Shown piece after piece: positions 1 to 64,000 of a stretch of DNA of 64,000 bases. The notes under the pieces were generated by a model. The model made no database searches, had not been told where the DNA came from, and saw only the letters and a program-made list of their open reading frames with translations. The stretch spans positions 124,001 to 188,000 of the forward strand of contig NZ_FNOK01000010.1 in NCBI RefSeq assembly GCF_900106995.1, in the 5' to 3' direction. Both the position numbers and the translations under genes were made by a program. The stretch comes from Saccharopolyspora shandongensis. Its GTDB lineage: Bacteria > Actinomycetota > Actinomycetes > Mycobacteriales > Pseudonocardiaceae. The first letter of the stretch is position 1; each line of letters starts with the position of its first letter.

Positions 1-106
1 CGAACACACCCTTCGGGTACGGGCCATCGATGACCACGGCGACACGCAACCGGCTGCTTCCGCGTACAACGAACTCGGATACCTCCAGCACTCCGTGCTC
101 GCGCAT
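1..106 (-). CDS. Possible 5' end of a gene running off the left edge
   Basis: On the minus strand an open frame begins with ATG at 106 and stays open to the window edge. It gives about 35 residues, including a segment reading VAVVIDGPYPKGVF near the edge. Codon usage is only moderately GC3-biased and there is no clear ribosome binding site, so the start may lie further upstream (to about 130). It runs in the same direction as sbnA and sbnB and could be the next gene of that operon. I do not recognise the family from so short a stretch. Confidence 0.3.
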   Translation of the reverse strand, partial: MREHGVLEVSEFVVRGSSRLRVAVVIDGPYPKGVF

Positions 107-224
107 CCCCTGCGCGTCGAGGACGTTCCCACTCCGGAACGGGAAGCTGGCCGATAATGCCGGTCATGGTGGTGCGATCGAGCACACCGGCTCGGGTGCG
201 TGGCTGACGGACCCGCCCGGAATT

Positions 225-1208
225 CTAGCCGTGGGCTGCCATTTCGTCGGTGAGGTCGAGTGCGTCGGTCCGGTAGACCCGCTTCACCCAGCTTGGCTGG
301 TACAGCGAGTCGAGGTAGCGCTCACCGAGGTCGGGCGCGATGGTCACCGCCGTGACGTCGGGCCCGAGCTCGTTTGCCGCCAACCACTGGGTGGCGCCGC
401 TGATGACGGTGCCGGTGGAGCCGCCGAAGAGGAAGCCCCGGGCGGCCAGCCGGTGGCAGGCGCGCACCGTGTCGGTCTCCTCGACCAGCACCACGTCGTC
501 CACGAAGGACTCGTCGAGCAGGTCCGGCCGGACTCCGGTGCCGAGGCCGGGAATCATCCGGGGCGCCGGGGGCCCGCCGAAGGTGACCGAACCGACCGCG
601 TCGACGGCCACGATCCGCACGTCCGGCCGGAACCGCTTGAAGTACCGGGCGCAGCCCATCAGCGTGCCCGTGGTGCCCGCGCCGACGAACAGCACGTCCA
701 GCTCGGGAAAGGCGTGGTCGATCGACGGCGCGGTGGTCCGGTAGTGCGCCGACCAGTTGTCCGGGTTCGCGTACTGGTTCAGCCACACGTACCGGTCGTC
801 GTCCTCGCAGAGCTCGCGCACGTGGGCGATGCGGGCGGCCAGGTACCCGCCCTCGGGTTCCAGTTCCGTGACGGTGTGCACCTGGGAGCCGAGGGTCTCC
901 ATCAGCTGCTTGGCGGCCAGGTTGCACCGCGAGTCGGTGACGCACACGAACTGGTAGCCCTTGCTCGCGGCGAGCACGCTCAACGCCACCCCGAGATTGC
1001 CCGACGACGACTCCACCAGGATCGAGTCCGGGCGCAGCGCCCCGGACCGCTCCGCCGCGGCCACCATCGACTCGGCCGCCTTCAGCTTGATGGACCCGGC
1101 GAAGTTGAACCCCTCGCACTTCAGGTACAGCGGAATCCCGATGGTGGGCCGGAGGTCGACGTACAGGTCGTCCTCGTTGAATTCGTGCGGCTGCGAGATG
1201 ATGGGCAC
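225..1208 (-). CDS. sbnA: SbnA-type PLP synthase of the 2,3-diaminopropionate pathway
   Basis: The product is a 327-aa PLP-dependent enzyme of the cysteine synthase fold. The family member SbnA condenses O-phospho-L-serine with L-glutamate to give N-(2-amino-2-carboxyethyl)-L-glutamate, the first step of L-Dap formation in the cytoplasm. The PLP lysine lies in AGSIKLKAA near residue 42, the substrate loop reads ESSSGNLGVAL (about 66-76), and the phosphate-binding loop reads GAGTTGTLMG (about 175-184). The GTG start at 1208 is preceded by GGAGA about 8 bases upstream. The gene follows sbnB by 66 bp on the same strand, the usual pairing, which supports the assignment over an ordinary cysteine synthase. 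The N-terminus is slightly shorter than usual for the fold. Dap would feed one or both diamino-acid A domains of the NRPS. Confidence 0.86.
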   Translation of the reverse strand: MPIISQPHEFNEDDLYVDLRPTIGIPLYLKCEGFNFAGSIKLKAAESMVAAAERSGALRPDSILVESSSGNLGVALSVLAASKGYQFVCVTDSRCNLAAKQLMETLGSQVHTVTELEPEGGYLAARIAHVRELCEDDDRYVWLNQYANPDNWSAHYRTTAPSIDHAFPELDVLFVGAGTTGTLMGCARYFKRFRPDVRIVAVDAVGSVTFGGPPAPRMIPGLGTGVRPDLLDESFVDDVVLVEETDTVRACHRLAARGFLFGGSTGTVISGATQWLAANELGPDVTAVTIAPDLGERYLDSLYQPSWVKRVYRTDALDLTDEMAAHG

Positions 1209-1274
1209 CGGGACTGTCTCCGTCTTGTCCGAAACGAACCTGCTTGCGGGTCAGCGCGAACCGGCCACCGCCTG

Positions 1275-2309
1275 TCAGCCGTAGCGGCGGAGTTCGGAGA
1301 AGAAGTCCGGGATCACCGTCGGCTTCCCGTGGGTCGTGACCTCGTCGTAGATGTACTTGCCCACCGCCAGGTCGAGCACGCCGAGCCCGAACGGGGAGAA
1401 CACCACTGGCCGGTCCGTCGGCACCTTGAGCTCGCCGGCGAGCACGTCGTTGATCGTGCCGTCCAGGAAGTCCCGGTTGCCGGTCCGCTGCTCGGCGAGG
1501 TGCGGCGAGGTGTCGGCCTTCAGGCAGTGCTCGACGTCGTCGACGACGTTCGCCGAGGACAGGATGATCTCCGGCGAAAGGTCGCGCAGGGACACGTGCA
1601 GCACCAGCGGGTTGTGCTCGAACCAGGCCGGGTCGTGCACGTGCGGGGTGCCCGCGACGGTCGCGAAGACCACGAGGTCGGCGGACCTGATCAGGTCTTC
1701 GGCGCTGTCGTGCACGGTGATCCGCGTGCCGTCCTCGGTGCGCTCCAGGTAGGACTTGAAGCCCGCGGCGTGCTCGGCGGACAGGTCGTGCACGCCGATC
1801 TCGTCGAACGTCCAGTCCGTCGCCCGCAGGTAGCTGTGGATGTAGCGGGCGATCAGGCCGACGCCGATGAAGCCGACCCGCCGCGGGCGGCCCCGGTCCC
1901 GGCTGAGGTGGTCGGCGGCCAGCGCCGCCGACGCCGCGGTGCGGGTGGCACTGATGACCGAGCTTTCCAGGCAGGCGAACGGGTATCCGGTGTCGTGGTC
2001 GTTGAGCACCAGCACCGCTGAGGCACGGGGGATCCCGGCCGCCACGTTCTCCGGGAAGCTGGAGATCCACTTGATCCCGTCGACCGCCGAGTCACCGCCG
2101 AGCGAGGCGGGCAGCGCGATGATGCGCGACGTCGGGCGGTCGGGGAAGCGCAGGAAGTACGACGGCGGGTTGACCGTCCGGGCCGCGCCGTGCAGCCGGT
2201 AGGCCGCCTCGACGATGTCCACGACCTGCTTCTGTCGCCCTTCCAAGGCATCCTGCACCTGAGCGCCGGAGATCACGGTGAAGGCTGGGACGTTGGCTAA
2301 GTCGGACAT
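1275..2309 (-). CDS. sbnB: SbnB-type dehydrogenase of the 2,3-diaminopropionate pathway
   Basis: This is an NAD-dependent enzyme of the ornithine cyclodeaminase/mu-crystallin fold, about 344 aa. SbnB oxidatively splits N-(2-amino-2-carboxyethyl)-L-glutamate into L-Dap, 2-oxoglutarate and ammonia. A Rossmann motif, VGFIGVGLIARYIHSYL, sits near the middle. The family's conserved GIKWISSFPENV (near 90) and HVSLRDLSPEIILSSANVVDD (near 245) segments are both present. I chose ATG 2309 because GGAG lies 8 bases upstream and the protein then starts like its relatives. An in-frame ATG at 2357 overlaps the stop of the small upstream ORF by 4 bp (ATGA) and would add 16 residues, so translational coupling from there is possible. 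The pairing with sbnA makes the role secure. Confidence 0.86.
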   Translation of the reverse strand: MSDLANVPAFTVISGAQVQDALEGRQKQVVDIVEAAYRLHGAARTVNPPSYFLRFPDRPTSRIIALPASLGGDSAVDGIKWISSFPENVAAGIPRASAVLVLNDHDTGYPFACLESSVISATRTAASAALAADHLSRDRGRPRRVGFIGVGLIARYIHSYLRATDWTFDEIGVHDLSAEHAAGFKSYLERTEDGTRITVHDSAEDLIRSADLVVFATVAGTPHVHDPAWFEHNPLVLHVSLRDLSPEIILSSANVVDDVEHCLKADTSPHLAEQRTGNRDFLDGTINDVLAGELKVPTDRPVVFSPFGLGVLDLAVGKYIYDEVTTHGKPTVIPDFFSELRRYG

Positions 2310-2353
2310 GCTGTGAGCTCCACTCAGGTCTGGGGCGGAAATTCGATTTGTGA

Positions 2354-2599
2354 TCATGACGGTGCGACGATCGGCGAGCAATCCGCCAGCCGAACCAGCT
2401 CACCCATCGCCATCAGCACCTCGCGGTCGGGCGCTCGCGCGATGTCGTCAACCAGCGTCAGATCCCCGGCCTGCCGCGGTTTCCGCGGCGTGCGCTCCAC
2501 GAAGACCTTGCGGCGCAGGGCGATCACGTCGTCCTCGATCGGCGTGCCGCTGCAGTAGCGGTTGTTGAACGGTAGACCGTCCGGGCCGAACCACATCAC
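2354..2599 (-). CDS. Small hypothetical protein upstream of sbnB
   Basis: This is a short frame of about 81 codons with strong GC3 bias, read in the same direction as sbnB. The product begins near VMWFGPDGLPFNN, is rich in Arg and Asp, and ends LADCSPIVAPS. Its TGA overlaps an in-frame ATG of sbnB by 4 bp, which suggests coupled translation. Candidate starts are GTG 2599 and ATG 2596, neither with a good ribosome binding site. The frame is open further upstream (LNEWTIDPGIRDYQ) without a recognisable start, so it could be the surviving 3' end of a longer gene. I do not recognise a family. The codon bias and coupling argue that it is, or recently was, translated. Confidence 0.45.
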   Translation of the reverse strand: MMWFGPDGLPFNNRYCSGTPIEDDVIALRRKVFVERTPRKPRQAGDLTLVDDIARAPDREVLMAMGELVRLADCSPIVAPS

Positions 2600-2926
2600 T
2601 TGATAATCCCGTATCCCGGGGTCGATCGTCCACTCGTTGAGGCGCGCGATTTCCCTCCGCTCATCGCCGGTACCACCTCGGGTATCGGACTTCTCGGCGT
2701 GCGAATAGGCTGTGGGAACCGAGATTGCTCCGAATGGAGCCGGTCCACTCGCGACCCGCGAGAACTCGAGTTCGTGATCGCCGGAAATGCGCGAATTGTG
2801 GCACCTCGGATCGGAACACGGGTGAACAAGGAGCGTCGGAGAGATAGGGTCTCGGTTACGTACATCCGATCTGCAGCAGAGCAGGGGGCAAGATGGCGGA
2901 CGAGGATCTCCCGGTGGTGGGCGGCC
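2600..2926. other. Intergenic region between divergent genes
   Basis: About 330 bp lie between the minus-strand small ORF/sbnBA transcript and the plus-strand DUF3800-like gene. It should hold both promoters. I see no convincing -10/-35 pair, repeat or RNA gene. The G+C content falls in parts, for example around 2700-2860, compared with the flanking genes. Confidence 0.5.
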
Positions 2927-4051
2927 ATGACGCGTGATCGCGAACCTCTCATGTCGGCCGAATGCGCATCGTCGGGTCGAATCCTCGAGATCGCCTGCGA
3001 CGAATCCGGTTACGAGGGAGACAAGCTCATCGGCACGACGACCGATGTGTTCGCGCACGCCAGCGTGCAGTTGAGCGGCGAAGCCGCCGAGGACTGCATC
3101 CGGGAACTGCGCGGCAGAATTGGTTCGCCGGCGACGGAATACAAGGCGAACCACATACTCCGGGAGAAAAGCCGCCCGGCCCTCGAATGGCTGTTCGGGC
3201 CGTCGGGCCCGCTGCGGGGCACCGCGAAGGTGCAGCTGATCGACAAGGCGTTCTTCGTCGTCGGCAAGGTCCTGGACCTGCTCGTCGAGCGGGTGGGTCA
3301 CCCGGCGAGCATCGGGCTGCACCAGGACCGGCAAGCGAAGGCCACGGCGGTCACCCTGTATCGAGATGGCCGGCGCGCGTTCAGCCGCGAGCAGTGGGGC
3401 AAATTCCTGGTGTCGGCCAACAACCTGATGCGGGTCAAGAGTCGTGGTGACGTGCGAGTCCTGGTCGACGCGTTCTTCCACTCGGTCGGGGCACTGCGCC
3501 TGGCCGGGGCGCCGGAGCGCGTCGAGGAGACTCTGGCGCGGCTCGTCCAGGCCCGGCCGCAGGCGGATGCTCTCCGTGCGCACTTCCTTGACGATCCGCG
3601 GCGGATCCCGGTGGCCGATCCCCTGGTGCCGGCCATCGTTGAGGCCATCGACCACTGGAGCGGCGGCGGCAGCACCGTCCGCGTGGTGCATGATCAGCAG
3701 AATTCGCTGTCCGGGGAGCGCATCGCGCAGATCAAGGAGATCTTCGGTCACCCGGACCCGACGCTGCTCGGTTACGTGCCGACCGGCAGCTTGGCCGACC
3801 TGGCCCTCGTCGATTCGCTCTCGGACCCGCGGGTTCAGGTCGCCGACTTCCTCGCGGGCGTGGCGCGGAAGATCGCGTCGGACGAACTCAACAACCGGGG
3901 CACCCCAGAGCTCACGGCGCTGTTGCGCCCATACGTGAATCCGCACTCGGTCTGGGGCGACGACCGCAGCTGGGCTCTGCTGAAGCCCGCGTCGAGCTTC
4001 CGGCTCGCCGAGGACGGCCCCGGGTTGGTGCCGCGAGAACGAAGCCGCTGA
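2927..4051 (+). CDS. DUF3800-like protein
   Basis: The product is about 374 aa. Near the start (residues about 22-40) it has ACDESGYEGDKLIG, the pattern that opens DUF3800 proteins (hydrophobic stretch, then DESG). Later parts contain a charged segment and VADFLAGVARK near residue 310, which resembles the conserved Asp-containing C-terminal part of that family. DUF3800 proteins have a predicted RNase H-like fold, often occur near mobile or defence genes, and have no established role in peptide biosynthesis. ATG 2927 is the likely start; ATG 2951 is an alternative. It is the only plus-strand gene inside the minus-strand left arm and ends 56 bp from the converging ATP-grasp gene, so it looks like an insertion or an old cluster boundary. 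Confidence 0.6.
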   Translation: MTRDREPLMSAECASSGRILEIACDESGYEGDKLIGTTTDVFAHASVQLSGEAAEDCIRELRGRIGSPATEYKANHILREKSRPALEWLFGPSGPLRGTAKVQLIDKAFFVVGKVLDLLVERVGHPASIGLHQDRQAKATAVTLYRDGRRAFSREQWGKFLVSANNLMRVKSRGDVRVLVDAFFHSVGALRLAGAPERVEETLARLVQARPQADALRAHFLDDPRRIPVADPLVPAIVEAIDHWSGGGSTVRVVHDQQNSLSGERIAQIKEIFGHPDPTLLGYVPTGSLADLALVDSLSDPRVQVADFLAGVARKIASDELNNRGTPELTALLRPYVNPHSVWGDDRSWALLKPASSFRLAEDGPGLVPRERSR

Positions 4052-4070
4052 TCTCTGGTAGGGCGGGGGA

Positions 4071-4091
4071 GGAGCGGCCGCCCGGTGCTCC
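4071..4091. terminator. Weak hairpin between convergent genes
   Basis: A 5-bp GC stem (GGAGC / GCTCC) with an 11-base loop lies in the 56-bp gap between the ends of the DUF3800-like gene and the ATP-grasp gene. It could act as a short bidirectional terminator. The stem is short and there is no T tract, so support is weak. Confidence 0.25.
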
Positions 4092-4107
4092 GGTCGTGGG
4101 CGGGTGG

Positions 4108-5310
4108 CTATTCGTACCGTGGCGCCAGCACCTGATCGATGTTCTGCACGAATGCCGCCAACTCGTCGTGAGTGCGCACGGTTCCGCGGCAGGTGTAGAT
4201 CCGCTCCTGGAAGCCGCGCCGCCAATCGACCGCCGACTGCGTGGGCATCAGCAGTTCGAGCTGGTCCACTTCGGGCAGTGCGCGGGCCGTTGCCAGCCCT
4301 GGCAGTTCGACCAGCCGGCGCGCCTCCATCGGCGGGAGTCCGAAGTAGTGGTATACGACGCCGTCGCACGGGCCGACCTTGGTCGACAGGTCGCGGCCGA
4401 GCGCGATCTCCGCGGCGAGCTGGATCAGGTCGATGCCGTGGCCGCGGTGGAACAGGTCGTGGATCGGATGCCCGAGCCGGCCGTTGACCTCGATGATCCG
4501 CGGGCCTCCGGCGGTCAACATCAGCTCGGTGTGGCAGATCGAATCACCCACTTCCAGCGCGGTGAGGGCGCGGCCGGTCAGGTCCAGCGCGGCGTCCTGG
4601 GCGGAGTCAGGCAGGCGGGCGGGCAGGTAGCTGCCCTGCTCACGGAACGGCGGCGACAACGCCAACTTCCCGGTGATGCCGAGGTGGTGGATCTGCCCAC
4701 CGCGGACAACGCTCTCCACCGACACGTAGCTGCCCCATGGCGGTTCCACCCGGTCGCCGAACAGGCGTGTCTCCAACACGAATCCGTCGTCCGGGGCGCA
4801 CCCCTGCGGTTCGATCGACTTCGCCACGACATCGAAGAGTTCTGCCGGTGAATCGATGGGATACGTGTGCGTGCCGCCGAAACCCCGGTTCGGTTTGAGG
4901 ACGCCCGGCAGCGGCACGATCTCGGCGGCGTGCTCGGCCGACTCGCGATCCACGACGAGAGCGGTCGCGATGTGGTCCACGCCGTGCTCGTTGAGGATCG
5001 TGCGCTGCGAGTACTTCCTGGTGAGGTCGTGCGCCACCGCCGTGGTGTGGAACGGCAGCCCGAGGCCGGCCGCGAGCTCGGCCGTCGCCTCCAGCTGGAA
5101 GTCGCTGAACGTCATGATGCCGCGTGGCCCGAAATCCGCGAGGTCGCCGGGCGAGGCGACCACCGCCAGGTCTGCGAGCAGGTCGGCGACCTGCCGGTTG
5201 TGGTCGGATTCGGGCAGCACGAACACCGGTTCGACCAGGTCGGCCAGGCTCGTCAGGATCTCCAACGGAGTCGCCGCGCCGACGTCGTAGACGATCGCAA
5301 CCCGCTCCAC
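4108..5310 (-). CDS. ATP-grasp carboxylate-amine ligase
   Basis: This is a 400-aa ATP-grasp enzyme. The nucleotide-binding lysine and glycine-rich loop appear as GVLKPNRGFGGTHTYP (about 135-150), and the metal-binding segment near the C-terminal third reads GPRIIEVNGRLGHPIHD. Family members activate a carboxylate as acyl phosphate and join it to an amine or another nucleophile. In peptide antibiotic pathways they often make an amide off the NRPS line, for example on a Dap side chain. The GTG start at 5310 follows GGGAGG by about 5 bases; the longer frame from 5337 lacks such a site. It is the last gene of the operon that begins at the KAS III-like gene. Its substrates cannot be read from sequence. 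Confidence 0.72.
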   Translation of the reverse strand: MERVAIVYDVGAATPLEILTSLADLVEPVFVLPESDHNRQVADLLADLAVVASPGDLADFGPRGIMTFSDFQLEATAELAAGLGLPFHTTAVAHDLTRKYSQRTILNEHGVDHIATALVVDRESAEHAAEIVPLPGVLKPNRGFGGTHTYPIDSPAELFDVVAKSIEPQGCAPDDGFVLETRLFGDRVEPPWGSYVSVESVVRGGQIHHLGITGKLALSPPFREQGSYLPARLPDSAQDAALDLTGRALTALEVGDSICHTELMLTAGGPRIIEVNGRLGHPIHDLFHRGHGIDLIQLAAEIALGRDLSTKVGPCDGVVYHYFGLPPMEARRLVELPGLATARALPEVDQLELLMPTQSAVDWRRGFQERIYTCRGTVRTHDELAAFVQNIDQVLAPRYE

Positions 5311-5359
5311 ATGTCCTCCCTTTCGGTGCTGTTCCAACGAAATCCGCGGCGCGGGCGGG

Positions 5360-6580
5360 TCAGGCAGCGCTGACCTTCAACGGCAGCCGGGTCATGCCGA
5401 GGATGAAGTTCGAGCGCAACCGCTGCGGCTCGCCGGCCGGCTCGAAGCGCACGCGATCGGCGACGATCCGGTCGAACAGCAGGGAGAGCTCGGCCGCGGC
5501 GATCGGCGCCCCGATGCACCGGTGGATGCCGGCGCCGTAGGACAGATGGCGGTTGGGCGTCCGGCCGATGTCGAACACGTCCGCGTCCGGGAACTGCGCC
5601 TCGTCCCGGTTGGCCGACACGTTCCAAAGTGTCACCGAGTCTCCCGCTCGGATGAGCACGTCGCCGCGCCGCACATCGGCCTTGGCGACCCGCTGCACGT
5701 AGGCGTTGGTCGAGCTCCACCGCAGCATCTCCTCGATCGCGTCCTTGGTCAGCTCGGGCGCGGACAACAACCGGTCGTACTGCTCCGGGTGTTCGACGAG
5801 GGCGAGCATTCCGGTGCACGCGGTGTAGGATGAGGTCTCGTTGCCGCCCACCGCGACGTTCATGCAGTTGTAGAAGATCTCCTCCTCAGACAGCCGCCGG
5901 CCGTTGATCTCCGCACCCAGCAGGATGCTCACCAGGTCCGCGCCCGGCTTCGAGCGGCGCTCGTCGACCAGGTCGGCGAAGAACTCGAAGATCTCCGCCT
6001 GGAGCCAGGCCAGCCGCAGCCGGGCGTCCTCGCCGATGTCGACGAACGTCTCGTCGCGGAAGCCGATCATCCGCCGCGTCAGTCCGATGAGGTGGTGGGC
6101 GTCCTGCCGGCCGATGCCCATGACCACCATCAGGGCGCCCGCGGGCAGTTCGGTGGCCAGTTCGGTGGCGAAGTCGCAGCCGCCGTCGGCGATGGCCCGA
6201 TCCACCGCGGCGTTCACCAGCTCGCGCACCTGATCGGCGACGCGCGCCGTCACGGCCGCCGACATCGCGGGGTGGATCTGCTGCTTGAGCAGGCGGTGCC
6301 GCGGCACATCCGTGGCGACGAGCATCTTCCCGCCCGCCGTGTCCGCTTCGCTGCGGAACGAACCGCCGAGGATCGCGCCGTGCTCGGAACCGAACACCGC
6401 GTGGTTGCCGTAGGCCCACAGCACGTCGTCGTAGCGGGTGAGCGCCCAGAACCGGCCGCCTTCGGCGGATTCGTTGCGGTAGATGGGTTCGTGGGCCCGG
6501 AGGTGCTCGAATGCGGCGAGGTGCTCGCCGCGGACGAACATGTCGACGTCGGTCAGGTCGATCTCCAACCGCATGCTCAT
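5360..6580 (-). CDS. Cytochrome P450 coupled to an A-T didomain
   Basis: This 406-aa bacterial class I P450 has all landmarks: an I-helix with VGGNETSS (oxygen-activating Thr), the K-helix ExxR in EEMLR, and the haem loop HLSYGAGIHRCIGAP with the ligand Cys near residue 354. Its ATG overlaps the TGA of the free-standing A-T didomain gene by 4 bp, so the two are translationally coupled. Known A-T plus P450 pairs such as NovH/NovI and NikP1/NikQ hydroxylate an amino acid at the beta carbon while it is bound to the carrier. By analogy this P450 should act on the aminoacyl thioester of its neighbour. Which amino acid is not clear. Confidence 0.9.
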   Translation of the reverse strand: MSMRLEIDLTDVDMFVRGEHLAAFEHLRAHEPIYRNESAEGGRFWALTRYDDVLWAYGNHAVFGSEHGAILGGSFRSEADTAGGKMLVATDVPRHRLLKQQIHPAMSAAVTARVADQVRELVNAAVDRAIADGGCDFATELATELPAGALMVVMGIGRQDAHHLIGLTRRMIGFRDETFVDIGEDARLRLAWLQAEIFEFFADLVDERRSKPGADLVSILLGAEINGRRLSEEEIFYNCMNVAVGGNETSSYTACTGMLALVEHPEQYDRLLSAPELTKDAIEEMLRWSSTNAYVQRVAKADVRRGDVLIRAGDSVTLWNVSANRDEAQFPDADVFDIGRTPNRHLSYGAGIHRCIGAPIAAAELSLLFDRIVADRVRFEPAGEPQRLRSNFILGMTRLPLKVSAA

Positions 6581-8346
6581 GACCGGTCCGCGAGGGTTTT
6601 CGCCTCGTCGATCAACGACGCGATGTGGCCGAGCACCGGATTGCGCAGGATGGCCTTGTGGTCCAACGTGATCCCCAGGTCGCGTTTGATCTTGGTGTTC
6701 AACCGGAAGGCCATCAGCGAATGCCCTCCGAGCTGGAAGAAGTCGTCGTCGCGGCCGACGTTCTCGACGGCCAGCAAGCCGGCCCACATCTCGGCCAGGT
6801 AGCGCTCGGTGTCGGTGGCCGGGGCGGCGTAGTTCTCGCGGCGGGAACGGAGCTGATCCAACTCCTCGTGCAGGGCGTCGAGATCGCGCTTGCCGTTCTC
6901 GTTGGCGGGGATGGCGGGAAGCACGACGAACTCGCTCGGCACCAGGTAGTCAGGCAGTTCCGCTTCGGCGTACTGGCGCAGCTTCTTGATGGTCACGGCG
7001 TCGTTGAGCACCACGAAGGCGACCAGGCTGCGATCGGAATCCTCGCCGGTCGCCAGCACGACGGCGTCGTGGACGTCGGAATGGCGGCGCAGGTTGCGCT
7101 CCACGTCGCCGGGTTCGACCCGGTAGCCCCTGATCTTGACCTGGTCATCGGCTCGGCCGACGAACTCCAGTACGCCATCGGGCCGTTCTCGCACGAGGTC
7201 TCCGGTGCGGTAGAGCGTGCCGGAATCGCCGAACGGGTCGGGCAGGAATCGCTCGACGGTGAGGTCGGGGCGGTCCAGGTAGCCGCGCGCCACGCCCGGC
7301 CCACCGACGTGGAGCTCGCCCACCTCACCGGCCGGCACCGGCTGCCCGCCCGGGTCGAGCACGTAGGTGCTGACCCCGTGCAGGGCGCGCCCGATCGGGA
7401 TGGAGTCCCCGGCCAGGTCGGCCTCGCCGACGAGATGAGCGGTGCAGGCGGTGGTGATCTCGGCCGGGCCGTACAGGTTGTACAGCTCGCCGTCGAACTT
7501 GCCGCCCAGCAGATCCCGGCAGGCGGACGGGAGGATGACGTCGCCGCCGGCCTGCAGGATGCGCAGCGCGGCGAAGGCATCCCGGTCCTCCCACACCACG
7601 TGGTTGAGCACCATCGTCGGCACCAGCATCGCGGTGATCCGCCTGCGCTTGAGCTCTCGCTGGAAGTCCGCGGCGAGCAGGTCGGGAACCGGCGGCAGCA
7701 CCACCATCTCCGCGCCGCTGGCCAGGGTCGTCCACATCTCGAAGTGGAAGGCGTCGAAGGACAAGCTGGAGATCTGCCCGGTGCGGTCGCCGGGACGCAG
7801 GGCGGGCAGACTCGGGTTGGTCGCGAACGACACGATGTTGCGGTGTTCCAGCACGATGGCCTTGGGCTCGCCCGAAGAGCCCGAGGTGAACAACACGCTG
7901 GCCGCGTCGTTGGGCCCGGCAGGCCCGTCCTGGGCGCAAGCGTCGTCGGTCGCCTCCTCCAGCGTGACGATGTCCGCGTCGACCTCGCCGAGCCGGTCGC
8001 GCCAGTCCGGCCGGGTGATCACGGTCTTCGCGCCGCTGGCCCGCAGCATCAGGTCACGCCGCGCATCGGGGTAGCGGCTGTCGACGGCGACGTAGGCGGC
8101 ACCGGCGCGGAGGATGCCCAGGATCGCCACCACGACGTCGACCGACCTGTCGATGTAGAGGCCGACCCGGTCTCCCAGCTGAACACCGCGGCTTCGCAGC
8201 AGCCCGGCGACTGCCCGGGATCGTCGATCCAGCTCCGCGTAGGTTATCGACAGCTCGTCGTCGCTGGCGGCCGGCAGATCGGGGTAGCGCTCCGTCGAGC
8301 GCAACAGGAGGTCGACGAGCGTCGTGGTCTGGGGCGGATTGGTCAA
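6577..8346 (-). CDS. Free-standing NRPS A-T didomain (loading unit 1)
   Basis: This 589-aa protein has an adenylation domain (about 15-490) followed by a carrier domain (about 510-580) and nothing else. A3 reads VLFTSGSSGEPKAI, A5 NLYGPAEITT, A7 YRTGDLV, A8 RADDQVKIRGYRVEPGD, and A10 holds the Lys in NENGKRD. The carrier Ser is in FFQLGGHSLMA. By alignment to GrsA the binding-pocket residues read D-A-F-M-L-A-L-T-A-(K), which I cannot match to a known substrate. The TTG start at 8346 has GGAG 5 bases upstream. With no C domain, it must hand its amino acid to another protein. The coupled P450 downstream suggests oxidation while carrier-bound. The MbtH-like protein at 12110 probably assists the A domain. 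Confidence 0.9.
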   Translation of the reverse strand: MTNPPQTTTLVDLLLRSTERYPDLPAASDDELSITYAELDRRSRAVAGLLRSRGVQLGDRVGLYIDRSVDVVVAILGILRAGAAYVAVDSRYPDARRDLMLRASGAKTVITRPDWRDRLGEVDADIVTLEEATDDACAQDGPAGPNDAASVLFTSGSSGEPKAIVLEHRNIVSFATNPSLPALRPGDRTGQISSLSFDAFHFEMWTTLASGAEMVVLPPVPDLLAADFQRELKRRRITAMLVPTMVLNHVVWEDRDAFAALRILQAGGDVILPSACRDLLGGKFDGELYNLYGPAEITTACTAHLVGEADLAGDSIPIGRALHGVSTYVLDPGGQPVPAGEVGELHVGGPGVARGYLDRPDLTVERFLPDPFGDSGTLYRTGDLVRERPDGVLEFVGRADDQVKIRGYRVEPGDVERNLRRHSDVHDAVVLATGEDSDRSLVAFVVLNDAVTIKKLRQYAEAELPDYLVPSEFVVLPAIPANENGKRDLDALHEELDQLRSRRENYAAPATDTERYLAEMWAGLLAVENVGRDDDFFQLGGHSLMAFRLNTKIKRDLGITLDHKAILRNPVLGHIASLIDEAKTLADRS

Positions 8347-8385
8347 GGCATCTCCATCAGGTCGTGAGTCAGGCGGCGGGACGGT

Positions 8386-9645
8386 TCACCGGCCGCCGAC
8401 GAGCGCGGACTTCACCGACTCCGCGATGATTTCCAGCCCTTCATCGACTTCGGCGTCGGTGAGCGTGAGCGGCGGCAGCAGTTTCACCACTTCGCCGCCG
8501 GGGCCCGAGGTCTCCAGCAGCAGGCCTCTTTCGAACGCGGCGGCGCAGACCTGGCCGGCGAGTTCGCCGCCGCTGAACTCCAGCCCGCGAGCCAGGCCGC
8601 GGCCCTTGGCCACCAGACCCGCCTCGGGGAAGCGCTCGACGACGTTCTGCAGGCCGATTCCGACGCGCTCGCCCTTGGCCCGGGTGGACTTCTCCAACTC
8701 GTCGTCGCTCCAGTAGACGCGCAGCGCCTCGGCGGCGGTCACGAACGCGGGGCTGACACCGCGGAAGGTGCCGTTGTGCTCACCCGGCTCCCACACGTCC
8801 AGCTCCGGCTTGATCAACGTGAGCGCCATCGGAAGCCCGTAGCCGCCAATGGATTTCGACAGGCAGACGAGGTCCGGTTCGATGCCGGCGTCCTCGAAGC
8901 TGAAGAACGGCCCGGTGCGCCCGCAGCCCATCTGCACGTCGTCGACGATCACCAGGATGCCGTGCGACCGGCACAGCTCTTGGAGCCCGCGCAACCATTC
9001 CGCGCTGGCGGCGTTGATCCCGCCCTCGCCCTGCACGGTCTCCACGATCACGGCGGCCGGCTCGTCGAGGCCGCTGCCAGGGTCGTCCAGCAGCCGCTCG
9101 AAGTAGCCCAGGTAGGGAAACGAGTCGTCGAAGTAGCGGTCGAAGGGCATCGGAGTGGCGTGCACCAGCGGAACCCCGGCACCCCTGCGGTGCAGGGAGT
9201 TGCCGGTCGCCGACAACGCGCCGAGCGTCATGCCGTGGAATCCGTTGGTGAAGTGGACGACCTGCTTCCTGCCGGTCACCTTGCGCGCCAGCTTCAGCGC
9301 CGCCTCCACCGCGTTCGTCCCGCCCGGCCCGGGGAAGACCACCCGGTACGACAACTCGCGCGGTGCGAAGATCTTCTCTTCCAGCGTCACCAGCAGATCC
9401 CGCTTGGCGGCGGTGAACATGTCCAGCGCGTGGGTCACCCCGTCCCGCGCGAGGTAGTCGATCAGCGCCTGCTTGAGGACGGGGTTGTTGTGCCCGTAGT
9501 TCAGGGCGCCCGCGCCGGCGAAGAAGTCCAGGTACGGCCTTCCGTCCTCGGCGTAGATCCGGCTGCCCGACGCCCGGTCGAACACCACCGGCCAGCCGCG
9601 GCAGTAGCTGCGCACCTCGGATTCGAGTTGTTCGAAGATGCTCAT
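8386..9645 (-). CDS. ectB: EctB-type L-2,4-diaminobutyrate aminotransferase
   Basis: This is a 419-aa class III PLP aminotransferase. It matches diaminobutyrate:2-oxoglutarate aminotransferase (EctB) along its length, with FFAGAGALNYGHNN at the N-terminus, GPGGTNAVEAALKLAR, GFHGMTLGALSATGN, ETVQGEGGIN, the Asp in VDDVQMGCGRTG, and the PLP lysine in LSKSIGGYGLPMA near residue 268. It makes L-Dab from aspartate semialdehyde using glutamate. In ectoine loci ectB sits beside ectA and ectC, which are absent here, so Dab is probably a building block or is further modified. It lies between the JmjC gene and the A-T didomain in one operon with gaps of about 40 bp. Confidence 0.85.
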   Translation of the reverse strand: MSIFEQLESEVRSYCRGWPVVFDRASGSRIYAEDGRPYLDFFAGAGALNYGHNNPVLKQALIDYLARDGVTHALDMFTAAKRDLLVTLEEKIFAPRELSYRVVFPGPGGTNAVEAALKLARKVTGRKQVVHFTNGFHGMTLGALSATGNSLHRRGAGVPLVHATPMPFDRYFDDSFPYLGYFERLLDDPGSGLDEPAAVIVETVQGEGGINAASAEWLRGLQELCRSHGILVIVDDVQMGCGRTGPFFSFEDAGIEPDLVCLSKSIGGYGLPMALTLIKPELDVWEPGEHNGTFRGVSPAFVTAAEALRVYWSDDELEKSTRAKGERVGIGLQNVVERFPEAGLVAKGRGLARGLEFSGGELAGQVCAAAFERGLLLETSGPGGEVVKLLPPLTLTDAEVDEGLEIIAESVKSALVGGR

Positions 9646-9687
9646 GTCGTCATCCGTTTGACCCGTGTCCGCTGTCTTCGTCGCTGC

Positions 9688-10587
9688 TCAAGAGATGTAG
9701 GTGAAGTAGGACTTGAGGGCCGGCATCAGCACCCGATGCGGAATCCGCGCCCAGAGGCCGAGCGCGAACAGCAGGTTGTAGCGCAGGTTCTGGAGCGGCA
9801 TGCCGTGGCGGACCGCGGTCAGGCCGCGGCGCGAGCTCAGGCGGTCGTGCCAGTCGATGTTGAACGACACCGACGCGGTCAACGAGGTGACCTTGTGCAG
9901 GGTGCCCGGGGGCATGTAGAACAGGTCGCCCGCCTCCACCACGCAGGTCCGGATCCGGGCACCGCGGAATCGTGGGAACCGCTCGAAGTCGGGCGCATCC
10001 GGATCGACCGGCGACCACCGCCAGTTGTAGGTGTAGCAGAGGTCGCGGTCGGCGGCGTCGATCAGGACCCACCGCTTGCTGCCGTGGATCTGGAAGAAGA
10101 GGTTGTGGGTGAGCAGCGTGTCGAAGTGCAGGGGCGTCAACGCGCGCGAGGGGCCGACGAAGAACTGGGTGAACGCCCACCACTCGTCCCGGAAGAACTC
10201 GGGTAAGAACTCGGCCGGAAATGGCTGCAAGTCGCGTCGCAGCTCCGGAATCAGCGACAGCAGGGGGATGTCGTGCAGGTACGCGGGCGGCTGAGCGGCG
10301 TCCTGCTCGGCGGGCGTCTTCTGCTCCCATTCGGTCACCGCCTGGCAGTAGTCCGCCAGGCGCGCCGTGGCGGTGCGGCCCTCGGACACCAAGCCGGTCT
10401 TCAGCCGCACCTCCAGGTCCGGGGCCAGTTCTGCGAGGTGTTCCACCGACCAGCGCGACGCGGCGGGGAAGTCGGCGATCGCCCCTTTCATCAGGACGGG
10501 TTTCTTGTTCGCGTACTCGGCGTAGAACTCCGCGGGAGACAGCTGCGGGCGGACGTCGACGGGCGAGAACGGGGCCGTGGTTGTCAT
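9688..10587 (-). CDS. JmjC/cupin-8 Fe(II)/2-oxoglutarate hydroxylase
   Basis: This is a 299-aa cupin-like (JmjC) oxygenase. The iron facial triad is visible: HxD in LTPLHFDTLLTHN (about 150-160) and the distal His in MPPGTLHKVTSL (about 245), with the NLFFQIHGSKRWVL and EAGDLFYMPP strands that frame it. Enzymes of this family hydroxylate amino-acid or peptide carbons using O2 and 2-oxoglutarate. ATG 10587 is preceded by AGGAGGAGC, so the longer open frame to 10830 is not used. It lies between the KAS III-like and ectB genes, suggesting it hydroxylates Dab, Dap or a peptide-bound residue. Substrate and timing are inferred only. Confidence 0.8.
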   Translation of the reverse strand: MTTTAPFSPVDVRPQLSPAEFYAEYANKKPVLMKGAIADFPAASRWSVEHLAELAPDLEVRLKTGLVSEGRTATARLADYCQAVTEWEQKTPAEQDAAQPPAYLHDIPLLSLIPELRRDLQPFPAEFLPEFFRDEWWAFTQFFVGPSRALTPLHFDTLLTHNLFFQIHGSKRWVLIDAADRDLCYTYNWRWSPVDPDAPDFERFPRFRGARIRTCVVEAGDLFYMPPGTLHKVTSLTASVSFNIDWHDRLSSRRGLTAVRHGMPLQNLRYNLLFALGLWARIPHRVLMPALKSYFTYIS

Positions 10588-10742
10588 GCTCCTCCTGTTC
10601 GGCTTTGCATCAGCGGAGTTGACCGCGAGGACAGCGTGGATCGCCGGCTCGGTGCTGCGGTGGTGAGCGCTCGGCGAACGCGCTCGGTGCGGCCAGGACC
10701 GCAGCGGGTCCGCCGCGGCGCGTTCCAGCGCCGGGGGCGGAG

Positions 10743-11759
10743 TCAGTCCTGCCCATCGGCTGACCATTCCGGCTCGTCGACGATGTCCACGACCGCACAG
10801 CCGTGGCTGAAACCGACACCGTTGCCGCACAGGGCGACCCGGTCACCGACGTGCACCGCACCGGTCTCCAGCAGATGCGTCAGGCCGGCGAACTGATCGG
10901 CCGTGCCGGTGTGCCCGACCGTCCGGCCCCAATCCCAGGTCGTTCTCGACTCCTCGATGCCGAATTCCTTGCGGAACTCCTGGTCGACCATCATGCGGCC
11001 CACGTTCGCGAACACCCACCGGTTGATCTCGGCGCTGAGCACTCCCGCTTCCGCCAGCGCGGTGGCGACGCTCTCCCGCTGCAGCGCGGACGCGGAGGCC
11101 AACATCGGTTGCAGCCGTCGGCGTTGTTCCGCGAGGAACTCCTGCCGGTTCGCGTAGTTCTGCGGGCCGTCGAGGACCACGTCGCTGAACCGCCCGTCCC
11201 CGAGGACCACTGTGGAAAGGATTCTGGCCACGCCGCTGCCTCGCGAGAGGACCAAGGCGGCGGCACCGTCGGCGTCCAGGTTCCCCGGATCGGAGCGGTA
11301 GCGCTCGGCGCCCGGCAACTGGTGCTTGTCGCTCGTGGCGATCAAGGCCGACCACCCCGCGGGTGCGGCGGAAAGGTACGCGGCGGCGAGTTCCAGAGCG
11401 GCGAGCCCACCGTTGCAGGTCTGCCGCACTTCTAGCGCGCTGGCCGTGCCCACGCCGACGGCCTTGCCCTGGAGGTAGGACGCGGGCACGATGCCGTCCG
11501 GCCCACCGGGCGTGGAGCTGACGTAGACGACCAGCTTGATGGCGGCGGAGTCCACGCCGGATCTCGACAACGCCCGCCGTGCCGCGTCGACTGCCAGGTC
11601 CAAGGCGAGTTCGTCGTCCTTCGCCACGCACACGGACTCGTAGGCGTGCGCTGCGCAGTAGTCGGGGTCGTACCGCCCGTCCGCCACGGCGGTCGCGGTG
11701 TCCTCCCTGCGGCCCAACGCAACGGCACCGGCCTTGACGTGAATATCGCTCCACCGCAT
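10743..11759 (-). CDS. KAS III-like acyltransferase
   Basis: This 338-aa thiolase-fold protein is of the ketoacyl synthase III type. The acyl-binding Cys is at residue 115 in VRQTCNGGLAAL, and the late glycine loop reads GNGVGFSHG. The usual KAS III His-Gln-Ala-Asn stretch is replaced by RWVFANVG, and the normally catalytic Asn position carries His (residue 284, VGHTGTAD). This Cys-His arrangement resembles CerJ-like acyltransferases, which move acyl groups to O or N nucleophiles, and differs from chain-extending synthases. It may acylate the peptide or a tailoring site. The ATG has AGGAGA 7 bases upstream. It is the first gene of the left operon and faces the MbtH-led right operon across a 350-bp divergent region. 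Confidence 0.78.
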   Translation of the reverse strand: MRWSDIHVKAGAVALGRREDTATAVADGRYDPDYCAAHAYESVCVAKDDELALDLAVDAARRALSRSGVDSAAIKLVVYVSSTPGGPDGIVPASYLQGKAVGVGTASALEVRQTCNGGLAALELAAAYLSAAPAGWSALIATSDKHQLPGAERYRSDPGNLDADGAAALVLSRGSGVARILSTVVLGDGRFSDVVLDGPQNYANRQEFLAEQRRRLQPMLASASALQRESVATALAEAGVLSAEINRWVFANVGRMMVDQEFRKEFGIEESRTTWDWGRTVGHTGTADQFAGLTHLLETGAVHVGDRVALCGNGVGFSHGCAVVDIVDEPEWSADGQD

Positions 11760-12109
11760 GGGTAGGTCTCCTGTGGGACGAATGGTCTAAGAGTGTTAAC
11801 TCTTATTAGTAGAATTTGTTGGTGAGCACGGGCGAACGTGCAGTGCTTCATTGGAAACCGTTGGTGTGGAACTGGTGTCGCGTTCAAAGATCTGCTGCGC
11901 CTTTTGCAGTATGGTGCGCGGCGGCGGCCGACCAAGCGACTGTATAGCACATTTCTAGGCGTCGGCGAGCACTTGACGTCCTATCACGGCGCGGCTATGT
12001 TTTCGTGATCAACCGACAGTCGACTTTGGTCAAAAGCAGTAGTCGATAGTGGACCCCGCGGCGGTTTGTCCGATTAGATTGCCGGCGGGTACCTGGGGAG
12101 GTAACTGCG
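11760..12109. promoter_or_regulatory. Divergent promoter region of the two cluster arms
   Basis: This 350-bp gap separates the left operon (starting with the KAS III-like gene) from the right operon (starting with the MbtH-like gene). It is clearly more A+T-rich than the genes, especially 11780-11830 and 11990-12080, as expected for promoters. It contains the palindrome listed separately. I find no ORF with coding bias inside it. Confidence 0.6.
11788..11805. promoter_or_regulatory. Perfect 7-4-7 inverted repeat, candidate operator
   Basis: The sequence TAAGAGT-GTTA-ACTCTTA is a perfect dyad with 7-bp arms and a 4-bp spacer. It lies 28 bp upstream of the KAS III-like start codon, in the A+T-rich divergent promoter region. 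The size and symmetry suit binding by a dimeric regulator. No cluster-situated regulator gene is present in the window, so its partner is unknown. Confidence 0.45.
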
Positions 12110-12322
12110 ATGTTTGATGATGAAACCATCGACTACTTCGTCGTGGTCAACGACGAAGAGCAGTACTCGATCTGGCCTGCCCGTCGTGACTTGCCGACGG
12201 GCTGGCGAGCCATCGAACCGGCGCGGTCCCGGGAGGAGTGCCTGAACCACATCGAACAGGTCTGGACCGACATGCGTCCGAAAAGCGTGCGCGAAGCGAT
12301 GGAACGGCAGTCGGTCCAGTAG
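12110..12322 (+). CDS. mbtH: MbtH-like NRPS accessory protein
   Basis: This 70-aa protein has every MbtH signature: NDEEQYSIWP near residue 14, the Trp in PTGWRAIEP, and ECLNHIEQVWTDMRPKSVRE near the C-terminus. MbtH-like proteins bind the A domain and are needed for folding or activity of many actinobacterial A domains. A GGGAGGTAA site precedes the ATG. It is the only MbtH-like gene in the window, so it probably serves all A domains of the cluster. It heads the right arm but is separated from the next gene by 349 bp. Confidence 0.95.
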   Translation: MFDDETIDYFVVVNDEEQYSIWPARRDLPTGWRAIEPARSREECLNHIEQVWTDMRPKSVREAMERQSVQ

Positions 12323-12671
12323 TCCTACCTGGTCTTTTCCTAATTTTTCATGCCGTCCTGCTTCTTTCGCGAATCCGGCTCGCGCGGGTGGATCGCTCCA
12401 TTCGGCGTCGTGCCCGCGGAGGGCGGGCCCCTGGCCTGGTCCGCGAGGTGCCCTCACGGGAGCTGCAGCGGCTCCGGGTCAAGGGCGGCGCGAGGTTGTC
12501 GTGGCGGCAATGCGAAACCCCCTTGACGTTGGAGGGGCACTCGTGAACAGCGCATCGCACACACGACACCTGCCCATCCGATAAGGGTGAAATGCCGACC
12601 CACGTATACATCAGCAGAGTACTTTTAAAGATGGTTTTTAGTTTGGCCGTCCGGTCTCACTCGGAGGAAGA
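12323..12671. promoter_or_regulatory. Intergenic region before the small acidic peptide gene
   Basis: About 350 bp hold no gene I can support. The segment from about 12590 to 12655 is A+T-rich (for example TACTTTTAAAGATGGTTTTTAG) and sits just upstream of the ribosome binding site at 12663. A promoter for the next transcript is likely here. A TTTTTC-type run just after the MbtH-like stop (about 12338-12350) might terminate the first gene, but I see no clear stem. Confidence 0.4.
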
Positions 12672-12827
12672 ATGATTCTGTCGCAGCTCGTAGATGCGGA
12701 TGAACTGAACTCCCTCTCGCCCGAGGAATTGCGGGAGATGCTCGCCAAGTTGGACGACGACGTGGTCTATGGGGAGGAGGAGGACTCCGCTTCGGCCGAC
12801 GCGACACCCGGCGGAGAAGAGTCCTAG
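12672..12827 (+). CDS. Small acidic peptide, 51 aa, possible precursor or partner peptide
   Basis: A 51-codon gene has an excellent ribosome binding site (GGAGGAAGA just before ATG) and high GC3. The product begins MILSQLVDADELNSLSPEEL and ends SADATPGGEES. It has about 16 Asp/Glu and very few basic residues. Residues 8-30 look like an amphipathic helix (SPEELREMLAKL), and the C-terminal 20 residues look unstructured and acidic with several Ser and one Thr. There is no Cys. It is followed after 45 bp by the peptidase, exporter and SUMF1-fold genes. A helical N-terminus plus a short tail resembles a RiPP leader and core, but a regulatory or partner peptide is equally possible. I know of no family for it. 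Confidence 0.6.
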   Translation: MILSQLVDADELNSLSPEELREMLAKLDDDVVYGEEEDSASADATPGGEES

Positions 12828-12872
12828 GCCAGGTCCGGTCCCTGTTCGGCGGTGTGAAAGCGGGGCTCTTGT

Positions 12873-14543
12873 TTGTCAACTCTGTCAACTCAACCGGACG
12901 GTGCCGCGACGGCGTCGGTGTCCGATGTTGTGGAATACGTCTTCGAGCACTACCCGCACATCGCCAGACGGGTCGGGCGGCATGAGTTCGACGGTTGCCT
13001 CCCGGCTCTCGACGGGCGTTCGGCGACCGATCTCGATCACCTGCGAGCGGCCGCGACGAGCCGGCTCGGTTCGCTTCCGGAACAAGCGGATCCCGAGGTC
13101 CGCGCCGACCTGGGCGCGGCCTTGGGAATCTTGGCGGACGAGCGCTTCCGGGTGGCCGGACTCGGCCGCGTCCACCTCGGTCCGCTGGAGGTGCTCGCGG
13201 AGACGAACGTCTCGGTCTACCTGAGGAATCCGCACACGCCGCTCGCCGAGCGGCTGGCCGCTGTCGAGGGGCACCTGGTGCGGCTCCCCGATTTCCTGGA
13301 ACGTGCGGCCAGAACGCTGCCGACCAGGCTGCCGGCGGGAGAACGCCTGAGCGGTGTGGAGCAGGCGCGGGCGCAGGCCGTCAACCTTCGCGACATCGCG
13401 GGCCGGCTGGCCCTGGACCACCCCGAGCTCGCGGGGGAGGGACTCGCGGCCGCGGCTTCGGCCGCGGCCGCGGCCTGCGAGGACTTCGCCGGGGCCGTGG
13501 CGAAGACGGCGCCGGCCAAGGCGTTGTTCGGGCCGGAGGTACTCGCCGAATTCCTGCAAGCTGCGGAGGGGATCGAGCATCCGGTCGACGATCTCCTGGC
13601 GGAGGCGAGCGCCGAAGTCGACGCGATCGCCTCGGCGCTGGACTCGGCCGCCGCGAAACTCGGCGTCGGGCAGCGGCCGGAGGCCTACGCGCTCATGGCC
13701 GACCAGGTTTCCGATGGGTCGGTGCTGGAATCCCTGAACTCGACAATGCAGCGGATGAAGGACTTCTGGGTGCGGCAGGACATCGTCTCCGTGGAGACGG
13801 TGAATCCCCTCGAAGTCCGACGCGCACCGCAGCTTGCCGGGGCCGCCCGGGTCGAGTTCAGCATTTCCGCCCCGCTGGACGAGGTCAGGCAACCGCACAT
13901 CCTCTACGTCCCGGAACCGCCCGAATCGGCCGCGCACGGGGCGAGCCTGCGGCGGGAGTACCTGAACGACCCGATGCTCGAGGTGATCGCGGTCCACGAA
14001 GCCTTCGTGGGCCATTACGTGCAGGTAGAAGCGTCCTCCCGCGGACCGAGCATGATCCGCACCTGCATCCCGTGGTTCCCCGGATTCACCGAGGGCTGGG
14101 CGCACTACGTCGAGGAACTCGCGATCGAGCGGGGGCTCGCCGAGGGCCGACCACTCGTCGAGGTCGCCCAGCTGAAGTCCGCGCTGGAGGCGGCCACGCG
14201 GCTGCTCGTCTTCCTGTCGGTCCACATAGGACGGTGGACGCTGGCTGAAGCCGCGGAACGGGCCGCCGCGCTGTGCGACTGGTCGCCGGAGCGAGCGGCG
14301 CGAGAGGTCCTGATCGTGGCGGCAGACGCCACCGGGGCCATGTACACCCTGGGCAAACTGCGCATCCGTGAATGGAGAAAGAGGATCGAAGTGGGGACGA
14401 GCAGGTGGGAACTCCGGAATTTCCACGATCGCCTGCTGCACTGCGGTAGCGCCCCGCTGTCCGCGGCGTGGCAGTACTACCTCGACGGGCAGCACGACCC
14501 GCGATCCGCATCGGTTTCGTCGAATACGAGGTTCACGTCGTGA
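12873..14543 (+). CDS. DUF885-type metallopeptidase
   Basis: The product is about 550 aa, rich in Ala and Leu helices, with the zinc motif of DUF885 proteins in AVHEAFVGHYVQ (HExxxGH, about 372-383) and a downstream GFTEGWAHYVEELAIERG that carries the third acidic ligand. DUF885 proteins are related to M2/M3 zinc peptidases. No signal peptide is visible, so it should act in the cytoplasm. The first available start is TTG 12873; a GTG at 12918 is an alternative, and neither has a strong ribosome binding site. Its TGA overlaps the exporter's GTG by 4 bp. It may trim the small peptide encoded upstream, process the NRPS product, or act in self-protection. Confidence 0.7.
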   Translation: MSTLSTQPDGAATASVSDVVEYVFEHYPHIARRVGRHEFDGCLPALDGRSATDLDHLRAAATSRLGSLPEQADPEVRADLGAALGILADERFRVAGLGRVHLGPLEVLAETNVSVYLRNPHTPLAERLAAVEGHLVRLPDFLERAARTLPTRLPAGERLSGVEQARAQAVNLRDIAGRLALDHPELAGEGLAAAASAAAAACEDFAGAVAKTAPAKALFGPEVLAEFLQAAEGIEHPVDDLLAEASAEVDAIASALDSAAAKLGVGQRPEAYALMADQVSDGSVLESLNSTMQRMKDFWVRQDIVSVETVNPLEVRRAPQLAGAARVEFSISAPLDEVRQPHILYVPEPPESAAHGASLRREYLNDPMLEVIAVHEAFVGHYVQVEASSRGPSMIRTCIPWFPGFTEGWAHYVEELAIERGLAEGRPLVEVAQLKSALEAATRLLVFLSVHIGRWTLAEAAERAAALCDWSPERAAREVLIVAADATGAMYTLGKLRIREWRKRIEVGTSRWELRNFHDRLLHCGSAPLSAAWQYYLDGQHDPRSASVSSNTRFTS

Positions 14544-15850
14544 CGAACGGCACCAGCGAGAACGCGCTGATGGCCCGCTCCAGAACCAACTTCCTGAAGA
14601 TCTGGATAGGCACGGGAACCAGCCAACTCGGCTCCCAGATCTCACTGCTGGCGATTCCGACGCTGGCCATCCTGGTCTACCACGCGACGCCCTTCGAGGC
14701 GAGCGTCGTCGGAGCGCTCGAAGTCGTCCCGTTCACCCTGTTCTCCCTCTTGGCGGGGCCGTTGGTGGACCGGCTTCCCCGGCGAGCCGTGCTCGTCGTG
14801 TGCGATGTCGCCAGATTCGCCGCGATCGCCACCCTGGCGGGGACCTACCTGGCCGGACTCCACCACATGTGGATCATCTACGCGGTCGCGTTCGTGGTCG
14901 GGACCTTCACCGTTTTCTTCGACATCACGTTCATGTCGTTCATTCCGCACGTCGTCGCCAAAGAGCACCTGCTGACCGCGAACTCGCGGCTCGGCGCGAC
15001 GAATTCGGTCGCGCAGACGGCCGGGCCCAGCGTGGGCGGTCTGCTCATCGAGTTCCTCGGGCCCGCCCGGACGCTCGTGGTCGATGCGGTGTCCTACCTC
15101 GTCTCCGCGGCCGCCGTCGTCCTCGTGCGGGTCAAGGAACCGCGGCGGAACAACTCGACCCTCCGCATCGGCGTCCTGTTCGCGGAGATCCGCGAAGGCC
15201 TCGTGTACGTGCGGCGGAGCCCCGTGCTGGCCAGGGTCGCGCTCACCAATGCGATGTGCGACTTCGGCCAGGCCATCATCCAGTCCGTCTACCTGGTCTT
15301 CATCTACAACTCGCTGCACCTGCCGCCCGGCCAGGTGGGATTCGTGTTGGCGGTCACCGGTGTCTCGTTCGCGGTCGGGGCGATCCTGCTGCCGCGGGTG
15401 ACGCGGTGGCTCGGATTCGGGCGCACCATGGCCTTCTCGGTGCTGCTGGGGATGGGGATCGAGCTGCTGACCCCGCTGGCGATGCTCGGCTTCGCCGTCG
15501 TGGTCCTGGTCGGGATCAACATCATCACCGGCGCCACCAACGCCTTCTACGACATCAACCAGCTCACCTACCGGCAGAAGCGCACGCCGGACGAACTCCA
15601 GGGCCGCGTGCACGCGACGATGCGGATGACGTTCCAGGGGCCGACGCCCTTCGGATACCTGCTCGGTGGCGCTCTCGCGACCTTCGTCGGCGTGGCGGCC
15701 ACGATCTTCGTCGGAGCAGTCGTCTCGACCATCGGGGCGACCGCGCTGCTCACCGGAGCTGTACTACGCCTGCGGTCGATCGACGAGGTCGATCCCGATC
15801 CCGATCCGGGGAAACCCCTGTCATCCGCAACGACCAAGGAGGACCTGTGA
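14540..15850 (+). CDS. MFS exporter
   Basis: This is a membrane protein of about 436 aa with 12 predicted hydrophobic segments and the MFS loop between helices 2 and 3 (GPLVDRLPRRAVLVV, about 73-87). Further signatures include GPSVGGLLIEFLGPA near residue 165. It resembles the EntS/macrolide-efflux branch of exporters that follow natural product clusters. GTG 14540 overlaps the upstream stop by 4 bp, and its own stop overlaps the next GTG by 4 bp, so the three genes are translationally coupled. It probably exports the cluster's product, which in the acylated-precursor model would be the substrate of the membrane-anchored acylase. Confidence 0.85.
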   Translation: MTNGTSENALMARSRTNFLKIWIGTGTSQLGSQISLLAIPTLAILVYHATPFEASVVGALEVVPFTLFSLLAGPLVDRLPRRAVLVVCDVARFAAIATLAGTYLAGLHHMWIIYAVAFVVGTFTVFFDITFMSFIPHVVAKEHLLTANSRLGATNSVAQTAGPSVGGLLIEFLGPARTLVVDAVSYLVSAAAVVLVRVKEPRRNNSTLRIGVLFAEIREGLVYVRRSPVLARVALTNAMCDFGQAIIQSVYLVFIYNSLHLPPGQVGFVLAVTGVSFAVGAILLPRVTRWLGFGRTMAFSVLLGMGIELLTPLAMLGFAVVVLVGINIITGATNAFYDINQLTYRQKRTPDELQGRVHATMRMTFQGPTPFGYLLGGALATFVGVAATIFVGAVVSTIGATALLTGAVLRLRSIDEVDPDPDPGKPLSSATTKEDL

Positions 15851-16689
15851 CGGAGCTGACGAGCGAGCAAGCGACGGCCGCGACCCTGGAAACCCATGAG
15901 TGGGTGACGATTCCGGCCGGACCCTTCCTGATGGGCTCGGATGAACGCAGGGCGGACGGGAAGCCGCTGGCCGCCTCGCCGGCGCACACGGTCGAGGTGG
16001 ATGCTTTCCGGATCGCGCGTAAACCGGTGTCGGTGGCCGACTTCGCGCGTTTCGTGGCGGAGACTTCCTACGTGACCACTGCGGAGCGCTCAGGGAGCAG
16101 CTGGGTGTGGCTCGGTGGTGAGGACATCACGACGCCGGATCAGGACCACCTGTGGTTCGACCTCAAGGGCGCGTCGTGGCGGCACCCGCACGGTCCTGAG
16201 TCGGACATCGCCGACAAGGACGATCATCCCGTGACGCACGTCAGCCACCACGATTGCCTCGCGTACTGCGAGTGGTCCGGCACCCGCCTGCCCAACGAGG
16301 CCGAATGGGAGAAGGCGGCTCGCGGGACGGATGGCAGGTTGTACCCGTGGGGCGACGAGCCGCCCACGACGTCGAGCTGCAACCACACCATGCACGTCGG
16401 GGACACCTCGCCCATCGGCAAGTTTCCCGACGCGGCCGGACCGCACGGCGTGGAGGACATCGCCGGCAACGTCTGGGAATGGATGTCCAACGGGTGGCAC
16501 CGGTATCCCTTCGACGAGAACAAGAATCAGCGCATCACGACCAAGCTCGGCAAGTTCGACCTGAAAGTCGTTCGAGGTGGCTCCTTCTACAACAACTGCG
16601 ACCCGCGCGGAGTTCTCTCCTGGGTCCGCGTCTACTCGCATCCCGACTACAGCTCCTACGACATCGGTTTCCGCGTGTGCGCGCCGTGA
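15847..16689 (+). CDS. SUMF1/FGE-sulfatase-fold enzyme
   Basis: This 280-aa protein has the formylglycine-generating-enzyme fold: IPAGPFLMGSDE at the N-terminus, PVTHVSHHDCLAYCEWSG, RLPNEAEWEKAARG, YPWGDEPP, DIAGNVWEWMSNGW, and the ending GFRVCAP. True FGE has two active Cys about five residues apart after the GGS strand; here GGSFYNNCDPRG has a single Cys in a shifted place, so sulfatase activation is unlikely. Other SUMF1-fold enzymes (EgtB, OvoA and relatives) are oxygenases using His-bound iron. A role as an amino-acid or peptide oxidase is an inference. An AAGGAGG site precedes the GTG, which overlaps the exporter stop. No sulfatase gene is in the window. Confidence 0.75.
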   Translation: MTELTSEQATAATLETHEWVTIPAGPFLMGSDERRADGKPLAASPAHTVEVDAFRIARKPVSVADFARFVAETSYVTTAERSGSSWVWLGGEDITTPDQDHLWFDLKGASWRHPHGPESDIADKDDHPVTHVSHHDCLAYCEWSGTRLPNEAEWEKAARGTDGRLYPWGDEPPTTSSCNHTMHVGDTSPIGKFPDAAGPHGVEDIAGNVWEWMSNGWHRYPFDENKNQRITTKLGKFDLKVVRGGSFYNNCDPRGVLSWVRVYSHPDYSSYDIGFRVCAP

Positions 16690-17090
16690 TGCGGAAGCGG
16701 AGCCGTTCGGCTCCCGCCGGGACGCGGTGGATGGCCGATGAGCGAGACGGCAGCGGATCGCATTCCTGATCGACCGTTCTCGCGATCGGTGTTGCTGGAA
16801 AGGGATTCTCGCCCCCGCCGGGTGGAACCAGTGCTGGGGTGGAATCAGACCTCGTGCGCACCACCGATTTCCAAAGACCAGTCCTGAGAACTGCTTCGAG
16901 ATTGATTTCCGCAGAAATGCGGGCAGCGAAAACTCTCGACAGCGGAATCCCGGCATCATGAATGCCGAGTCGCCAGGTCGAGGTCGTCCGTGCGGCGAAT
17001 CTCGGCGAGGTGGGCGCAGTTCCGAATCCCGTACCGCAGGCGGTTGACGCCCAATGATTGAACAGACCCTGGTTCCGAAAGGGGCAGACC
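16690..17090. other. Intergenic region upstream of the M14 peptidase
   Basis: About 400 bp with no supportable gene. There is a small hairpin around 16952-16970 (CGGCAT, short loop, ATGCCG). The region lies between two plus-strand genes and probably contains a promoter for the peptidase-P450 transcript. Its base composition is less GC-biased than the flanking genes. Confidence 0.45.
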
Positions 17091-20000
17091 TTGTCGCGAA
17101 GCGCATCCCTGATCAGCGCGCTGATTCTGGGGCTGGCGGTCGCGGTTCCCGCGATCCCGGCGCAATCAGTGGAATCGTCGGCGGGTCAGGCGGTCGAGCT
17201 GTACGGACTCGATGCGCCGCGCGGCACCGGTGGAAAGCTCCGGGAACTCGGCTTGGACGTCATCCGGTCCGAAGCGGCGGGTGATGCGGAGCGCGTCGAG
17301 CTGACGGCGACGAGGTCCGACCTCGACGTGGTGGCGAACCTCGGCCTCGAAGCCGAACCTGTCCGGGATCCGCAGGGGCGGACGCAGGCCGTGGCGGCGG
17401 GAGCTCAGGCGGCGTCCGGCTACCAGGTCTGGCGGTCGTACTCGGAACCGGGGGGCATCGCCGATCAGCTCACCGAGATCGCTCAGCGCAACCCGGATCT
17501 CGTCAAACTCGTGAGCATCGGAAAATCCGTGCAGGGAAGGGACATCCTGGCGGTGAAGGTGACGGCGGGGGCCCGCGCCCTGCCGGACGGGAGCAGGCCG
17601 GCCGTCCTGTACTCGGCCACCCAGCACGCCCGCGAGTGGATTTCCACCGAGGTCGACATGCGGCTGCTGAAGCGCGTGGTCGGGGACCGGCAGGCGTTCG
17701 CCGAGCTGCTGAACAGCACAGAGCTGTGGTTCGTCCCGGTGATGAACCCCGACGGCTACGACTTCACTTTCACCGAGGGAAACCGGTTGTGGCGCAAGAA
17801 CCTGCGGGACAACGACGGCGACGGGAAGATCACCAACGCCGACGGCGTCGACCTCAACCGGAACTTCGCCACCAACTTCGGCTACGACGACGAGGGGTCG
17901 TCGCGGCCGCCCGGCAGCCAGCGGTACCGAGGCACCGGGCCGAACAGCGAGCCGGAGACCCGTGCGATGGACGGCTTGCTGAGCAGGATCAAGTTCAGGT
18001 TCCAGATCAACTACCACTCCTACGCCGGGATGCTGCTCCGCCCGGCGCGTTGGCAGATCGCCACCAAGACCGCCGATGACCCGGTCTACTCGGCGCTCGC
18101 CGGGGACTACGCCAACCCGGCGGTGCCGGGCTTCGATCCCGATGCCTCCACCGACACCAACAACGGTGAGACGGTCGACCACGCCCACGGCGCGTACGGC
18201 ACGATCGCCTGGACCGCGGAGCTCGAAGAGGGCTGCGACGGTTGTGGCTTCGTGTTCCCGGACGACGACCGCCTGGTGCAGGAGGAGTTCGAGAAGAACC
18301 TCCCCTTCGCGCTCGATCTCGCGAAGTCGGCCCCGGACCCGGCCAACCCCGTGAGCCACCTGGGAAACGAGGCACCCGACTTCGTCGTGGACGGCTTCGA
18401 CGTGAGCTACGGAACGGACCAGGAAGTCCAGGTCGATGCCAAGCGTGAACTCGGCCCGGTCCAACTCCACTACGAGATCAACAAGGGTCCGGACATCTCG
18501 GTGCCCACCGAGGAGTGGGCGGGCGGAGAGCGCTACGGCAAGGGCTACGACACGTACTTCCACCGGATGCGCGGAAAGGTGACCGGCGCGAAGCCCGGCG
18601 ACGAGGTGACGGTGTGGTTCATCGCGCAGAGCGGGCGGAGCGAGGAGTTCACCTACACCGTCGCCGATGACATCGGCGGCGACGTGCTCGTCCTGGCCGC
18701 GGAGGACGTCACCGGCACCGATCCGGACCAGCAGGGTGACAAGGCCAAGTACGCCGGCGATTATGTCGCGGCGCTGGAACGGGCCGGATACTCCGCCGAC
18801 GTCTACGACATGGACGCGCGTGGCCGGAACGCGCCGCACCCGCTCGGCGTGCTCAGCCATTACAAGGCGGTGATCTGGGAAACCGGCGACGACGTCGTCC
18901 CGCGCGACAAGGGGCAGCAACCCGGGACCATTTCGCGCGCCGGTGTGCGGACCGAGCTGGCGGTGCGGGACTACCTGAACGAGGGCGGAAAGCTGCTGCA
19001 CACCGGCAAGAACCCCTCGTACGCCCAGAACAACGACGGTGCGTTCACCTACCAACCGCATCCTGAACTCGGTGAGTGCGTCGCACCGGACGAGCCGCAG
19101 TGCATCCCGGTGTTCAACGACTTCCAGCAGTACTACCTGGGCGCCTACCTCTTCTTCGACAACGGCGGCACCGACCCGGGCAAGGCGAAGCCCTACGCCC
19201 TCGCGGGGCGCGGTGGCGGGTTCGACGGCTTCGCGGCCACCCTTCGGCCCAGCCACACCGCCGCCTACCTGGCCACATCGCAGTTCCTGCCGCCCGAGCA
19301 GTTCCCGCAGTTCGCCGGCTCCGCGCAGCTCGGATGGGACGGTCCGGGACCGACGGATCCGCACTCCGGCACGTCGCAGGTGTACAGCGGCCCCACCGAC
19401 GGCGCCTGGACGCGGTTGACCAGGACCATCGACCTGACCGGCAAGTCGTCCGGGGAACTGTCGTTCTGGGTGTCGATGAAAACCGAGGCGGATTTCGACT
19501 ACTTCGCCGTCGAAGCGCGCACGGTCGGCCAGGACGATTGGACGACGCTGCCGGACAAGGGCGGGCACACCGTCCAGTCGACCGGCGGAAGCTGCCCGGG
19601 CGGCTGGCGGTCGATCCACCCGTTCGTCCAGCACTACCAGGGAGCGAACTGCGAGCCGACCGGCTCGTCGGGGGCCTGGCACGCGGCGACCGGTGACTCC
19701 GGCGGCTGGCAGGAGTGGAAGCTCGACCTGAGCGCCTACGCGGGCAAGCAGGTGGAGATCTCGCTGTCCAGCATCGGCGACGACGGCATTCCGGTGGCGG
19801 GCGTCTTCCTCGATGACGTCCGGGTCACCCTCGACGGGACGACCGCAGCGGAGACGTCGTTCGAGGACGGACTCGGTGGCTGGACCATCGGCGGCCCGCC
19901 GGCGGGCAGCCCGCCGATGGTGAACAACTGGGAACGCCGCGACCGCGGAATCACCGCGGGTGCCGGGATCACCACCGAGGACACCGTCTACATCGGATTC

Positions 20001-20099
20001 GGAGCAGAAAGCCTGACCACCCCGCAGATGCGCGCCGACCTGGTGCGGCGGTCGATGGCGCACCTGTTGGGCGGCACCCAGCGGCAGTGGCCGAACTGA
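17091..20099 (+). CDS. Secreted M14 zinc carboxypeptidase with C-terminal domains
   Basis: The product is about 1002 aa. The TTG start at 17091 (GAAAGGGG about 6 bases upstream) gives an ideal signal peptide: MSRSASL, hydrophobic ILGLAVAVPAI, then AQS. The peptidase domain (about 105-410) shows the zinc motif in QHAREWIS (HxxE), the third ligand in NYHSYAGM, and the catalytic Glu in TAELEEG. The rest holds beta-rich regions including a domain near 775-950 like those of immune-inhibitor-A and carboxypeptidase-T-type enzymes. It removes C-terminal residues outside the cell. It sits 14 bp upstream of a P450 gene, which ties it to the cluster and suggests extracellular maturation, nutrient release or inactivation of the product. 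Confidence 0.85.
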   Translation: MSRSASLISALILGLAVAVPAIPAQSVESSAGQAVELYGLDAPRGTGGKLRELGLDVIRSEAAGDAERVELTATRSDLDVVANLGLEAEPVRDPQGRTQAVAAGAQAASGYQVWRSYSEPGGIADQLTEIAQRNPDLVKLVSIGKSVQGRDILAVKVTAGARALPDGSRPAVLYSATQHAREWISTEVDMRLLKRVVGDRQAFAELLNSTELWFVPVMNPDGYDFTFTEGNRLWRKNLRDNDGDGKITNADGVDLNRNFATNFGYDDEGSSRPPGSQRYRGTGPNSEPETRAMDGLLSRIKFRFQINYHSYAGMLLRPARWQIATKTADDPVYSALAGDYANPAVPGFDPDASTDTNNGETVDHAHGAYGTIAWTAELEEGCDGCGFVFPDDDRLVQEEFEKNLPFALDLAKSAPDPANPVSHLGNEAPDFVVDGFDVSYGTDQEVQVDAKRELGPVQLHYEINKGPDISVPTEEWAGGERYGKGYDTYFHRMRGKVTGAKPGDEVTVWFIAQSGRSEEFTYTVADDIGGDVLVLAAEDVTGTDPDQQGDKAKYAGDYVAALERAGYSADVYDMDARGRNAPHPLGVLSHYKAVIWETGDDVVPRDKGQQPGTISRAGVRTELAVRDYLNEGGKLLHTGKNPSYAQNNDGAFTYQPHPELGECVAPDEPQCIPVFNDFQQYYLGAYLFFDNGGTDPGKAKPYALAGRGGGFDGFAATLRPSHTAAYLATSQFLPPEQFPQFAGSAQLGWDGPGPTDPHSGTSQVYSGPTDGAWTRLTRTIDLTGKSSGELSFWVSMKTEADFDYFAVEARTVGQDDWTTLPDKGGHTVQSTGGSCPGGWRSIHPFVQHYQGANCEPTGSSGAWHAATGDSGGWQEWKLDLSAYAGKQVEISLSSIGDDGIPVAGVFLDDVRVTLDGTTAAETSFEDGLGGWTIGGPPAGSPPMVNNWERRDRGITAGAGITTEDTVYIGFGAESLTTPQMRADLVRRSMAHLLGGTQRQWPN

Positions 20100-20113
20100 A
20101 AGGGACAGCGATA

Positions 20114-21313
20114 GTGACCACCCGAACGGCAGAATGGACGAATCCTCCTGCTGAGCAGGATGAACTCCTCACCTGGTTCCGCGACATGTGCGAGCGCGAT
20201 CCCGTCCAGCGCGCCCCGCAGAGCGGTGAATGGCACGTGTTCGGATACGCCGAAGCGGTGGAGGTGCTGTCCAACCACGTCGATTTCTCGAATTCCGTGA
20301 CGGACGTGCCGGAGAGCTCCGCGCTGAAGCTCTTCGGCACCGGCAACCTCTCGTGGATGGACCCGCCGCGACACCGGCAACTGCGCGCGCTCGTCAACCA
20401 GGTGTTCACGCCGCGGTTCGTCAACGAGTTGGCGCCGACGATCAACGCCGTCGCGACGAAGTTCCTGGCAGAACTCCGGGCGAAGAACTCGGTCCCGTTC
20501 GTGGACGCCTACGTGTTCCCCGTGATGTCGACCGTGATCGCTGAAATGGTGGGGATTCCGAGCGGTGAGCGCAAGCTGTTCGGGCACTGGTTGCGGGTGC
20601 TGCTGTCCATCACCGCACCGTCCGAGGAGGAGAACAAGGTGGCGATCTTCGCCACCTTGACCCGGGAGATGAACCGGGTCCTCCACGAGCAGATCGAAGA
20701 CCGGCGTCCGAATCCCCGCAACGACCTCCTCACGAAGCTGGTCGAGTCCGAAATAGACGGTGCGGCTCCGACGGACGACGAGATCGCCGGCCTCACCGCG
20801 CTGTTGCTCGCCACCGGCGAAGGCGGTGGTACCCAGACGCTGGCCAACGCGATCATCTGCTTGGACCAGCACCCGGCGGCCGCGGATCGGCTGCGCGCCG
20901 ACTCCAGCCTGCTCGACAACGCGATCGAGGAGACCATGCGGTACCGCAGCCAGGCGACGCGAATCGCCCGGCTGACCACCAAGCCGGTCACCGTCGGGCG
21001 GCACGAAATCCCTGCGGGGCAGAAGGTTTCGGTGTGGCTCACCGCCGCCAACCGCGATCCGCGGCAGTTCTCGGATCCCGACACCTTCGACATCGAACGC
21101 TCGCCGAACCCGCATCTCGCGCTGGGCAACGGAATCCACTACTGCCTGGGGGCCTCCCTGGCCCGCCTGGAAGTCAAGATCGCGCTCGAACATTTCCTTC
21201 GTGCGACCAAGGAGTTCTCGATAGACTACGCGAAGAGCCAGATTCTGGATCCCCGCTTGATCTGCGGCGCGAAGGAGATCGCGCTGAAGGTGGTCTGGGC
21301 GGATCAGGGGTGA
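20114..21313 (+). CDS. Cytochrome P450
   Basis: This is a P450 of about 399 aa. The I-helix reads LLATGEGGGTQTLAN, the ExxR motif is in EETMRYRS, and the haem loop is HLALGNGIHYCLGASLAR. GTG 20114 with AAGGGA upstream is a better start than the ORF limit, which would overlap the M14 gene. The Thr-containing I-helix is unusual in having three consecutive glycines before the Thr. It differs in sequence from the three-P450 group at 44-48 kb, so it probably has a separate substrate. It directly precedes the first NRPS gene (179-bp gap). Confidence 0.9.
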   Translation: MTTRTAEWTNPPAEQDELLTWFRDMCERDPVQRAPQSGEWHVFGYAEAVEVLSNHVDFSNSVTDVPESSALKLFGTGNLSWMDPPRHRQLRALVNQVFTPRFVNELAPTINAVATKFLAELRAKNSVPFVDAYVFPVMSTVIAEMVGIPSGERKLFGHWLRVLLSITAPSEEENKVAIFATLTREMNRVLHEQIEDRRPNPRNDLLTKLVESEIDGAAPTDDEIAGLTALLLATGEGGGTQTLANAIICLDQHPAAADRLRADSSLLDNAIEETMRYRSQATRIARLTTKPVTVGRHEIPAGQKVSVWLTAANRDPRQFSDPDTFDIERSPNPHLALGNGIHYCLGASLARLEVKIALEHFLRATKEFSIDYAKSQILDPRLICGAKEIALKVVWADQG

Positions 21314-21492
21314 ATTCCAACAGTTCCAACAGTTCCGACGGTGCGGTGTCGTCCGGGTGATCGAGGCGGAAACGGGAAACCTGCCTGTTCACGGCGCGAA
21401 CTCCGGCGCGCGGCGGTGGGTGTGGCAGGGCAGGGGCATCGCGCGGACGCCCGCGGCGAGCCCTCAATCGGAGTCGGAAGGCAGGACAGGAC

Positions 21493-24400
21493 ATGTTCGG
21501 TGACCTCTACGCCCGGCTGCGGGCACACGCCGACGAAGACCCGTCTCGCGTCGCGCTGACGTTCGTCCCCGCGTACCTGGATGACGGGCGCGTTCAGCTG
21601 ACCTACGGCGAGCTCGTCGAGCGATCCCGGCAGCTGGCCGAGGTGCTCGCCGGCCGGCTCCAGCCCGGGGAGCGCGCGCTGCTCCTCTTCCCGACCGCGC
21701 CCGAGTTCGCCGTGTCGTTCCTGGGCTGCCTGGCAGCGGGTGTGATCGCGGTTCCGGTGCCGATTCCGGTGGACGAGTCCGCGCAGCGGCGGGTGCTGAA
21801 GGTGGCGGAGGATTGCCAGGTCTCCGCGATCGTCTCGATGTCCTTGGTGCACGATCTAGCGGCTGCCGGTACACCGGAGATCCGGCAGTTGTGCGACTCC
21901 TACGACTGGATCCTGGCCGACGCCGTCGGTGAAGCCGCCGACGGGGCGCGGCGATCCCGTCGTCTTCCGGCGATTTCCGCTGAGGACACCGCGTTCCTGC
22001 AGTACACGTCGGGCTCGACCAGGTCGCCGCGCGGCGTGGTGGTGTCGCACGGTGGCCTGATGTGCAACGAGGCGGCGATCAGGGAATCCTTCGGAGTCAC
22101 CCGGGACTCCACGATCGTGAGCTGGTTGCCGCTGCACCACGACATGGGACTGATCGGCGGCCTGTTGCAGCCGCTGTACACCGGCGCGCGCGGTGTCATC
22201 CTCGATCCGTCGTCGTTCGTGCGCCGACCGGCGAGCTGGCTGGAAGCGATTTCCGCGGAGAACGCGGACATCAGCGGTGGCCCCAACTTCGCCTACGACC
22301 TGTGCACCCGCAAGGTCGACCCGGCGGAGATGGCCGGCTTGGACCTGTCGAGCTGGCGAGTCGCGTTCAACGGGGCGGCCCAGGTGTTCCCCCGCACGAT
22401 GCGATCGTTCAGCGAGAAGTTCCGCGACGCCGGATTCCGGCCGGAGTCGCACAAACCGTGTTACGGGCTGGCCGAAGCGACCCTTCTCGTGACCAGCACC
22501 GAGACGTCGGAACCGAGCAGGAGCAGGCACTTCTCCGTCGATTCGCTGGAGTCCGGCGTCGCCAGGGAAGCCGGCGCGGCCGAAACCGGCGTTCGCGAAC
22601 TCGTCTCCTACCCGTTGCCGTCGCACGCCGTGGTGAGCGTGGTCGACCCTGCCACGCTCCAGCCGGTCGACGACGGCCACATGGGTGAGATCTTGGTGGC
22701 GGGCGGCAGCAACGGCGCCGGTTACTGGGGCGATCCGGACGGCACCGCCGCGACCTTCGGCGCGGTCGTGGCGGGCGAGGACGCTGGGCCGTTCGTGCGG
22801 ACCGGCGATCTCGGATTCGTCCACGGCGGCGAGCTCTACATCGAGGGCCGGAGCAAGGACCTCATCGTGCACCGCGGCCGCAACCTGCACCCCGAGGACC
22901 TGGAAGCCGACATATCGTCGTGCGACCGGAACGTGCGACCGGGCTGCGGTGCGGTCTTCGGCGTGCGCCACGACGGGGACGAAGCCGTGGTCGTGTGTCA
23001 GGAGGTCCGCGAGCACACGCCGTCGGAACGCTATCCCGAGATCGTGGAGCAGATCCGCGCGACCCTCACGCGGATCCACGGCGTTGCGGCGCGCACGGTC
23101 GTCCTGGTCCCGCCGCGAACCGTCACCAAGACTTCGAGCGGGAAGGTCCAGCGGCACGCGGCGAAGCAGCGGTTCCTCGCCGATGAGCTGCCCGCGCTGT
23201 TCTCGGACACGCTCGCCCCGGCGGCGCAGAGCCAGACGGACCTGGCCGTCCGGCTGGCGGCGGGCGAGCGCCCGTTCGCCGAGGCCGACGTCCCCGCCAG
23301 GGTCGAGATGCTGACCCGAGCGCTCTGCGAGCACCTGCACGAGGTCCTGCGCCTGCCTGCCGAGCCGCGGGGCGACGAGTCGTTGGCTTCCCTGGGCGCG
23401 GACTCGATGATGGCGGTCCAGTTGCAGTACGCGGTCGAGGAAGCCCTCGGAGTCGTGTTGCTCCCGAGCCTGACGCTGCGAGCGGAGTCGATCGCCGATC
23501 TGGCGAGGGCGGCCGTCGGCTCCCGCGTTCCGGCCGCGACGACGGTTTCACCGCCGTCTGACGACGGCGCGGAGTACGAGCTGAACGCGGCGCAGCGTGC
23601 GCTTTGGTTCCTGCACAGGGCGTTTCCCGACAGCAGCGACTACAACGTCACCCGAGCCTTCCGCATCACCGGAGAGCTGGACGTGGCGGCGCTCTCCGAC
23701 GCGCTCGACGCCGTTGTCCGGTGCCATCCCAGCCTGCGACTCGCGGTGGTGCCCGTCGACGGCGAACCCCGGGGAATCGTTCGGCGGCGGAACATCCGAG
23801 CGGACGTCGTCGACGCCCGGTCTTGGAGCGACGACGAGGCGTCGGAATGGTATCGAGAGTTCGCCACGAAGCCGTTCGAACTCGAAAACGGCCCGTTGCT
23901 GCGCGCCGCGGTGCTGCGCCGGTCCGGGGACTGGCTCCTGGTGCTTTCGCTGCACCACATCGTGTGCGATGTGTCGTCCCTGTCCATCATCGTCGAGCAG
24001 CTCGCCCAGGCGTACGCGGACGGCATCGCACCCTCCATTGTGGAGGGCGTTGCGTCACCCGCAGCACGGGAACGCGCGGTCCTCGACGAGCGGGGTGACG
24101 AGCTCGAAGTTCATTGGCGGGAGGAACTCGCGGGCGAGTTGCCGAAGCTCTCGCTTCCCCGCGCGGAGCCAGGTGAACCGGGCGAACGCGGCACGGGCGC
24201 GTCCGTTTCCTTCGAAGCGGACGCGGAACTGACCTCGTCGCTGGCGCGGTTCGCCCGGGAGTCGGGGCTGACCCTGCACAACGTCCTGCTCGCGGCCTTC
24301 CAGGTCCTGCTGCACCGCCTCACCGGCCAGCCCGACGTCCTGGTCGGGGTGCCCACGGCGGGTCGGGGGGACCGCCGGCTCGCGTCCTGGGTCGGTTACC

Positions 24401-27400
24401 TGGTCAACGTCGTGCCGGTCCGTTCGTCGTTCGCCCCGGCCCTCGGGTTCGACGAGTTCGCCCGGCGGACGCAGCGGCGGGTCCTCGACGCCCTGGACCA
24501 CCGAGACCTGCCGTTGTCGCACATCACGAGGCTGGTGAACCCGGATCGCGAGAACGCGGCCGCGACGATCTTCCAGGCGATGTTCACGTACTACACGACC
24601 GCGTTGCCGGGCGGTGGATCCGCGGCCGCGGTCGTCATGGGCGATCCGGACGCGACCCTGTCCATGGGCGAGTGCGGCCTGCACAGCCACCCGGCCCCGG
24701 ATTACACGACGCAGTCCGATGTGGGCCTCAACGTCGCGGTCCGGCACGACACCCTCGGCTTCCACCTCCAGTACGACCCGGAGCGGGTCACGCGTGGGCA
24801 GGTGGACCAGATCGTGGCGACGTTCCGCACGCTGCTCGCGGCGATCGGCGAACGGCCCCGGGACGCGGTGGACGAGCTCGCGCTGCTGACCTCTGACGAG
24901 GTCGACGCGCTCCTGGCGGCGAGCATCGGGCCGGAGGTCGCGCGTCCGGACAACTACCTGGATTCGTTCGAGCAGTGGGCCGACCGGTGCCCAGACGCCC
25001 TGGCCGCCGACGACGGGGCGGTGCGGCTGACCTACGCCGAACTGGACGAGCGCGCGAACCACGTGGCGGCACGCCTGCGCGAGCAGGGCGTCGGTGTCGA
25101 CGCCAACGTCGTGGTGTGCGCAGAGCGATCGGTCGACTACCTCGTTGCGCTGGTCGGGATCCACAAGGCGGACGGGTGCTACGTGCCGATCAGTCCTCGC
25201 GAGGCGCCTCGGCGGGCGGCCGCGATGGTGGCCGCCACCGCTCCGGCCGCCGCCATCGCCAGCACGGCGGGCCGTGCGCTGCTGGCGGGTGCGCTCGACG
25301 CTTCGGGCAGGACCGACGCGCCGGACACGCTCGATCTCGCGGAACTGGCGGCCGGGAGGAGCGGGCAGCGACCGCCGCGAGCCTGCCCGGACCACGGCGC
25401 TTCGACGATCATCCACACCTCCGGCTCGACGGGAATCCCGAAAGCGGCCGTGTCGACCAACTACGGCGTCACCAACCACATGTGGCAGATGGTCGAGCAC
25501 TTCGGCCTCGGCCCCGACGACTGCGTCGCGCAGACGGCGCCCGTGTCCTTCGACATCTCCGTCTGGCAGCTGCTGACGCCGCTGATGATCGGGGCGCGGG
25601 TCCGGATCGTTCCGGAGCCCGCTTCGCAATCGCCGGCCGGACTCCTCCGCGCGACGGTGGAGGGCGGGGTGACCATGCTCGAACTGGTCCCGTCCAACAT
25701 CGTCGCACTGCTCGACGCGGGTCTCGCCGCTTCGCCCGGCGCGCTGCGCGTCATGCTGTCCACCGGAGAGGCGCTCACCGGCGACGTCCTCCGGCGATGG
25801 GTCCGGGAACTGCCGGAAATCCCGATGCACAACGCATACGGGCCCGCCGAGTGCACCGACGACGTCACGGCCGGCCTGTGCGCGGCCGGGCCGGACGCGC
25901 CGATGACCGTATCGGTCGGCCGACCGCTGGCGAACACGGCGGTGCTCATCCTGGACGACAACATGGTCCCGGTGCCCGCGGGCGTGGTCGGCGTGCTGCA
26001 CGTCGGCGGGGGCGCGGTCGGGCGCGGGTACCGAGGAAATCCCCGGCGCACGGCGGAGATGTTCGTCCCCGACCCGTTCTCGGCGGTGCCGGGCGGGCGG
26101 CTCTACCGCACCGGTGATCTCGCCCGGGCCACGGCCGACGGCGACATCGAGTTCCTCGGTCGTGCCGATACCCAGATCAAGATCCGCGGTCAGCGGATCG
26201 AGGCCGGTGAGGTGGAAGCGGCGTTGCGCGACTGCGAGGGCGTGGTCGAGGCCGCCGTGAAGGTCCACCACGGGTCGACCGGTGCTTCCTTGGTGGGCTA
26301 CGTCGGCACGGGCGCGGAAGGCGACGGCGAGCCGCGAGTGCTGGCGCCCGGCGAGGACGAGCGCCTCCGGCAGGCGCTCGCGGAGATGCTGCCCCGGCAC
26401 ATGATTCCCACGATCTTCGTGCAGGTCCCGCGGCTGCCCCGGTCCAAGAACGGCAAGGTCGACTACCCGGCGCTGCAATTCAGCGGCCCGCCCCGGGGCG
26501 ACGACGACGAGCTCGGCGACATCGACGACCCGCTGTCGGCGGCGGTCCGGTCGATCTGGGCCACGCTGCTGGAGCGGGACGTGGTGGCGTGGCAGGACAG
26601 CTTCTTCCAACTCGGCGGGCATTCCCTGCTGGCCCTCACCATGATCGACCGGGTCGCCCAGACCCTCGACGTCGAGCTCGCGGTCGACGCGGTGTTCGCC
26701 CATCCGCGGCTGCGCGATTTCGTGACTGCCGTTCGGCGCGCGGATCCGGCGTCGCCGGGCGGCCGGCGAGTCGGCGTCGCACCTGCCGGCGCTCGGTTCC
26801 CGGCGCTTGCGAGCGCCGCCCAGCAGCGGTTCTGGTTCCTGCACGAAATGGATCCCGGGCAGCCCACCTACAACATGCCCGGCGTGCTGTGGATGCGCGG
26901 CGTGCTGGACGAGGACGCGCTGGACGCTGCCCTCCACGAGGTGCTGGCACGGCACCCGGTGCTGCTCGCGCGGTTCTCGGCGGAGGACGGGCCCCTGACG
27001 TGGACGCCCGGCTCGGCCGACGATTTCATGCTGGCCAGGCGCGATCTGCGCGGGCCGGTGGCGGAGTTCGGCGACGAGGTGTTCGACCGAATGGTGACCG
27101 ACGACGCGAACGAGGTCGTGGACCTGCGGCGCGAGATCCCATTCCGGGCGCTGCTGGCCCGGCTCAGGCAGAAGGAATGGGCCCTGTGCGTCACGATCGA
27201 CCACATCGCCTGCGACGGCTGGTCGTTGTCAGTGTTCCTGTCGGATCTGGCGGAGGGCTACAACCGGCGTGTTCGCGGGACGTCGTCGGCGGCACCCGAG
27301 ATCGAGTACGGCTTCGCCGACTACTGCCACGAGGAGCAGGCGTGGCGGGAGAACCGTGACCGCGACTCGGTCGCGGCGCTGTGGCGCGGCGTCGCCGACG

Positions 27401-28131
27401 GGCCGGTGTCGCTGTCGCCCCTGCCGACGCGGGACGCGCCGGGGCACAGCCCGGGCGCCGGTCGGCACTCCCGCTGGATCGACGAGGACCTCGCCGGCGC
27501 GGTGCGAGAGCTGGCGGGGCGCAACGGAACGACTCCCTACCTGGTCTTCGCGACCGCACTGTCCACTTTGGTGCACAGTGGATCGGCCGAGCGCGAGTCG
27601 GTGCTGCTCGGCACGCTGATCGCGCAACGCGACCGGCCCGAGTGGCGGCGCGTCGTAGGCCCGCTGCTGAACGTCTCGGTCCTCGCGGTGGACCTGGCGC
27701 TCACCGACTCGGTCGCCGCTGCGCTCGGCCGGACCCGGGACGGCGCGCTGCGCGCCTACCGCTCCAGCCACATCCCGTTCCAGGAGCTCGTTCCGCTGTT
27801 CGCCCCGACACCCGGCGGCGACGGATCCCCGTTCGACGTCATGTTGGTGATGCAGCCGGCGGATGCGCCGGCCGAGTTCGACGGCCTGACCACCGAACTG
27901 ACCGACGTCGACACCGGCTCCGTGCCGTATCCCCTGACGGTCGACATCGAGGAGCGAGACGGGCGCTACCGCGTGTCCTACCGGTACGCCACCGACAGGT
28001 ACGACCCCGCCGACGTCGAGGAGCTGGCGGAGCGCCTGCACGCCTCGATCGCCGCGATCGCGGCCGACCCCGACCGGACGGTGGAAGAACTCCGTTCGCT
28101 GACCGCGGCGCCGCACGCCGAGAGGAGCTGA
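21493..28131 (+). CDS. NRPS 1: FAAL-ACP-C-A-T-C, lipid-starting module
   Basis: This 2212-aa protein starts with a fatty acyl-AMP ligase (about 1-570; QYTSGSTRSPRGVVVSH, LPLHHDMGL, KTSSGKVQR) that activates a fatty acid and loads the adjacent ACP (SLGADSMMAVQ, Ser near 638). A starter C domain (HHIVCDVSS near 820) acylates the first amino acid. The A domain (about 1155-1660) has A3 HTSGSTGIPKA and pocket residues D-I-W-E-L-T-A-D-D-(K). The three acidic residues (278 E, 330 D, 331 D) suggest a diamino acid such as Dap or Dab. A carrier (FFQLGGHSLLA near 1706) and a second C domain (DHIACDGWS near 1902, catalytic second His kept) follow. It starts assembly of an N-acylated peptide. ATG 21493 follows GGAAGGCAGGACAGGAC. 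Confidence 0.93.
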   Translation: MFGDLYARLRAHADEDPSRVALTFVPAYLDDGRVQLTYGELVERSRQLAEVLAGRLQPGERALLLFPTAPEFAVSFLGCLAAGVIAVPVPIPVDESAQRRVLKVAEDCQVSAIVSMSLVHDLAAAGTPEIRQLCDSYDWILADAVGEAADGARRSRRLPAISAEDTAFLQYTSGSTRSPRGVVVSHGGLMCNEAAIRESFGVTRDSTIVSWLPLHHDMGLIGGLLQPLYTGARGVILDPSSFVRRPASWLEAISAENADISGGPNFAYDLCTRKVDPAEMAGLDLSSWRVAFNGAAQVFPRTMRSFSEKFRDAGFRPESHKPCYGLAEATLLVTSTETSEPSRSRHFSVDSLESGVAREAGAAETGVRELVSYPLPSHAVVSVVDPATLQPVDDGHMGEILVAGGSNGAGYWGDPDGTAATFGAVVAGEDAGPFVRTGDLGFVHGGELYIEGRSKDLIVHRGRNLHPEDLEADISSCDRNVRPGCGAVFGVRHDGDEAVVVCQEVREHTPSERYPEIVEQIRATLTRIHGVAARTVVLVPPRTVTKTSSGKVQRHAAKQRFLADELPALFSDTLAPAAQSQTDLAVRLAAGERPFAEADVPARVEMLTRALCEHLHEVLRLPAEPRGDESLASLGADSMMAVQLQYAVEEALGVVLLPSLTLRAESIADLARAAVGSRVPAATTVSPPSDDGAEYELNAAQRALWFLHRAFPDSSDYNVTRAFRITGELDVAALSDALDAVVRCHPSLRLAVVPVDGEPRGIVRRRNIRADVVDARSWSDDEASEWYREFATKPFELENGPLLRAAVLRRSGDWLLVLSLHHIVCDVSSLSIIVEQLAQAYADGIAPSIVEGVASPAARERAVLDERGDELEVHWREELAGELPKLSLPRAEPGEPGERGTGASVSFEADAELTSSLARFARESGLTLHNVLLAAFQVLLHRLTGQPDVLVGVPTAGRGDRRLASWVGYLVNVVPVRSSFAPALGFDEFARRTQRRVLDALDHRDLPLSHITRLVNPDRENAAATIFQAMFTYYTTALPGGGSAAAVVMGDPDATLSMGECGLHSHPAPDYTTQSDVGLNVAVRHDTLGFHLQYDPERVTRGQVDQIVATFRTLLAAIGERPRDAVDELALLTSDEVDALLAASIGPEVARPDNYLDSFEQWADRCPDALAADDGAVRLTYAELDERANHVAARLREQGVGVDANVVVCAERSVDYLVALVGIHKADGCYVPISPREAPRRAAAMVAATAPAAAIASTAGRALLAGALDASGRTDAPDTLDLAELAAGRSGQRPPRACPDHGASTIIHTSGSTGIPKAAVSTNYGVTNHMWQMVEHFGLGPDDCVAQTAPVSFDISVWQLLTPLMIGARVRIVPEPASQSPAGLLRATVEGGVTMLELVPSNIVALLDAGLAASPGALRVMLSTGEALTGDVLRRWVRELPEIPMHNAYGPAECTDDVTAGLCAAGPDAPMTVSVGRPLANTAVLILDDNMVPVPAGVVGVLHVGGGAVGRGYRGNPRRTAEMFVPDPFSAVPGGRLYRTGDLARATADGDIEFLGRADTQIKIRGQRIEAGEVEAALRDCEGVVEAAVKVHHGSTGASLVGYVGTGAEGDGEPRVLAPGEDERLRQALAEMLPRHMIPTIFVQVPRLPRSKNGKVDYPALQFSGPPRGDDDELGDIDDPLSAAVRSIWATLLERDVVAWQDSFFQLGGHSLLALTMIDRVAQTLDVELAVDAVFAHPRLRDFVTAVRRADPASPGGRRVGVAPAGARFPALASAAQQRFWFLHEMDPGQPTYNMPGVLWMRGVLDEDALDAALHEVLARHPVLLARFSAEDGPLTWTPGSADDFMLARRDLRGPVAEFGDEVFDRMVTDDANEVVDLRREIPFRALLARLRQKEWALCVTIDHIACDGWSLSVFLSDLAEGYNRRVRGTSSAAPEIEYGFADYCHEEQAWRENRDRDSVAALWRGVADGPVSLSPLPTRDAPGHSPGAGRHSRWIDEDLAGAVRELAGRNGTTPYLVFATALSTLVHSGSAERESVLLGTLIAQRDRPEWRRVVGPLLNVSVLAVDLALTDSVAAALGRTRDGALRAYRSSHIPFQELVPLFAPTPGGDGSPFDVMLVMQPADAPAEFDGLTTELTDVDTGSVPYPLTVDIEERDGRYRVSYRYATDRYDPADVEELAERLHASIAAIAADPDRTVEELRSLTAAPHAERS

Positions 28132-28135
28132 GACC

Positions 28136-31100
28136 GTGCCAGGCCCGACGAAGACCCGAGCGCAGGGCGTGCTGACCGACTTCGACGCCCGGCTGGCGGC
28201 CGATCCGCACGCGCCGGCCGTCGCCGACGACCGGTCGAGCCGGACTTACGCGCAGCTCGACGCCGAATCCACCGGTTATGCCAACGCGTTGCGCGAGCGA
28301 GGCGCCGATCGCGAGGTCGTGGTGGCGATCGTCGCCGAGCGCGGACCGCAGTACGTCGCGATGGTGCTCGGTGTCCTCCGGGCCGGTGCCGCGTTCGTGC
28401 CCATCGAGCCCAGCACGCCGCCACACCGGGCGCGTCAGATGTGCGCGACCGCGAGCGCGCGCGTCTTGCTCGTCCAGCCGGGCCACGAGGCATACGCCGC
28501 CGAGCTGGTCGAGGGAGCCGAGCCGGCGCGGGCACTGGTCGCGGTCTCCCCGGCAGCCGTGCGCACCGACGCCGTTGCGGGGTTCCCGGCCAGGGAGCCG
28601 GACGGCTTGGCGTACGTGATCTTCACGTCCGGCTCCACCGGCACCCCGAAGGGCGCGATGGTGACCGACGGGGGAATGGCCAACCACATCGCGGCGAAGA
28701 CGCTCGACCTCGCGCTCGGCCCAGCCGACGTCATCGGGTTCACGGCGCCGTTGTCGTTCGACATCTCCGTCTGGCAGGCGCTGACCGCGCTGACGACCGG
28801 CGGCGCGGTGGCCGTCGCGTCGCCGGTGAACCTGGCGGAACCCGCCGCGCTCGTCGCCTGGGTGCGCCGACATGGCGTCACGGTCCTGGAAATCGTGCCT
28901 TCCTTCCTCGCCGTCGTCCTCGACCAGCTTGCCGATGACGAGCGGCTGCGCGCCGGGTTGGGGACGTTGCGCTTCCTGATCGCCACGGGAGAAGCGTTGC
29001 CTGCCCGGCTCGCGCAACGCTGGTACGAGTGCTGCCCGGACATCGCGTTGCTGAACGCCTACGGCCCGACCGAGTGCTCCGACGACGTCACCCACCACGT
29101 CGTCACCGAAGCGGAGTGCGCGACGCGGGCGTGGCCGCCGATCGGGCGGGAGATCATCAACACCACGGTGCACGTCGTCGACCCGCAGGGGCACGCGACA
29201 CCTCCCGGAGTCGAGGGCGAACTGCTGGTCGGCGGGCTCGGGGTGGGGCGGGGCTACATCGGCGATCCGGTCCGCACCGCGTTGGCGTTCGTGCCCGACC
29301 ACCTGTCCGCGGCGCGCGGCGCCCGGCTGTACCGCACCGGAGACCGGGGCAGCCGCGCATCAGACGGCACGATCGACTACCACGGGCGACGCGATCGCCA
29401 GGTCAAGGTCCGCGGGCACCGGGTCGAGCTCGGCGACGTCGAAGCCGAGCTGCTCCGGGTGCCCGAGGTGGCCTCGGCCGCGTGCGTGTTCTCGACGGGG
29501 CGGCTGCGGGCCTTCGTGACGCTCCGGACCGGCTCGGCGGAACCCGATCCAGCGGACCGGATCCTAGAACTGGTTCGGGCATCCGCGCCGAGCTACCTCG
29601 TGCCCCACGAGTTGACCGTCCTCGACCGGATGCCGACCGGTACCTCCGGGAAGGTCGACCACCAGGCGCTCGACGGACACCGGGAGGCCCGGGCGGCCGA
29701 GGCGGGGGCGAGCGACGAGGACACGTCGCTGGCGGCGGTCCGGGCGATGATCGCCGAGGTCCTGGGAGTCCCCGCGGTGGGCGCCGACGAGGACTTCTTC
29801 GCGGCGGGCGGCGACTCGCTGTCGGCGATGAACGCCATCTCGCTGGCCCGCAAGCGCTTCCACGCGGACGACGCGTCATTGCGCGAGTTCCTCGCCGACC
29901 CGACGCCGCGCCGGATGCTCTCGGTGCTGAAGGATGCCCGGTCGGCGAGCCGGCCGGAGCACACCGAACTGGAGCCCGGAGCGTTGTCGTCCGGCCAGGA
30001 ACGGCTGTGGTTCCTCGAACAGCTGCATCCCCGCAAGGGCGCTCAACTGATCCGCCTGGGGCTCACCTTGCGGGGCGATCTCGACCTCGACGCGCTCCAG
30101 CACGCGCTGAACGCCATCGTCAGCCGCCACGAGCCGCTGCGCACGGTCTTCTCCCAGGAACGCGGCATCCCGGTCGGCACCGTGTGGCCCAAGGCGGAGG
30201 TGACCTTGGAGCGCGTCGCCGGGGACGTCGACCTCGTCTCCGATCTGGTCGACGGTTCCGAGCTGTCCGTCCGCACCGAGCAGCCGCCGCTGATGCGGGC
30301 CCGTCTCGCGCGGATCGCGCCCGACCACCACCTCCTCACGCTCCTCATCCACCACCTGGTGGCCGACGGGTGGTCGCTGGCCGTGCTGCGGCGGGAGATC
30401 GCCACGTACTACCAGCGGTGGGTCGACGGAGAGCCGGACGTGCCGATGCCGGACAGCACCTTCGCGCGCTACGTCGGCGAGGAACGCAGATGGCTGGGCA
30501 GCTCCGAGGCCGAGGAGTGCGAGCGGTACTGGACCGATCAGCTCGACGGGGCACCGCCGGCGATCGACCTGCCACTGGACCGGCCTCGCCCGGCTCGGCC
30601 CGACTTCACCGCCGATCACGTCGTCGTCGAGCTCACGGCGGCGGAGACCAGCGCTCTGCTGCGGACCGCGCGGGCAATGCGGGCCACGCCGTTCATGGCC
30701 GTGATGGCGGCGTTGCACGTCGTGCTGCGCGATGTCACCGGCACCGACGATCTCGTCGTCGGGATCGACTCGATCAACCGGTCCTGGCCGGGAAGCGAAG
30801 ATCTCATCGGCACGTTCGTGAATCAGCTCCCGGTGCGACTGGCGGCACCGGAGGCCGCCCCGACCTTCGGTGCCCTGTTGGAGCAGGCGCGGCGGCAGTG
30901 CGTCGGGGCCTACGAGAACGACAGGCTGCCGTTCCACAAGATCGTGGCCGCCGTCAACCCGCCACGCCAGGCAGGCCGGTTCCCCCTGTTCCAGGTGAAG
31001 GTCACGCACCAAAGCGCGTGGCGCACGGGCGTGGCGCTGCCCGCCATCGAGGTGGTGCCGAGCGAGATCTCGGAACCGGTGACCGATCTCGACCTGATGC

Positions 31101-31270
31101 TCGACGTTTCCGGCGAGTCGGACCGCCTCCGGCTCGAACTGGTCTACCGGCGCGAGGTACTGGACCGCGAGACGGCCGCGGCCTGGCTCGAAGCGATCGG
31201 CGAGGTCCTCCGGGCCGGCGCCGCGGACCCGGACGTGGCCGTCCCACCCGGGGCCCAGACCGATCGATGA
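28136..31270 (+). CDS. NRPS 2: A-T-C module for a second diamino acid
   Basis: This 1044-aa protein has the order A (about 1-510), T (about 530-600), C (about 615-1044). A3 reads FTSGSTGTPKGA, A5 NAYGPTECSDD, and the Lys of A10 is in GTSGKVDH. The pocket code by alignment is D-I-W-E-I-T-A-D-D-(K), one conservative change from NRPS 1, so the two probably take the same diamino acid. The carrier Ser is in FFAAGGDSLSA near 557, and the C domain has HHLVADGWS near 738. The preceding protein ends in a C domain that would join its chain to this carrier. Its own C domain has no downstream partner in the protein and should use the lone carrier encoded next. GTG 28136 lies 4 bp after the previous stop. 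Confidence 0.93.
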   Translation: MPGPTKTRAQGVLTDFDARLAADPHAPAVADDRSSRTYAQLDAESTGYANALRERGADREVVVAIVAERGPQYVAMVLGVLRAGAAFVPIEPSTPPHRARQMCATASARVLLVQPGHEAYAAELVEGAEPARALVAVSPAAVRTDAVAGFPAREPDGLAYVIFTSGSTGTPKGAMVTDGGMANHIAAKTLDLALGPADVIGFTAPLSFDISVWQALTALTTGGAVAVASPVNLAEPAALVAWVRRHGVTVLEIVPSFLAVVLDQLADDERLRAGLGTLRFLIATGEALPARLAQRWYECCPDIALLNAYGPTECSDDVTHHVVTEAECATRAWPPIGREIINTTVHVVDPQGHATPPGVEGELLVGGLGVGRGYIGDPVRTALAFVPDHLSAARGARLYRTGDRGSRASDGTIDYHGRRDRQVKVRGHRVELGDVEAELLRVPEVASAACVFSTGRLRAFVTLRTGSAEPDPADRILELVRASAPSYLVPHELTVLDRMPTGTSGKVDHQALDGHREARAAEAGASDEDTSLAAVRAMIAEVLGVPAVGADEDFFAAGGDSLSAMNAISLARKRFHADDASLREFLADPTPRRMLSVLKDARSASRPEHTELEPGALSSGQERLWFLEQLHPRKGAQLIRLGLTLRGDLDLDALQHALNAIVSRHEPLRTVFSQERGIPVGTVWPKAEVTLERVAGDVDLVSDLVDGSELSVRTEQPPLMRARLARIAPDHHLLTLLIHHLVADGWSLAVLRREIATYYQRWVDGEPDVPMPDSTFARYVGEERRWLGSSEAEECERYWTDQLDGAPPAIDLPLDRPRPARPDFTADHVVVELTAAETSALLRTARAMRATPFMAVMAALHVVLRDVTGTDDLVVGIDSINRSWPGSEDLIGTFVNQLPVRLAAPEAAPTFGALLEQARRQCVGAYENDRLPFHKIVAAVNPPRQAGRFPLFQVKVTHQSAWRTGVALPAIEVVPSEISEPVTDLDLMLDVSGESDRLRLELVYRREVLDRETAAAWLEAIGEVLRAGAADPDVAVPPGAQTDR

Positions 31271-31285
31271 CAGGAGGTGATGGCG

Positions 31286-31669
31286 ATGGACGTCCCGAGC
31301 ACCCGGACGCCTGAGAACACGCCGGGCTCCGTTGCCGAGCCAGTCCAGGCGGGCACTGGGGCCGCCGACGCCGAGGAGCCGGCGCCGGTCGGCCCGCAGA
31401 CGCCGACCGAGGCGCTGGTGGCCGAGGTGTGGTGCGAGCTGCTGGAGCTCGACGCGGTCGACGTGACCGAGGACTTCTTCGTGCTGGGCGGGCATTCCAT
31501 GTTGGCGGCACAGGTGGTCTACCAACTCGCCGATCGGACGGGGATTCCCTTGGAGCTGGAGGTGTTCTTCGACCTGGGCACCGTGGCGGAGGTCGCCGCC
31601 GAGCTGGACCGCATCCGGTCCCTCGGGCCCGACCTCGACGAGTCCCGCATCTACGAGGAGGAACTGTGA
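31286..31669 (+). CDS. Free-standing carrier protein (T domain) on the assembly line
   Basis: This protein of about 127 aa has an unstructured Pro/Glu-rich N-terminus and then one carrier domain, with the phosphopantetheine Ser in FFVLGGHSMLAAQVV (near residue 70). ATG 31286 has AGGAGG 8 bases upstream. It lies between a protein ending in a C domain and one beginning with a docking domain plus C, with a 4-bp overlap to the latter. It therefore fills the position of a complete module but has no A domain and must be charged in trans. Candidate donors are the two A-T didomains through the Cys-type transferases encoded downstream. Confidence 0.9.
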   Translation: MDVPSTRTPENTPGSVAEPVQAGTGAADAEEPAPVGPQTPTEALVAEVWCELLELDAVDVTEDFFVLGGHSMLAAQVVYQLADRTGIPLELEVFFDLGTVAEVAAELDRIRSLGPDLDESRIYEEEL

Positions 31670-34600
31670 ACGCGCACGACCTCGTGCGGCGGCTGGACGA
31701 CCTCGGTGTCGGGCTGACCCTCGTCGACGACCGGATCCGGTATCGCAGCCGGGGTGCCCAGCTCGCGCCCGAGCTGGTCGCCGAGATGAAGCAGCACCGC
31801 GCCGAGCTCGTCGACATCCTGAACCGGCGCGCGCAGCTGCGGTGGCCGCCGGCTCGCGGCGACGCCGACGACCAGGAACGCCGGGGACCGCTCAGCAAGG
31901 CGCAGCAGACGCTCTGGGCGACGAACTACTTCCTGGAGGACGGCACCTACAACGTGTGCGGGGCCCTGCGGCTGCGCGGCGAGCTCGACGACGTCGCGTT
32001 CGCGGCCGCGCTGGAAGACGTGCACCGCAGGCACCCGTCGCTGCGCACCGTGTTCCCCGTTGCGCTGGGCGAGCCGGTTCAGCACGTCCTGCCAGCGGTC
32101 GCGACGCCGGTCGTGTTCCAGGACTTCTCGCACCAGCCGCCGGGAACGGCGCTCGACGAGTGCCTGCGGGAATGCGCGCGACTCGCGGATCGCAAGCTCC
32201 CGCTCGACACCGCGCCACCGGTGTCCATGTGCCGCTACCGGTTGGCCGAGGACGATCACGTCTTCGTCGTGGTGCTGCACCACGTCATCGCCGACGGCGT
32301 CTCGGTCGGCGTGCTGCTGGAAGACCTGGCCCAGTGCTACAACGCCCGGTTGGACGGCAGTCCCGTCGAGCCGTCCGCGGGTGACGTCGACATGCTCGAC
32401 TACGCCCGGTGGGAGCAGGAACACCTCCGCTACGCCGACCTCGGAACCGCCCGGCGGTACTGGAAGGAACGGCTCAGCGACGCCGCTTTCGGGCCGTTGC
32501 CCCTCCCGCCCCCGCGGGAGGAGTTGCGGGAAGATCACCGCGGCGGCGCGTACACGGCGATCATCGATGCGGCCACGACCGCGGCCGTGCGCCGGCTGGT
32601 GTCGGAGAGCCGCTCCAGCTCCTTCCTCGTCGTCTCGGCCGCCATCTCGTCGATGCTGTCCAGGTACACCGGCCGCGAGGACATGGTGGTCGGGATGCCG
32701 GTGGCCCGCCGCGACCGCGCCGGGCTGGAGAAGCTGGTCGGCCTGCTGCTCGACATGATCCCGGTCCGGCTCGAACTAGGTGGCGGCCCGAGCTTCGCCG
32801 ACCTCGTCAAGCGGACCAGGACCGCGGTCCTCGGCGCGATGGGCAATGCCGTGGTGCCGTCGGAGATCGTGCTCGACGAGCACGCGGCGCGCGGCGATGC
32901 GGCGGGCCGGGCGCTGTTCAACGTCATCGTCACCGACGCGGGCACCCAACTGCCGGAGCCGAGCTTCCGCGGTCTGGAGGCGAGCCACCTGGAGGTGGCG
33001 CAGGTCGGTGCCAAGTACGACCTCAACTTCCTGGTGCGCGACGACGGCGACACCCTCGCGATCGACGTCGAGTACGACCGGCGGGCGGTCGGCGAGCAGG
33101 ACGTGGCCGCCATGACATCGATGGTCCGCAGGATCCTCGCGCAGGGCGCGGCGAATCCGCAGCGCCGTGCGGCGGACCTGGCCGCGGCGCCGTTCGGCGA
33201 GATCGGAGCGGGCGCGGTGGGCGAGCACGCCGACCGGGTGCCAGGTGCGGACGAGTCGCTCGTCGCCCGGCTCGCCGCGATGGCGCAGACCCGCGGCGAC
33301 GCCGTCGCCGTCAGCCACGACGGCGCCACGCTGTCCTACCGGGAGCTTGCCGGTCTGGTCGACCGGATCGCCAGGGGACTCCGCCGGGAAGGCTTCGGCG
33401 CGGGCGACGTCGTGGCGATTTCGCTGCCGCGCGGCATCGACCTCGTCGCCGCCATCGTCGGCGTCATGGGCAGCGGCGCCGCGTGCCTGGTGCTCGACGA
33501 CTCCTGGCCGCAGGCCCGCGTCGACCGCGTCCTCGCCGACGCGGACGCGCGCCGGATCATCGCACCGGAACCGGATTCGGGCAGTGGGCGCGTCACCGTC
33601 GCGCAGTTGGCCGAACTCGGGGCGGCGGCCGCCCCGAGCGAGCCGGTGCCGGCGCAGGCCACCGCTTACGTGATCTACACATCGGGATCGACCGGTCGCC
33701 CCAAGGGCGTGCACGTGACCCACCACAACCTCCTGAGCCTGCTGGGCGCCACCGGCGACGCCTACGGCTTCGGCGCCGACGACACGTGGACGCTGTTCCA
33801 CGCCTGTTCCTTCGACGTCTCGATGTACGAGATGTTCGGCTGCCTGCTGCACGGCGGACGGCTGGTGGTGGTTCCACAGTGGACGACGCGGGAGCCGGAG
33901 GCGTTCGCCCAGCTGCTGCAACGGGAACGGGTCACCGTGCTGAGCCAGACGCCCTCGGCGCTGTCGGTGATGCTTCCGGCGATCGAGCGGAACCCGAGCG
34001 CGGCCGAGCACATCCGCTACGTCCTGTTCGCCGGAGAAGCGCTGGATCGCAGGCTGGTGGATCAGTGGTACCAGGCTCTTGGTGACCGGACCCAGCTGGT
34101 CAACATGTACGGCATCACCGAGACGACCGTGCACGCGTCGTGGCGGTGGCTCCGGCCGGACGACGCGCACACCGCGGAATCCGACATCGGCGGCCCGCTG
34201 CCGGGCACCTCGCTGCACATCCTGCACGACAACGGCACGTCGGTGTTCGACCGCTGCGTCGGGGAGATTTACGTCGGGGGCCCGCAGGTGAGCGCGGGCT
34301 ACCTCGGCAGGCCCCGGGAGACGGCCCTGCGGTTCGTGCCCGACCCGTTCGGCCCGATCCCGGGATCGCGGATGTACCGCTCCGGCGACCTCGCCCGGCG
34401 GAGCGGGACCGGCATGTCGTACCTGGGCCGGCGGGATTCGCAGGTGCAGGTCAACGGATTCCGCATCGAGCTGTCCGAGATCGAGGAGGCGCTGGCCGGT
34501 CAATCCGGTGTGGCCGCGGCCGCGGCCGTCACGACACCGGACGACGGCGGAACCCGGATCGTCGCGGTCGTCGTCGCCGAGGACGACGCGGACCTCTCCG

Positions 34601-37600
34601 CCGCCGAACTCATCCGGGGCGCGCGTGCCGTCCTACCCCGCTACATGATCCCGCACGCGGTCGCGGTCGTCGCGGAGCTGCCGCTGACCAACAACGGCAA
34701 GCTCGACCGCGCCGCGGTGGTTTCTGCGGCGACAGCCGCGATCACGTCGAGCCCGCGGGTTTCCACGCCACCGCAGGGCCCCGCGGAAACCCTCCTGCTG
34801 GAGCTGTTCCGGGAGGTGCTGGGCGACGATTCCGCCTCGACCGCCACCGATTTCCTGGAGCAGGGCGGCGATTCCATGCACGCGATCCACCTCGTGGGCC
34901 TCGCCCGCGAGCGGGGCCTCGCGTTCAGCGTCCGCGATGTCTACGAGGCCCCGGTGCTCACCGAACTCGCGGCGCGCGCAGTGCTGCGGGATCAGGACGC
35001 CACCGAGGCGTCGGCGGAGCGCGAGCCGTTCTCCCTGCTGCCCGCCGAGTTCGCCGGTTCGTTCCCCGACGATGTCGAGGACGCCTACCCGATGACGGCC
35101 ATGCAGACCGGCATGATCTACCACCAGGAGATCGCTCCCGGGGCGGGTGTCTACCACATCGTGCTCAGCTACCGGGTGCGCGGAACCATGGATCCGGTGG
35201 CGTTCCGCGCGGCGGCGCAGGCCGTCACGGACGCGCATCCGATCCTGCGGACCAGCTTCGACCTCGGCCACGCCCACGGACCGGTGCAGCGCGTGCACAC
35301 CGCCGTCGACGTCCCGGTGGAGTTCGAGGACCTCGCGAATCTCGCCCCCGCGGACCAGGAAGCCAGGATTCGGCAGGTCGTCGAGACCGAGACCGCGAGC
35401 TCCTTCGACCTCGCGCGGGTCCCGCTGTTCCGGCTCGTGGTGCTCACCCTGTCCGCGGACGACTACCAGCTGGTCTTCGCCCACAACCACGCCATCCTGG
35501 ACGGCTGGTCGGTGAACGTCTTCTTCGAGGACCTGCACGCCCAGTACCTCGACCGGCTGCACGGCGGTTCGGGGCGTCCGCTGCCGCGGCCGCGGACCAG
35601 GTTCGCGGACTACGTCGCGTTGGAGCAGCGAGCCCTGGCCGACCCCGCCGATGCGGACTTCTGGCGCGAACGGACTTCGCCGGAGGCCCACCTGATCGCC
35701 CCCGGCAGGTCCGGCGATCCCGTCATGCGGCAGCTGCACGAGGACCTGCCCGGAACGATCGACGAACTGCGGGCGGTCGCCGCGCAGGTGGGGGTGCCGC
35801 TCAAGGCCCTGCTGCTCGCCGCGCACATCCGCGTCGTCGCCTGGTTGACCGGCCACGACGACGTGGTGACCAGCCTCGTCTTCGCCTGCCGCCCGGAGGA
35901 GCAGGATTCCGACCGGATGCTGGGCCTGTTCCTCAACCAGCTCCCGGTGCGCGTCGAACTGGCCGACCAGAGCTGGGCCGAGTTGGCCCGGCAGGTGCAC
36001 CGCGGCGAGTCGGACATGATGCGGCATCGCTGGTACCCGCACGCCTCGATCCAGCAGGAGCACGGCTCGCGGCCCATCTTCGACTCCAGCTTCAACTTCA
36101 CCGACTACCACACGACGCGAAGGCTCGTGCGCGACGGCAGCCTGGAGGTCCTCGACAGCTACGAGCTCGAATCCACCCACTACGCGTTCGGCTCCAACTA
36201 CACGGTCGACGTCCGGACCCACGAGCTCCGGATGATCCTCGAGTACGACGCCTCGGCCGTGGCGCGCTCCACGGTCGCACTCGCCGCAGAGGCTCACCGC
36301 CGGATCTTGTCGGCGATCGTCGCCGATCCGGACAAGGCGTGCCGGAGCACGGCCCTGCCCGGAGTCGTCGACCTGGCTCGGTTGCTCGAGTCCGAGCTGG
36401 GCACGCCGGAACCGGATGAGCCGGCGCGGGAAACGGCGAACGGCGGGGCCGTGGTGCCGGAGTCGGCAGTGGACCAGAGCACGCCGGTCGAGCCGGGTCT
36501 CGCCCGCAGCGCGCGCAAGGCGTGGACCGAAGTGCTGGGCGTGACCGACTTCGGCGCGGACACCAGCTTCTTCGAGGTCGGTGGCTCGTCGTTGACGGCC
36601 ATGCGGGTGGTGAGCATGCTCCGCGCGCAGCACGGTCAGCTGTCGATGGGTGCGTTCATGGAGAACCCCACCGTCAACGGCACCGCACGGGCGCTCAGCG
36701 CGGCGTCGAATTCCACTGACGACGCCGTGGCGCCTGTGGCGGACGCGGACCCCGTCGGCGACGGGCCGCGCCGCTATCCCTTGTCGCGCGCCCAGCACCA
36801 GATGTGGTTGCTGGCGAGCAAGTTGCCGGAAGTGGCGCTGTTCGGCATGCCTGGCGCGCTCCGGGCAGAGGGGCCGCTGGACCTCGACGTGCTCAAGCGC
36901 ACGCTCGCCTCGCTGGTGCGGCGCCACGAAGCCCTCCGGACGCGCATCGTGAGCACGGACGACGGCCCGGAGCAGGTGGTCGAGCCGCAGGCCGACCTCG
37001 ACATCGAGGTCGTGGACCTGAGCGGGCACGCCGATCCGGTCGCCGACTGCGAGAAGCTGATGGCGGCCGCGGTGCGGGAGCCCATCGCGCTGGATCGCGC
37101 GCCGCTGATGCGCGCCATCGTCTACCGCATCGGCGCCCTGCGGCACGTGATCTACCTGAACATCCACCACGTGGTCTGCGACGGCTGGTCGCTGGAACTC
37201 CTGCTGGGAGAGGCCGCGCGGACCTACCGGGAGCTGGCGGCCGGCGCCGGAACCGCGGATCGGCCGGCCGCACCGGGCAGCGGGCGGCTGGCCCTGGCAC
37301 GGGCCGAGTGGGCGGAATCGCCGGCGGCGAGGCGACAACTCACCTACTGGGTCGACCGACTGACTCCGCCCTGGACCTCCCTCGCCGCCGGGCCTTCGAG
37401 CCGATTCGCCGCCGCGGATCAGGCCACGTTCGTCGAACGCCTCCGTTCCGCTTCCTGCCAACGCCGACTGGACCGCGCTGCGATCGAGCCGGTGCGCGAC
37501 GCCGCCCGTCGGCACGGCCTGACCGAATTCATGGTGGTGCTGACCGCCTTCGCGACGGCGTTGCGGTCCTGGAGCGGACAGGACGACATCCGCGTCGCCA

Positions 37601-38106
37601 CGATGCTGGCCAACCGCGCCCAGCCCGGCACGGAGGACGTCGTCGGGCTGGTCGCGAACACGGCCGTGCTGCGGATGCAGGTCGGCGCGGACGCCGATCC
37701 CGTCGACCTCAGCCGCGAAGTCCAGCGGGCGTGCATCGGCGCGTACGAGAACCAGGAGGTTCCGTTCGAGGACGTCCTGACCGCACTGGCGGAGCGCTAC
37801 CCCGCGGAGCAGCGGACCGGCCCGATGTACGAGGCCATGCTCGTCGTCCAGGAGGAGACCACGGCCGTCGCACCGGACGACGGGCTCGAGTTCTCGCCCT
37901 ACCGATCCGACCGCGGCGTCCTCACCACCTCGATCGCCGCGACGAACTGCGAATTCGTCCTCGGCGTGACGCCGGACGACGGTGCGCTGGTGCTGAACCT
38001 GCGCTACAAACCGGCGATCACCGACCGGGCGGTCGCGGTCGAACTCCTCGACGACATCGCGACCGCGTTGACGGCGACCGCCCGGGCGATGGGGGAACGC
38101 GCGTGA
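31666..38106 (+). CDS. NRPS 3: TubC docking-C-A-T-C-T-C, with an A-less module
   Basis: This is a protein of about 2146 aa. Residues 1-50 are a TubC-type N-terminal docking domain (LVRRLDDLGVGLTLVDDRI). Then come C1 (HHVIADGVS near 205), an A domain (YTSGSTGRPKGV near 671), T1 (LEQGGDSMHA near 1067), C2 (HNHAILDGWS near 1273), T2 (FFEVGGSSLTAM near 1639) and C3 (HHVVCDGWS near 1833). The A pocket reads D-V-Y-S-L-A-M-V-H-(K); the last part resembles threonine codes, but the substrate is unsure. The C2-T2 module has no A domain, so T2 must be charged in trans. The protein ends with a C domain and no thioesterase. GTG 31666 with GGAGG upstream overlaps the lone carrier gene. Confidence 0.93.
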   Translation: MNAHDLVRRLDDLGVGLTLVDDRIRYRSRGAQLAPELVAEMKQHRAELVDILNRRAQLRWPPARGDADDQERRGPLSKAQQTLWATNYFLEDGTYNVCGALRLRGELDDVAFAAALEDVHRRHPSLRTVFPVALGEPVQHVLPAVATPVVFQDFSHQPPGTALDECLRECARLADRKLPLDTAPPVSMCRYRLAEDDHVFVVVLHHVIADGVSVGVLLEDLAQCYNARLDGSPVEPSAGDVDMLDYARWEQEHLRYADLGTARRYWKERLSDAAFGPLPLPPPREELREDHRGGAYTAIIDAATTAAVRRLVSESRSSSFLVVSAAISSMLSRYTGREDMVVGMPVARRDRAGLEKLVGLLLDMIPVRLELGGGPSFADLVKRTRTAVLGAMGNAVVPSEIVLDEHAARGDAAGRALFNVIVTDAGTQLPEPSFRGLEASHLEVAQVGAKYDLNFLVRDDGDTLAIDVEYDRRAVGEQDVAAMTSMVRRILAQGAANPQRRAADLAAAPFGEIGAGAVGEHADRVPGADESLVARLAAMAQTRGDAVAVSHDGATLSYRELAGLVDRIARGLRREGFGAGDVVAISLPRGIDLVAAIVGVMGSGAACLVLDDSWPQARVDRVLADADARRIIAPEPDSGSGRVTVAQLAELGAAAAPSEPVPAQATAYVIYTSGSTGRPKGVHVTHHNLLSLLGATGDAYGFGADDTWTLFHACSFDVSMYEMFGCLLHGGRLVVVPQWTTREPEAFAQLLQRERVTVLSQTPSALSVMLPAIERNPSAAEHIRYVLFAGEALDRRLVDQWYQALGDRTQLVNMYGITETTVHASWRWLRPDDAHTAESDIGGPLPGTSLHILHDNGTSVFDRCVGEIYVGGPQVSAGYLGRPRETALRFVPDPFGPIPGSRMYRSGDLARRSGTGMSYLGRRDSQVQVNGFRIELSEIEEALAGQSGVAAAAAVTTPDDGGTRIVAVVVAEDDADLSAAELIRGARAVLPRYMIPHAVAVVAELPLTNNGKLDRAAVVSAATAAITSSPRVSTPPQGPAETLLLELFREVLGDDSASTATDFLEQGGDSMHAIHLVGLARERGLAFSVRDVYEAPVLTELAARAVLRDQDATEASAEREPFSLLPAEFAGSFPDDVEDAYPMTAMQTGMIYHQEIAPGAGVYHIVLSYRVRGTMDPVAFRAAAQAVTDAHPILRTSFDLGHAHGPVQRVHTAVDVPVEFEDLANLAPADQEARIRQVVETETASSFDLARVPLFRLVVLTLSADDYQLVFAHNHAILDGWSVNVFFEDLHAQYLDRLHGGSGRPLPRPRTRFADYVALEQRALADPADADFWRERTSPEAHLIAPGRSGDPVMRQLHEDLPGTIDELRAVAAQVGVPLKALLLAAHIRVVAWLTGHDDVVTSLVFACRPEEQDSDRMLGLFLNQLPVRVELADQSWAELARQVHRGESDMMRHRWYPHASIQQEHGSRPIFDSSFNFTDYHTTRRLVRDGSLEVLDSYELESTHYAFGSNYTVDVRTHELRMILEYDASAVARSTVALAAEAHRRILSAIVADPDKACRSTALPGVVDLARLLESELGTPEPDEPARETANGGAVVPESAVDQSTPVEPGLARSARKAWTEVLGVTDFGADTSFFEVGGSSLTAMRVVSMLRAQHGQLSMGAFMENPTVNGTARALSAASNSTDDAVAPVADADPVGDGPRRYPLSRAQHQMWLLASKLPEVALFGMPGALRAEGPLDLDVLKRTLASLVRRHEALRTRIVSTDDGPEQVVEPQADLDIEVVDLSGHADPVADCEKLMAAAVREPIALDRAPLMRAIVYRIGALRHVIYLNIHHVVCDGWSLELLLGEAARTYRELAAGAGTADRPAAPGSGRLALARAEWAESPAARRQLTYWVDRLTPPWTSLAAGPSSRFAAADQATFVERLRSASCQRRLDRAAIEPVRDAARRHGLTEFMVVLTAFATALRSWSGQDDIRVATMLANRAQPGTEDVVGLVANTAVLRMQVGADADPVDLSREVQRACIGAYENQEVPFEDVLTALAERYPAEQRTGPMYEAMLVVQEETTAVAPDDGLEFSPYRSDRGVLTTSIAATNCEFVLGVTPDDGALVLNLRYKPAITDRAVAVELLDDIATALTATARAMGERA

Positions 38107-40511
38107 CACCTTGCCCGGTCCACCGCCTTCGCTACCGGCGCCTGTGGCGGCTCCCCTCGGTCCGCACGATCGGAACGACGGCGCTCGTGACGGTGGCCGC
38201 GGTTGCGCTCGGCGCCGTCGTCGCGCCGCTGTGGGCGCCGTTGGTGGTGCTCGCCGTCGGAGCGGCCGTGATCATCGCCGAAGTTCGGCGGCACCGCGCT
38301 CGCATCGCGATCGAGCTGCGGCTGGTGCGCGCTCTGGTCCGCTCGGGTGGTGGTTGCCCCGGCGACGTCGAGGTGCCGGGCCTCGGCGCCGAGGTGCGGA
38401 TGGAGGCGATGCCCAACGGCGTCACGAGGATCGAGGGGGCCTCGTTCCTGGATGCCGTGCGGGCGCTGGGTTTTGCGATGGGCTCGGATCGCGCCTTCCA
38501 CCTCGACCTGCTGCGGCGAACGGCGAAGGGGCGTCTTTCGGAGGTTTGGGGGCGCACGGCGTTGCCGGTGGACGAGCGCTACCGGCCGCTGGGACTGGCC
38601 CGGGCGGCCGAGGCGGCGACCGCGTCCCTGGAGGCACCGGAGCGAGACGTCCTGACGGCCTTCGCGGCGGGCGTCAATGCGTCGATGCGGCATCACGGCT
38701 CGCCGTTCGAGGCCCGGTTCCTCTCGTACCGGCCGGAGCCGTGGACGGCAGCGGACAGCGTGTTGATCGCGTTGTTCCTGTTCCATTCGCTGTCCTGGAA
38801 CGAGCAGCCGAAGCGCGCCGATGCCGTGATCCGGCGGGTGTTCCCGGACGACGTCGCCGATTTCTTCCTGCCGGGTGCGGGGCGGGAGCCGTCCATCCCG
38901 GAAGGCCTGGGGCGCCTGCGCGCGCCCGAGCCGGTTCCCGACGTCGTCGCGCTCGACGGGGCGGTGCCCGGATCCAACTGCTGGGTCCGGGGCGGCCCCG
39001 ATGCGCGGCACCCGCTCCTGGCCTGCGACCTCCACTTGCCGCTGACCATGCCGAACCTGCTGTACGAGGTGGATCTGCGCTGGCCGGGGCAGCGAGTGCG
39101 CGGCCTGGCGGCGCCCGGTCTGCCGGTGGTGCTGACCGGGCGCAACGAGCACGTCGCGTGGGGAGTGACGAACCTCAGCGCCGACGTCCTCGACCTGGTC
39201 CCGGCCGCCGACGCCGACGGCTCGGCCGGCACGACCACCGGAACCGAACGGATCCGAGTCCGGGGCCGTGCGGATGCGCAACTCGACGTCACCCGCGTCG
39301 GCACCATGCCCGTGTCCCGGAATCCCTTGCTGGGCGAGAAAATCGCCATCCGGTGGACCGGTCATGATCTCCGCAGCTGCGACCTGAAGTTCCAGCGGCT
39401 GGCCCAGGCATCCAGCGTCGCGGAGAGCATCGAGCTGCTCGAACAGGCGCAGGGCATCGCGCTCAACGTGCTCGTCGCGGACGATTCGGGACGCATGGCG
39501 CACCTGGCGACCGGGCTGCTTCCACGGCGACCGGCCGATCGCCGCGGCGCCGCGGACGGGTACCTCACCGGAGCGCAGCGGCCACGCCTGGTCGATCCGC
39601 CATCGGGGATCCTGGTTTCGGCGAACGACGCGGCGCTGACCGAGCGCACCTTCCAGATCGGCTACGACCTCGACCCCGGCCACCGCGCCCGCCGGTTGCG
39701 GCGACTGCTGGCCGAGGCCGCGGACCCCGATCCGGCCGCCATGCGCGCGATGCAGCACGACACGGCCGCCGAGTTGTACCTGCCGTACCGCGATCTCGCG
39801 GTGTCGGCGCTCGCCGGCCGCGGCGACCGCGTCGCAGACCTGCTCGCGTCCTGGGACGGCCGGGCCGATGCCGCTTCCCAGGCGTTCGGCGTCCTCGTGC
39901 GGCTGCGCGAGATCATCGCCCAGCAGGTCCTCGGCGCTTACCTGGCGGTGTGCCGGGAACACGACCCGGACTTCCGGTACCCGTTCCGCGCGGCCGATGG
40001 GCCGTTGCTCGCCATCCTCCAAGCCGAGGACCCGTCGCTGCTACCGCCCGGGGAGGAAGCCGGCGGCTGGGCGGGTTTCGTCGCGCGCTGCGTGGATCGA
40101 GCCGTGGCCGAACTCGGGGGAGCAGCGGGCCTGCCGACTTGGGGCGAACTCAACTCGGTGGGCCTGGACCATCCGCTAGCGGGGCTTGCTCCGTGGGCAG
40201 GCCCGCTGCTCGGGGTCGCGGCGCGACCGCAATCCGGGGCGCTGCACAGCGTTCGGACGTGCGTTCCGGGATTCGCCGCGGTCGGTCGCGCCGTTTTGTC
40301 GCCCGGGGCGGGCGGTTTCGCGGAATTCGAGCTACCCGGCGGACAGTCGGGCCACCCGTTGCGCGCGCAGTTCGACGACCGCCACCGCGAATGGTCGAGC
40401 ACCGGTTCGCGCGCCGCCCCCGCGATGCGCGGCGGATGTGCATTCGTGTTGCGGCCGGCCGGATCGCCGAGTTCCGCAGAGCCAGTGGACGTGGGAGGCC
40501 GCGATGAGTGA
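38103..40511 (+). CDS. Membrane-anchored penicillin acylase family hydrolase (PvdQ-like role)
   Basis: This 802-aa Ntn hydrolase belongs to the S45 penicillin acylase family. Two hydrophobic segments lie at about 20-60, before any catalytic part, so it should be membrane-anchored. Autocleavage would fall before Ser291 in VPGSNCWVRGG, giving an alpha part of 290 residues and a beta chain of about 512 residues whose N-terminal Ser is the nucleophile. Further family residues include GRNEHVAWGVTN and the Asn in LVSANDAAL. Such enzymes cut amides and remove fatty acyl chains from peptides, as PvdQ does in pyoverdine maturation. Its GTG overlaps the NRPS 3 stop by 4 bp, tying it to the FAAL-started peptide. 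It may remove the acyl group after export, which could also protect the producer. Confidence 0.88.
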   Translation: MTPCPVHRLRYRRLWRLPSVRTIGTTALVTVAAVALGAVVAPLWAPLVVLAVGAAVIIAEVRRHRARIAIELRLVRALVRSGGGCPGDVEVPGLGAEVRMEAMPNGVTRIEGASFLDAVRALGFAMGSDRAFHLDLLRRTAKGRLSEVWGRTALPVDERYRPLGLARAAEAATASLEAPERDVLTAFAAGVNASMRHHGSPFEARFLSYRPEPWTAADSVLIALFLFHSLSWNEQPKRADAVIRRVFPDDVADFFLPGAGREPSIPEGLGRLRAPEPVPDVVALDGAVPGSNCWVRGGPDARHPLLACDLHLPLTMPNLLYEVDLRWPGQRVRGLAAPGLPVVLTGRNEHVAWGVTNLSADVLDLVPAADADGSAGTTTGTERIRVRGRADAQLDVTRVGTMPVSRNPLLGEKIAIRWTGHDLRSCDLKFQRLAQASSVAESIELLEQAQGIALNVLVADDSGRMAHLATGLLPRRPADRRGAADGYLTGAQRPRLVDPPSGILVSANDAALTERTFQIGYDLDPGHRARRLRRLLAEAADPDPAAMRAMQHDTAAELYLPYRDLAVSALAGRGDRVADLLASWDGRADAASQAFGVLVRLREIIAQQVLGAYLAVCREHDPDFRYPFRAADGPLLAILQAEDPSLLPPGEEAGGWAGFVARCVDRAVAELGGAAGLPTWGELNSVGLDHPLAGLAPWAGPLLGVAARPQSGALHSVRTCVPGFAAVGRAVLSPGAGGFAEFELPGGQSGHPLRAQFDDRHREWSSTGSRAAPAMRGGCAFVLRPAGSPSSAEPVDVGGRDE

Positions 40512-41298
40512 ACCGCAGACAACGACCCGACCGGCCCTCGTCCGCATCGGAGCGCGGACGTCGCCGCGGCTCCGGCTGCTGTGCGTGCCGTACGCGGGTG
40601 CCGGAACGGCCGCGTACCGGACTTTTCCCCAGGCGCTGCCGCCGTGGGTGGAGGTGTGGGCGATCCGGCTGCCGGCTCGCGAAAGCCGGCTGGCCGAGCC
40701 GCCACTGGCCGACATCCGGTCGGTGGTGGACGTCTTGGTCGAGGAGTTGGCCGGGGACGAGGCGTTCGGCCCGGCGCCGGAAGGGCGCGCGCCGTTGCCC
40801 TACGCCCTGCTCGGGCACAGCATGGGCGCCCTCGTCTGCTTCGAGCTCGCCCGGGCGCTGCGCCGGCACGAATTGCCCCAGCCCGCCCACCTCTTCGTCT
40901 CCGGTCGTCGCGCACCGAACATCCCCGACGAGCTGCCGGCCATCCACCGGCTGCCGGAGGCGCAGTTCCTCGCCGAAGTCCGGCGGCTGGGCGGCATTCC
41001 GGATTCGGTGCTGGCCGAGCCCGGGCTGATCGACCTGATCGCCCCGGCGCTGCGTGCGGACTTCGCGGTCTGCGAGACCTACCGGCACACCGAAGAACCG
41101 CCGTTGCCCTACGGCATTTCGGCCTTCGGCGGGCGGTCCGACCCCACGACCACGCCGGAGCAGCTCGCCCGGTGGAGCGAGGAGGCCGACGGCCCGTTCA
41201 CCATGCGGCTCTACCCCGGTGACCACTTCTTCATCCACGCCCACCACCGGCAGATCCTGACCGAGATCTGCCGGGACATCGACCCCGGGCAGCCCTGA
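40504..41298 (+). CDS. Type II thioesterase (Ser nucleophile)
   Basis: This 264-aa alpha/beta hydrolase has the classic type II thioesterase pattern: LCVPYAGAGTAAY at the N-terminus, the nucleophile Ser106 in LLGHSMGALVCF, and the late His in YPGDHFFIH. Such enzymes hydrolyse wrong acyl groups from NRPS carriers. It overlaps the acylase stop by 8 bp. It is the only one of the three thioesterase-fold proteins in the window with the normal Ser, so it is likely the proofreading enzyme, and possibly the releasing enzyme because no type I thioesterase domain is present. Confidence 0.9.
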   Translation: MSEPQTTTRPALVRIGARTSPRLRLLCVPYAGAGTAAYRTFPQALPPWVEVWAIRLPARESRLAEPPLADIRSVVDVLVEELAGDEAFGPAPEGRAPLPYALLGHSMGALVCFELARALRRHELPQPAHLFVSGRRAPNIPDELPAIHRLPEAQFLAEVRRLGGIPDSVLAEPGLIDLIAPALRADFAVCETYRHTEEPPLPYGISAFGGRSDPTTTPEQLARWSEEADGPFTMRLYPGDHFFIHAHHRQILTEICRDIDPGQP

Positions 41299-41345
41299 TC
41301 CGCGCCCCGGAAGCCGCTGAAGACGGAGACATCGAGGAGATCACC

Positions 41346-42155
41346 ATGCCGGATCCCGGATCATGGCTGCTGAGGCCGCCGCCCGAGGACGCGCAGACCC
41401 TGCTGTTCGGCTTCCCGTACGCCGGCGGTGGCGCCTCCCTGTACCGGCAATGGCCGAATCAGATCGGGGACGCCTGGTTCGGCGCGCTCCAGCCGCCGGG
41501 CCGGGAGCACCGCTTCCGGGAACCACCTGTGCGCACCCACGCCGAGTTCACCGAGTCGCTGGTGGAGTACCTGGCCCGCTTCGCCGACCGCGAGTTCGCC
41601 TTCTTCGGCCACTGCGGCGGCGTACCGCTGGCGCTGTCCACCACGCTGGCGCTGCAGGATCGCGGAATGCCGCTGCCCGCACGGATTTTCGCGTCGGGTT
41701 GGGGCCCACCGCACGAGCGGCTGTACGGCAGGCTCAACTTCGTCGACCTGGCCACCGCCGACCTCGGCGCAGAGGTCAGCGCGTTGTTCGACAAGCTCGG
41801 AGTGCCGGTGCGCGAAGACTTCGTCGAGGTGGCCGCCCAGGTCCTGCGCGTCGACTTGGAGCTGCACCGGCCCCACCTGCACGACGCGACGCGCTTCCTG
41901 CCGGCACCGGTGACGGTGCTCGGCTGGACCGACGACGACGTCGTCCCGCCTGCGGAGGTGTGCCGCGGCTGGGAGGAAGTCGCCGAGACCCGCTACGAGG
42001 TCCTCGACGGCGAGCACTTCGCGTTCACCCGCTGCCCGCCGCCCCTCGTCGACCTGCTGACGCGTGACATGACCGACGTGCGACCGCCTCCGTCGACGCG
42101 TGCCGATGCCGTACCGAACAACCCACTCGAAACGACGCCGGAGGTAATCCCATGA
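41346..42155 (+). CDS. TE-fold protein with Cys nucleophile, candidate aminoacyl shuttle 1
   Basis: This 269-aa protein of the type II thioesterase fold has Cys in place of Ser at the nucleophile elbow (Cys90 in FFGHCGGVPLAL; the codon at 41613 is TGC). The acid (GWTDDDVV) and His (DGEHFAF) are kept. In SyrC and CmaE the same Cys change marks aminoacyltransferases that move an amino acid from one carrier to another. Its stop overlaps the start of the second A-T didomain gene by 4 bp (ATGA), which fits moving that unit's amino acid to another carrier. A plain hydrolase role cannot be excluded. Confidence 0.82.
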   Translation: MPDPGSWLLRPPPEDAQTLLFGFPYAGGGASLYRQWPNQIGDAWFGALQPPGREHRFREPPVRTHAEFTESLVEYLARFADREFAFFGHCGGVPLALSTTLALQDRGMPLPARIFASGWGPPHERLYGRLNFVDLATADLGAEVSALFDKLGVPVREDFVEVAAQVLRVDLELHRPHLHDATRFLPAPVTVLGWTDDDVVPPAEVCRGWEEVAETRYEVLDGEHFAFTRCPPPLVDLLTRDMTDVRPPPSTRADAVPNNPLETTPEVIP

Positions 42156-43954
42156 GCTCATCCGACGGATCGCCGCAACTCGGCCCGACCATTCACGAAC
42201 TGGTGGAGGGCTGGGCGGCCGCTACGCCGTCCGCGCCCGCGGTGCGGGACGCCGACGACACGATGACCTACCGCGAGCTCAACGAACGAGCCGACCGGTT
42301 GGCCACCGTGCTGCGGGGCAGCGGGGTAGGGCTGGAGAGCCGGGTCGGCGTCGCGATTCCTCGTTCGGCGGAGGCGATCGTGGCATTCCTCGGCGTGTTG
42401 AAGGCGGGCTGCGGCTATGTGCCGCTGGACCCCGAATACCCGGCGGAGCGCCTCGACTTCATCCTCGCCGACTCCGGCGTCGAGGCGCTGGTCACCGTTT
42501 CTTCGGTCGAACTCGCGCACCCCGAAGGAGTGCCGGTGATCGTCCTGGACGGCGACGAGCCGGCCCCGGCGTCGGCCCCGGCTCCGGTGCCGGTGACCGC
42601 GCAGCAGTGCGCGTACGTCATCTACACCTCCGGCTCGACCGGCACCCCGAAGGGCGTGGTGGTCGAGCACCGCAACGTGGTCGCGCTGGTGAGCAACGAC
42701 GACCGGCTGGCCGTCGGCCAGGGCGAGACGGTGGCGCACTTCGCGCCGACGGCCTTCGACGCATCGGTCTTCGAGATCTGGGGCGCGCTGTGCCGCGGTG
42801 CGCAGGTCGCGATCCTGCCCGGGGCACAGGTGTCCATTGAGGAACTCGGGCGCCAGCTGCGTGAACTGCAACCGGACTGGTTGTTCCTCACCACGGGGCT
42901 GTTCCACCTGCTGGCCGACTTCGACCTGACCGCCCTGAAACCGGTCGGGCGCCTGCTGACCGGCGGCGACGTGCTCAACCCGGACCACGTGGCGGCGGCC
43001 GCCGCCACGACGTCGGTGTACGCCGCCTACGGGCCGACCGAGACCACCGTCTTCACCACGCTGCACTCGCCGTCGCCGGGCCTGCAGGGCAGCCGGGTAC
43101 CGCTCGGACGCGGCCTGGACGGCGTGGGGGTGTACGTCCTCGACGAACGGCTCGAACAGGTCCCGCACGGCGAGATCGGCGAGCTGTACATCGGGGGCAG
43201 CGGGCTTTCCCGCGGCTACCACGACAGGCCCGGGCTGACCGCCGAACGCTTCCTGCCCGATCCGTTCGCCCACGTACCCGGGGCGCGCATGTACCGCACC
43301 GGCGACCTCGGTCGGGCACTGCCCGACGGCGAGCTGGAATTCCACGGGCGCATCGACCGGCAGGTGAAGGTGCGCGGATTCCGCATCGAGCTGGGCGAGA
43401 TCGAGAACGTCTTGCTGAGCGCACCGGACGTGTCGGCCGCGGCGGTGGTGGCGGTTCCGGGGCTGGACGGCGACAAGCGGCTTGCCGCGTACGTCTCGTC
43501 GGGCGCAGATCTCGCCGTTTCCGAGCTGCGCGCCTGGACCGCCGCCCGGTTGCCGGGCCACGCCGTCCCGGCCACCTTCATCGTCCTGGATTCGCTGCCG
43601 CTGGACGCCAACGGGAAGCTGGATCGCCGATCGCTGCCCGCGGCTTGGGCCAGCCGGGCCGCCGTGGAGGGACTTCCGCCGTACGTGGCGCCCGGCAGCG
43701 AGATCGAACGGATCATCGCCACCGCTTGGGCCGAGGCCCTGGAGCTCGACGAGGTCGGGGCGCGGGACGACTTCTTCGCCCTGGGCGGGGATTCGCTGCG
43801 CAGCGTCGCCGTGCTCGAACGGCTCCGCGCGATCGGGGTCGGGTTCACCGCCGCCCAGTTCTTCAGCCATCCGACGGTGGTCGAGTTGGCGGCCCAGTAC
43901 GAAGCCGACGCCACCCCGTCCGACGCGGCGAGCACCGCCGCGTCGACTTCCTGA
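42152..43954 (+). CDS. Free-standing NRPS A-T didomain (loading unit 2)
   Basis: This 600-aa protein has an adenylation domain (about 1-500) and a carrier (about 520-590). A3 is YTSGSTGTPKGVV, A5 AAYGPTETTV, A7 YRTGDLG, A8 GRIDRQVKVRGFRIELGEIE, and the A10 Lys is in ANGKLDR. The carrier Ser is in FFALGGDSLRSVA near 546. The pocket reads D-A-F-F-L-G-A-V-F-(K), closest to codes for branched aliphatic residues such as Val or Ile. There is no C domain. It lies between a Cys-type shuttle gene and three P450 genes, so its amino acid is probably oxidised on a carrier before it enters the peptide. Confidence 0.9.
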   Translation: MSSSDGSPQLGPTIHELVEGWAAATPSAPAVRDADDTMTYRELNERADRLATVLRGSGVGLESRVGVAIPRSAEAIVAFLGVLKAGCGYVPLDPEYPAERLDFILADSGVEALVTVSSVELAHPEGVPVIVLDGDEPAPASAPAPVPVTAQQCAYVIYTSGSTGTPKGVVVEHRNVVALVSNDDRLAVGQGETVAHFAPTAFDASVFEIWGALCRGAQVAILPGAQVSIEELGRQLRELQPDWLFLTTGLFHLLADFDLTALKPVGRLLTGGDVLNPDHVAAAAATTSVYAAYGPTETTVFTTLHSPSPGLQGSRVPLGRGLDGVGVYVLDERLEQVPHGEIGELYIGGSGLSRGYHDRPGLTAERFLPDPFAHVPGARMYRTGDLGRALPDGELEFHGRIDRQVKVRGFRIELGEIENVLLSAPDVSAAAVVAVPGLDGDKRLAAYVSSGADLAVSELRAWTAARLPGHAVPATFIVLDSLPLDANGKLDRRSLPAAWASRAAVEGLPPYVAPGSEIERIIATAWAEALELDEVGARDDFFALGGDSLRSVAVLERLRAIGVGFTAAQFFSHPTVVELAAQYEADATPSDAASTAASTS

Positions 43955-44035
43955 TGCCGACGGCCCCGCCGCGAGACGGGGCCCGAGGTTCCGCACCGCC
44001 ACGTAAGCCATTTCGAACCAGTCCTTGGGGACCAC

Positions 44036-45274
44036 ATGCGCATCACCGCACCCGATTCCGCCGAGTCCGTTCCGCTCGACGAGATCGACCTGTACGCCCC
44101 CGAGCGTTACCGCGACGGCAGCCAGCACGCGGCCTGGCAGACCCTTCGCCGCCAGGCACCGGTCTGGTGGCACGAACGGCCCGGCCAGCCGGGTTTCTGG
44201 TCGGTGACGAGGTACGCGGACTGCGAACGCGTCCTCAAGGAGCACCGCACGTTCAGCTCGGCATCGGGCACGGTGCTCGGCTCGATCGAAACCGGTGACC
44301 CCGCGGGCGGGCGGACCATCTCGCTGATGGATCCACCCGAGCACACCGGGCTGCGCACCGCGTCGATGCGGTCGTTCAGCCACTCGGTCCTGCGCGGGCG
44401 GACCGACCGGATCCAGGAGCAGGTGCGCCGCCTGGTGCAACCGTGCCTCGACGGCGAGCAGGACTTCGCCCACCTGATGCGCAGGTTGCCGATGGCGATC
44501 ACCGGAGAACTGATCGGCATCCCGGAGGAGCACTGGGATCCGATCGCGTTCTGGACCGCGGCCGGGATCTCACCGGAGGATCCCGCGTTCGCCGTCGGGC
44601 CCACCACGGCGCACACGCTGCGCCGCGCCCACCACGAGCTGTTCGCGCGGTTCTCCGAGCTGATCGCGCACCGCCGCCGCCACCCGGGCACAGATCTGAT
44701 CAGCGCGCTGCTGGAGCTGCGGCCCGACGGGCGGCGGATGGAAGACGGCGACGTGCTGCTCAACTGCTACAGCTTCATGGCCGGCGCCAACTCCACCACG
44801 CCGCACGTCGCCGGCCAGACGCTGCTCGCGCTGATCGAGCACCCGTCGTGGTGGGAGTGGCTGCGCGAGGATCCGGAGCGGACAACGGCGGTGGTGGAGG
44901 AAGGTGTGCGGTGGACCGCCACACCGCACCACCTGGTCCGCCGCGCGTTGCGGGACACCGAGATCAGCGGCGTCCGGATCTCCGCCGGCGACTGGGTCTG
45001 CGCCTGGGTCGGCTCGGCGCATCGCGACGAGGCGGTGTTCGACGACCCCTACCGCCTGGATCCGCAGCGCCCGCCCAACCAGCACATCGGGTTCGGCATC
45101 GGCCCGCACTACTGCATCGGCGCGCCGCTGTCGCGGATCGCGTTGCGGGCCTTGTTCGAAGAGCTCGTCTCGAAGTTCGAACAGATCGAGTTGGCCGGCC
45201 CCGTCACGCACCTGACGTCGAACTGGGTCAACGGGCTGTCGTCCATGCCGGTGCTCGGAAAACCGCGGCGGTGA
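44036..45274 (+). CDS. Cytochrome P450, first of a paralogous trio
   Basis: This 412-aa P450 has the I-helix YSFMAGANSTTPHV, ExxR in EEGVRW, and the haem loop HIGFGIGPHYCIGAPLS. Its N-terminus (EIDLYAPERYRDGSQHAAW) and the NCYSF stretch before the I-helix are shared with the next P450, and more weakly with the third, showing common descent by duplication. It follows loading unit 2 by 81 bp and GGGGACC precedes the ATG. The likely substrate is a carrier-bound amino acid. Electrons may come from the three-iron ferredoxin at 49049. Confidence 0.9.
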   Translation: MRITAPDSAESVPLDEIDLYAPERYRDGSQHAAWQTLRRQAPVWWHERPGQPGFWSVTRYADCERVLKEHRTFSSASGTVLGSIETGDPAGGRTISLMDPPEHTGLRTASMRSFSHSVLRGRTDRIQEQVRRLVQPCLDGEQDFAHLMRRLPMAITGELIGIPEEHWDPIAFWTAAGISPEDPAFAVGPTTAHTLRRAHHELFARFSELIAHRRRHPGTDLISALLELRPDGRRMEDGDVLLNCYSFMAGANSTTPHVAGQTLLALIEHPSWWEWLREDPERTTAVVEEGVRWTATPHHLVRRALRDTEISGVRISAGDWVCAWVGSAHRDEAVFDDPYRLDPQRPPNQHIGFGIGPHYCIGAPLSRIALRALFEELVSKFEQIELAGPVTHLTSNWVNGLSSMPVLGKPRR

Positions 45275-45327
45275 CTGATGGAGAACGCAAGTGACCTGAT
45301 TCCCGACATCGACACGGAGGTACGTCG

Positions 45328-46584
45328 ATGCAACTGACCGCCTCGCCGCCGACCGCGCCGGTACCGCTGGACAAGATCGACCTCTACGACCCCGGCCGTT
45401 ACCAGCACGGCGAACAGCACGCGTCGTGGCACGCCCTGCGGACGACGGCTCCGGTGTGGGCGCAGCACACCCCGGAGGGCGACAGGTTCTGGTCGGTGAC
45501 GACCTACCGCGATGTTTCCCGGGTCCTCATGGACGACCGGAGGTTCAGCTCGGCGCACGGCACGATCCTCGCCGTCGCACGGGGGGACAGCGCGGGCGGT
45601 AAGACGATCAACCTGATGGATCAGCCCGACCACGCGTCGGTCCGGCTGCCCACCATGCGCACCATGGCGACCCGGCTGGTCCGGGAACGCCGCGAACGGG
45701 TGCGCGGTCACCTCCGCCGGATCCTGGACGGGCATCTCGATCACGGCGAACCGGTCGATTTCGCCGAGCTGATGCTGCAACTGCCGATGGCCGGGGTCGG
45801 CGAGATCATCGGCATCCCCGTCCGGCACTGGTCGTCCATCGTCAGGTGGGCGATGGCCGGTGTCGCGCCGGCGGATCCGGAGTACGCGACGGGCTCCGAG
45901 GAGGACACCCTCCGGCACGCCCACCACGAACTGATGGCCCTGTTCTCCGACCTGATCGGGCAACGGCGCCGCCAGCGCCGGGACGACCTGATCTCGGTGC
46001 TGCTGGACCTCGACTTCGGCGGCCGCCGGATGAACGAGCACGAGGTGCTGCTCAACTGCTACAGCTTCGCGATGGGTGCCATCACGACGACACCGCAGGT
46101 CGCCTCGCACATGGTGCTCGCATTCGCCGATCAGCCGCAGGCCTGGCGCACCCTCCGGGCGAATCCGGACCTCATCCCGAGCGCGGTGGAGGAGGCACTG
46201 CGGTGGGCCTCGCCGACCAACCACCTGATGCGCCGCACCCTCACCGAGGTGCAGATCGGCGATGTCCGGCTGGACGAAGGGGAACTGGTCTGCGCCTGGG
46301 TCGGTTCGGCCAACCGGGACGAACAGGTCTTCGCCGACCCGTACGCCTTCGACCCGGCGCGCACACCCAATCCGCACCTCGCCTTCGGCGTCGGCGCGCA
46401 CCGCTGCATCGGCGGACCGGCGGCGCAGGTGGCGCTCGCGGTGCTGCTCGAAGAACTGATCGCGCGGTGCGACCGGTTCGAGCTGGCGGGCGAGGTGACC
46501 CACCTGTACTCCAACTTCATCAACGGGATCACGCACCTGCCGGTGCGGGTTCGCACGAGTGATCGGGAGGTGGCGCTGCCATGA
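45328..46584 (+). CDS. Cytochrome P450, second of a paralogous trio
   Basis: This 418-aa P450 has the I-helix YSFAMGAITTTPQV, ExxR in EEALRW, and the haem loop HLAFGVGAHRCIGGPAAQ. The N-terminus KIDLYDPGRYQHGEQHASW matches its upstream neighbour closely. A GGAGG site precedes ATG 45328. Its stop overlaps the ATG of the lone carrier protein by 4 bp (ATGA), so it should be made with the carrier that may hold its substrate. It may act at a different carbon or oxidation level from its paralogues. Confidence 0.9.
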   Translation: MQLTASPPTAPVPLDKIDLYDPGRYQHGEQHASWHALRTTAPVWAQHTPEGDRFWSVTTYRDVSRVLMDDRRFSSAHGTILAVARGDSAGGKTINLMDQPDHASVRLPTMRTMATRLVRERRERVRGHLRRILDGHLDHGEPVDFAELMLQLPMAGVGEIIGIPVRHWSSIVRWAMAGVAPADPEYATGSEEDTLRHAHHELMALFSDLIGQRRRQRRDDLISVLLDLDFGGRRMNEHEVLLNCYSFAMGAITTTPQVASHMVLAFADQPQAWRTLRANPDLIPSAVEEALRWASPTNHLMRRTLTEVQIGDVRLDEGELVCAWVGSANRDEQVFADPYAFDPARTPNPHLAFGVGAHRCIGGPAAQVALAVLLEELIARCDRFELAGEVTHLYSNFINGITHLPVRVRTSDREVALP

Positions 46585-46910
46585 CCCACGTGGAGCACGA
46601 ATCCGGCGCGCCCGCAACGGAACCGGCGGTAGCGCGCGCCGACAAGAACTTGTCGACCGAGTACATCCCGCCCCGCACCGACCTGGAACGGCGGCTGGCG
46701 GACATGTGGGCCGAACGCCTGAAGGTCCGGCCGGTCGGCGTGGACGACGACTTCTTCGAACTCGGCGGCCATTCGCTGGCCGCCGCCGAACTACTGGTCG
46801 ACATCGCGTCGGCGACCGGCGTCGAGGTCTCCGCGCAGACCCTGTTCCTCCAGCCCAGCATCGCCGAGCTGGCCGCGGCGCTGGAAACCGGGACGGGAGC
46901 GCAAGGATGA
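46581..46910 (+). CDS. Free-standing carrier protein between P450 genes
   Basis: This 109-aa protein has a disordered N-terminus of about 25 residues and one carrier domain with the phosphopantetheine Ser in FFELGGHSLAAAELL near 62. It overlaps the P450 genes on both sides by 4 bp. Its place within the P450 trio suggests it carries the amino acid during oxidation, like CmaD in coronamic acid formation, which receives its residue from an A-T protein through CmaE. The two Cys-type TE-fold proteins in the same operon would load and unload it. Confidence 0.92.
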   Translation: MTHVEHESGAPATEPAVARADKNLSTEYIPPRTDLERRLADMWAERLKVRPVGVDDDFFELGGHSLAAAELLVDIASATGVEVSAQTLFLQPSIAELAAALETGTGAQG

Positions 46911-48169
46911 GGCACTCGCACCCGACCGACCCGCACGCCATCGACCTCGACGCGGTGGACCTGCGGGATCCGGCGCTGTACCGCAACGGCGACCCGCATG
47001 CGGTGTGGCACGCGATGCGGCACCGGGACCCGGTGCGCTGGCAACCTATCGGGCAGGGATCCGGTTTCTGGTCCGTGACCCGGTACCACGACATCGTTGC
47101 GGTGTTGCGCGATCACGCCACCTTCACCTCTGAGGGCGGCACGTTGCTGACGCTGCTCGGGCAGCCCGACCCGGCCAGCCGGCAGCAGCTGTCGGCCACC
47201 GACCCGCCGCGCCACACCGAGATGCGGGCGCCGTTGCAGCGCCTGCTGGTCGGCCGCACGGCGGACCGGCACCGCGAACGGGTGCGGGCCGAGGCCCGGA
47301 GACTGCTGGCGCCCGCTCTCGGCGGTGAGCCGTTCGACATCGCGGTCGCGGTGCACCGCCTACCGGTCGTCATGTTCGGGACGTTGATGGATCTGCCGTC
47401 CGCCGACTGGCCCAGGCTGACCGAGCTGGCCGAGATGGCGGTCGCCCCCGACGACCCGGTCCACCAGCTCTCCTCCGGCGCGGCGGCGACCCAGCACCGG
47501 GCGCACCGGGAGCTGTTCGCCTACTTCCAGGACGCCGCGAGCCGGCGGCAGAAGGCGCCCGGCGAGGACCTCCTCAGCACCCTGCTCACGATGACGGTGG
47601 AGGGCGCCCCGCTCGGCCGCGGCGCGGTGATGGCCAACTGCTACCTGCTGTTGATCGGCTCCACCGTGACGGTGCCGGAAGTGCCGAAGGCCGCGCTGGC
47701 CGAGCTGATCCGGTCCGGTCGCTACGCCGACTGGGCGGAGCACCCGGAACTGCTGGAAAGTGGTGTGGAGGAGGCGTTGCGCTGGGCTTCCCCGGCCAAC
47801 CACGTGCTGCGCTACGCGACGCGACCGACCGAACTGCGCGGGGTGCCGATCGCCGAGGGCGACGCGGTCGTCGTCTGGTACGGCTCGGCCAACCGCGACG
47901 AGGAGGTCTTCGACGATCCGTACCTGTTCGACGTGCGTCGCCACCCCAACCGGCACCTCAGCTTCGGCGCGGGTCCGCACTACTGCGTGGGATTCGCCAT
48001 CGCGCGGATGACCCTGCAGGTGCTGTTCGAGGAGATGTTCGCCGCGTTCGAGGACTTCCAACTGGCCGGCCCGGTGGAGCACGTGGCGTCGAACTTCGTC
48101 GCCGGGATCACCAGCATGCCGGTGGTGGGCAAACCCCGGCCGGGCCACCAACGGGGGGCCGCGCGGTGA
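46907..48169 (+). CDS. Cytochrome P450, third of a paralogous trio
   Basis: This 420-aa P450 has the I-helix-region YLLLIGSTVTVPEV, ExxR in EEALRW, and the haem loop HLSFGAGPHYCVGFAIA. It shares the N-terminal DLRDPALYRNGDPHAVW pattern with the two upstream P450s but has diverged more from them. ATG 46907 overlaps the carrier stop (ATGA), and its own stop overlaps the following GTG by 4 bp. Three related P450s and a private carrier suggest several oxidations of one residue. Confidence 0.9.
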   Translation: MRHSHPTDPHAIDLDAVDLRDPALYRNGDPHAVWHAMRHRDPVRWQPIGQGSGFWSVTRYHDIVAVLRDHATFTSEGGTLLTLLGQPDPASRQQLSATDPPRHTEMRAPLQRLLVGRTADRHRERVRAEARRLLAPALGGEPFDIAVAVHRLPVVMFGTLMDLPSADWPRLTELAEMAVAPDDPVHQLSSGAAATQHRAHRELFAYFQDAASRRQKAPGEDLLSTLLTMTVEGAPLGRGAVMANCYLLLIGSTVTVPEVPKAALAELIRSGRYADWAEHPELLESGVEEALRWASPANHVLRYATRPTELRGVPIAEGDAVVVWYGSANRDEEVFDDPYLFDVRRHPNRHLSFGAGPHYCVGFAIARMTLQVLFEEMFAAFEDFQLAGPVEHVASNFVAGITSMPVVGKPRPGHQRGAAR

Positions 48170-48945
48170 GCGCCGACGTCCCGGTCGCAACGCCCCGGAA
48201 AGCCCGGCCACCGCGCTGGTTCCTGCGCCCGCCGGGGAGCGAGGCCGCGGCCCGGCTGTTCTGCCTGCCTTATTCCGGCTGCGGGGCCAGCATGTACCGG
48301 AACTGGCCTGCGATGGTGGAGGGCCTGGAGATCTGCCCGATCCAGCTGCCCGGCAGGGAGAACCGGCTCCGGGAACGTCCACATGAGACCTACCAGCAGC
48401 TGGCCGCCGAGGTCATCGATGCGATCGGACCGCACCTGGACCGGCCGTTCGGGTTCTTCGGCCACTGCGGCTCGGCGCTGTCCTCGTACGAGATCGCGGT
48501 GCAGCTGGCGCGCAGCGGCGGGCCCGTGCCGACCTGCGTGTTCGTTTCCTCGCAGGTGGCACCGCAGGAAGGACCGTTCGGCTCCTACCTGGAAATGGAC
48601 GACGTCGAGCTGGCCGAGGAAGTCCGGCGGCTGATCCGCGAGTTGGGCGGTGTCGAGCCGCGGGAAGATCTGGTGCGGCTGTCCCTGCGGGTGATGCGCG
48701 CCGATGTGGACGCCAACGCGAAATACCGGATGGCGGAGGCGGTGCGGCTACCCTGCCGCGTCAGCGCCATCGGCTGGAAGGACGACGTGAACATCCGGCC
48801 GGACCAGATGACCGGGTGGCGCGACTGCGGGCGAACCGTCTTCCGGCTGCTGGGCGGCAGCCACTTCACCTTCCTGCAAGCACCGGCCGATCTCCGCGAG
48901 GTCCTGCTCGCGGACATGGACCTGCCGCTCACCGCTGCTCCGTGA
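48166..48945 (+). CDS. TE-fold protein with Cys nucleophile, candidate aminoacyl shuttle 2
   Basis: This 259-aa protein is the second thioesterase-fold protein with Cys at the nucleophile elbow (Cys101 in FFGHCGSALSSYE). LFCLPYSGCGASMY and GGSHFTFL correspond to the family's N-terminal and His motifs. Its GTG overlaps the P450 stop. Placed after the lone carrier and the last P450, it would suit moving the finished amino acid from that carrier to an A-less carrier on the assembly line. Family comparison with SyrC and CmaE supports transfer; the direction is inferred from gene order only. Confidence 0.82.
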   Translation: MSADVPVATPRKARPPRWFLRPPGSEAAARLFCLPYSGCGASMYRNWPAMVEGLEICPIQLPGRENRLRERPHETYQQLAAEVIDAIGPHLDRPFGFFGHCGSALSSYEIAVQLARSGGPVPTCVFVSSQVAPQEGPFGSYLEMDDVELAEEVRRLIRELGGVEPREDLVRLSLRVMRADVDANAKYRMAEAVRLPCRVSAIGWKDDVNIRPDQMTGWRDCGRTVFRLLGGSHFTFLQAPADLREVLLADMDLPLTAAP

Positions 48946-49048
48946 GCGGCGGTAGCGCTCGCGGTGCGGGACTCAGTCCCCAGGCGTGAGGACCGGCGAA
49001 ACGCCGATCTGACAGCACGATCAACGAAAGCGAACACAGGAGGCACTG

Positions 49049-49270
49049 GTGTCACAGTGGCGGATCCGGATCGATCAGAGCATCTGCGTGGGCTCGGGCA
49101 CTTGCACGTCGATCGCACCGGACTTGTTCCAGCTCGACGAGGAGGACCGTTCCTGCCCACCGGCCGGTGCGTTACCGGCCCAGCCGCGTCTGATCGAGGC
49201 CGCGGAACTCTGCCCGACCGGCGCGATCGACGTGGTGGACGCCGAGACGGGCGAGTCGCAGATCGACTGA
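49049..49270 (+). CDS. Three-iron ferredoxin, P450 redox partner
   Basis: This 73-aa protein has the spacing of actinobacterial [3Fe-4S] ferredoxins: Cys13 and Cys19 in ICVGSGTC (no middle Cys) and Cys55 in AELCPTGAI. These proteins deliver electrons to class I P450s. The GTG start follows AGGAGG. It sits directly after the P450 trio and shuttle genes and may serve all five P450s of the cluster. No ferredoxin reductase gene is in the window. Confidence 0.92.
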   Translation: MSQWRIRIDQSICVGSGTCTSIAPDLFQLDEEDRSCPPAGALPAQPRLIEAAELCPTGAIDVVDAETGESQID

Positions 49271-49301
49271 CCGTTCATCCAGAGAGCCAGGAGGCAGAAG
49301 C

Positions 49302-51281
49302 ATGACCAACGGAACCATGGGCGGCTACGTAGTTTCCACCTACCTGAGCCCGCCTGGCCTGCTGGCCTTTTCCGCGCACCGCCACGACCAGAACGTCGCG
49401 CTCTGGCGCGTCGACGACACGCGCATCACGCTGGTCAGGTACTGGGAAGTCGAACGGCTGTCCGGGCTGAAGCACCACGAGTTACCGCTGTACGACAGGC
49501 CGGAGGCGTGCGGGCGATTAATCGACGAACTGATCGGGCGGGAGGGGTTGACACGCGCCGACCTGACCGAGATCTGGGGCACACCCGGGCTGGAGATCAC
49601 CACGGCGTTGCCCGAGTTCGACTGCAAGGGCCTGCCGGTGCACAACCTGGCGCACGTGTTCTCCGGCCTGTTCATGGACGCCCGTGCGTTCCGCAGCGCG
49701 CCGATCATCGCGCTGGCGATGGACGGCGGCCCCGACTTCGCCCTCGAGGACGACGTCGCAGGCGACACCTGGTACGCCGGTGCGGTCGCGCACGAGGGAA
49801 ACGTGGAGCTGACTCCGGTGGAGTCACCGGGCCTGCTCTGGCACGCCTCCCAACGCCTCTTCGGAATGGAGCCGGGCACCCTGATGGCCTTGGCCGGTGC
49901 CAGCCCGGCTTTCGTCGACTACGACCTCGATGTGCTGCTGGGCGAACGGTACTGGGGCGGCCATTCGCTGATGGACAAGTGCATGGGTCTGGTCGGCGAC
50001 ATCATCGAGGCGGCGACGGCCGCGATCCGGTCGGGAATCGAGAGCGCGGAGCACCCCTTCACCCGCGACGACCTGATCGCCAGCGCGGTGATGAAGATCG
50101 TCCAGGCGGCGTCGATCGCGATCGCGAAGCGCAACGTCGACATGCTGCTGGAGCGCAGCGGAGTCGATCCGACCGAGGCATTCCTCTCCCTTTCCGGCGG
50201 ATTCGCGCTCAACTGCCCCACCAATTCCAGGCTGGTCAGCGCGTACGGCTTCCGCGGGCTGCTGGCACCACCCTGCGCGAACGACTCCGGCCAGGCACTG
50301 GGCATCGGACTTCTCGGCTTCTTCGCCCGCGGCGACCTGAGCGATCGCGAGGTGGACGTCCGGCTGCCGTACGCGGGCGAGGACCGGCTGCGCACTTCGG
50401 CGGCGAAACAACGCTGGGACAGCCGTATCCTGGGCGTCCAGGACTTCGACGAGGAGGTCTTCGTCGCGGACATCCAGCGCCATCCGGTGGCCTGGGTCGA
50501 CGGTGCCGCGGAGATAGGTCCGCGGGCGCTCGGGCATCGCAGCCTGCTCGGAGATCCTCGCCGGATGGAGACCAAGCGGGTGCTGAACCGGGTGAAACAG
50601 CGCCAGTGGTGGCGTCCGGTGGCGCCGATCGTGCTGGAAGACCACGTCGCGGACTGGTTCGTCGACGGTCGCCCCTCGCCGTTCATGCTGGAGACGTTCC
50701 TGATCGCGCCCGAGTACCAGACGTTGGTACCGGCCATCGCGCACATCGACGGGAGCGCCCGGATACAGACGCTGTCGGCGGCGGACGAGCCCTTCCTGGC
50801 CGGCGCTCTCCAAGCGTTCCACCGGGAATCCGGCGTTCCGATCATCTGCAACACGTCGCTGAACGACCGGGGCGAGCCGATCGTGAACGAGGCCGGCGAG
50901 GCCGTGAACTTCTGCGTGCGCAAAGGAATCGCCGTCGCCTACATCGAACGTCGGCGTTATCTGCTGGACGTCTCGCAGCCGGACCTGCTGCCCGACGAAC
51001 CGCAGCAGCGGCCGCTCGCCCAGCTGTACGCCGATCAGGAGAAGCACCCCGCGGTCCTGTTCGGCCCCGACGCGGCGCCGGAAGTGCTCTACCTGCTCTA
51101 CTTCTGGCCGTCCCTCCGACGATTGGCCGGGAAGCCGAACGGGGAGGCCAAGTTGAAGGCCGCCGCGCAGCTGATCGCCAAGAAGGACGGCCAGTTCTGG
51201 ACGCGAGTGGACGGGTTCGCCTCGTACTGGCAGTCCCTCCTCGAAGGAAAGATCACCCACGGTCAGATCGACACCCTGTAG
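49302..51281 (+). CDS. Carbamoyltransferase, NodU/CmcH/TobZ family
   Basis: This 659-aa protein has two domains. The N-terminal Kae1-like half shows HDQNVALW, the metal-binding His in HNLAHVFSG and ALAMDGGPDF, and the middle has LSLSGGFALNCPTN. The C-terminal half has GAAEIGPRALGHRSLLGDPR and ICNTSLNDRGEPIVNEAGEAV. The family transfers a carbamoyl group from carbamoyl phosphate, using ATP, to a hydroxyl (or sometimes a nitrogen). Five P450s and two other putative oxygenases in the cluster could supply a hydroxyl acceptor. A CCAGGAGG site precedes the ATG at 49302. It is the last gene of the plus-strand arm. Confidence 0.88.
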   Translation: MTNGTMGGYVVSTYLSPPGLLAFSAHRHDQNVALWRVDDTRITLVRYWEVERLSGLKHHELPLYDRPEACGRLIDELIGREGLTRADLTEIWGTPGLEITTALPEFDCKGLPVHNLAHVFSGLFMDARAFRSAPIIALAMDGGPDFALEDDVAGDTWYAGAVAHEGNVELTPVESPGLLWHASQRLFGMEPGTLMALAGASPAFVDYDLDVLLGERYWGGHSLMDKCMGLVGDIIEAATAAIRSGIESAEHPFTRDDLIASAVMKIVQAASIAIAKRNVDMLLERSGVDPTEAFLSLSGGFALNCPTNSRLVSAYGFRGLLAPPCANDSGQALGIGLLGFFARGDLSDREVDVRLPYAGEDRLRTSAAKQRWDSRILGVQDFDEEVFVADIQRHPVAWVDGAAEIGPRALGHRSLLGDPRRMETKRVLNRVKQRQWWRPVAPIVLEDHVADWFVDGRPSPFMLETFLIAPEYQTLVPAIAHIDGSARIQTLSAADEPFLAGALQAFHRESGVPIICNTSLNDRGEPIVNEAGEAVNFCVRKGIAVAYIERRRYLLDVSQPDLLPDEPQQRPLAQLYADQEKHPAVLFGPDAAPEVLYLLYFWPSLRRLAGKPNGEAKLKAAAQLIAKKDGQFWTRVDGFASYWQSLLEGKITHGQIDTL

Positions 51282-51301
51282 GGAAGCCCGAACGTCTACC
51301 G

Positions 51302-51348
51302 GGACAGTGCTCCGGCCGAGATCACCGAATCCGGCCGGAGCACTGTCC
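51302..51348. terminator. Bidirectional terminator hairpin
   Basis: A perfect 17-bp inverted repeat (51302-51318 and 51332-51348) surrounds a 13-base loop between two convergent genes, the carbamoyltransferase and the last NRPS. The GC-rich stem begins GGACAGTGCTCCGG. There is no T run, as is common in actinomycetes. It should stop transcription from both sides. Confidence 0.88.
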
Positions 51349-51371
51349 GGTTAGGACCCACCTGTCCGGCG

Positions 51372-54300
51372 TCAGTTCTCCGCCCGCCCGTTGCGGTGCC
51401 CCAGGAACTCCAGTTCGCCGTCGGGCCGGAGGCGGACGAGGTTGCCGGTGCGGTAGAGGCGGTCGGCCACGGCACCGGGGGCGGGCACGAACGACCGGGC
51501 CGTGAGGTCGGGGCGGTTGCGGTATCCCCGGGCCAGACCGCGCCCGCCGATCAGGAGTTCGCCGGGCACACCGACGGGAACCGGGAGGTGGTCCGGACCC
51601 ACGACGTGGCAGGTCGTGTTCGCCAGGGGGGAGCCGAGCGACGGTCCGGCCGCGGATTCCACGCGTGCCGCCGTCGACCAGATCGCCGTCTCCGCGAGTC
51701 CGCAGACGTTCCACACCACGCGACCGAGCCCGCGCAGCCGGGCCCGGAGGTCCGCGGTCAGGACGTCGCCGCTGCAAACGATTCGAAGCGCCGGATCTCC
51801 GGGCCACCCACCGTCCACGAGCATCCGCCACGTGCGCGGATCCGCGTGCATCGTGGTCGCCCCGGTCGAGGTCAACAGCTCGGCGAGCGCGGTCGGGTCG
51901 TCGGCCTCCGCTCCGGTGGCCAGGTCCAGGCGGGCTCCCGTGACCAGTGGCAGGAAGAGTTCCAGCTCCGCGCGGCCGGTGACAGGTGTCGTGACCGCGA
52001 GCAGCACCTCGTCCTCGTCCTGCCAGCTCAGCCTTTCCCGGAGAGCGTGCAGGGCGTTGTCGACCGCACGATGGGTGATCTCCACACCGTGCAACGCCCC
52101 GGGCGGGTAGATGAGGTAGGCCAGCGAATCGGGGTCGGCGGGCGGCGGCAGGGCTGTGGGTGCACCGGCCTCCGGAACATTCCGCGGGTCGATGACGGCC
52201 GCCCCGCAGTCGCGCAGTTCGGTGGCGGCCTGATCGGTGACGATCACCGAGGCCCCGGAGTCGACGAGCGCATGCCGCAGCTGCCCGACCAGGGCGGAGC
52301 GGTCCAACGGCAGACACGCAGCCCCGGCTCGGTGCACGCCGAGCACAACGGCGGGAAGGTCGGTGGAGTGCGCGACCGACACGGCCACGACATCGCCCGG
52401 GGCGACGCCGTTCGACCGCAGCTGCCAGGCGAGGCCGGCAGCGCGGGCGTCGAGCTCCCCGTACGAGAGATCCAGCCCCGCGCACCGCACCGCCACGGCC
52501 GTCGGGGCCCGGTGGGCGTGCTCGGCCACCCTGCGGTGGACCCCGACCGACCACGTCGCGGGCCATTCCCGCTCGGTGGCGTTGCGGACGTCGATCACGG
52601 CTCGTTCCTCGTCCGGTCGGAGATCGACGGCGGTCGTCGAATCGGGTGCGGTGGCCATCGCGGCCAGTGCGCGCGAGTAGTACGCGGCGATGAGCTTCAC
52701 CTGCTTGGGGTCGAGCACGCCGTCGTCGGCATCGAGGAAGCACGTCAGTTCCGAGGTCCCGGTGTCGAGGTGAAAGTTCGCGGTGAGCGGCAAGTCGATC
52801 GGGTCCGCCGTGTGCTGACAGTCGAGCAGTTCGACATCGGCGAGTCCGCCGAGCGCTTCGTGAACTCCGAAGTCGACGTAGTCGAAGGCGGTCTCGAAGG
52901 GCGCCGTTCCACCGCGCGCCCGGACGATCTCCGCGAACGGATAGCGCCGGTGCGGCACGATCTCCTGCTCGGCCTCGAAGACCCGACGAGCCAGGTCGAC
53001 CCAGCTCCTGCCGGTGAGCTCGACGCGCAACGGCACGATGTTGCGGAACCAGGCGGCGATCTGGTCGCCGCCGACGTGTTCGGGACGACCGGTCGTGGCG
53101 ACACCGGTCATGGCGTCCGTGCGGCCGCCGAGCATGCCCACCACCTTCAGATGAGCGGCGAGCAGCACGGTGCGCAGCGGGGTGCCCGCGGCGCGGGCGA
53201 GCCGAACGAGACCGTCGAGAATCGCGGCGGGGACGGGCACCTCGGTGCGGAGATGCCGGGTCGGGCGCTCGTCCTGCCGTGACGGCCAGCGGGGAAGTGC
53301 GCGGGGCTCGTGATCGGCGAGGTAGCCGCGCCAGAAGCGCTGCTCCTCCGGTGAGCGTGCCGCTTCTCGCTCAGCCCGGACGAAATCGCCGTAGCCCAGT
53401 GGCAACGGCCCGCGGCGCGCCGGGCGCTCGCCGGCCCGGAGGGCCTCGTAGTCGGACATGAGCTCCGCGATCAGCAGGCCCATGCTCCAGCGGTCGATCA
53501 ACGGGTGACTGAGCACGAGGTGGAACGAGCCGGGTTCCACGCGGACGTCCGCCTGGAACCGTGACCGGTCATCGACCTGGCTCTCCGGTGCGACCGACGC
53601 GAGGTCGTGCGTGCGCAGCGGCACCGACGCCGTCCGGTGGACGAATTGGAGCGGCTCGCTGAAACCGGTTGTCACCAGGGACATTCGAAGCAGCGGGTGA
53701 CGTTCGCCGAGTGCGTCGAGCGCTTCCCTCATGGCCGGTTCGGAGAACTCGCCGCCGAAGTGGAAGGCCGCAGCGCAGCGCTTGCGGTCCGCACCGGCCG
53801 GATCGTGATCGAGGAGCTCTGCCTGGGCACCGGCCAGGGGATAGGCGTCCTCGAGCCCGTCCGGGAGGTTCTCCCGATCGGCCGGAGCGAGCAGCGAGAA
53901 CGGCGCGGTGCGGATGGGCCGATCGGCCACCGGCCGCGAGGCGCGCGCGAGTGCTTCGAAAGTAGGGGAGCGCAGCACGTCGAGCACCGAGACGTCGAGT
54001 CCCGCCTCCTGGAGGACGGCGCGAAGTCGAAGCGCAGCCATCGAGTTCCCGCCGAGCGCGAAGAAGTTGTCGTCGACGTCGGCCTCCGGGATCGCGAGCA
54101 CCTCGGCGGCGATGCGGACGAGCGTGCGCTCCGCGGGAGTCCGCGGCGACCGCCGCACACCGTCGCCCGAGCCCGATCCGGCTGCGGCCGCTGCGAGGGC
54201 CACGCGATCGGCTTTGCCACTGGGGGTGAGCGGAAGCTGCTGGAGCAACCGGACCCGGCTGGGGATCATGAAGGCCGGCAGCCGGCGACGCAGGTGGGAG

Positions 54301-57122
54301 ATCAGCTCGCCCGGCTCGGGGTGGGCGCCGCCGATCGGAACCACGTGGGCCTCCAGGAACGGCGTGCCCGCCTGCCTGCCCACGGTCACCACGGCGTCGC
54401 GCACCGCGGGGTGGGCGGACAGCCGGGTCTCGATCTCACCGATCTCGATCCGATTGCCGTGGATCTTCACCTGGTGGTCGAGCCGCCCGAGGTACTCCAC
54501 GGCACCGTCGTGGCGGCGTCGCCCGAGGTCCCCGGTCCGGTAGAGCCGCGCCGGGGCGGCCGAGAACGGGTCGGGCACGAAGCGCTCGGCGGTCAGCGCC
54601 GGTCGGTTCAGATACCCGGCCGCCACCTGCACGCCGCCGATGTGGATCTCTCCGACCGCGCCGATCGGCACCTGCCGTCCCGCAGGGTCCAGCAGGTGGA
54701 TGCTGGTGTTGTCGACCGGGAAGCCGATCGGCACCGCGTCATCCCCGGAGCGGCACGGCCACCAAGTCACGTCCACAGTGGCCTCGGTCGGGCCGTAGAG
54801 GTTGTGCAGCTCGCAGGACAGCTTCCCCAACACCCCCTCGACGAGGTCCAGGGGCAGGGCCTCACCGCTGCAGAACATCCGTCGCAGGCAGCCGCATTCC
54901 GCCACCCCCGGCTCGGCGAGGAAGAGCCGCAGCACGGACGGGACGAAGTGGATCGTGGTGATCCCTTCGGCGCGGATGACCTCGGCGAGGTACGCCACGT
55001 CCCGGTGACCGCTCGGTTCGGCCAGGACGAGACGTGCGCCGACCGCCATCGGCCAGAAGAATTCCCACACCGACACGTCGAAGCTGGAAGGGGTTTTCTG
55101 CAGCACCCGGTCCTGCGGCGTCAACGAGAAGGTGTCCTGCATCCAGGCGATCCGATTCCGCAGGGCGGCGTGCGTGACCAGCACTCCCTTGGGGAGGCCG
55201 GTCGATCCCGAGGTGTAGATCACGTAGGCGGGGGTGTCGTCGCCCACCGCGGCCGCGACCGGTTCGTCCCGTTCGGTCAGGTCTTCGGGCGGGTCGTCGA
55301 GCGCGACCACGTGCGCCACCGCGTCGGGAATCCGGGCTCGAAGGTGGGATTGGGTCAGCACGATCGACGGCCGGGCGTCCTCGATCATGAACTCGATCCG
55401 CTCGACCGGGTAGTCCGGGTCGAGCGGGAGGTAGGCGGCGCCGGCCGACAGCGTGCCGAGCAGGGCCACCACGAGCTCGGGCGACCGCTCGACCGCGACG
55501 CCGACGATCGAGCCCGGTCCGATGCCGCGTTCCCGCAGGAAGTGCGCCAGCCCGTGCACCCTGCGGGCGAGATCGCGGTAGGAGACCGACCGCCCGGCAG
55601 CGCGGAGGGCGATGTCGTCAGGACGTTCCCGGGACCTGGTGTGGAACGCCTCGTGTACCCACGATTCGTCGTCGTGGTCGCGAGCTGTCCCGTTCCACGC
55701 GGCTATCGCGCTCCGCTCCAGTGCCGTGGTCCGCGGGGACTGCGAAAGCGGGCGCGCGGGTTCGGCGATGACGTCCGAGACGAGTTCCTCCAGGTTCCGC
55801 AGCATGGCCTTGGCGGTCGCCCGGTCGAAGAGATCGGTGTTGTACCGCAGGCAGAACCTCAGTCCGTCAGGTCCTTCGGTCGTCATGAGCCGCAGCTCGA
55901 ACTGCGAGCCGGAGTCGATCAGCGGCAGCGATCGGAGCGTCAAGCCGCCGACCTCGACCTGCGCGCCGTCGTCTCCGAGGGCGAGCAGAGCCAGTCCGGA
56001 CGGCGTGCCTGGCGGGGGCCGCAGGTGGACGTGCATGACCTGGAAGATCGGCGAACGGCTCGCTTCGCGGCGCGGGGCGACACGTTCGACGACACGGGAG
56101 AACGGAACGAGGCGGCCGTGCAACGCGTCGTCGGCGGCCTGCTTTCCCCGAGCCAGTACTTCCGCGAACGTGGGGTCGCCAGTGAGGTCGAGATCGATCG
56201 CCACCGGGTTGACGAAGCAGCCCACCAGTGGCGCGAACTCGGCGCGGTCGTGGCAAGTTGCCGGAACACCGACCACGATCCGGTCCTGCCCCGTGCAGCG
56301 GTGCAGGAGCAGCTGGAACGCCGTGGTCAGGAAGACGTCCGTCGTGACTCCGCGGGCCCCGGCGAAACGGATGACGGCCGAGCTCAGGGAAGCCGGGAGC
56401 ACGAGGCGGGCGTCGGCACCGTTCTCGGTCTGCACGGCCGGGCGCGGGTGATCTGGTGGTATTTCCAGCGGCGGCGGCGGTGGAGTGAACTTGTCGGCCC
56501 ACATTTCGAGATGCGCGGTGGCCGCCTCGCCCTCCAGCGAGGACCGCTGGTCGGCGACGAAGTCCGCGTAGCGGGCGGTCAGGCCGGGAAGAGCGGGCGG
56601 TCGTCCCTCGCACTCGGCTCGGTAGAGCTCACCGAACTCGGCCAACAGCAGTGCGAGCGACCGGAAATCAGCTACGAGGGCGTGCAACGAGATGAGGACC
56701 CAGTGCTGCCTGGGGTGGAGACTGTGGACCCGGACTCGCAGCAAGGGGTCGGAGGTCGGGTCGAACCGCCGGTCGGCCTCGGCATGGAGCGCTTCGCGCA
56801 CCGCTTGCACGGTCTGCCCGCTCACGTCACGGTGCTCGAAGTCGAGGGCGCGCTCGGGCAGCACCTCCTGGTGCGGAACACCACGCTGGACGCCGAAGCG
56901 GGTTCGGAGGGCTTCGTGCCGCGCAACCAACCGTTCCCAGCAGCGACGGAATGCACCGACGTCGAGCGGCTCGGCGATCTCGACCGCACGGCTCACGTGG
57001 TTGGCCCTGCTGCCGCCCGCTCGCTCGTCGACGAACCACAGCGCCTCCTGGTTGGAGGCCAAGGGGAACTGCATCGAGCCGTCGGGCGCTGCCGGCCCGG
57101 AAGCGGAGCACGGGTCCTTCAT
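51372..57122 (-). CDS. NRPS 4: C-A(Ser)-T-C-A, partly decayed and truncated
   Basis: This is a protein of about 1916 aa if it starts at ATG 57122 (the frame is open to 57314; the site is weak). The first A domain is intact and its code D-V-W-H-F-S-L-V-D-K matches serine. The carrier has FFALGGNSMAA near 1027. Other parts look damaged. C1 reads SLHALVADFRS where HHxxxDG is expected, so the catalytic second His is Ala. C2 reads LSHPLIDRWS, keeping the second His but losing the first His and the Gly. The second A domain has YPPGALHGVEITH where TSGSTGxPKG should be (no P-loop, no Lys) and ends just after GHRNGRAEN, before motifs A9 and A10. No final carrier or thioesterase follows. It may still load Ser onto its carrier for the final C domain of NRPS 3. 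Confidence 0.88.
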   Translation of the reverse strand: MKDPCSASGPAAPDGSMQFPLASNQEALWFVDERAGGSRANHVSRAVEIAEPLDVGAFRRCWERLVARHEALRTRFGVQRGVPHQEVLPERALDFEHRDVSGQTVQAVREALHAEADRRFDPTSDPLLRVRVHSLHPRQHWVLISLHALVADFRSLALLLAEFGELYRAECEGRPPALPGLTARYADFVADQRSSLEGEAATAHLEMWADKFTPPPPPLEIPPDHPRPAVQTENGADARLVLPASLSSAVIRFAGARGVTTDVFLTTAFQLLLHRCTGQDRIVVGVPATCHDRAEFAPLVGCFVNPVAIDLDLTGDPTFAEVLARGKQAADDALHGRLVPFSRVVERVAPRREASRSPIFQVMHVHLRPPPGTPSGLALLALGDDGAQVEVGGLTLRSLPLIDSGSQFELRLMTTEGPDGLRFCLRYNTDLFDRATAKAMLRNLEELVSDVIAEPARPLSQSPRTTALERSAIAAWNGTARDHDDESWVHEAFHTRSRERPDDIALRAAGRSVSYRDLARRVHGLAHFLRERGIGPGSIVGVAVERSPELVVALLGTLSAGAAYLPLDPDYPVERIEFMIEDARPSIVLTQSHLRARIPDAVAHVVALDDPPEDLTERDEPVAAAVGDDTPAYVIYTSGSTGLPKGVLVTHAALRNRIAWMQDTFSLTPQDRVLQKTPSSFDVSVWEFFWPMAVGARLVLAEPSGHRDVAYLAEVIRAEGITTIHFVPSVLRLFLAEPGVAECGCLRRMFCSGEALPLDLVEGVLGKLSCELHNLYGPTEATVDVTWWPCRSGDDAVPIGFPVDNTSIHLLDPAGRQVPIGAVGEIHIGGVQVAAGYLNRPALTAERFVPDPFSAAPARLYRTGDLGRRRHDGAVEYLGRLDHQVKIHGNRIEIGEIETRLSAHPAVRDAVVTVGRQAGTPFLEAHVVPIGGAHPEPGELISHLRRRLPAFMIPSRVRLLQQLPLTPSGKADRVALAAAAAGSGSGDGVRRSPRTPAERTLVRIAAEVLAIPEADVDDNFFALGGNSMAALRLRAVLQEAGLDVSVLDVLRSPTFEALARASRPVADRPIRTAPFSLLAPADRENLPDGLEDAYPLAGAQAELLDHDPAGADRKRCAAAFHFGGEFSEPAMREALDALGERHPLLRMSLVTTGFSEPLQFVHRTASVPLRTHDLASVAPESQVDDRSRFQADVRVEPGSFHLVLSHPLIDRWSMGLLIAELMSDYEALRAGERPARRGPLPLGYGDFVRAEREAARSPEEQRFWRGYLADHEPRALPRWPSRQDERPTRHLRTEVPVPAAILDGLVRLARAAGTPLRTVLLAAHLKVVGMLGGRTDAMTGVATTGRPEHVGGDQIAAWFRNIVPLRVELTGRSWVDLARRVFEAEQEIVPHRRYPFAEIVRARGGTAPFETAFDYVDFGVHEALGGLADVELLDCQHTADPIDLPLTANFHLDTGTSELTCFLDADDGVLDPKQVKLIAAYYSRALAAMATAPDSTTAVDLRPDEERAVIDVRNATEREWPATWSVGVHRRVAEHAHRAPTAVAVRCAGLDLSYGELDARAAGLAWQLRSNGVAPGDVVAVSVAHSTDLPAVVLGVHRAGAACLPLDRSALVGQLRHALVDSGASVIVTDQAATELRDCGAAVIDPRNVPEAGAPTALPPPADPDSLAYLIYPPGALHGVEITHRAVDNALHALRERLSWQDEDEVLLAVTTPVTGRAELELFLPLVTGARLDLATGAEADDPTALAELLTSTGATTMHADPRTWRMLVDGGWPGDPALRIVCSGDVLTADLRARLRGLGRVVWNVCGLAETAIWSTAARVESAAGPSLGSPLANTTCHVVGPDHLPVPVGVPGELLIGGRGLARGYRNRPDLTARSFVPAPGAVADRLYRTGNLVRLRPDGELEFLGHRNGRAEN

Positions 57123-57533
57123 CGAATCGCCGTCACCGCAGACCGCGGACTTAGGCCGGGATCGACATCGCCACGCACGGAAATCGACAAGGCACGACCC
57201 TTCCCAATGCATCGTTGAATGCCCGATCTCCGATCGGGACATCCTGTGTGGAGTGTGCCACTCGACTGGAAGAGCTGATACCTCCGTGTGGGCCAATGCC
57301 GCCATCTGTTCCACTCCCAGGGACCGGAATGGAGATCACCGGCAATCCGCGATGTATTCCCGCACTTTCTCGGAGCGGTCGAGCCCGAACAAGCGCTCCA
57401 ACGCGCCGGTCTTCGGCGGCTTCGTATCGATCTCCGCAACGCTGAAGGGGCATGGGCGCAGAGGAAGACTCCGCAGAACGCTGATCTGGAACCGGCGGCA
57501 CCTGCTCCATGCCTTGCGCGAGTTCGAACAGTT
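57123..57533. other. Intergenic region upstream of NRPS 4
   Basis: About 410 bp lie between two minus-strand genes. It should contain the NRPS 4 promoter and possibly the end of the oxidase transcript. The NRPS frame remains open to 57314, so up to 190 bp might be coding, but that part lacks family sequence. I see no RNA gene, repeat or strong hairpin. This is the likely right border of the peptide cluster. Confidence 0.4.
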
Positions 57534-58961
57534 CTACAACGTGGCCACCGACTTCGGGAATGCGAGCACCTGGTCGGGGTCGTAGGTCGCCGCGACGGAG
57601 CGGAGCCGGGGCAGATGGGTTCCGTAGTAGTCGTCGGTCGGTCGCGCCGGGTCGATGTAGTTCACGTACGCGCCGGTGCCCAGGACGTCGCTGAGCTGGT
57701 CGTGGACCTGCCGCACTCGCGAGGTTGCCGGTTCGCTCTGCCCGGGCTTCGTGCCTGCGTAGATCTGGGCGGTGGCCAGCGCGTCCCGGTGCGGGAACGC
57801 GGTTTTGTCCGAAGCGATTTCGGACACCGCCCCGCCGAGTCCGTCGAAGATCACGTCGAGACCTGCCGGGGACGTGAGGGGACGCTCCACGCTCGCGGGG
57901 TCGGCACGGTGTCGCAGGATGAGCGAGGAAGCGGCGAAAGCCTGCTTGGAACTGCTGCCTGCGAAGAACTGCATGGCGCCCAGGAAGTCCTTGGGCAGGA
58001 CCGTGCGCGCGTCGGATCGGACTCCGGCGCGGCGTTCCAGGTCGTCGAGGAGCGGGTCGAGCTGTTCTGGCCGGCCGACGAAGCATCCGGCCGATCGTGC
58101 CCTCGGCGGCGTCCCCGCCGAGATTATGCAGTTGGCCCACAACTCGCGGGGCGAGCTGGGAAGCCAGTCCTGCCACGCACCGAAGACGGCGGCGGCTGAT
58201 CCGGCGGGGAATCGCAGCGAGAACACCGTCAGCTCCGGGGCGGGTGCGGTGGTCAGCTGCAGCGAGGTCACGATGCCGAAGTTGCCGCCTCCTCCGCCGC
58301 GCAACGCCCAGAACAGTTCGGGTTCGGAGTCGGCGGAGGCCGTGACCATGCGTCCGTCACCGGTCACGACCTGCGCCGACACCAACTGGTCGCAGGTCAA
58401 TCCGTATTGGCGGGTCAGCGGTCCGATACCACCGCCCAGCGTGAGCCCGCCGATGCCCACCGATGGGCATGAACCCGCGGGCAGGCACCGCCCTGCCCGC
58501 GCCAGCGCGGCATAGACATCTCCGAGCCGCGCTCCCGGCCCGATCGATGCGGTGCCGTCCGCATGGACCTCGATCCCGTTCAGGCCGTCGAGGGCGATGA
58601 CCAGGCCGTCCTGCGGGGTCGAGTAGGCCGCGTAGCTGTGTCCGCCGCTGCGTGCTGCGACCGGCATCCGCGTGGTCTGCGCGAACTCCAGGCATGCTCG
58701 CACCTCGTCCGGCGTGCGTACGTGCGCGAGGGCGGCCGGCCTGCGATCGTCGTAGACGAGATTGAACGGCAGCCGGTCCGCCTCGTAGCGCGCATCCGGA
58801 GGGAGCACCAGCCGATCTCCGAGGAGTGCGGAAAGGGGCCGCCAGTTGGGCCCGCTGGGAGCGGGATCTGCGTGCGCCGGGCCGATTCTCGGTTGGAAGG
58901 CGGCAGTGGCAGCGGCTGCGAGAATCCCCAGCATCGTGCGCCGTCCGACAGTGTTGGCCAC
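57534..58961 (-). CDS. Secreted FAD-linked oxidase, berberine-bridge type
   Basis: This is a flavoprotein oxidase of about 475 aa. GTG 58961 with AGGGGGAC upstream gives a Tat signal: NTVGRRTMLG followed by an Ala-rich hydrophobic stretch. The PCMH-type FAD domain has RSGGHSYAAYS (His for covalent FAD) and GLTLGGGIGPLTRQYGLTCDQL, whose Cys is the second covalent FAD site of this family; the C-terminal BBE segment shows VNYIDPARPTDDYYG. Such enzymes oxidise sugars, alkaloids or peptide alcohols using O2. Its place next to NRPS 4 makes a tailoring role possible, but the 411-bp gap and its secretion also suit an unrelated gene. Confidence 0.85.
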   Translation of the reverse strand: MANTVGRRTMLGILAAAATAAFQPRIGPAHADPAPSGPNWRPLSALLGDRLVLPPDARYEADRLPFNLVYDDRRPAALAHVRTPDEVRACLEFAQTTRMPVAARSGGHSYAAYSTPQDGLVIALDGLNGIEVHADGTASIGPGARLGDVYAALARAGRCLPAGSCPSVGIGGLTLGGGIGPLTRQYGLTCDQLVSAQVVTGDGRMVTASADSEPELFWALRGGGGGNFGIVTSLQLTTAPAPELTVFSLRFPAGSAAAVFGAWQDWLPSSPRELWANCIISAGTPPRARSAGCFVGRPEQLDPLLDDLERRAGVRSDARTVLPKDFLGAMQFFAGSSSKQAFAASSLILRHRADPASVERPLTSPAGLDVIFDGLGGAVSEIASDKTAFPHRDALATAQIYAGTKPGQSEPATSRVRQVHDQLSDVLGTGAYVNYIDPARPTDDYYGTHLPRLRSVAATYDPDQVLAFPKSVATL

Positions 58962-59112
58962 GTGATGTCCCCCTGGCTTCGTTCTTCGTTTTCCTATTTG
59001 GACGTTGGAGCAGTGGAGCGGTTGGCCCGGCATGCGGTGATGCCGGTCACGGCAAAGTCCTGCTCTGGCCCGCCCCTGTCTGGGCAGGGCCATTGAGGAC
59101 CGGACGTCGTCC

Positions 59113-60153
59113 CTAGCCGGGTCCGTCCAGCGCCGTGGTGGGCTGGTCGGTGCGGAGCTGGAGCCACAGTTGGTCCGCTCTGGGCTGAGCAGGGACCACG
59201 CGGTTGGGGTCGGCCGAGCTGGGGGCGTGCGGCATGGTCAGAAAGGTGACCTCCTGCGCGGACAGGTCGTGTAGACGTGTCCCGAGGTTCAGAATTGCGT
59301 CCAATGAGGACAGGCCGCTGTCGACCGTGACCGCGGAGCCCGCGGTGCGCAGAATTCGTTGAAGTTGCACGGGATCGAACAGCAGTTGTTCGGCATCCAG
59401 CTTGTGCCAGAGCGCGGTGAGGAACTGGTGTTGCAGGCCGATCCTGGCGAGGTCGCTACCGTCGCCGACGCCGTGCCTGGTGCGGTTGAAGGCCAATGCC
59501 TGCTCGCCGTTGAGCAGATGGCTGCCGGCGGCGAGGTGGAGGCCGCTGTACGGATCGTCGATCGGTTCCGGCAGCGTGACCTCGATACCACCGATCGCGT
59601 CGACGAGCCTGGCGAATCCGACGAAGTCGACCTGGACGACGTGGTCGATCCGCAGGTCGGTGAGCTTCTCGACGGTCGTCACCACGCAGGTCACCCCGCC
59701 GACTCCGAGCGCCATGTTGATCGTGGCCTGCCTGGCCGCCGGCGTCCATCGCCCATCGCGCAACGGACACGGCGGCCGGGGTGCCAGGGTGTCGCGGGGG
59801 ATTGAGACGACGGTGGCGCTTCGGCGGTCGGCGGAGAGGTGGACCACCATCATCGTGTCCGACCTCGCCCCGGCGATCTGCTGGTCGCCGGCGGCATCGT
59901 AGGCGGCGTTGTCGCCGGACCGGGTGTCCGAACCGATCAGCAGGATGTTCAGCGGTGTTCGGCCCGTACTGTCGGGCGCCGCGCTCGGGCGATCGTCCCC
60001 CAGCGCTTCGAAGACGTCCACGGACTTGTACGGCAGGTGGGAAGAGAGCAGGCCGTAGGCGGCGGCACCGATCGCCCCGACGCACACGAGCGCGATGGTG
60101 ATGCGGCGAGCCCGGCGCCGGGTGGTCCGGGGTGGCGGCGATGCGGCTGGCAT
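59113..60153 (-). CDS. LytR-CpsA-Psr (LCP) family ligase
   Basis: This 346-aa membrane-anchored protein has a single N-terminal TM helix (about 17-37). It has the LCP core: LNILLIGSDTRSGDN near 68, ARSDTMMVVHLSADR, VVSIPRDTLA with the conserved Arg, and GGIEVTLPEPIDDPYSGLHL plus LNGEQALAFNRTRHG near 215-230. LCP enzymes attach polymers such as arabinogalactan or wall teichoic acid to peptidoglycan. It points away from the acyltransferase gene, with which it shares a divergent promoter region. It is a typical chromosomal gene and I take it to lie outside the cluster. Confidence 0.9.
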   Translation of the reverse strand: MPAASPPPRTTRRRARRITIALVCVGAIGAAAYGLLSSHLPYKSVDVFEALGDDRPSAAPDSTGRTPLNILLIGSDTRSGDNAAYDAAGDQQIAGARSDTMMVVHLSADRRSATVVSIPRDTLAPRPPCPLRDGRWTPAARQATINMALGVGGVTCVVTTVEKLTDLRIDHVVQVDFVGFARLVDAIGGIEVTLPEPIDDPYSGLHLAAGSHLLNGEQALAFNRTRHGVGDGSDLARIGLQHQFLTALWHKLDAEQLLFDPVQLQRILRTAGSAVTVDSGLSSLDAILNLGTRLHDLSAQEVTFLTMPHAPSSADPNRVVPAQPRADQLWLQLRTDQPTTALDGPG

Positions 60154-60555
60154 GGCATCGAGTTTGGCGGGACGATGTCATGCCCATGCGCGGGAAATGT
60201 CTTGGATCTGTAACAGGTCCGGATGGTTCCACGACGTGGCGCATCGCTTGTTCCGACGGCGATGGGTACCAGAAGTCACAGCCTCAGCAGCGGTCTGTGA
60301 CATGACCATGACATCGCCATTGAACGATGCGCACATCCCTTGCGCACCATGAAGGACAGACGTGCAGGGTTCGCATCCGTCCACATGTCGGGAGCTCGCG
60401 GGACTGATGCCTGAGCGGTTCCGCTGACGACCGGGAAACGCGCCGGACGCTTTCGAATGGCCTTCGCGTACATGGCCGCCAATTCGACGTGCGGGCTTGG
60501 TCGTGCTCGTGCCGCCGGTCTAGCTGCGACCACCGCTGTAGCAAGGGGTAATCAG
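60154..60555. promoter_or_regulatory. Divergent region between LCP and acyltransferase genes
   Basis: About 400 bp contain no supported gene. Near the middle, at 60275-60301, lies an inverted repeat GTCACAG...CTGTGAC with a 13-base spacer, followed by ATGACCATGACATC. This could bind a regulator controlling one or both genes. Confidence 0.4.
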
Positions 60556-62592
60556 ATGAACACGAGGCGTCGCATGACGCCGCAGCACGGTTTCGGGGAA
60601 GCCGCTCCTACGGCAGCAACGCCAAGGGGCACCGCCGACACGGCCCCGATGAGACCGGTACCGCTGGGGACGGCTGACACAGTTCCACTTCGCCTGCCGC
60701 CGCTTGGTCGCGAACCTGCTGCGGACCAGACAGTGCGGATGCAGCGGATACCGGCGGAGAACCGGACCGGCGACGCGAAACGGCGGTACGCACGTGGACT
60801 CGACGGCCTGCGGGCGCTCGCGGTCCTGATGGTGCTGGTCTACCACGGGAACGAGGAGTGGTTGCCGGGCGGATTCCTCGGCGTGGATGTGTTCTTCGTC
60901 ATCAGCGGGTATCTGATCACGGATCAGCTGTGCGCCAAGTGGCAGCAGAAGGGTGGTCTGGATCTGACGGCTTTCTGGGTACGGCGGGTCCGTCGGCTCG
61001 TTCCGGCGGTGCTGGTGGTCCTAGTGGTTGCTACGGCGGCAGCAACGGTCGTGAAACCCAGTCTGCTGTCCGGTATCGGCGGCGAGTTGCTGGCGGCGGT
61101 GACGTTCACCAGCAACTGGTGGGGCGTCGTCAGCGGGGCGTCGTACTTCTCCCAGTTCGGGGACCAGTCGCTGCTCCTGCACCTGTGGTCGCTCGCAGTG
61201 GAGGAACAGTTCTACCTGGTCTGGCCGCTGGTTCTGCTCGTGGTGCTGCGCCTGGTGCGCCGTCGGAGTGCACGCGCCTGCATCGCCTTCGCCATGGCCT
61301 GCGCTTCCGTCATCGCGATGATCGTGCTGCACGATCCGGGAGCTGACGCGTCGCGCGTTTACTACGGGACCGACACGCATGCGTTCGGTCTTCTGCTGGG
61401 GGCCACGTTGGCGATCGCGATGCCATCGCAGTGGTTGGCGGGGCTGAAACGTGCCGGCGCCAGCGTCCTCGGCGTGCTCGGCTTGGCCGGAGCAGCGGCG
61501 CTCGCCTTCATGGCTGCACTGCTGAGCGGGTCGAGCGAGTTCCTGTATTCCGGCGGTTTCGGATTGGTCGCCGTCGTCGCCGGTGCGGTGGTGGCAGCGG
61601 CGATCCCGGCGGCTGGTTGGTTCGGTCGCCTGCTCAGTTGGCAACCTCTCCGGTGGATCGGTTTGCGCTCCTACGGGATCTACCTCTGGCACATGCCCGT
61701 GGTCGTGCTGTTCTCGGCCGGCGGTCTCGCTGTTTCCGATTTCCTGTTCGTGGGTCTGGTCACGGCTGTTTCCCTCGCGGCTGCGGCGGTTTCCTACCGT
61801 TGGGTTGAGCAACCGTTCCGCCGCAACGGTATCCGCGCGACGATCCGTCGACTGGCCGCTCCATCGCGCACGGGCGATACCAGGACAGGGCCGGCCGTCC
61901 TCACCGGTGGCGTGGTGGTGCTGCTTCTGCTCGCAGTCACGGGCATGGTGCTCGCGCCGCCGAAGAACGACCTCCAGTCCCAGATCGCTGCGGGCGAGGA
62001 TGCGGCTGGGACCACTCCGCTGAACTCGTCACCCCCGCCCCCGGTCGCTCCGTCGGCGGAGGTGCCCGCCATCCAAGGAACTCAGGTGCCTGCCATCGAA
62101 GAACGTCGTGTGCCGGGTACCGGGGTGACCGCTTTCGGCGACTCCGTCATGGCGGCAGCCGGCACCGCACTGCGGGAAAGGCTGCCGGGCGCGAACTTGG
62201 ACGTGAAGATCGGCCGCCAGATGTGGGACCTTCCGGAGCTGATCGCATCCGAACGCGACAGCGGCAGGCTGGGCTCGGTGGTCGTCGTCGGCTTGGGCAC
62301 CAACGGAGACTTCAACACGAGCACCCTGGAACGCGTGATCTGGGAAGCCGGACCGCAGCGTGCGGTGGTGTTGATCAACATCAGCGTCCCCAAGGAGTGG
62401 CAGGACCGGGTCAACGCGAAATTGGCGGACGCCGAGGCCAGGTGGCCGAACGTCACCGTGGTCGACTGGCGCACCGCGGTGCAGAACCACCCGGATGTCT
62501 TCTGGGACGATGACACGCACCCGCGGAACCCGAACGGCACCGACCTCTACGCCGACCTGGTAGTCGAGGCGCTCCCACCCCAGGTCAAATGA
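60556..62592 (+). CDS. OafA/OatA-type membrane acyltransferase with SGNH domain
   Basis: The product is about 678 aa. After a Pro/Thr-rich N-terminus it has an acyltransferase-3 domain (YARGLDGLRALAVLMVLVYHG near 76, with the catalytic His; GVDVFFVISGYLITD; LHLWSLAVEEQFYLVWPL) with about 10 membrane segments. The outer C-terminal SGNH domain carries the nucleophile in FGDSVMAA and the Asp-His pair in WDDDTHPRNPNG. Such proteins transfer acetyl groups to cell-wall sugars or exported glycans. ATG 60556 has AAGGGG upstream. It looks like a cell-envelope gene; the cluster link is only proximity. Confidence 0.88.
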   Translation: MNTRRRMTPQHGFGEAAPTAATPRGTADTAPMRPVPLGTADTVPLRLPPLGREPAADQTVRMQRIPAENRTGDAKRRYARGLDGLRALAVLMVLVYHGNEEWLPGGFLGVDVFFVISGYLITDQLCAKWQQKGGLDLTAFWVRRVRRLVPAVLVVLVVATAAATVVKPSLLSGIGGELLAAVTFTSNWWGVVSGASYFSQFGDQSLLLHLWSLAVEEQFYLVWPLVLLVVLRLVRRRSARACIAFAMACASVIAMIVLHDPGADASRVYYGTDTHAFGLLLGATLAIAMPSQWLAGLKRAGASVLGVLGLAGAAALAFMAALLSGSSEFLYSGGFGLVAVVAGAVVAAAIPAAGWFGRLLSWQPLRWIGLRSYGIYLWHMPVVVLFSAGGLAVSDFLFVGLVTAVSLAAAAVSYRWVEQPFRRNGIRATIRRLAAPSRTGDTRTGPAVLTGGVVVLLLLAVTGMVLAPPKNDLQSQIAAGEDAAGTTPLNSSPPPPVAPSAEVPAIQGTQVPAIEERRVPGTGVTAFGDSVMAAAGTALRERLPGANLDVKIGRQMWDLPELIASERDSGRLGSVVVVGLGTNGDFNTSTLERVIWEAGPQRAVVLINISVPKEWQDRVNAKLADAEARWPNVTVVDWRTAVQNHPDVFWDDDTHPRNPNGTDLYADLVVEALPPQVK

Positions 62593-62678
62593 CCGCGTCA
62601 CCGATTTGTCACGAATTGTGCACGGGCTTGTGGGGCGGCCATCGGGACGTCCTGGCTGTGCGATGAGGGGTGGTCGGC

Positions 62679-63389
62679 GTGTTCGAACCAAAAGGCGAAG
62701 CCGATACTGTTCGGGTGTCACATGTGTTGTTGATCGAGGACGATCCCGCGGTGCGGGAGGGTCTGCAGCTGGGCCTTGGCCAACAGGCGCATGTGGTGCG
62801 GACCGCATCGACGGGGGAGGAGGGGCTCGCCGCTTTCCGGTCGCAGCCGCCGGACATCGTGGTGCTCGATCTGATGCTGCCGGGGATGGACGGCTTCGAG
62901 GTGTGCCGCCGTATCCGGGGCTCCGGTGAGGTTCCGATCATCATGCTGACCGCGCGAAGTGACGACCTGGACGTCGTCAGCGGTCTGGAGGCGGGCGCCG
63001 ACGACTACGTGGTCAAGCCCGTCCAGCCCCGAGTTCTCGACGCCCGGATCAGGGCTGTGCTGCGTCGCGGTGCATCACCGCAGCTATCGGCCCAGACCCA
63101 TGGGGACCTGCTGATCGACCGAAGCTCACTGGTCGTGACCAAGGCCGGCAGCCGGGTGGCGCTGGCGCCGACGGAGCTGCGGCTGCTGCTCACCTTGTCC
63201 GCGACACCCGGCCAGGTGTTCAGCCGGCAGCAGCTGCTGCAGGCGGTGTGGGAACACGACTACCTCGGGGACTCCCGGATCGTCGACGCCTGCGTGCAGC
63301 GGTTGCGCTCCAAGATCGAGGACAGCCCGGCGAGCCCCGCCTACGTGCAAACCGTGTGGGGCTTCGGCTACCGCTTCGGACCGGTTTGA
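62679..63389 (+). CDS. OmpR-family response regulator
   Basis: This protein of about 236 aa has a receiver domain (phospho-Asp in VVLDLMLPGMDGFEV, Lys in VVKPVQPR, acidic pocket in LLIEDDP) and a winged-helix DNA-binding domain (LAPTELRLLLTL, SRQQLLQAVWEHDY, VWGFGYRF). GTG 62679 has GAGGGG about 8 bases upstream; GTG 62715 is an alternative that would start just before the receiver fold. It is followed 17 bp later by a sensor kinase gene. It probably regulates envelope genes; no site shows control of the NRPS cluster. Confidence 0.92.
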   Translation: MFEPKGEADTVRVSHVLLIEDDPAVREGLQLGLGQQAHVVRTASTGEEGLAAFRSQPPDIVVLDLMLPGMDGFEVCRRIRGSGEVPIIMLTARSDDLDVVSGLEAGADDYVVKPVQPRVLDARIRAVLRRGASPQLSAQTHGDLLIDRSSLVVTKAGSRVALAPTELRLLLTLSATPGQVFSRQQLLQAVWEHDYLGDSRIVDACVQRLRSKIEDSPASPAYVQTVWGFGYRFGPV

Positions 63390-63406
63390 TCAGTGAAAGA
63401 GGTCCG

Positions 63407-64000
63407 GTGAGGACTCCCCGATTCCTGAGCGGGCTGCGGGTTCGGCTGATATTCGGTTTCCTGCTGGTGTCGATGGCGGCCGTGGCCGCGGCCACCGTGG
63501 CCGGTTATGCGACGGCACGTTCGTCCCTGCTGGCTGCGGACCAGAACTCGGCAGTCGCAGACGTACGCCAGCGCGTGACCGCACTCGCTCCGGACCTGAC
63601 GTACCCCCCGGACCAGCCATCGCTGGACGCGCTCGCCGCGCAGCTTCCCACCGGCGCCACCGTCGTCTACCACGATCTGCGTGCTCCGGAAACGCCGCTG
63701 GACCCGGTGATCTCGCCTGAGCTGCAGGCAGCTGTGCGTATCCGTTCGCGGGTCGAGGTGCAGCAAGTCGGCACCTCCAAAGGGCCCGCGCTGGCAATCG
63801 GGATGCCCGTGCTGACCAGGCAGCTGAGCGGCACGAGTGTGCCTTCGGGTTTGGAGGTGTACGTCGTTCACGACCTGTCGGCCATCCAGCAGCAGATCAA
63901 CGCGCAGGCCCGCATGGCGTGGCTGACGGGTGTGCTCGCGGTGCCGCTGGCCGTGCTGGTCGCGCTGCTGTCCGCCAGGGGTGTGCTGCGACCGGTGCGC
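63407..64000 (+). CDS. Sensor histidine kinase, 5' part (cut by window edge)
   Basis: This frame starts at GTG 63407 with AGAGG upstream and stays open to the window end. It encodes about 198 residues: a first membrane helix (LIFGFLLVSMAAVAAATVAG, about 14-33), an extracellular domain of about 130 residues, and a second membrane helix (WLTGVLAVPLAVLVALLSA, about 172-190), followed by the start of a HAMP-like region (RGVLRPVR). The kinase core lies beyond the edge. It is paired with the response regulator upstream. Confidence 0.85.
   Translation, partial: MRTPRFLSGLRVRLIFGFLLVSMAAVAAATVAGYATARSSLLAADQNSAVADVRQRVTALAPDLTYPPDQPSLDALAAQLPTGATVVYHDLRAPETPLDPVISPELQAAVRIRSRVEVQQVGTSKGPALAIGMPVLTRQLSGTSVPSGLEVYVVHDLSAIQQQINAQARMAWLTGVLAVPLAVLVALLSARGVLRPVR

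Follow-up and report, generated by a model that had tools for sequence, protein, structure and literature searches.

A putative delivery cassette with one off-line A domain and two cysteine-type thioesterase-fold proteins beside two A-deficient NRPS sites in Saccharopolyspora shandongensis

How positions of an assembly line without an A domain of their own come to be loaded is the question raised by the NRPS locus of Saccharopolyspora shandongensis, a soil actinomycete, analysed here in a stretch of 64,000 nucleotides (the window; Table 1). NRPS 1 (66% ortholog in Actinophytocola algeriensis) and NRPS 2 are followed by a lone carrier, T1, which starts at an ATG (31286) downstream of an AGGAGG box and lies in frame with NRPS 2, from which a single TGA (31268-31270) separates it; in A. 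algeriensis NRPS 2 is A-T-C-T, i.e. fused to its T, and the carrier tree places T1 as sister to the C-T carrier of that organism (100/97). T1 ends in an acidic tail (YEEEL) that faces the NRPS 3 dock, itself a TubC_N-like match of 23.3 bits, under the cut-off of 26. The domain order of NRPS 3 makes its second module a C-T without A, the second acceptor site beside T1, and the protein ends in a C domain followed by neither T nor TE. The acylase encoded next has a 61% ortholog in A. algeriensis. A sequence-only reading of this DNA had named both A-less positions, along with two A-T didomains lacking a C domain and two thioesterase-fold proteins with Cys90 and Cys101 at the nucleophile; it had neither counted the lone T at 46581 as a donor nor named the ferredoxin gene (49049-49270) and the dead terminal A domain of NRPS 4. 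The features that it named are all borne out: the sites by the domain reading of NRPS 2 with its lone T and by the order of NRPS 3, the didomains on opposite strands, and the two proteins by PF00975 matches with complete Cys-Asp-His triads. NRPS 4 (51372-57314) is a candidate third site, since its terminal A domain is dead and truncated with no T after it; the 80 kb read in A. algeriensis does not include this NRPS.

Table 1. Features of the window discussed in the text
Feature	Coordinates	Strand	Architecture or evidence
Left A-T didomain, judged outside the system	6577..8346	-	core motifs intact
NRPS 1	21493..28131	+	FAAL-T-C-A-T-C (Pfam, NCBIfam, own HMMs)
NRPS 2	28136..31270	+	A-T-C (Pfam)
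Lone carrier T1, A-deficient acceptor site 1	31286..31669	+	Pfam
NRPS 3	31666..38106	+	TubC_N-like dock-C-A-T-C-T-C (Pfam, own HMMs)
Penicillin-amidase-type acylase	38103..40511 (start approximate)	+	PF01804
Ordinary Ser-type type II thioesterase	40504..41298 (start approximate)	+	GHSMG; Pfam, tree
Cys1, proposed aminoacyl shuttle of line 1	41346..42155	+	TEII fold, triad Cys90-Asp197-His224
A-T didomain, the cassette's one off-line A domain	42152..43954	+	core motifs intact
P450a, line 1	44036..45274	+	domain match, P450 tree
P450b, line 1	45328..46584	+	domain match, P450 tree
Lone carrier T_P, proposed second donor carrier	46581..46910	+	domain match, carrier tree
P450c, line 2	46907..48169	+	domain match, P450 tree
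Cys2, proposed aminoacyl shuttle of line 2	48166..48945	+	TEII fold, triad Cys101-Asp207-His233
Small ferredoxin adjoining Cys2	49049..49270	+	Fer4_13, Fer4_15
Carbamoyltransferase	49302..51281	+	domain match

Cys1 and Cys2 possess the PF00975 fold (59.2 and 91.5 bits, cut-off 26.4), and in place of the Ser in GHSxG of hydrolytic RifR-type TEIIs they show GHC90GG and GHC101GS, respectively; a cysteine nucleophile is also used by SyrC and CmaE. The triads are strongly conserved: Cys90 in 66/66, Asp197 in 66/66 and His224 in 64/65 among the best 66 of 84 relatives of Cys1, and Cys101 in 120/120, Asp207 in 119/120 and His233 in 118/120 among the 120 listed of 1446 matches to Cys2. Seven TE matches were found within the host's own genome, GHC occurring only in Cys1 and Cys2. 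NCBIfam profiles returned no family for either protein at E 0.001. A 130-row tree separates 73 Cys rows from 57 Ser rows by a 100/100 branch, with two Cys2-type loci (L032, L039) falling elsewhere, in an 11-row Cys set. Among the 120 listed Cys2 relatives, four (P0115, P0117, P0118, P0183) have a ferredoxin fused to the Cys2 protein, comparable to the small ferredoxin gene adjoining Cys2 in the window.

The gene-neighborhoods of the two classes differ sharply: in the flanks retrieved (up to ~10 kb), a free A-T didomain is found at 31/38 Cys loci (three genomes contributing two loci each) vs 3/39 Ser/other loci, an A-T didomain together with a P450 at 27/38 vs 0/39, and an A-less C-T at 10/38 vs 0/39, whereas lone T genes are no mark of Cys loci (13/38 vs 27 of the 39 others). 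The association of Cys proteins with A-T didomains is thus beyond chance. A neighbouring free A-T didomain is taken as a mark of the TEII-type shuttles (LgnA, WS20, RthD), and in the window the right A-T didomain adjoins Cys1.

The whole seven-gene set, namely Cys1, A-T, P450a, P450b, lone T, P450c and Cys2, recurs in nine genomes including the window (the others being G001, G002, G003, G005, G007, G009, G011 and G012). Cys2 adjoins P450c in six of the nine; in Asanoa it adjoins Cys1 instead, while it lies about 19 kb from P450c in M. chokoriensis and about 84 kb from it in MAG AC_7. A. algeriensis has the complete cluster with one A-T didomain. Two A-deficient sites accompany two Cys proteins in each of the four clusters counted, which are those of the window, A. 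algeriensis, P. rishiriensis and Streptomyces SID14436 (four of the nine genomes; the other five are M. lutea, M. marina, Asanoa, M. chokoriensis and MAG AC_7). The clusters thereby all hold A-less or A-dead acceptors, which take different forms: a split C|T or a C-T, plus a C-T, in the window and A. algeriensis, and a C-T plus a C-A-T with a dead A domain in P. rishiriensis and SID14436; this A domain lacks the P-loop PKG and motif A8 and has Arg in place of the A10 Lys. The T domain of the SID14436 protein at 69323 is weak, being detected in one domain reading and missed in another. By the same three motifs in one alignment, further dead A domains are tentatively called in AC_7 (two), Actinomadura formosensis, Asanoa, M. 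chokoriensis, M. lutea and Wenjunlia. Elsewhere the ratio of sites to Cys proteins varies: Kutzneria, Kibdelosporangium and Streptomyces C10-9-1 have one of each, and Embleya, Wenjunlia and Actinokineospora have one nearby Cys protein vs two A-deficient sites each, the former two also with two A-T didomains each. Across the loci compared, this ratio is therefore not constant enough to serve as a discriminator.

Within the cassette the genes fall into two congruent lines. Four-base coding overlaps, read from the coordinates, join P450b, T_P, P450c and Cys2 on the one hand and Cys1 and A-T on the other. In the P450 tree, P450a and P450b group with P450s of clusters having only Cys1 (27 rows, 100/100), and P450c groups with those of Cys2-type clusters (17-row set, 95/93). 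The carrier tree parallels this: the T of A-T 42152 belongs to a 17-row set (97/86) together with carriers from clusters that have only Cys1, and eight lone carriers, weakly joined to each other (89/42), share a 13-row set (96/88) with the T domains of five A-T didomains of Cys2 type. T_P keeps the linker YIPPRTDLE, and its best matches among A-T carriers are at 60% and 52%, with ordinary module carriers next at 51%. Since the lone carriers group with the A-T carriers of one-shuttle clusters, T_P has the look of an A-T didomain from which A has been lost. At specificity positions that we take from GrsA numbering, the code of A-T 42152 looks branched-chain-like and the first A domain of NRPS 4 reads as Ser; we limit ourselves to these two because the automatic column 278 was shifted in several domains.

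Thus, what appears to take place is the hand-over of a building block to sites unable to load themselves, and we hold at about even confidence that it proceeds from one A domain over two donor carriers, both provided with P450s and a Cys shuttle of their own, to two sites. The A domain of A-T 42152 would serve its own T and also the A-stripped carrier 46581. Line 1 would comprise the A-T carrier, P450a, P450b and Cys1, and line 2 the lone carrier, P450c, ferredoxin and Cys2; the oxidised aminoacyl group of each line would pass to the cysteine of its Cys protein and from there to the main-line carriers T1 and the C-T of NRPS 3. We infer the transfer, the pairing of shuttles with sites, the substrate and the charging of 46581, which either the A domain in trans or a Cys protein would bring about. 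C-domain comparison gave no match of shuttles to sites, the C domains of NRPS 1-3 being close only to their A. algeriensis orthologs. Points that count against the two-line reading are the variable ratio of sites to Cys proteins, the varying place of Cys2 relative to P450c, the weak joining of the lone carriers, the description of NikP2 as a releasing enzyme (PMC4147253) and the lack of effect when the LgnA-like gene bpd1 was deleted (PMC10956176).

The sequence-only reading had likewise proposed off-line oxidation and carrier transfer, with each of the two A-T didomains supplying one shuttle. The scheme itself stands in so far as there are two A-deficient sites, two Cys proteins of an A-T/P450-linked clade and a fitting gene set, but the pairing with two didomains falls with A. 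algeriensis, which has one. That A-T 6577 and A-T 42152 should serve one Cys protein and one A-less carrier apiece is accordingly very unlikely, even though both have intact core motifs and each adjoins a P450. In A. algeriensis the two A-less sites and the two Cys proteins are present with the right A-T didomain alone, and we judge A-T 6577 to lie outside the system: no counterpart was found in the 80 kb read around that cluster, and its top-scoring match in that genome (39%) is the protein orthologous to A-T 42152. Its operon, a separate one on the minus strand, also contains PALP, ornithine-cyclodeaminase-like and diaminobutyrate-aminotransferase genes, and the trees put it and its P450 among lines for which most loci carry a third Cys subclade, 4/5 rows of which come from loci holding relatives of A-T 6577. 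As a donor it is rejected on this comparison together with the Cys, carrier and P450 trees, and 46581 is more likely to be the second donor.

A more serious, though still doubtful, contender to our two-line reading places the same carriers in a row: Cys1 would take the residue, once P450a/b have oxidised it, off the A-T carrier and place it on 46581, P450c would oxidise it again and Cys2 would deliver it to both A-deficient sites, with one residue type and three carriers in series. It has in its favor that 46581, being without its own A domain, needs charging by something, that CmaE is reported to charge the stand-alone T CmaD from the A-T CmaA (PMC8748450), and that one Cys protein may serve two sites, as in Actinokineospora. 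A further argument, from a single acceptor in P. rishiriensis and SID14436, is removed by the dead A domain in one C-A-T of each. Against it, Cys1 is the sole Cys protein in the 80 kb read in Kutzneria and Kibdelosporangium and there lies near an A-less C-T, so that its native acceptor looks like a main-line carrier. Direct loading of the A-less carriers in trans by A-T 42152, leaving the Cys proteins to edit, was proposed for BpdD after deletion of bpd1, encoding an LgnA-like TEII homologue, had no effect (PMC10956176); it is unlikely here, given that nine genomes keep two separate Cys subfamilies with their own P450s and that a Ser TEII is already present for editing. That same enzyme at 40504 also weighs against the Cys proteins merely hydrolysing, with the freed oxidised amino acid re-activated by an A domain, as do the clade's retention of Cys and the lack of an A domain at the proposed receiving sites to reactivate a free amino acid. 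Although release has been described for NikP2 and suggested for KtzF (PMC4147253), as hydrolysis is for the discrete polyoxypeptin TEs (PMC3943440), we regard it as quite unlikely.

Precedents with one and with two shuttles exist in the literature, in which our search found no product and no published twin of this cluster. Aminoacyl transfer between carriers was demonstrated by protein mass spectrometry for the TEII LgnA and the SyrC-like CysB (PMC8748450, PMC7966384). LgnA of legonmycin shares the TEII fold with Cys1 and Cys2, and its transfer from A-T to an A-less C-T was seen by that method; as described in the same source (PMC8748450), it differs in its Ser77 nucleophile, in being a single shuttle and in having no donor-carrier P450 described. 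The WS9326A locus resembles the window in having two free A-T didomains (WS22, WS23), two TEII-type shuttles (WS5, WS20) and an A-less C-T module 7 (PMC8748450, PMC9943842), but it has two A domains vs one in our cassette, its published descriptions (PMC8748450, PMC9943842) mention no lone donor carrier or P450 trio, and the WS20-like End_25645 has Ser79 (PMC13320435) where Cys1 and Cys2 have Cys. SyrC, CmaE and CysB, going by their descriptions, shuttle an off-line residue from carrier to carrier, as is proposed for Cys1 and Cys2, which for their part are PF00975 type II thioesterases. CysB fills a CysK module whose A domain lacks the A10 lysine (PMC7966384), and we propose the same for P. 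rishiriensis and SID14436. In polyoxypeptin, PlyQ, PlyR and PlyS are carrier, P450 and TE in the same order as 46581-48945 (PMC3943440 Table 1), and the one free A (PlyC) with two free carriers recalls the cassette; however, PMC3943440 gives each of the six modules an A domain and proposes a hydrolytic role for the TEs.

The locus offers a testable case of how assembly lines gain oxidised residues by means of a portable cassette of loader, carriers, oxidases and shuttles, with acceptor modules forming a graded series from a dead A domain to none. Within the type II thioesterase fold the Cys-type proteins form a clade for which gene context predicts transfer and not hydrolysis, so that proteins annotated merely as thioesterases would be re-read. 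Should transfer be demonstrated, the cassette would be a natural plug-in placing oxidised, perhaps branched-chain-derived, residues in peptides. Only tentatively do we extend this to a three-tier carrier system run from a single A domain, with its own carrier, a second carrier without A charged solely by carrier-to-carrier transfer, and the two A-deficient sites, between which two old subfamilies of Cys-type TEII shuttles and three P450 oxidations on the carriers would operate; the ferredoxin tied to the second shuttle in some relatives would couple oxidation and hand-over, and the cassette would move among unrelated NRPS backbones, in which the A domains would afterwards degenerate in steps, C-A-T giving first a dead A, then C-T and finally a split C and T.

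The carbamoyltransferase is taken as accessory because the 80 kb read in A. algeriensis does not contain it; at two other loci it adjoins relatives of P450c/Cys2.

The window holds a plus-strand NRPS locus whose features, called with Pfam and purpose-built HMMs, lie where the sequence-only reading had placed them (see table). Beyond the 3' end of NRPS 3 the gene order is acylase, Ser-type type II thioesterase (TEII), Cys1, A-T, P450a, P450b, lone T, P450c, Cys2, ferredoxin and carbamoyltransferase, and several genes of the locus overlap by four bases, a pattern typical of co-translated genes. The acylase, together with the fatty acyl-AMP ligase opening NRPS 1, suggests that the product is an N-acylated prodrug peptide that is deacylated later.

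Features of the window with their positions, strands and content
Feature	Position	Strand	Content
Left operon	225-11759	-	PALP, ornithine-cyclodeaminase-like, ATP-grasp, P450, diaminobutyrate aminotransferase, cupin, KAS III-like, left A-T
Left A-T	6577-8346	-	A-T didomain
Genes between left operon and NRPS locus	12873-20099	+	DUF885 protein; sulfatase-modifying-factor-like protein; M14 carboxypeptidase with MAM-like domain
NRPS 1		+	FAAL-T-C-A-T-C
NRPS 2		+	A-T-C
T1	31286		Lone carrier
NRPS 3		+	C-A-T-C-T-C after TubC_N-like dock (23.3 bits, short of the 26-bit cut-off)
NRPS 3 end	~36800-38106		Terminal C domain with HHVVCDG, without T or TE; same in A. algeriensis
Acylase	38103-40511		Penicillin-amidase type
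Cys1	41346-42155	+	TEII fold
A-T 42152	42152-43954	+	A-T didomain
Lone T	46581		Lone carrier
Cys2	48166-48945	+	TEII fold
NRPS 4	51372-57314	-	C-A-T-C-A; first A reads as Ser; last A truncated, lacking P-loop, A8 and A10, with no T behind

Cys1 and Cys2, the two proposed aminoacyl shuttles, share 34% identity and the TEII fold with conserved catalytic triads. The Cys nucleophile previously read in both is conserved among their relatives: it occurs in the first 66 of 84 Cys1 matches, with GHS in most of the weakest, and in 120 of the 120 Cys2 matches listed (total 1446). Of the Cys2 matches with a named source, the nearest (97%) belongs to Saccharopolyspora shandongensis. The own genome yields seven TE matches, of which Cys1 and Cys2 alone have GHC. 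The solved structures that rank best by sequence carry the deposited names Thioesterase and RifR; those displayed in alignment have GHS, apart from one GHA entry. A 100/100 branch in a 130-row tree divides 73 Cys rows from 57 Ser rows, a split limited by the Ser rows being mostly drawn from the same search. Of the Cys rows, 24 make up the clade of Cys1 relatives (100/100) and 33 a set that includes Cys2 (99/94); neither group takes in the other 11 rows or a third set of five. At E 1e-50, Cys1 is rare: within the family it is present in 12 of 390 genomes, and within a sample of the class in three of 394, own genome counted in each.

The Cys1 family scan yielded 77 loci, 38 of them with a Cys-type TE and coming from 35 genomes (three supply two loci each). 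Their fetched flanks contain a free A-T didomain in 31 of 38 cases versus 3 of the 39 other loci, an A-T with a P450 in 27 versus none, and an A-less C-T in 10 versus none. Lone T genes were no marker of Cys loci (13/38 versus 27/39).

The seven-gene cassette (Cys1, A-T, P450a, P450b, lone T, P450c, Cys2) was found in nine genomes, those of the window, A. algeriensis, P. rishiriensis, Streptomyces SID14436, Asanoa ishikariensis, Micromonospora chokoriensis, the MAG AC_7, M. lutea and M. marina. P450c adjoins Cys2 in six of the nine; in Asanoa Cys2 adjoins Cys1, P450c and Cys2 lie on the same contig ~19 kb apart in M. chokoriensis and ~84 kb in AC_7, and Cys1 is on a separate contig in M. lutea and M. 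marina. A. algeriensis has the whole cluster (14 ORFs, 61-84% identity, P450mid to ferredoxin). A ferredoxin was matched in five of the eight other cassette genomes, and four of the 120 Cys2 matches listed are Cys2-ferredoxin fusions (P0115, P0117, P0118, P0183; two checked), which puts the proposed shuttle in one chain with a domain that probably serves as P450 redox partner. Trios of A-T, P450c-like and Cys2-like genes occur on plasmids of Streptomyces tendae, S. cattleyicolor and S. clavuligerus (L149, L150, L151).

The left A-T had also been paired with this system, a pairing that fails in A. algeriensis: the 80 kb read there lacks it, along with its P450, the aminotransferase, the KAS III-like gene, the carbamoyltransferase and NRPS 4. 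It was rejected as a donor, its best-scoring match in that genome being the ortholog of A-T 42152 (39%). Close relatives occur in two of eight genomes searched, M. chokoriensis (64%, with the cassette lying on another contig) and Asanoa (49%, adjoining a third-subclade Cys protein), and further ones (48-54%) in loci L024, L027, L038 and L042; the left P450 belongs to a set of six rows (100/100). The left operon seems to be a small biosynthetic cluster in its own right. Its diaminobutyrate aminotransferase scores above the curated cut-off, and its PALP and ornithine-cyclodeaminase-like pair resembles SbnA/SbnB for diaminopropionate.

The lone carrier 46581 retains the A-T linker YIPPRTDLE. Outside its orthologs it is closest to T domains that belong to A-T didomains from Cys2-type clusters (L045 60%, L029 52%), ordinary module carriers ranking next at 51%. 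In a carrier tree whose 82 columns leave many forks weak, and from which the M. marina lone carrier was left out, eight lone carriers and five Cys2-type A-T T domains form a 13-row set (96/88), the eight joining each other at 89/42 only. The carrier of A-T 42152 groups with those of A-T didomains from Cys1-only clusters, in a set of 17 rows (97/86) that also includes four further carriers. P450a and P450b likewise group with Cys1-only clusters (27 rows, 100/100), and P450c lies in a 17-row set (95/93) mostly of Cys2-type clusters. As carrier kinship and P450 groupings agree, two once-complete lines, each of A-T, P450 and Cys protein, seem to have merged, the second losing its A domain.

The claim of two A-less carriers holds in the domain calls: they are T1 and the C-T of NRPS 3, both keeping the GxS serine. 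A single TGA separates T1 from NRPS 2 in the same frame, and T1 has its own AGGAGG box; the A. algeriensis counterpart is fused to NRPS 2 as A-T-C-T. Since its acidic C-tail YEEEL (YEGEL in A. algeriensis) lies opposite the NRPS 3 dock, T1 is, by its sequence, an in-line carrier in a module without an A domain. P. rishiriensis and SID14436 have one A-less C-T each, to which motif checks add one C-A-T with a dead A (at 130744 and 62945, respectively; A3 lysine motif and A8 gone, A10 lysine replaced by Arg), making two sites. Thus, all four countable clusters (window, A. algeriensis, P. rishiriensis, SID14436) show the same inventory: two A-deficient sites, a single off-line A, and two each of donor carriers and Cys proteins. 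Other Cys clusters, too, appear to contain dead A domains.

These numbers are compatible with one shuttle per site but are no proof, because the ratio varies outside two-shuttle clusters: in the 76-80 kb read for each, a single Cys protein accompanies one site in Kutzneria, Kibdelosporangium and Streptomyces C10-9-1 and two sites in Embleya, Wenjunlia and Actinokineospora. The favoured reading is parallel use, whereby A-T 42152 would feed both donor carriers, each would be oxidised by its own P450s, and one Cys protein would deliver to one acceptor site; the main rival is serial use of the two lines. The substrate of A-T 42152 reads as branched-chain-like from its motifs (GrsA numbering, one column shifted). 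In S. tendae (after the plasmid trio) and Actinokineospora a carbamoyltransferase adjoins P450c/Cys2 relatives, a hint that some clusters may carbamoylate a hydroxyl introduced by P450c.

The published TEII shuttles LgnA (Ser77, PMC8748450) and End_25645 (Ser79, PMC13320435) use Ser; the Cys clade therefore seems to be a different branch, and is proposed to work in the same way. Also in print are CmaE loading a lone carrier (PMC8748450), one A-T/TEII-shuttle line each for rotihibin and enduracidin (PMC8552735, PMC13320435), and, for WS9326A, an A-less module together with two A-T didomains and two shuttles of the TEII type (PMC8748450, PMC9943842). CysB fills a module of CysK in which the A domain has no A10 lysine (PMC7966384), a parallel to the dead-A sites of P. 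rishiriensis and SID14436, where that lysine is also lost. The two-shuttle principle is thus known from WS9326A; in the titles, abstract openings and passages of the open-licence papers searched, no description was found of two TEII shuttles of the Cys type combined with a donor carrier stripped of its A, so this combination is probably the new element.

Asanoa (L128, about 1990-8149) has a C-A-T-C-dead A similar to NRPS 4, followed by a separate T. To the right of the window (L138), a gene at about +3.8 kb has a GGGTAGW start like that of tryptophan halogenases, and a further NRPS, C-A-T-C, lies at about +13.7 kb.
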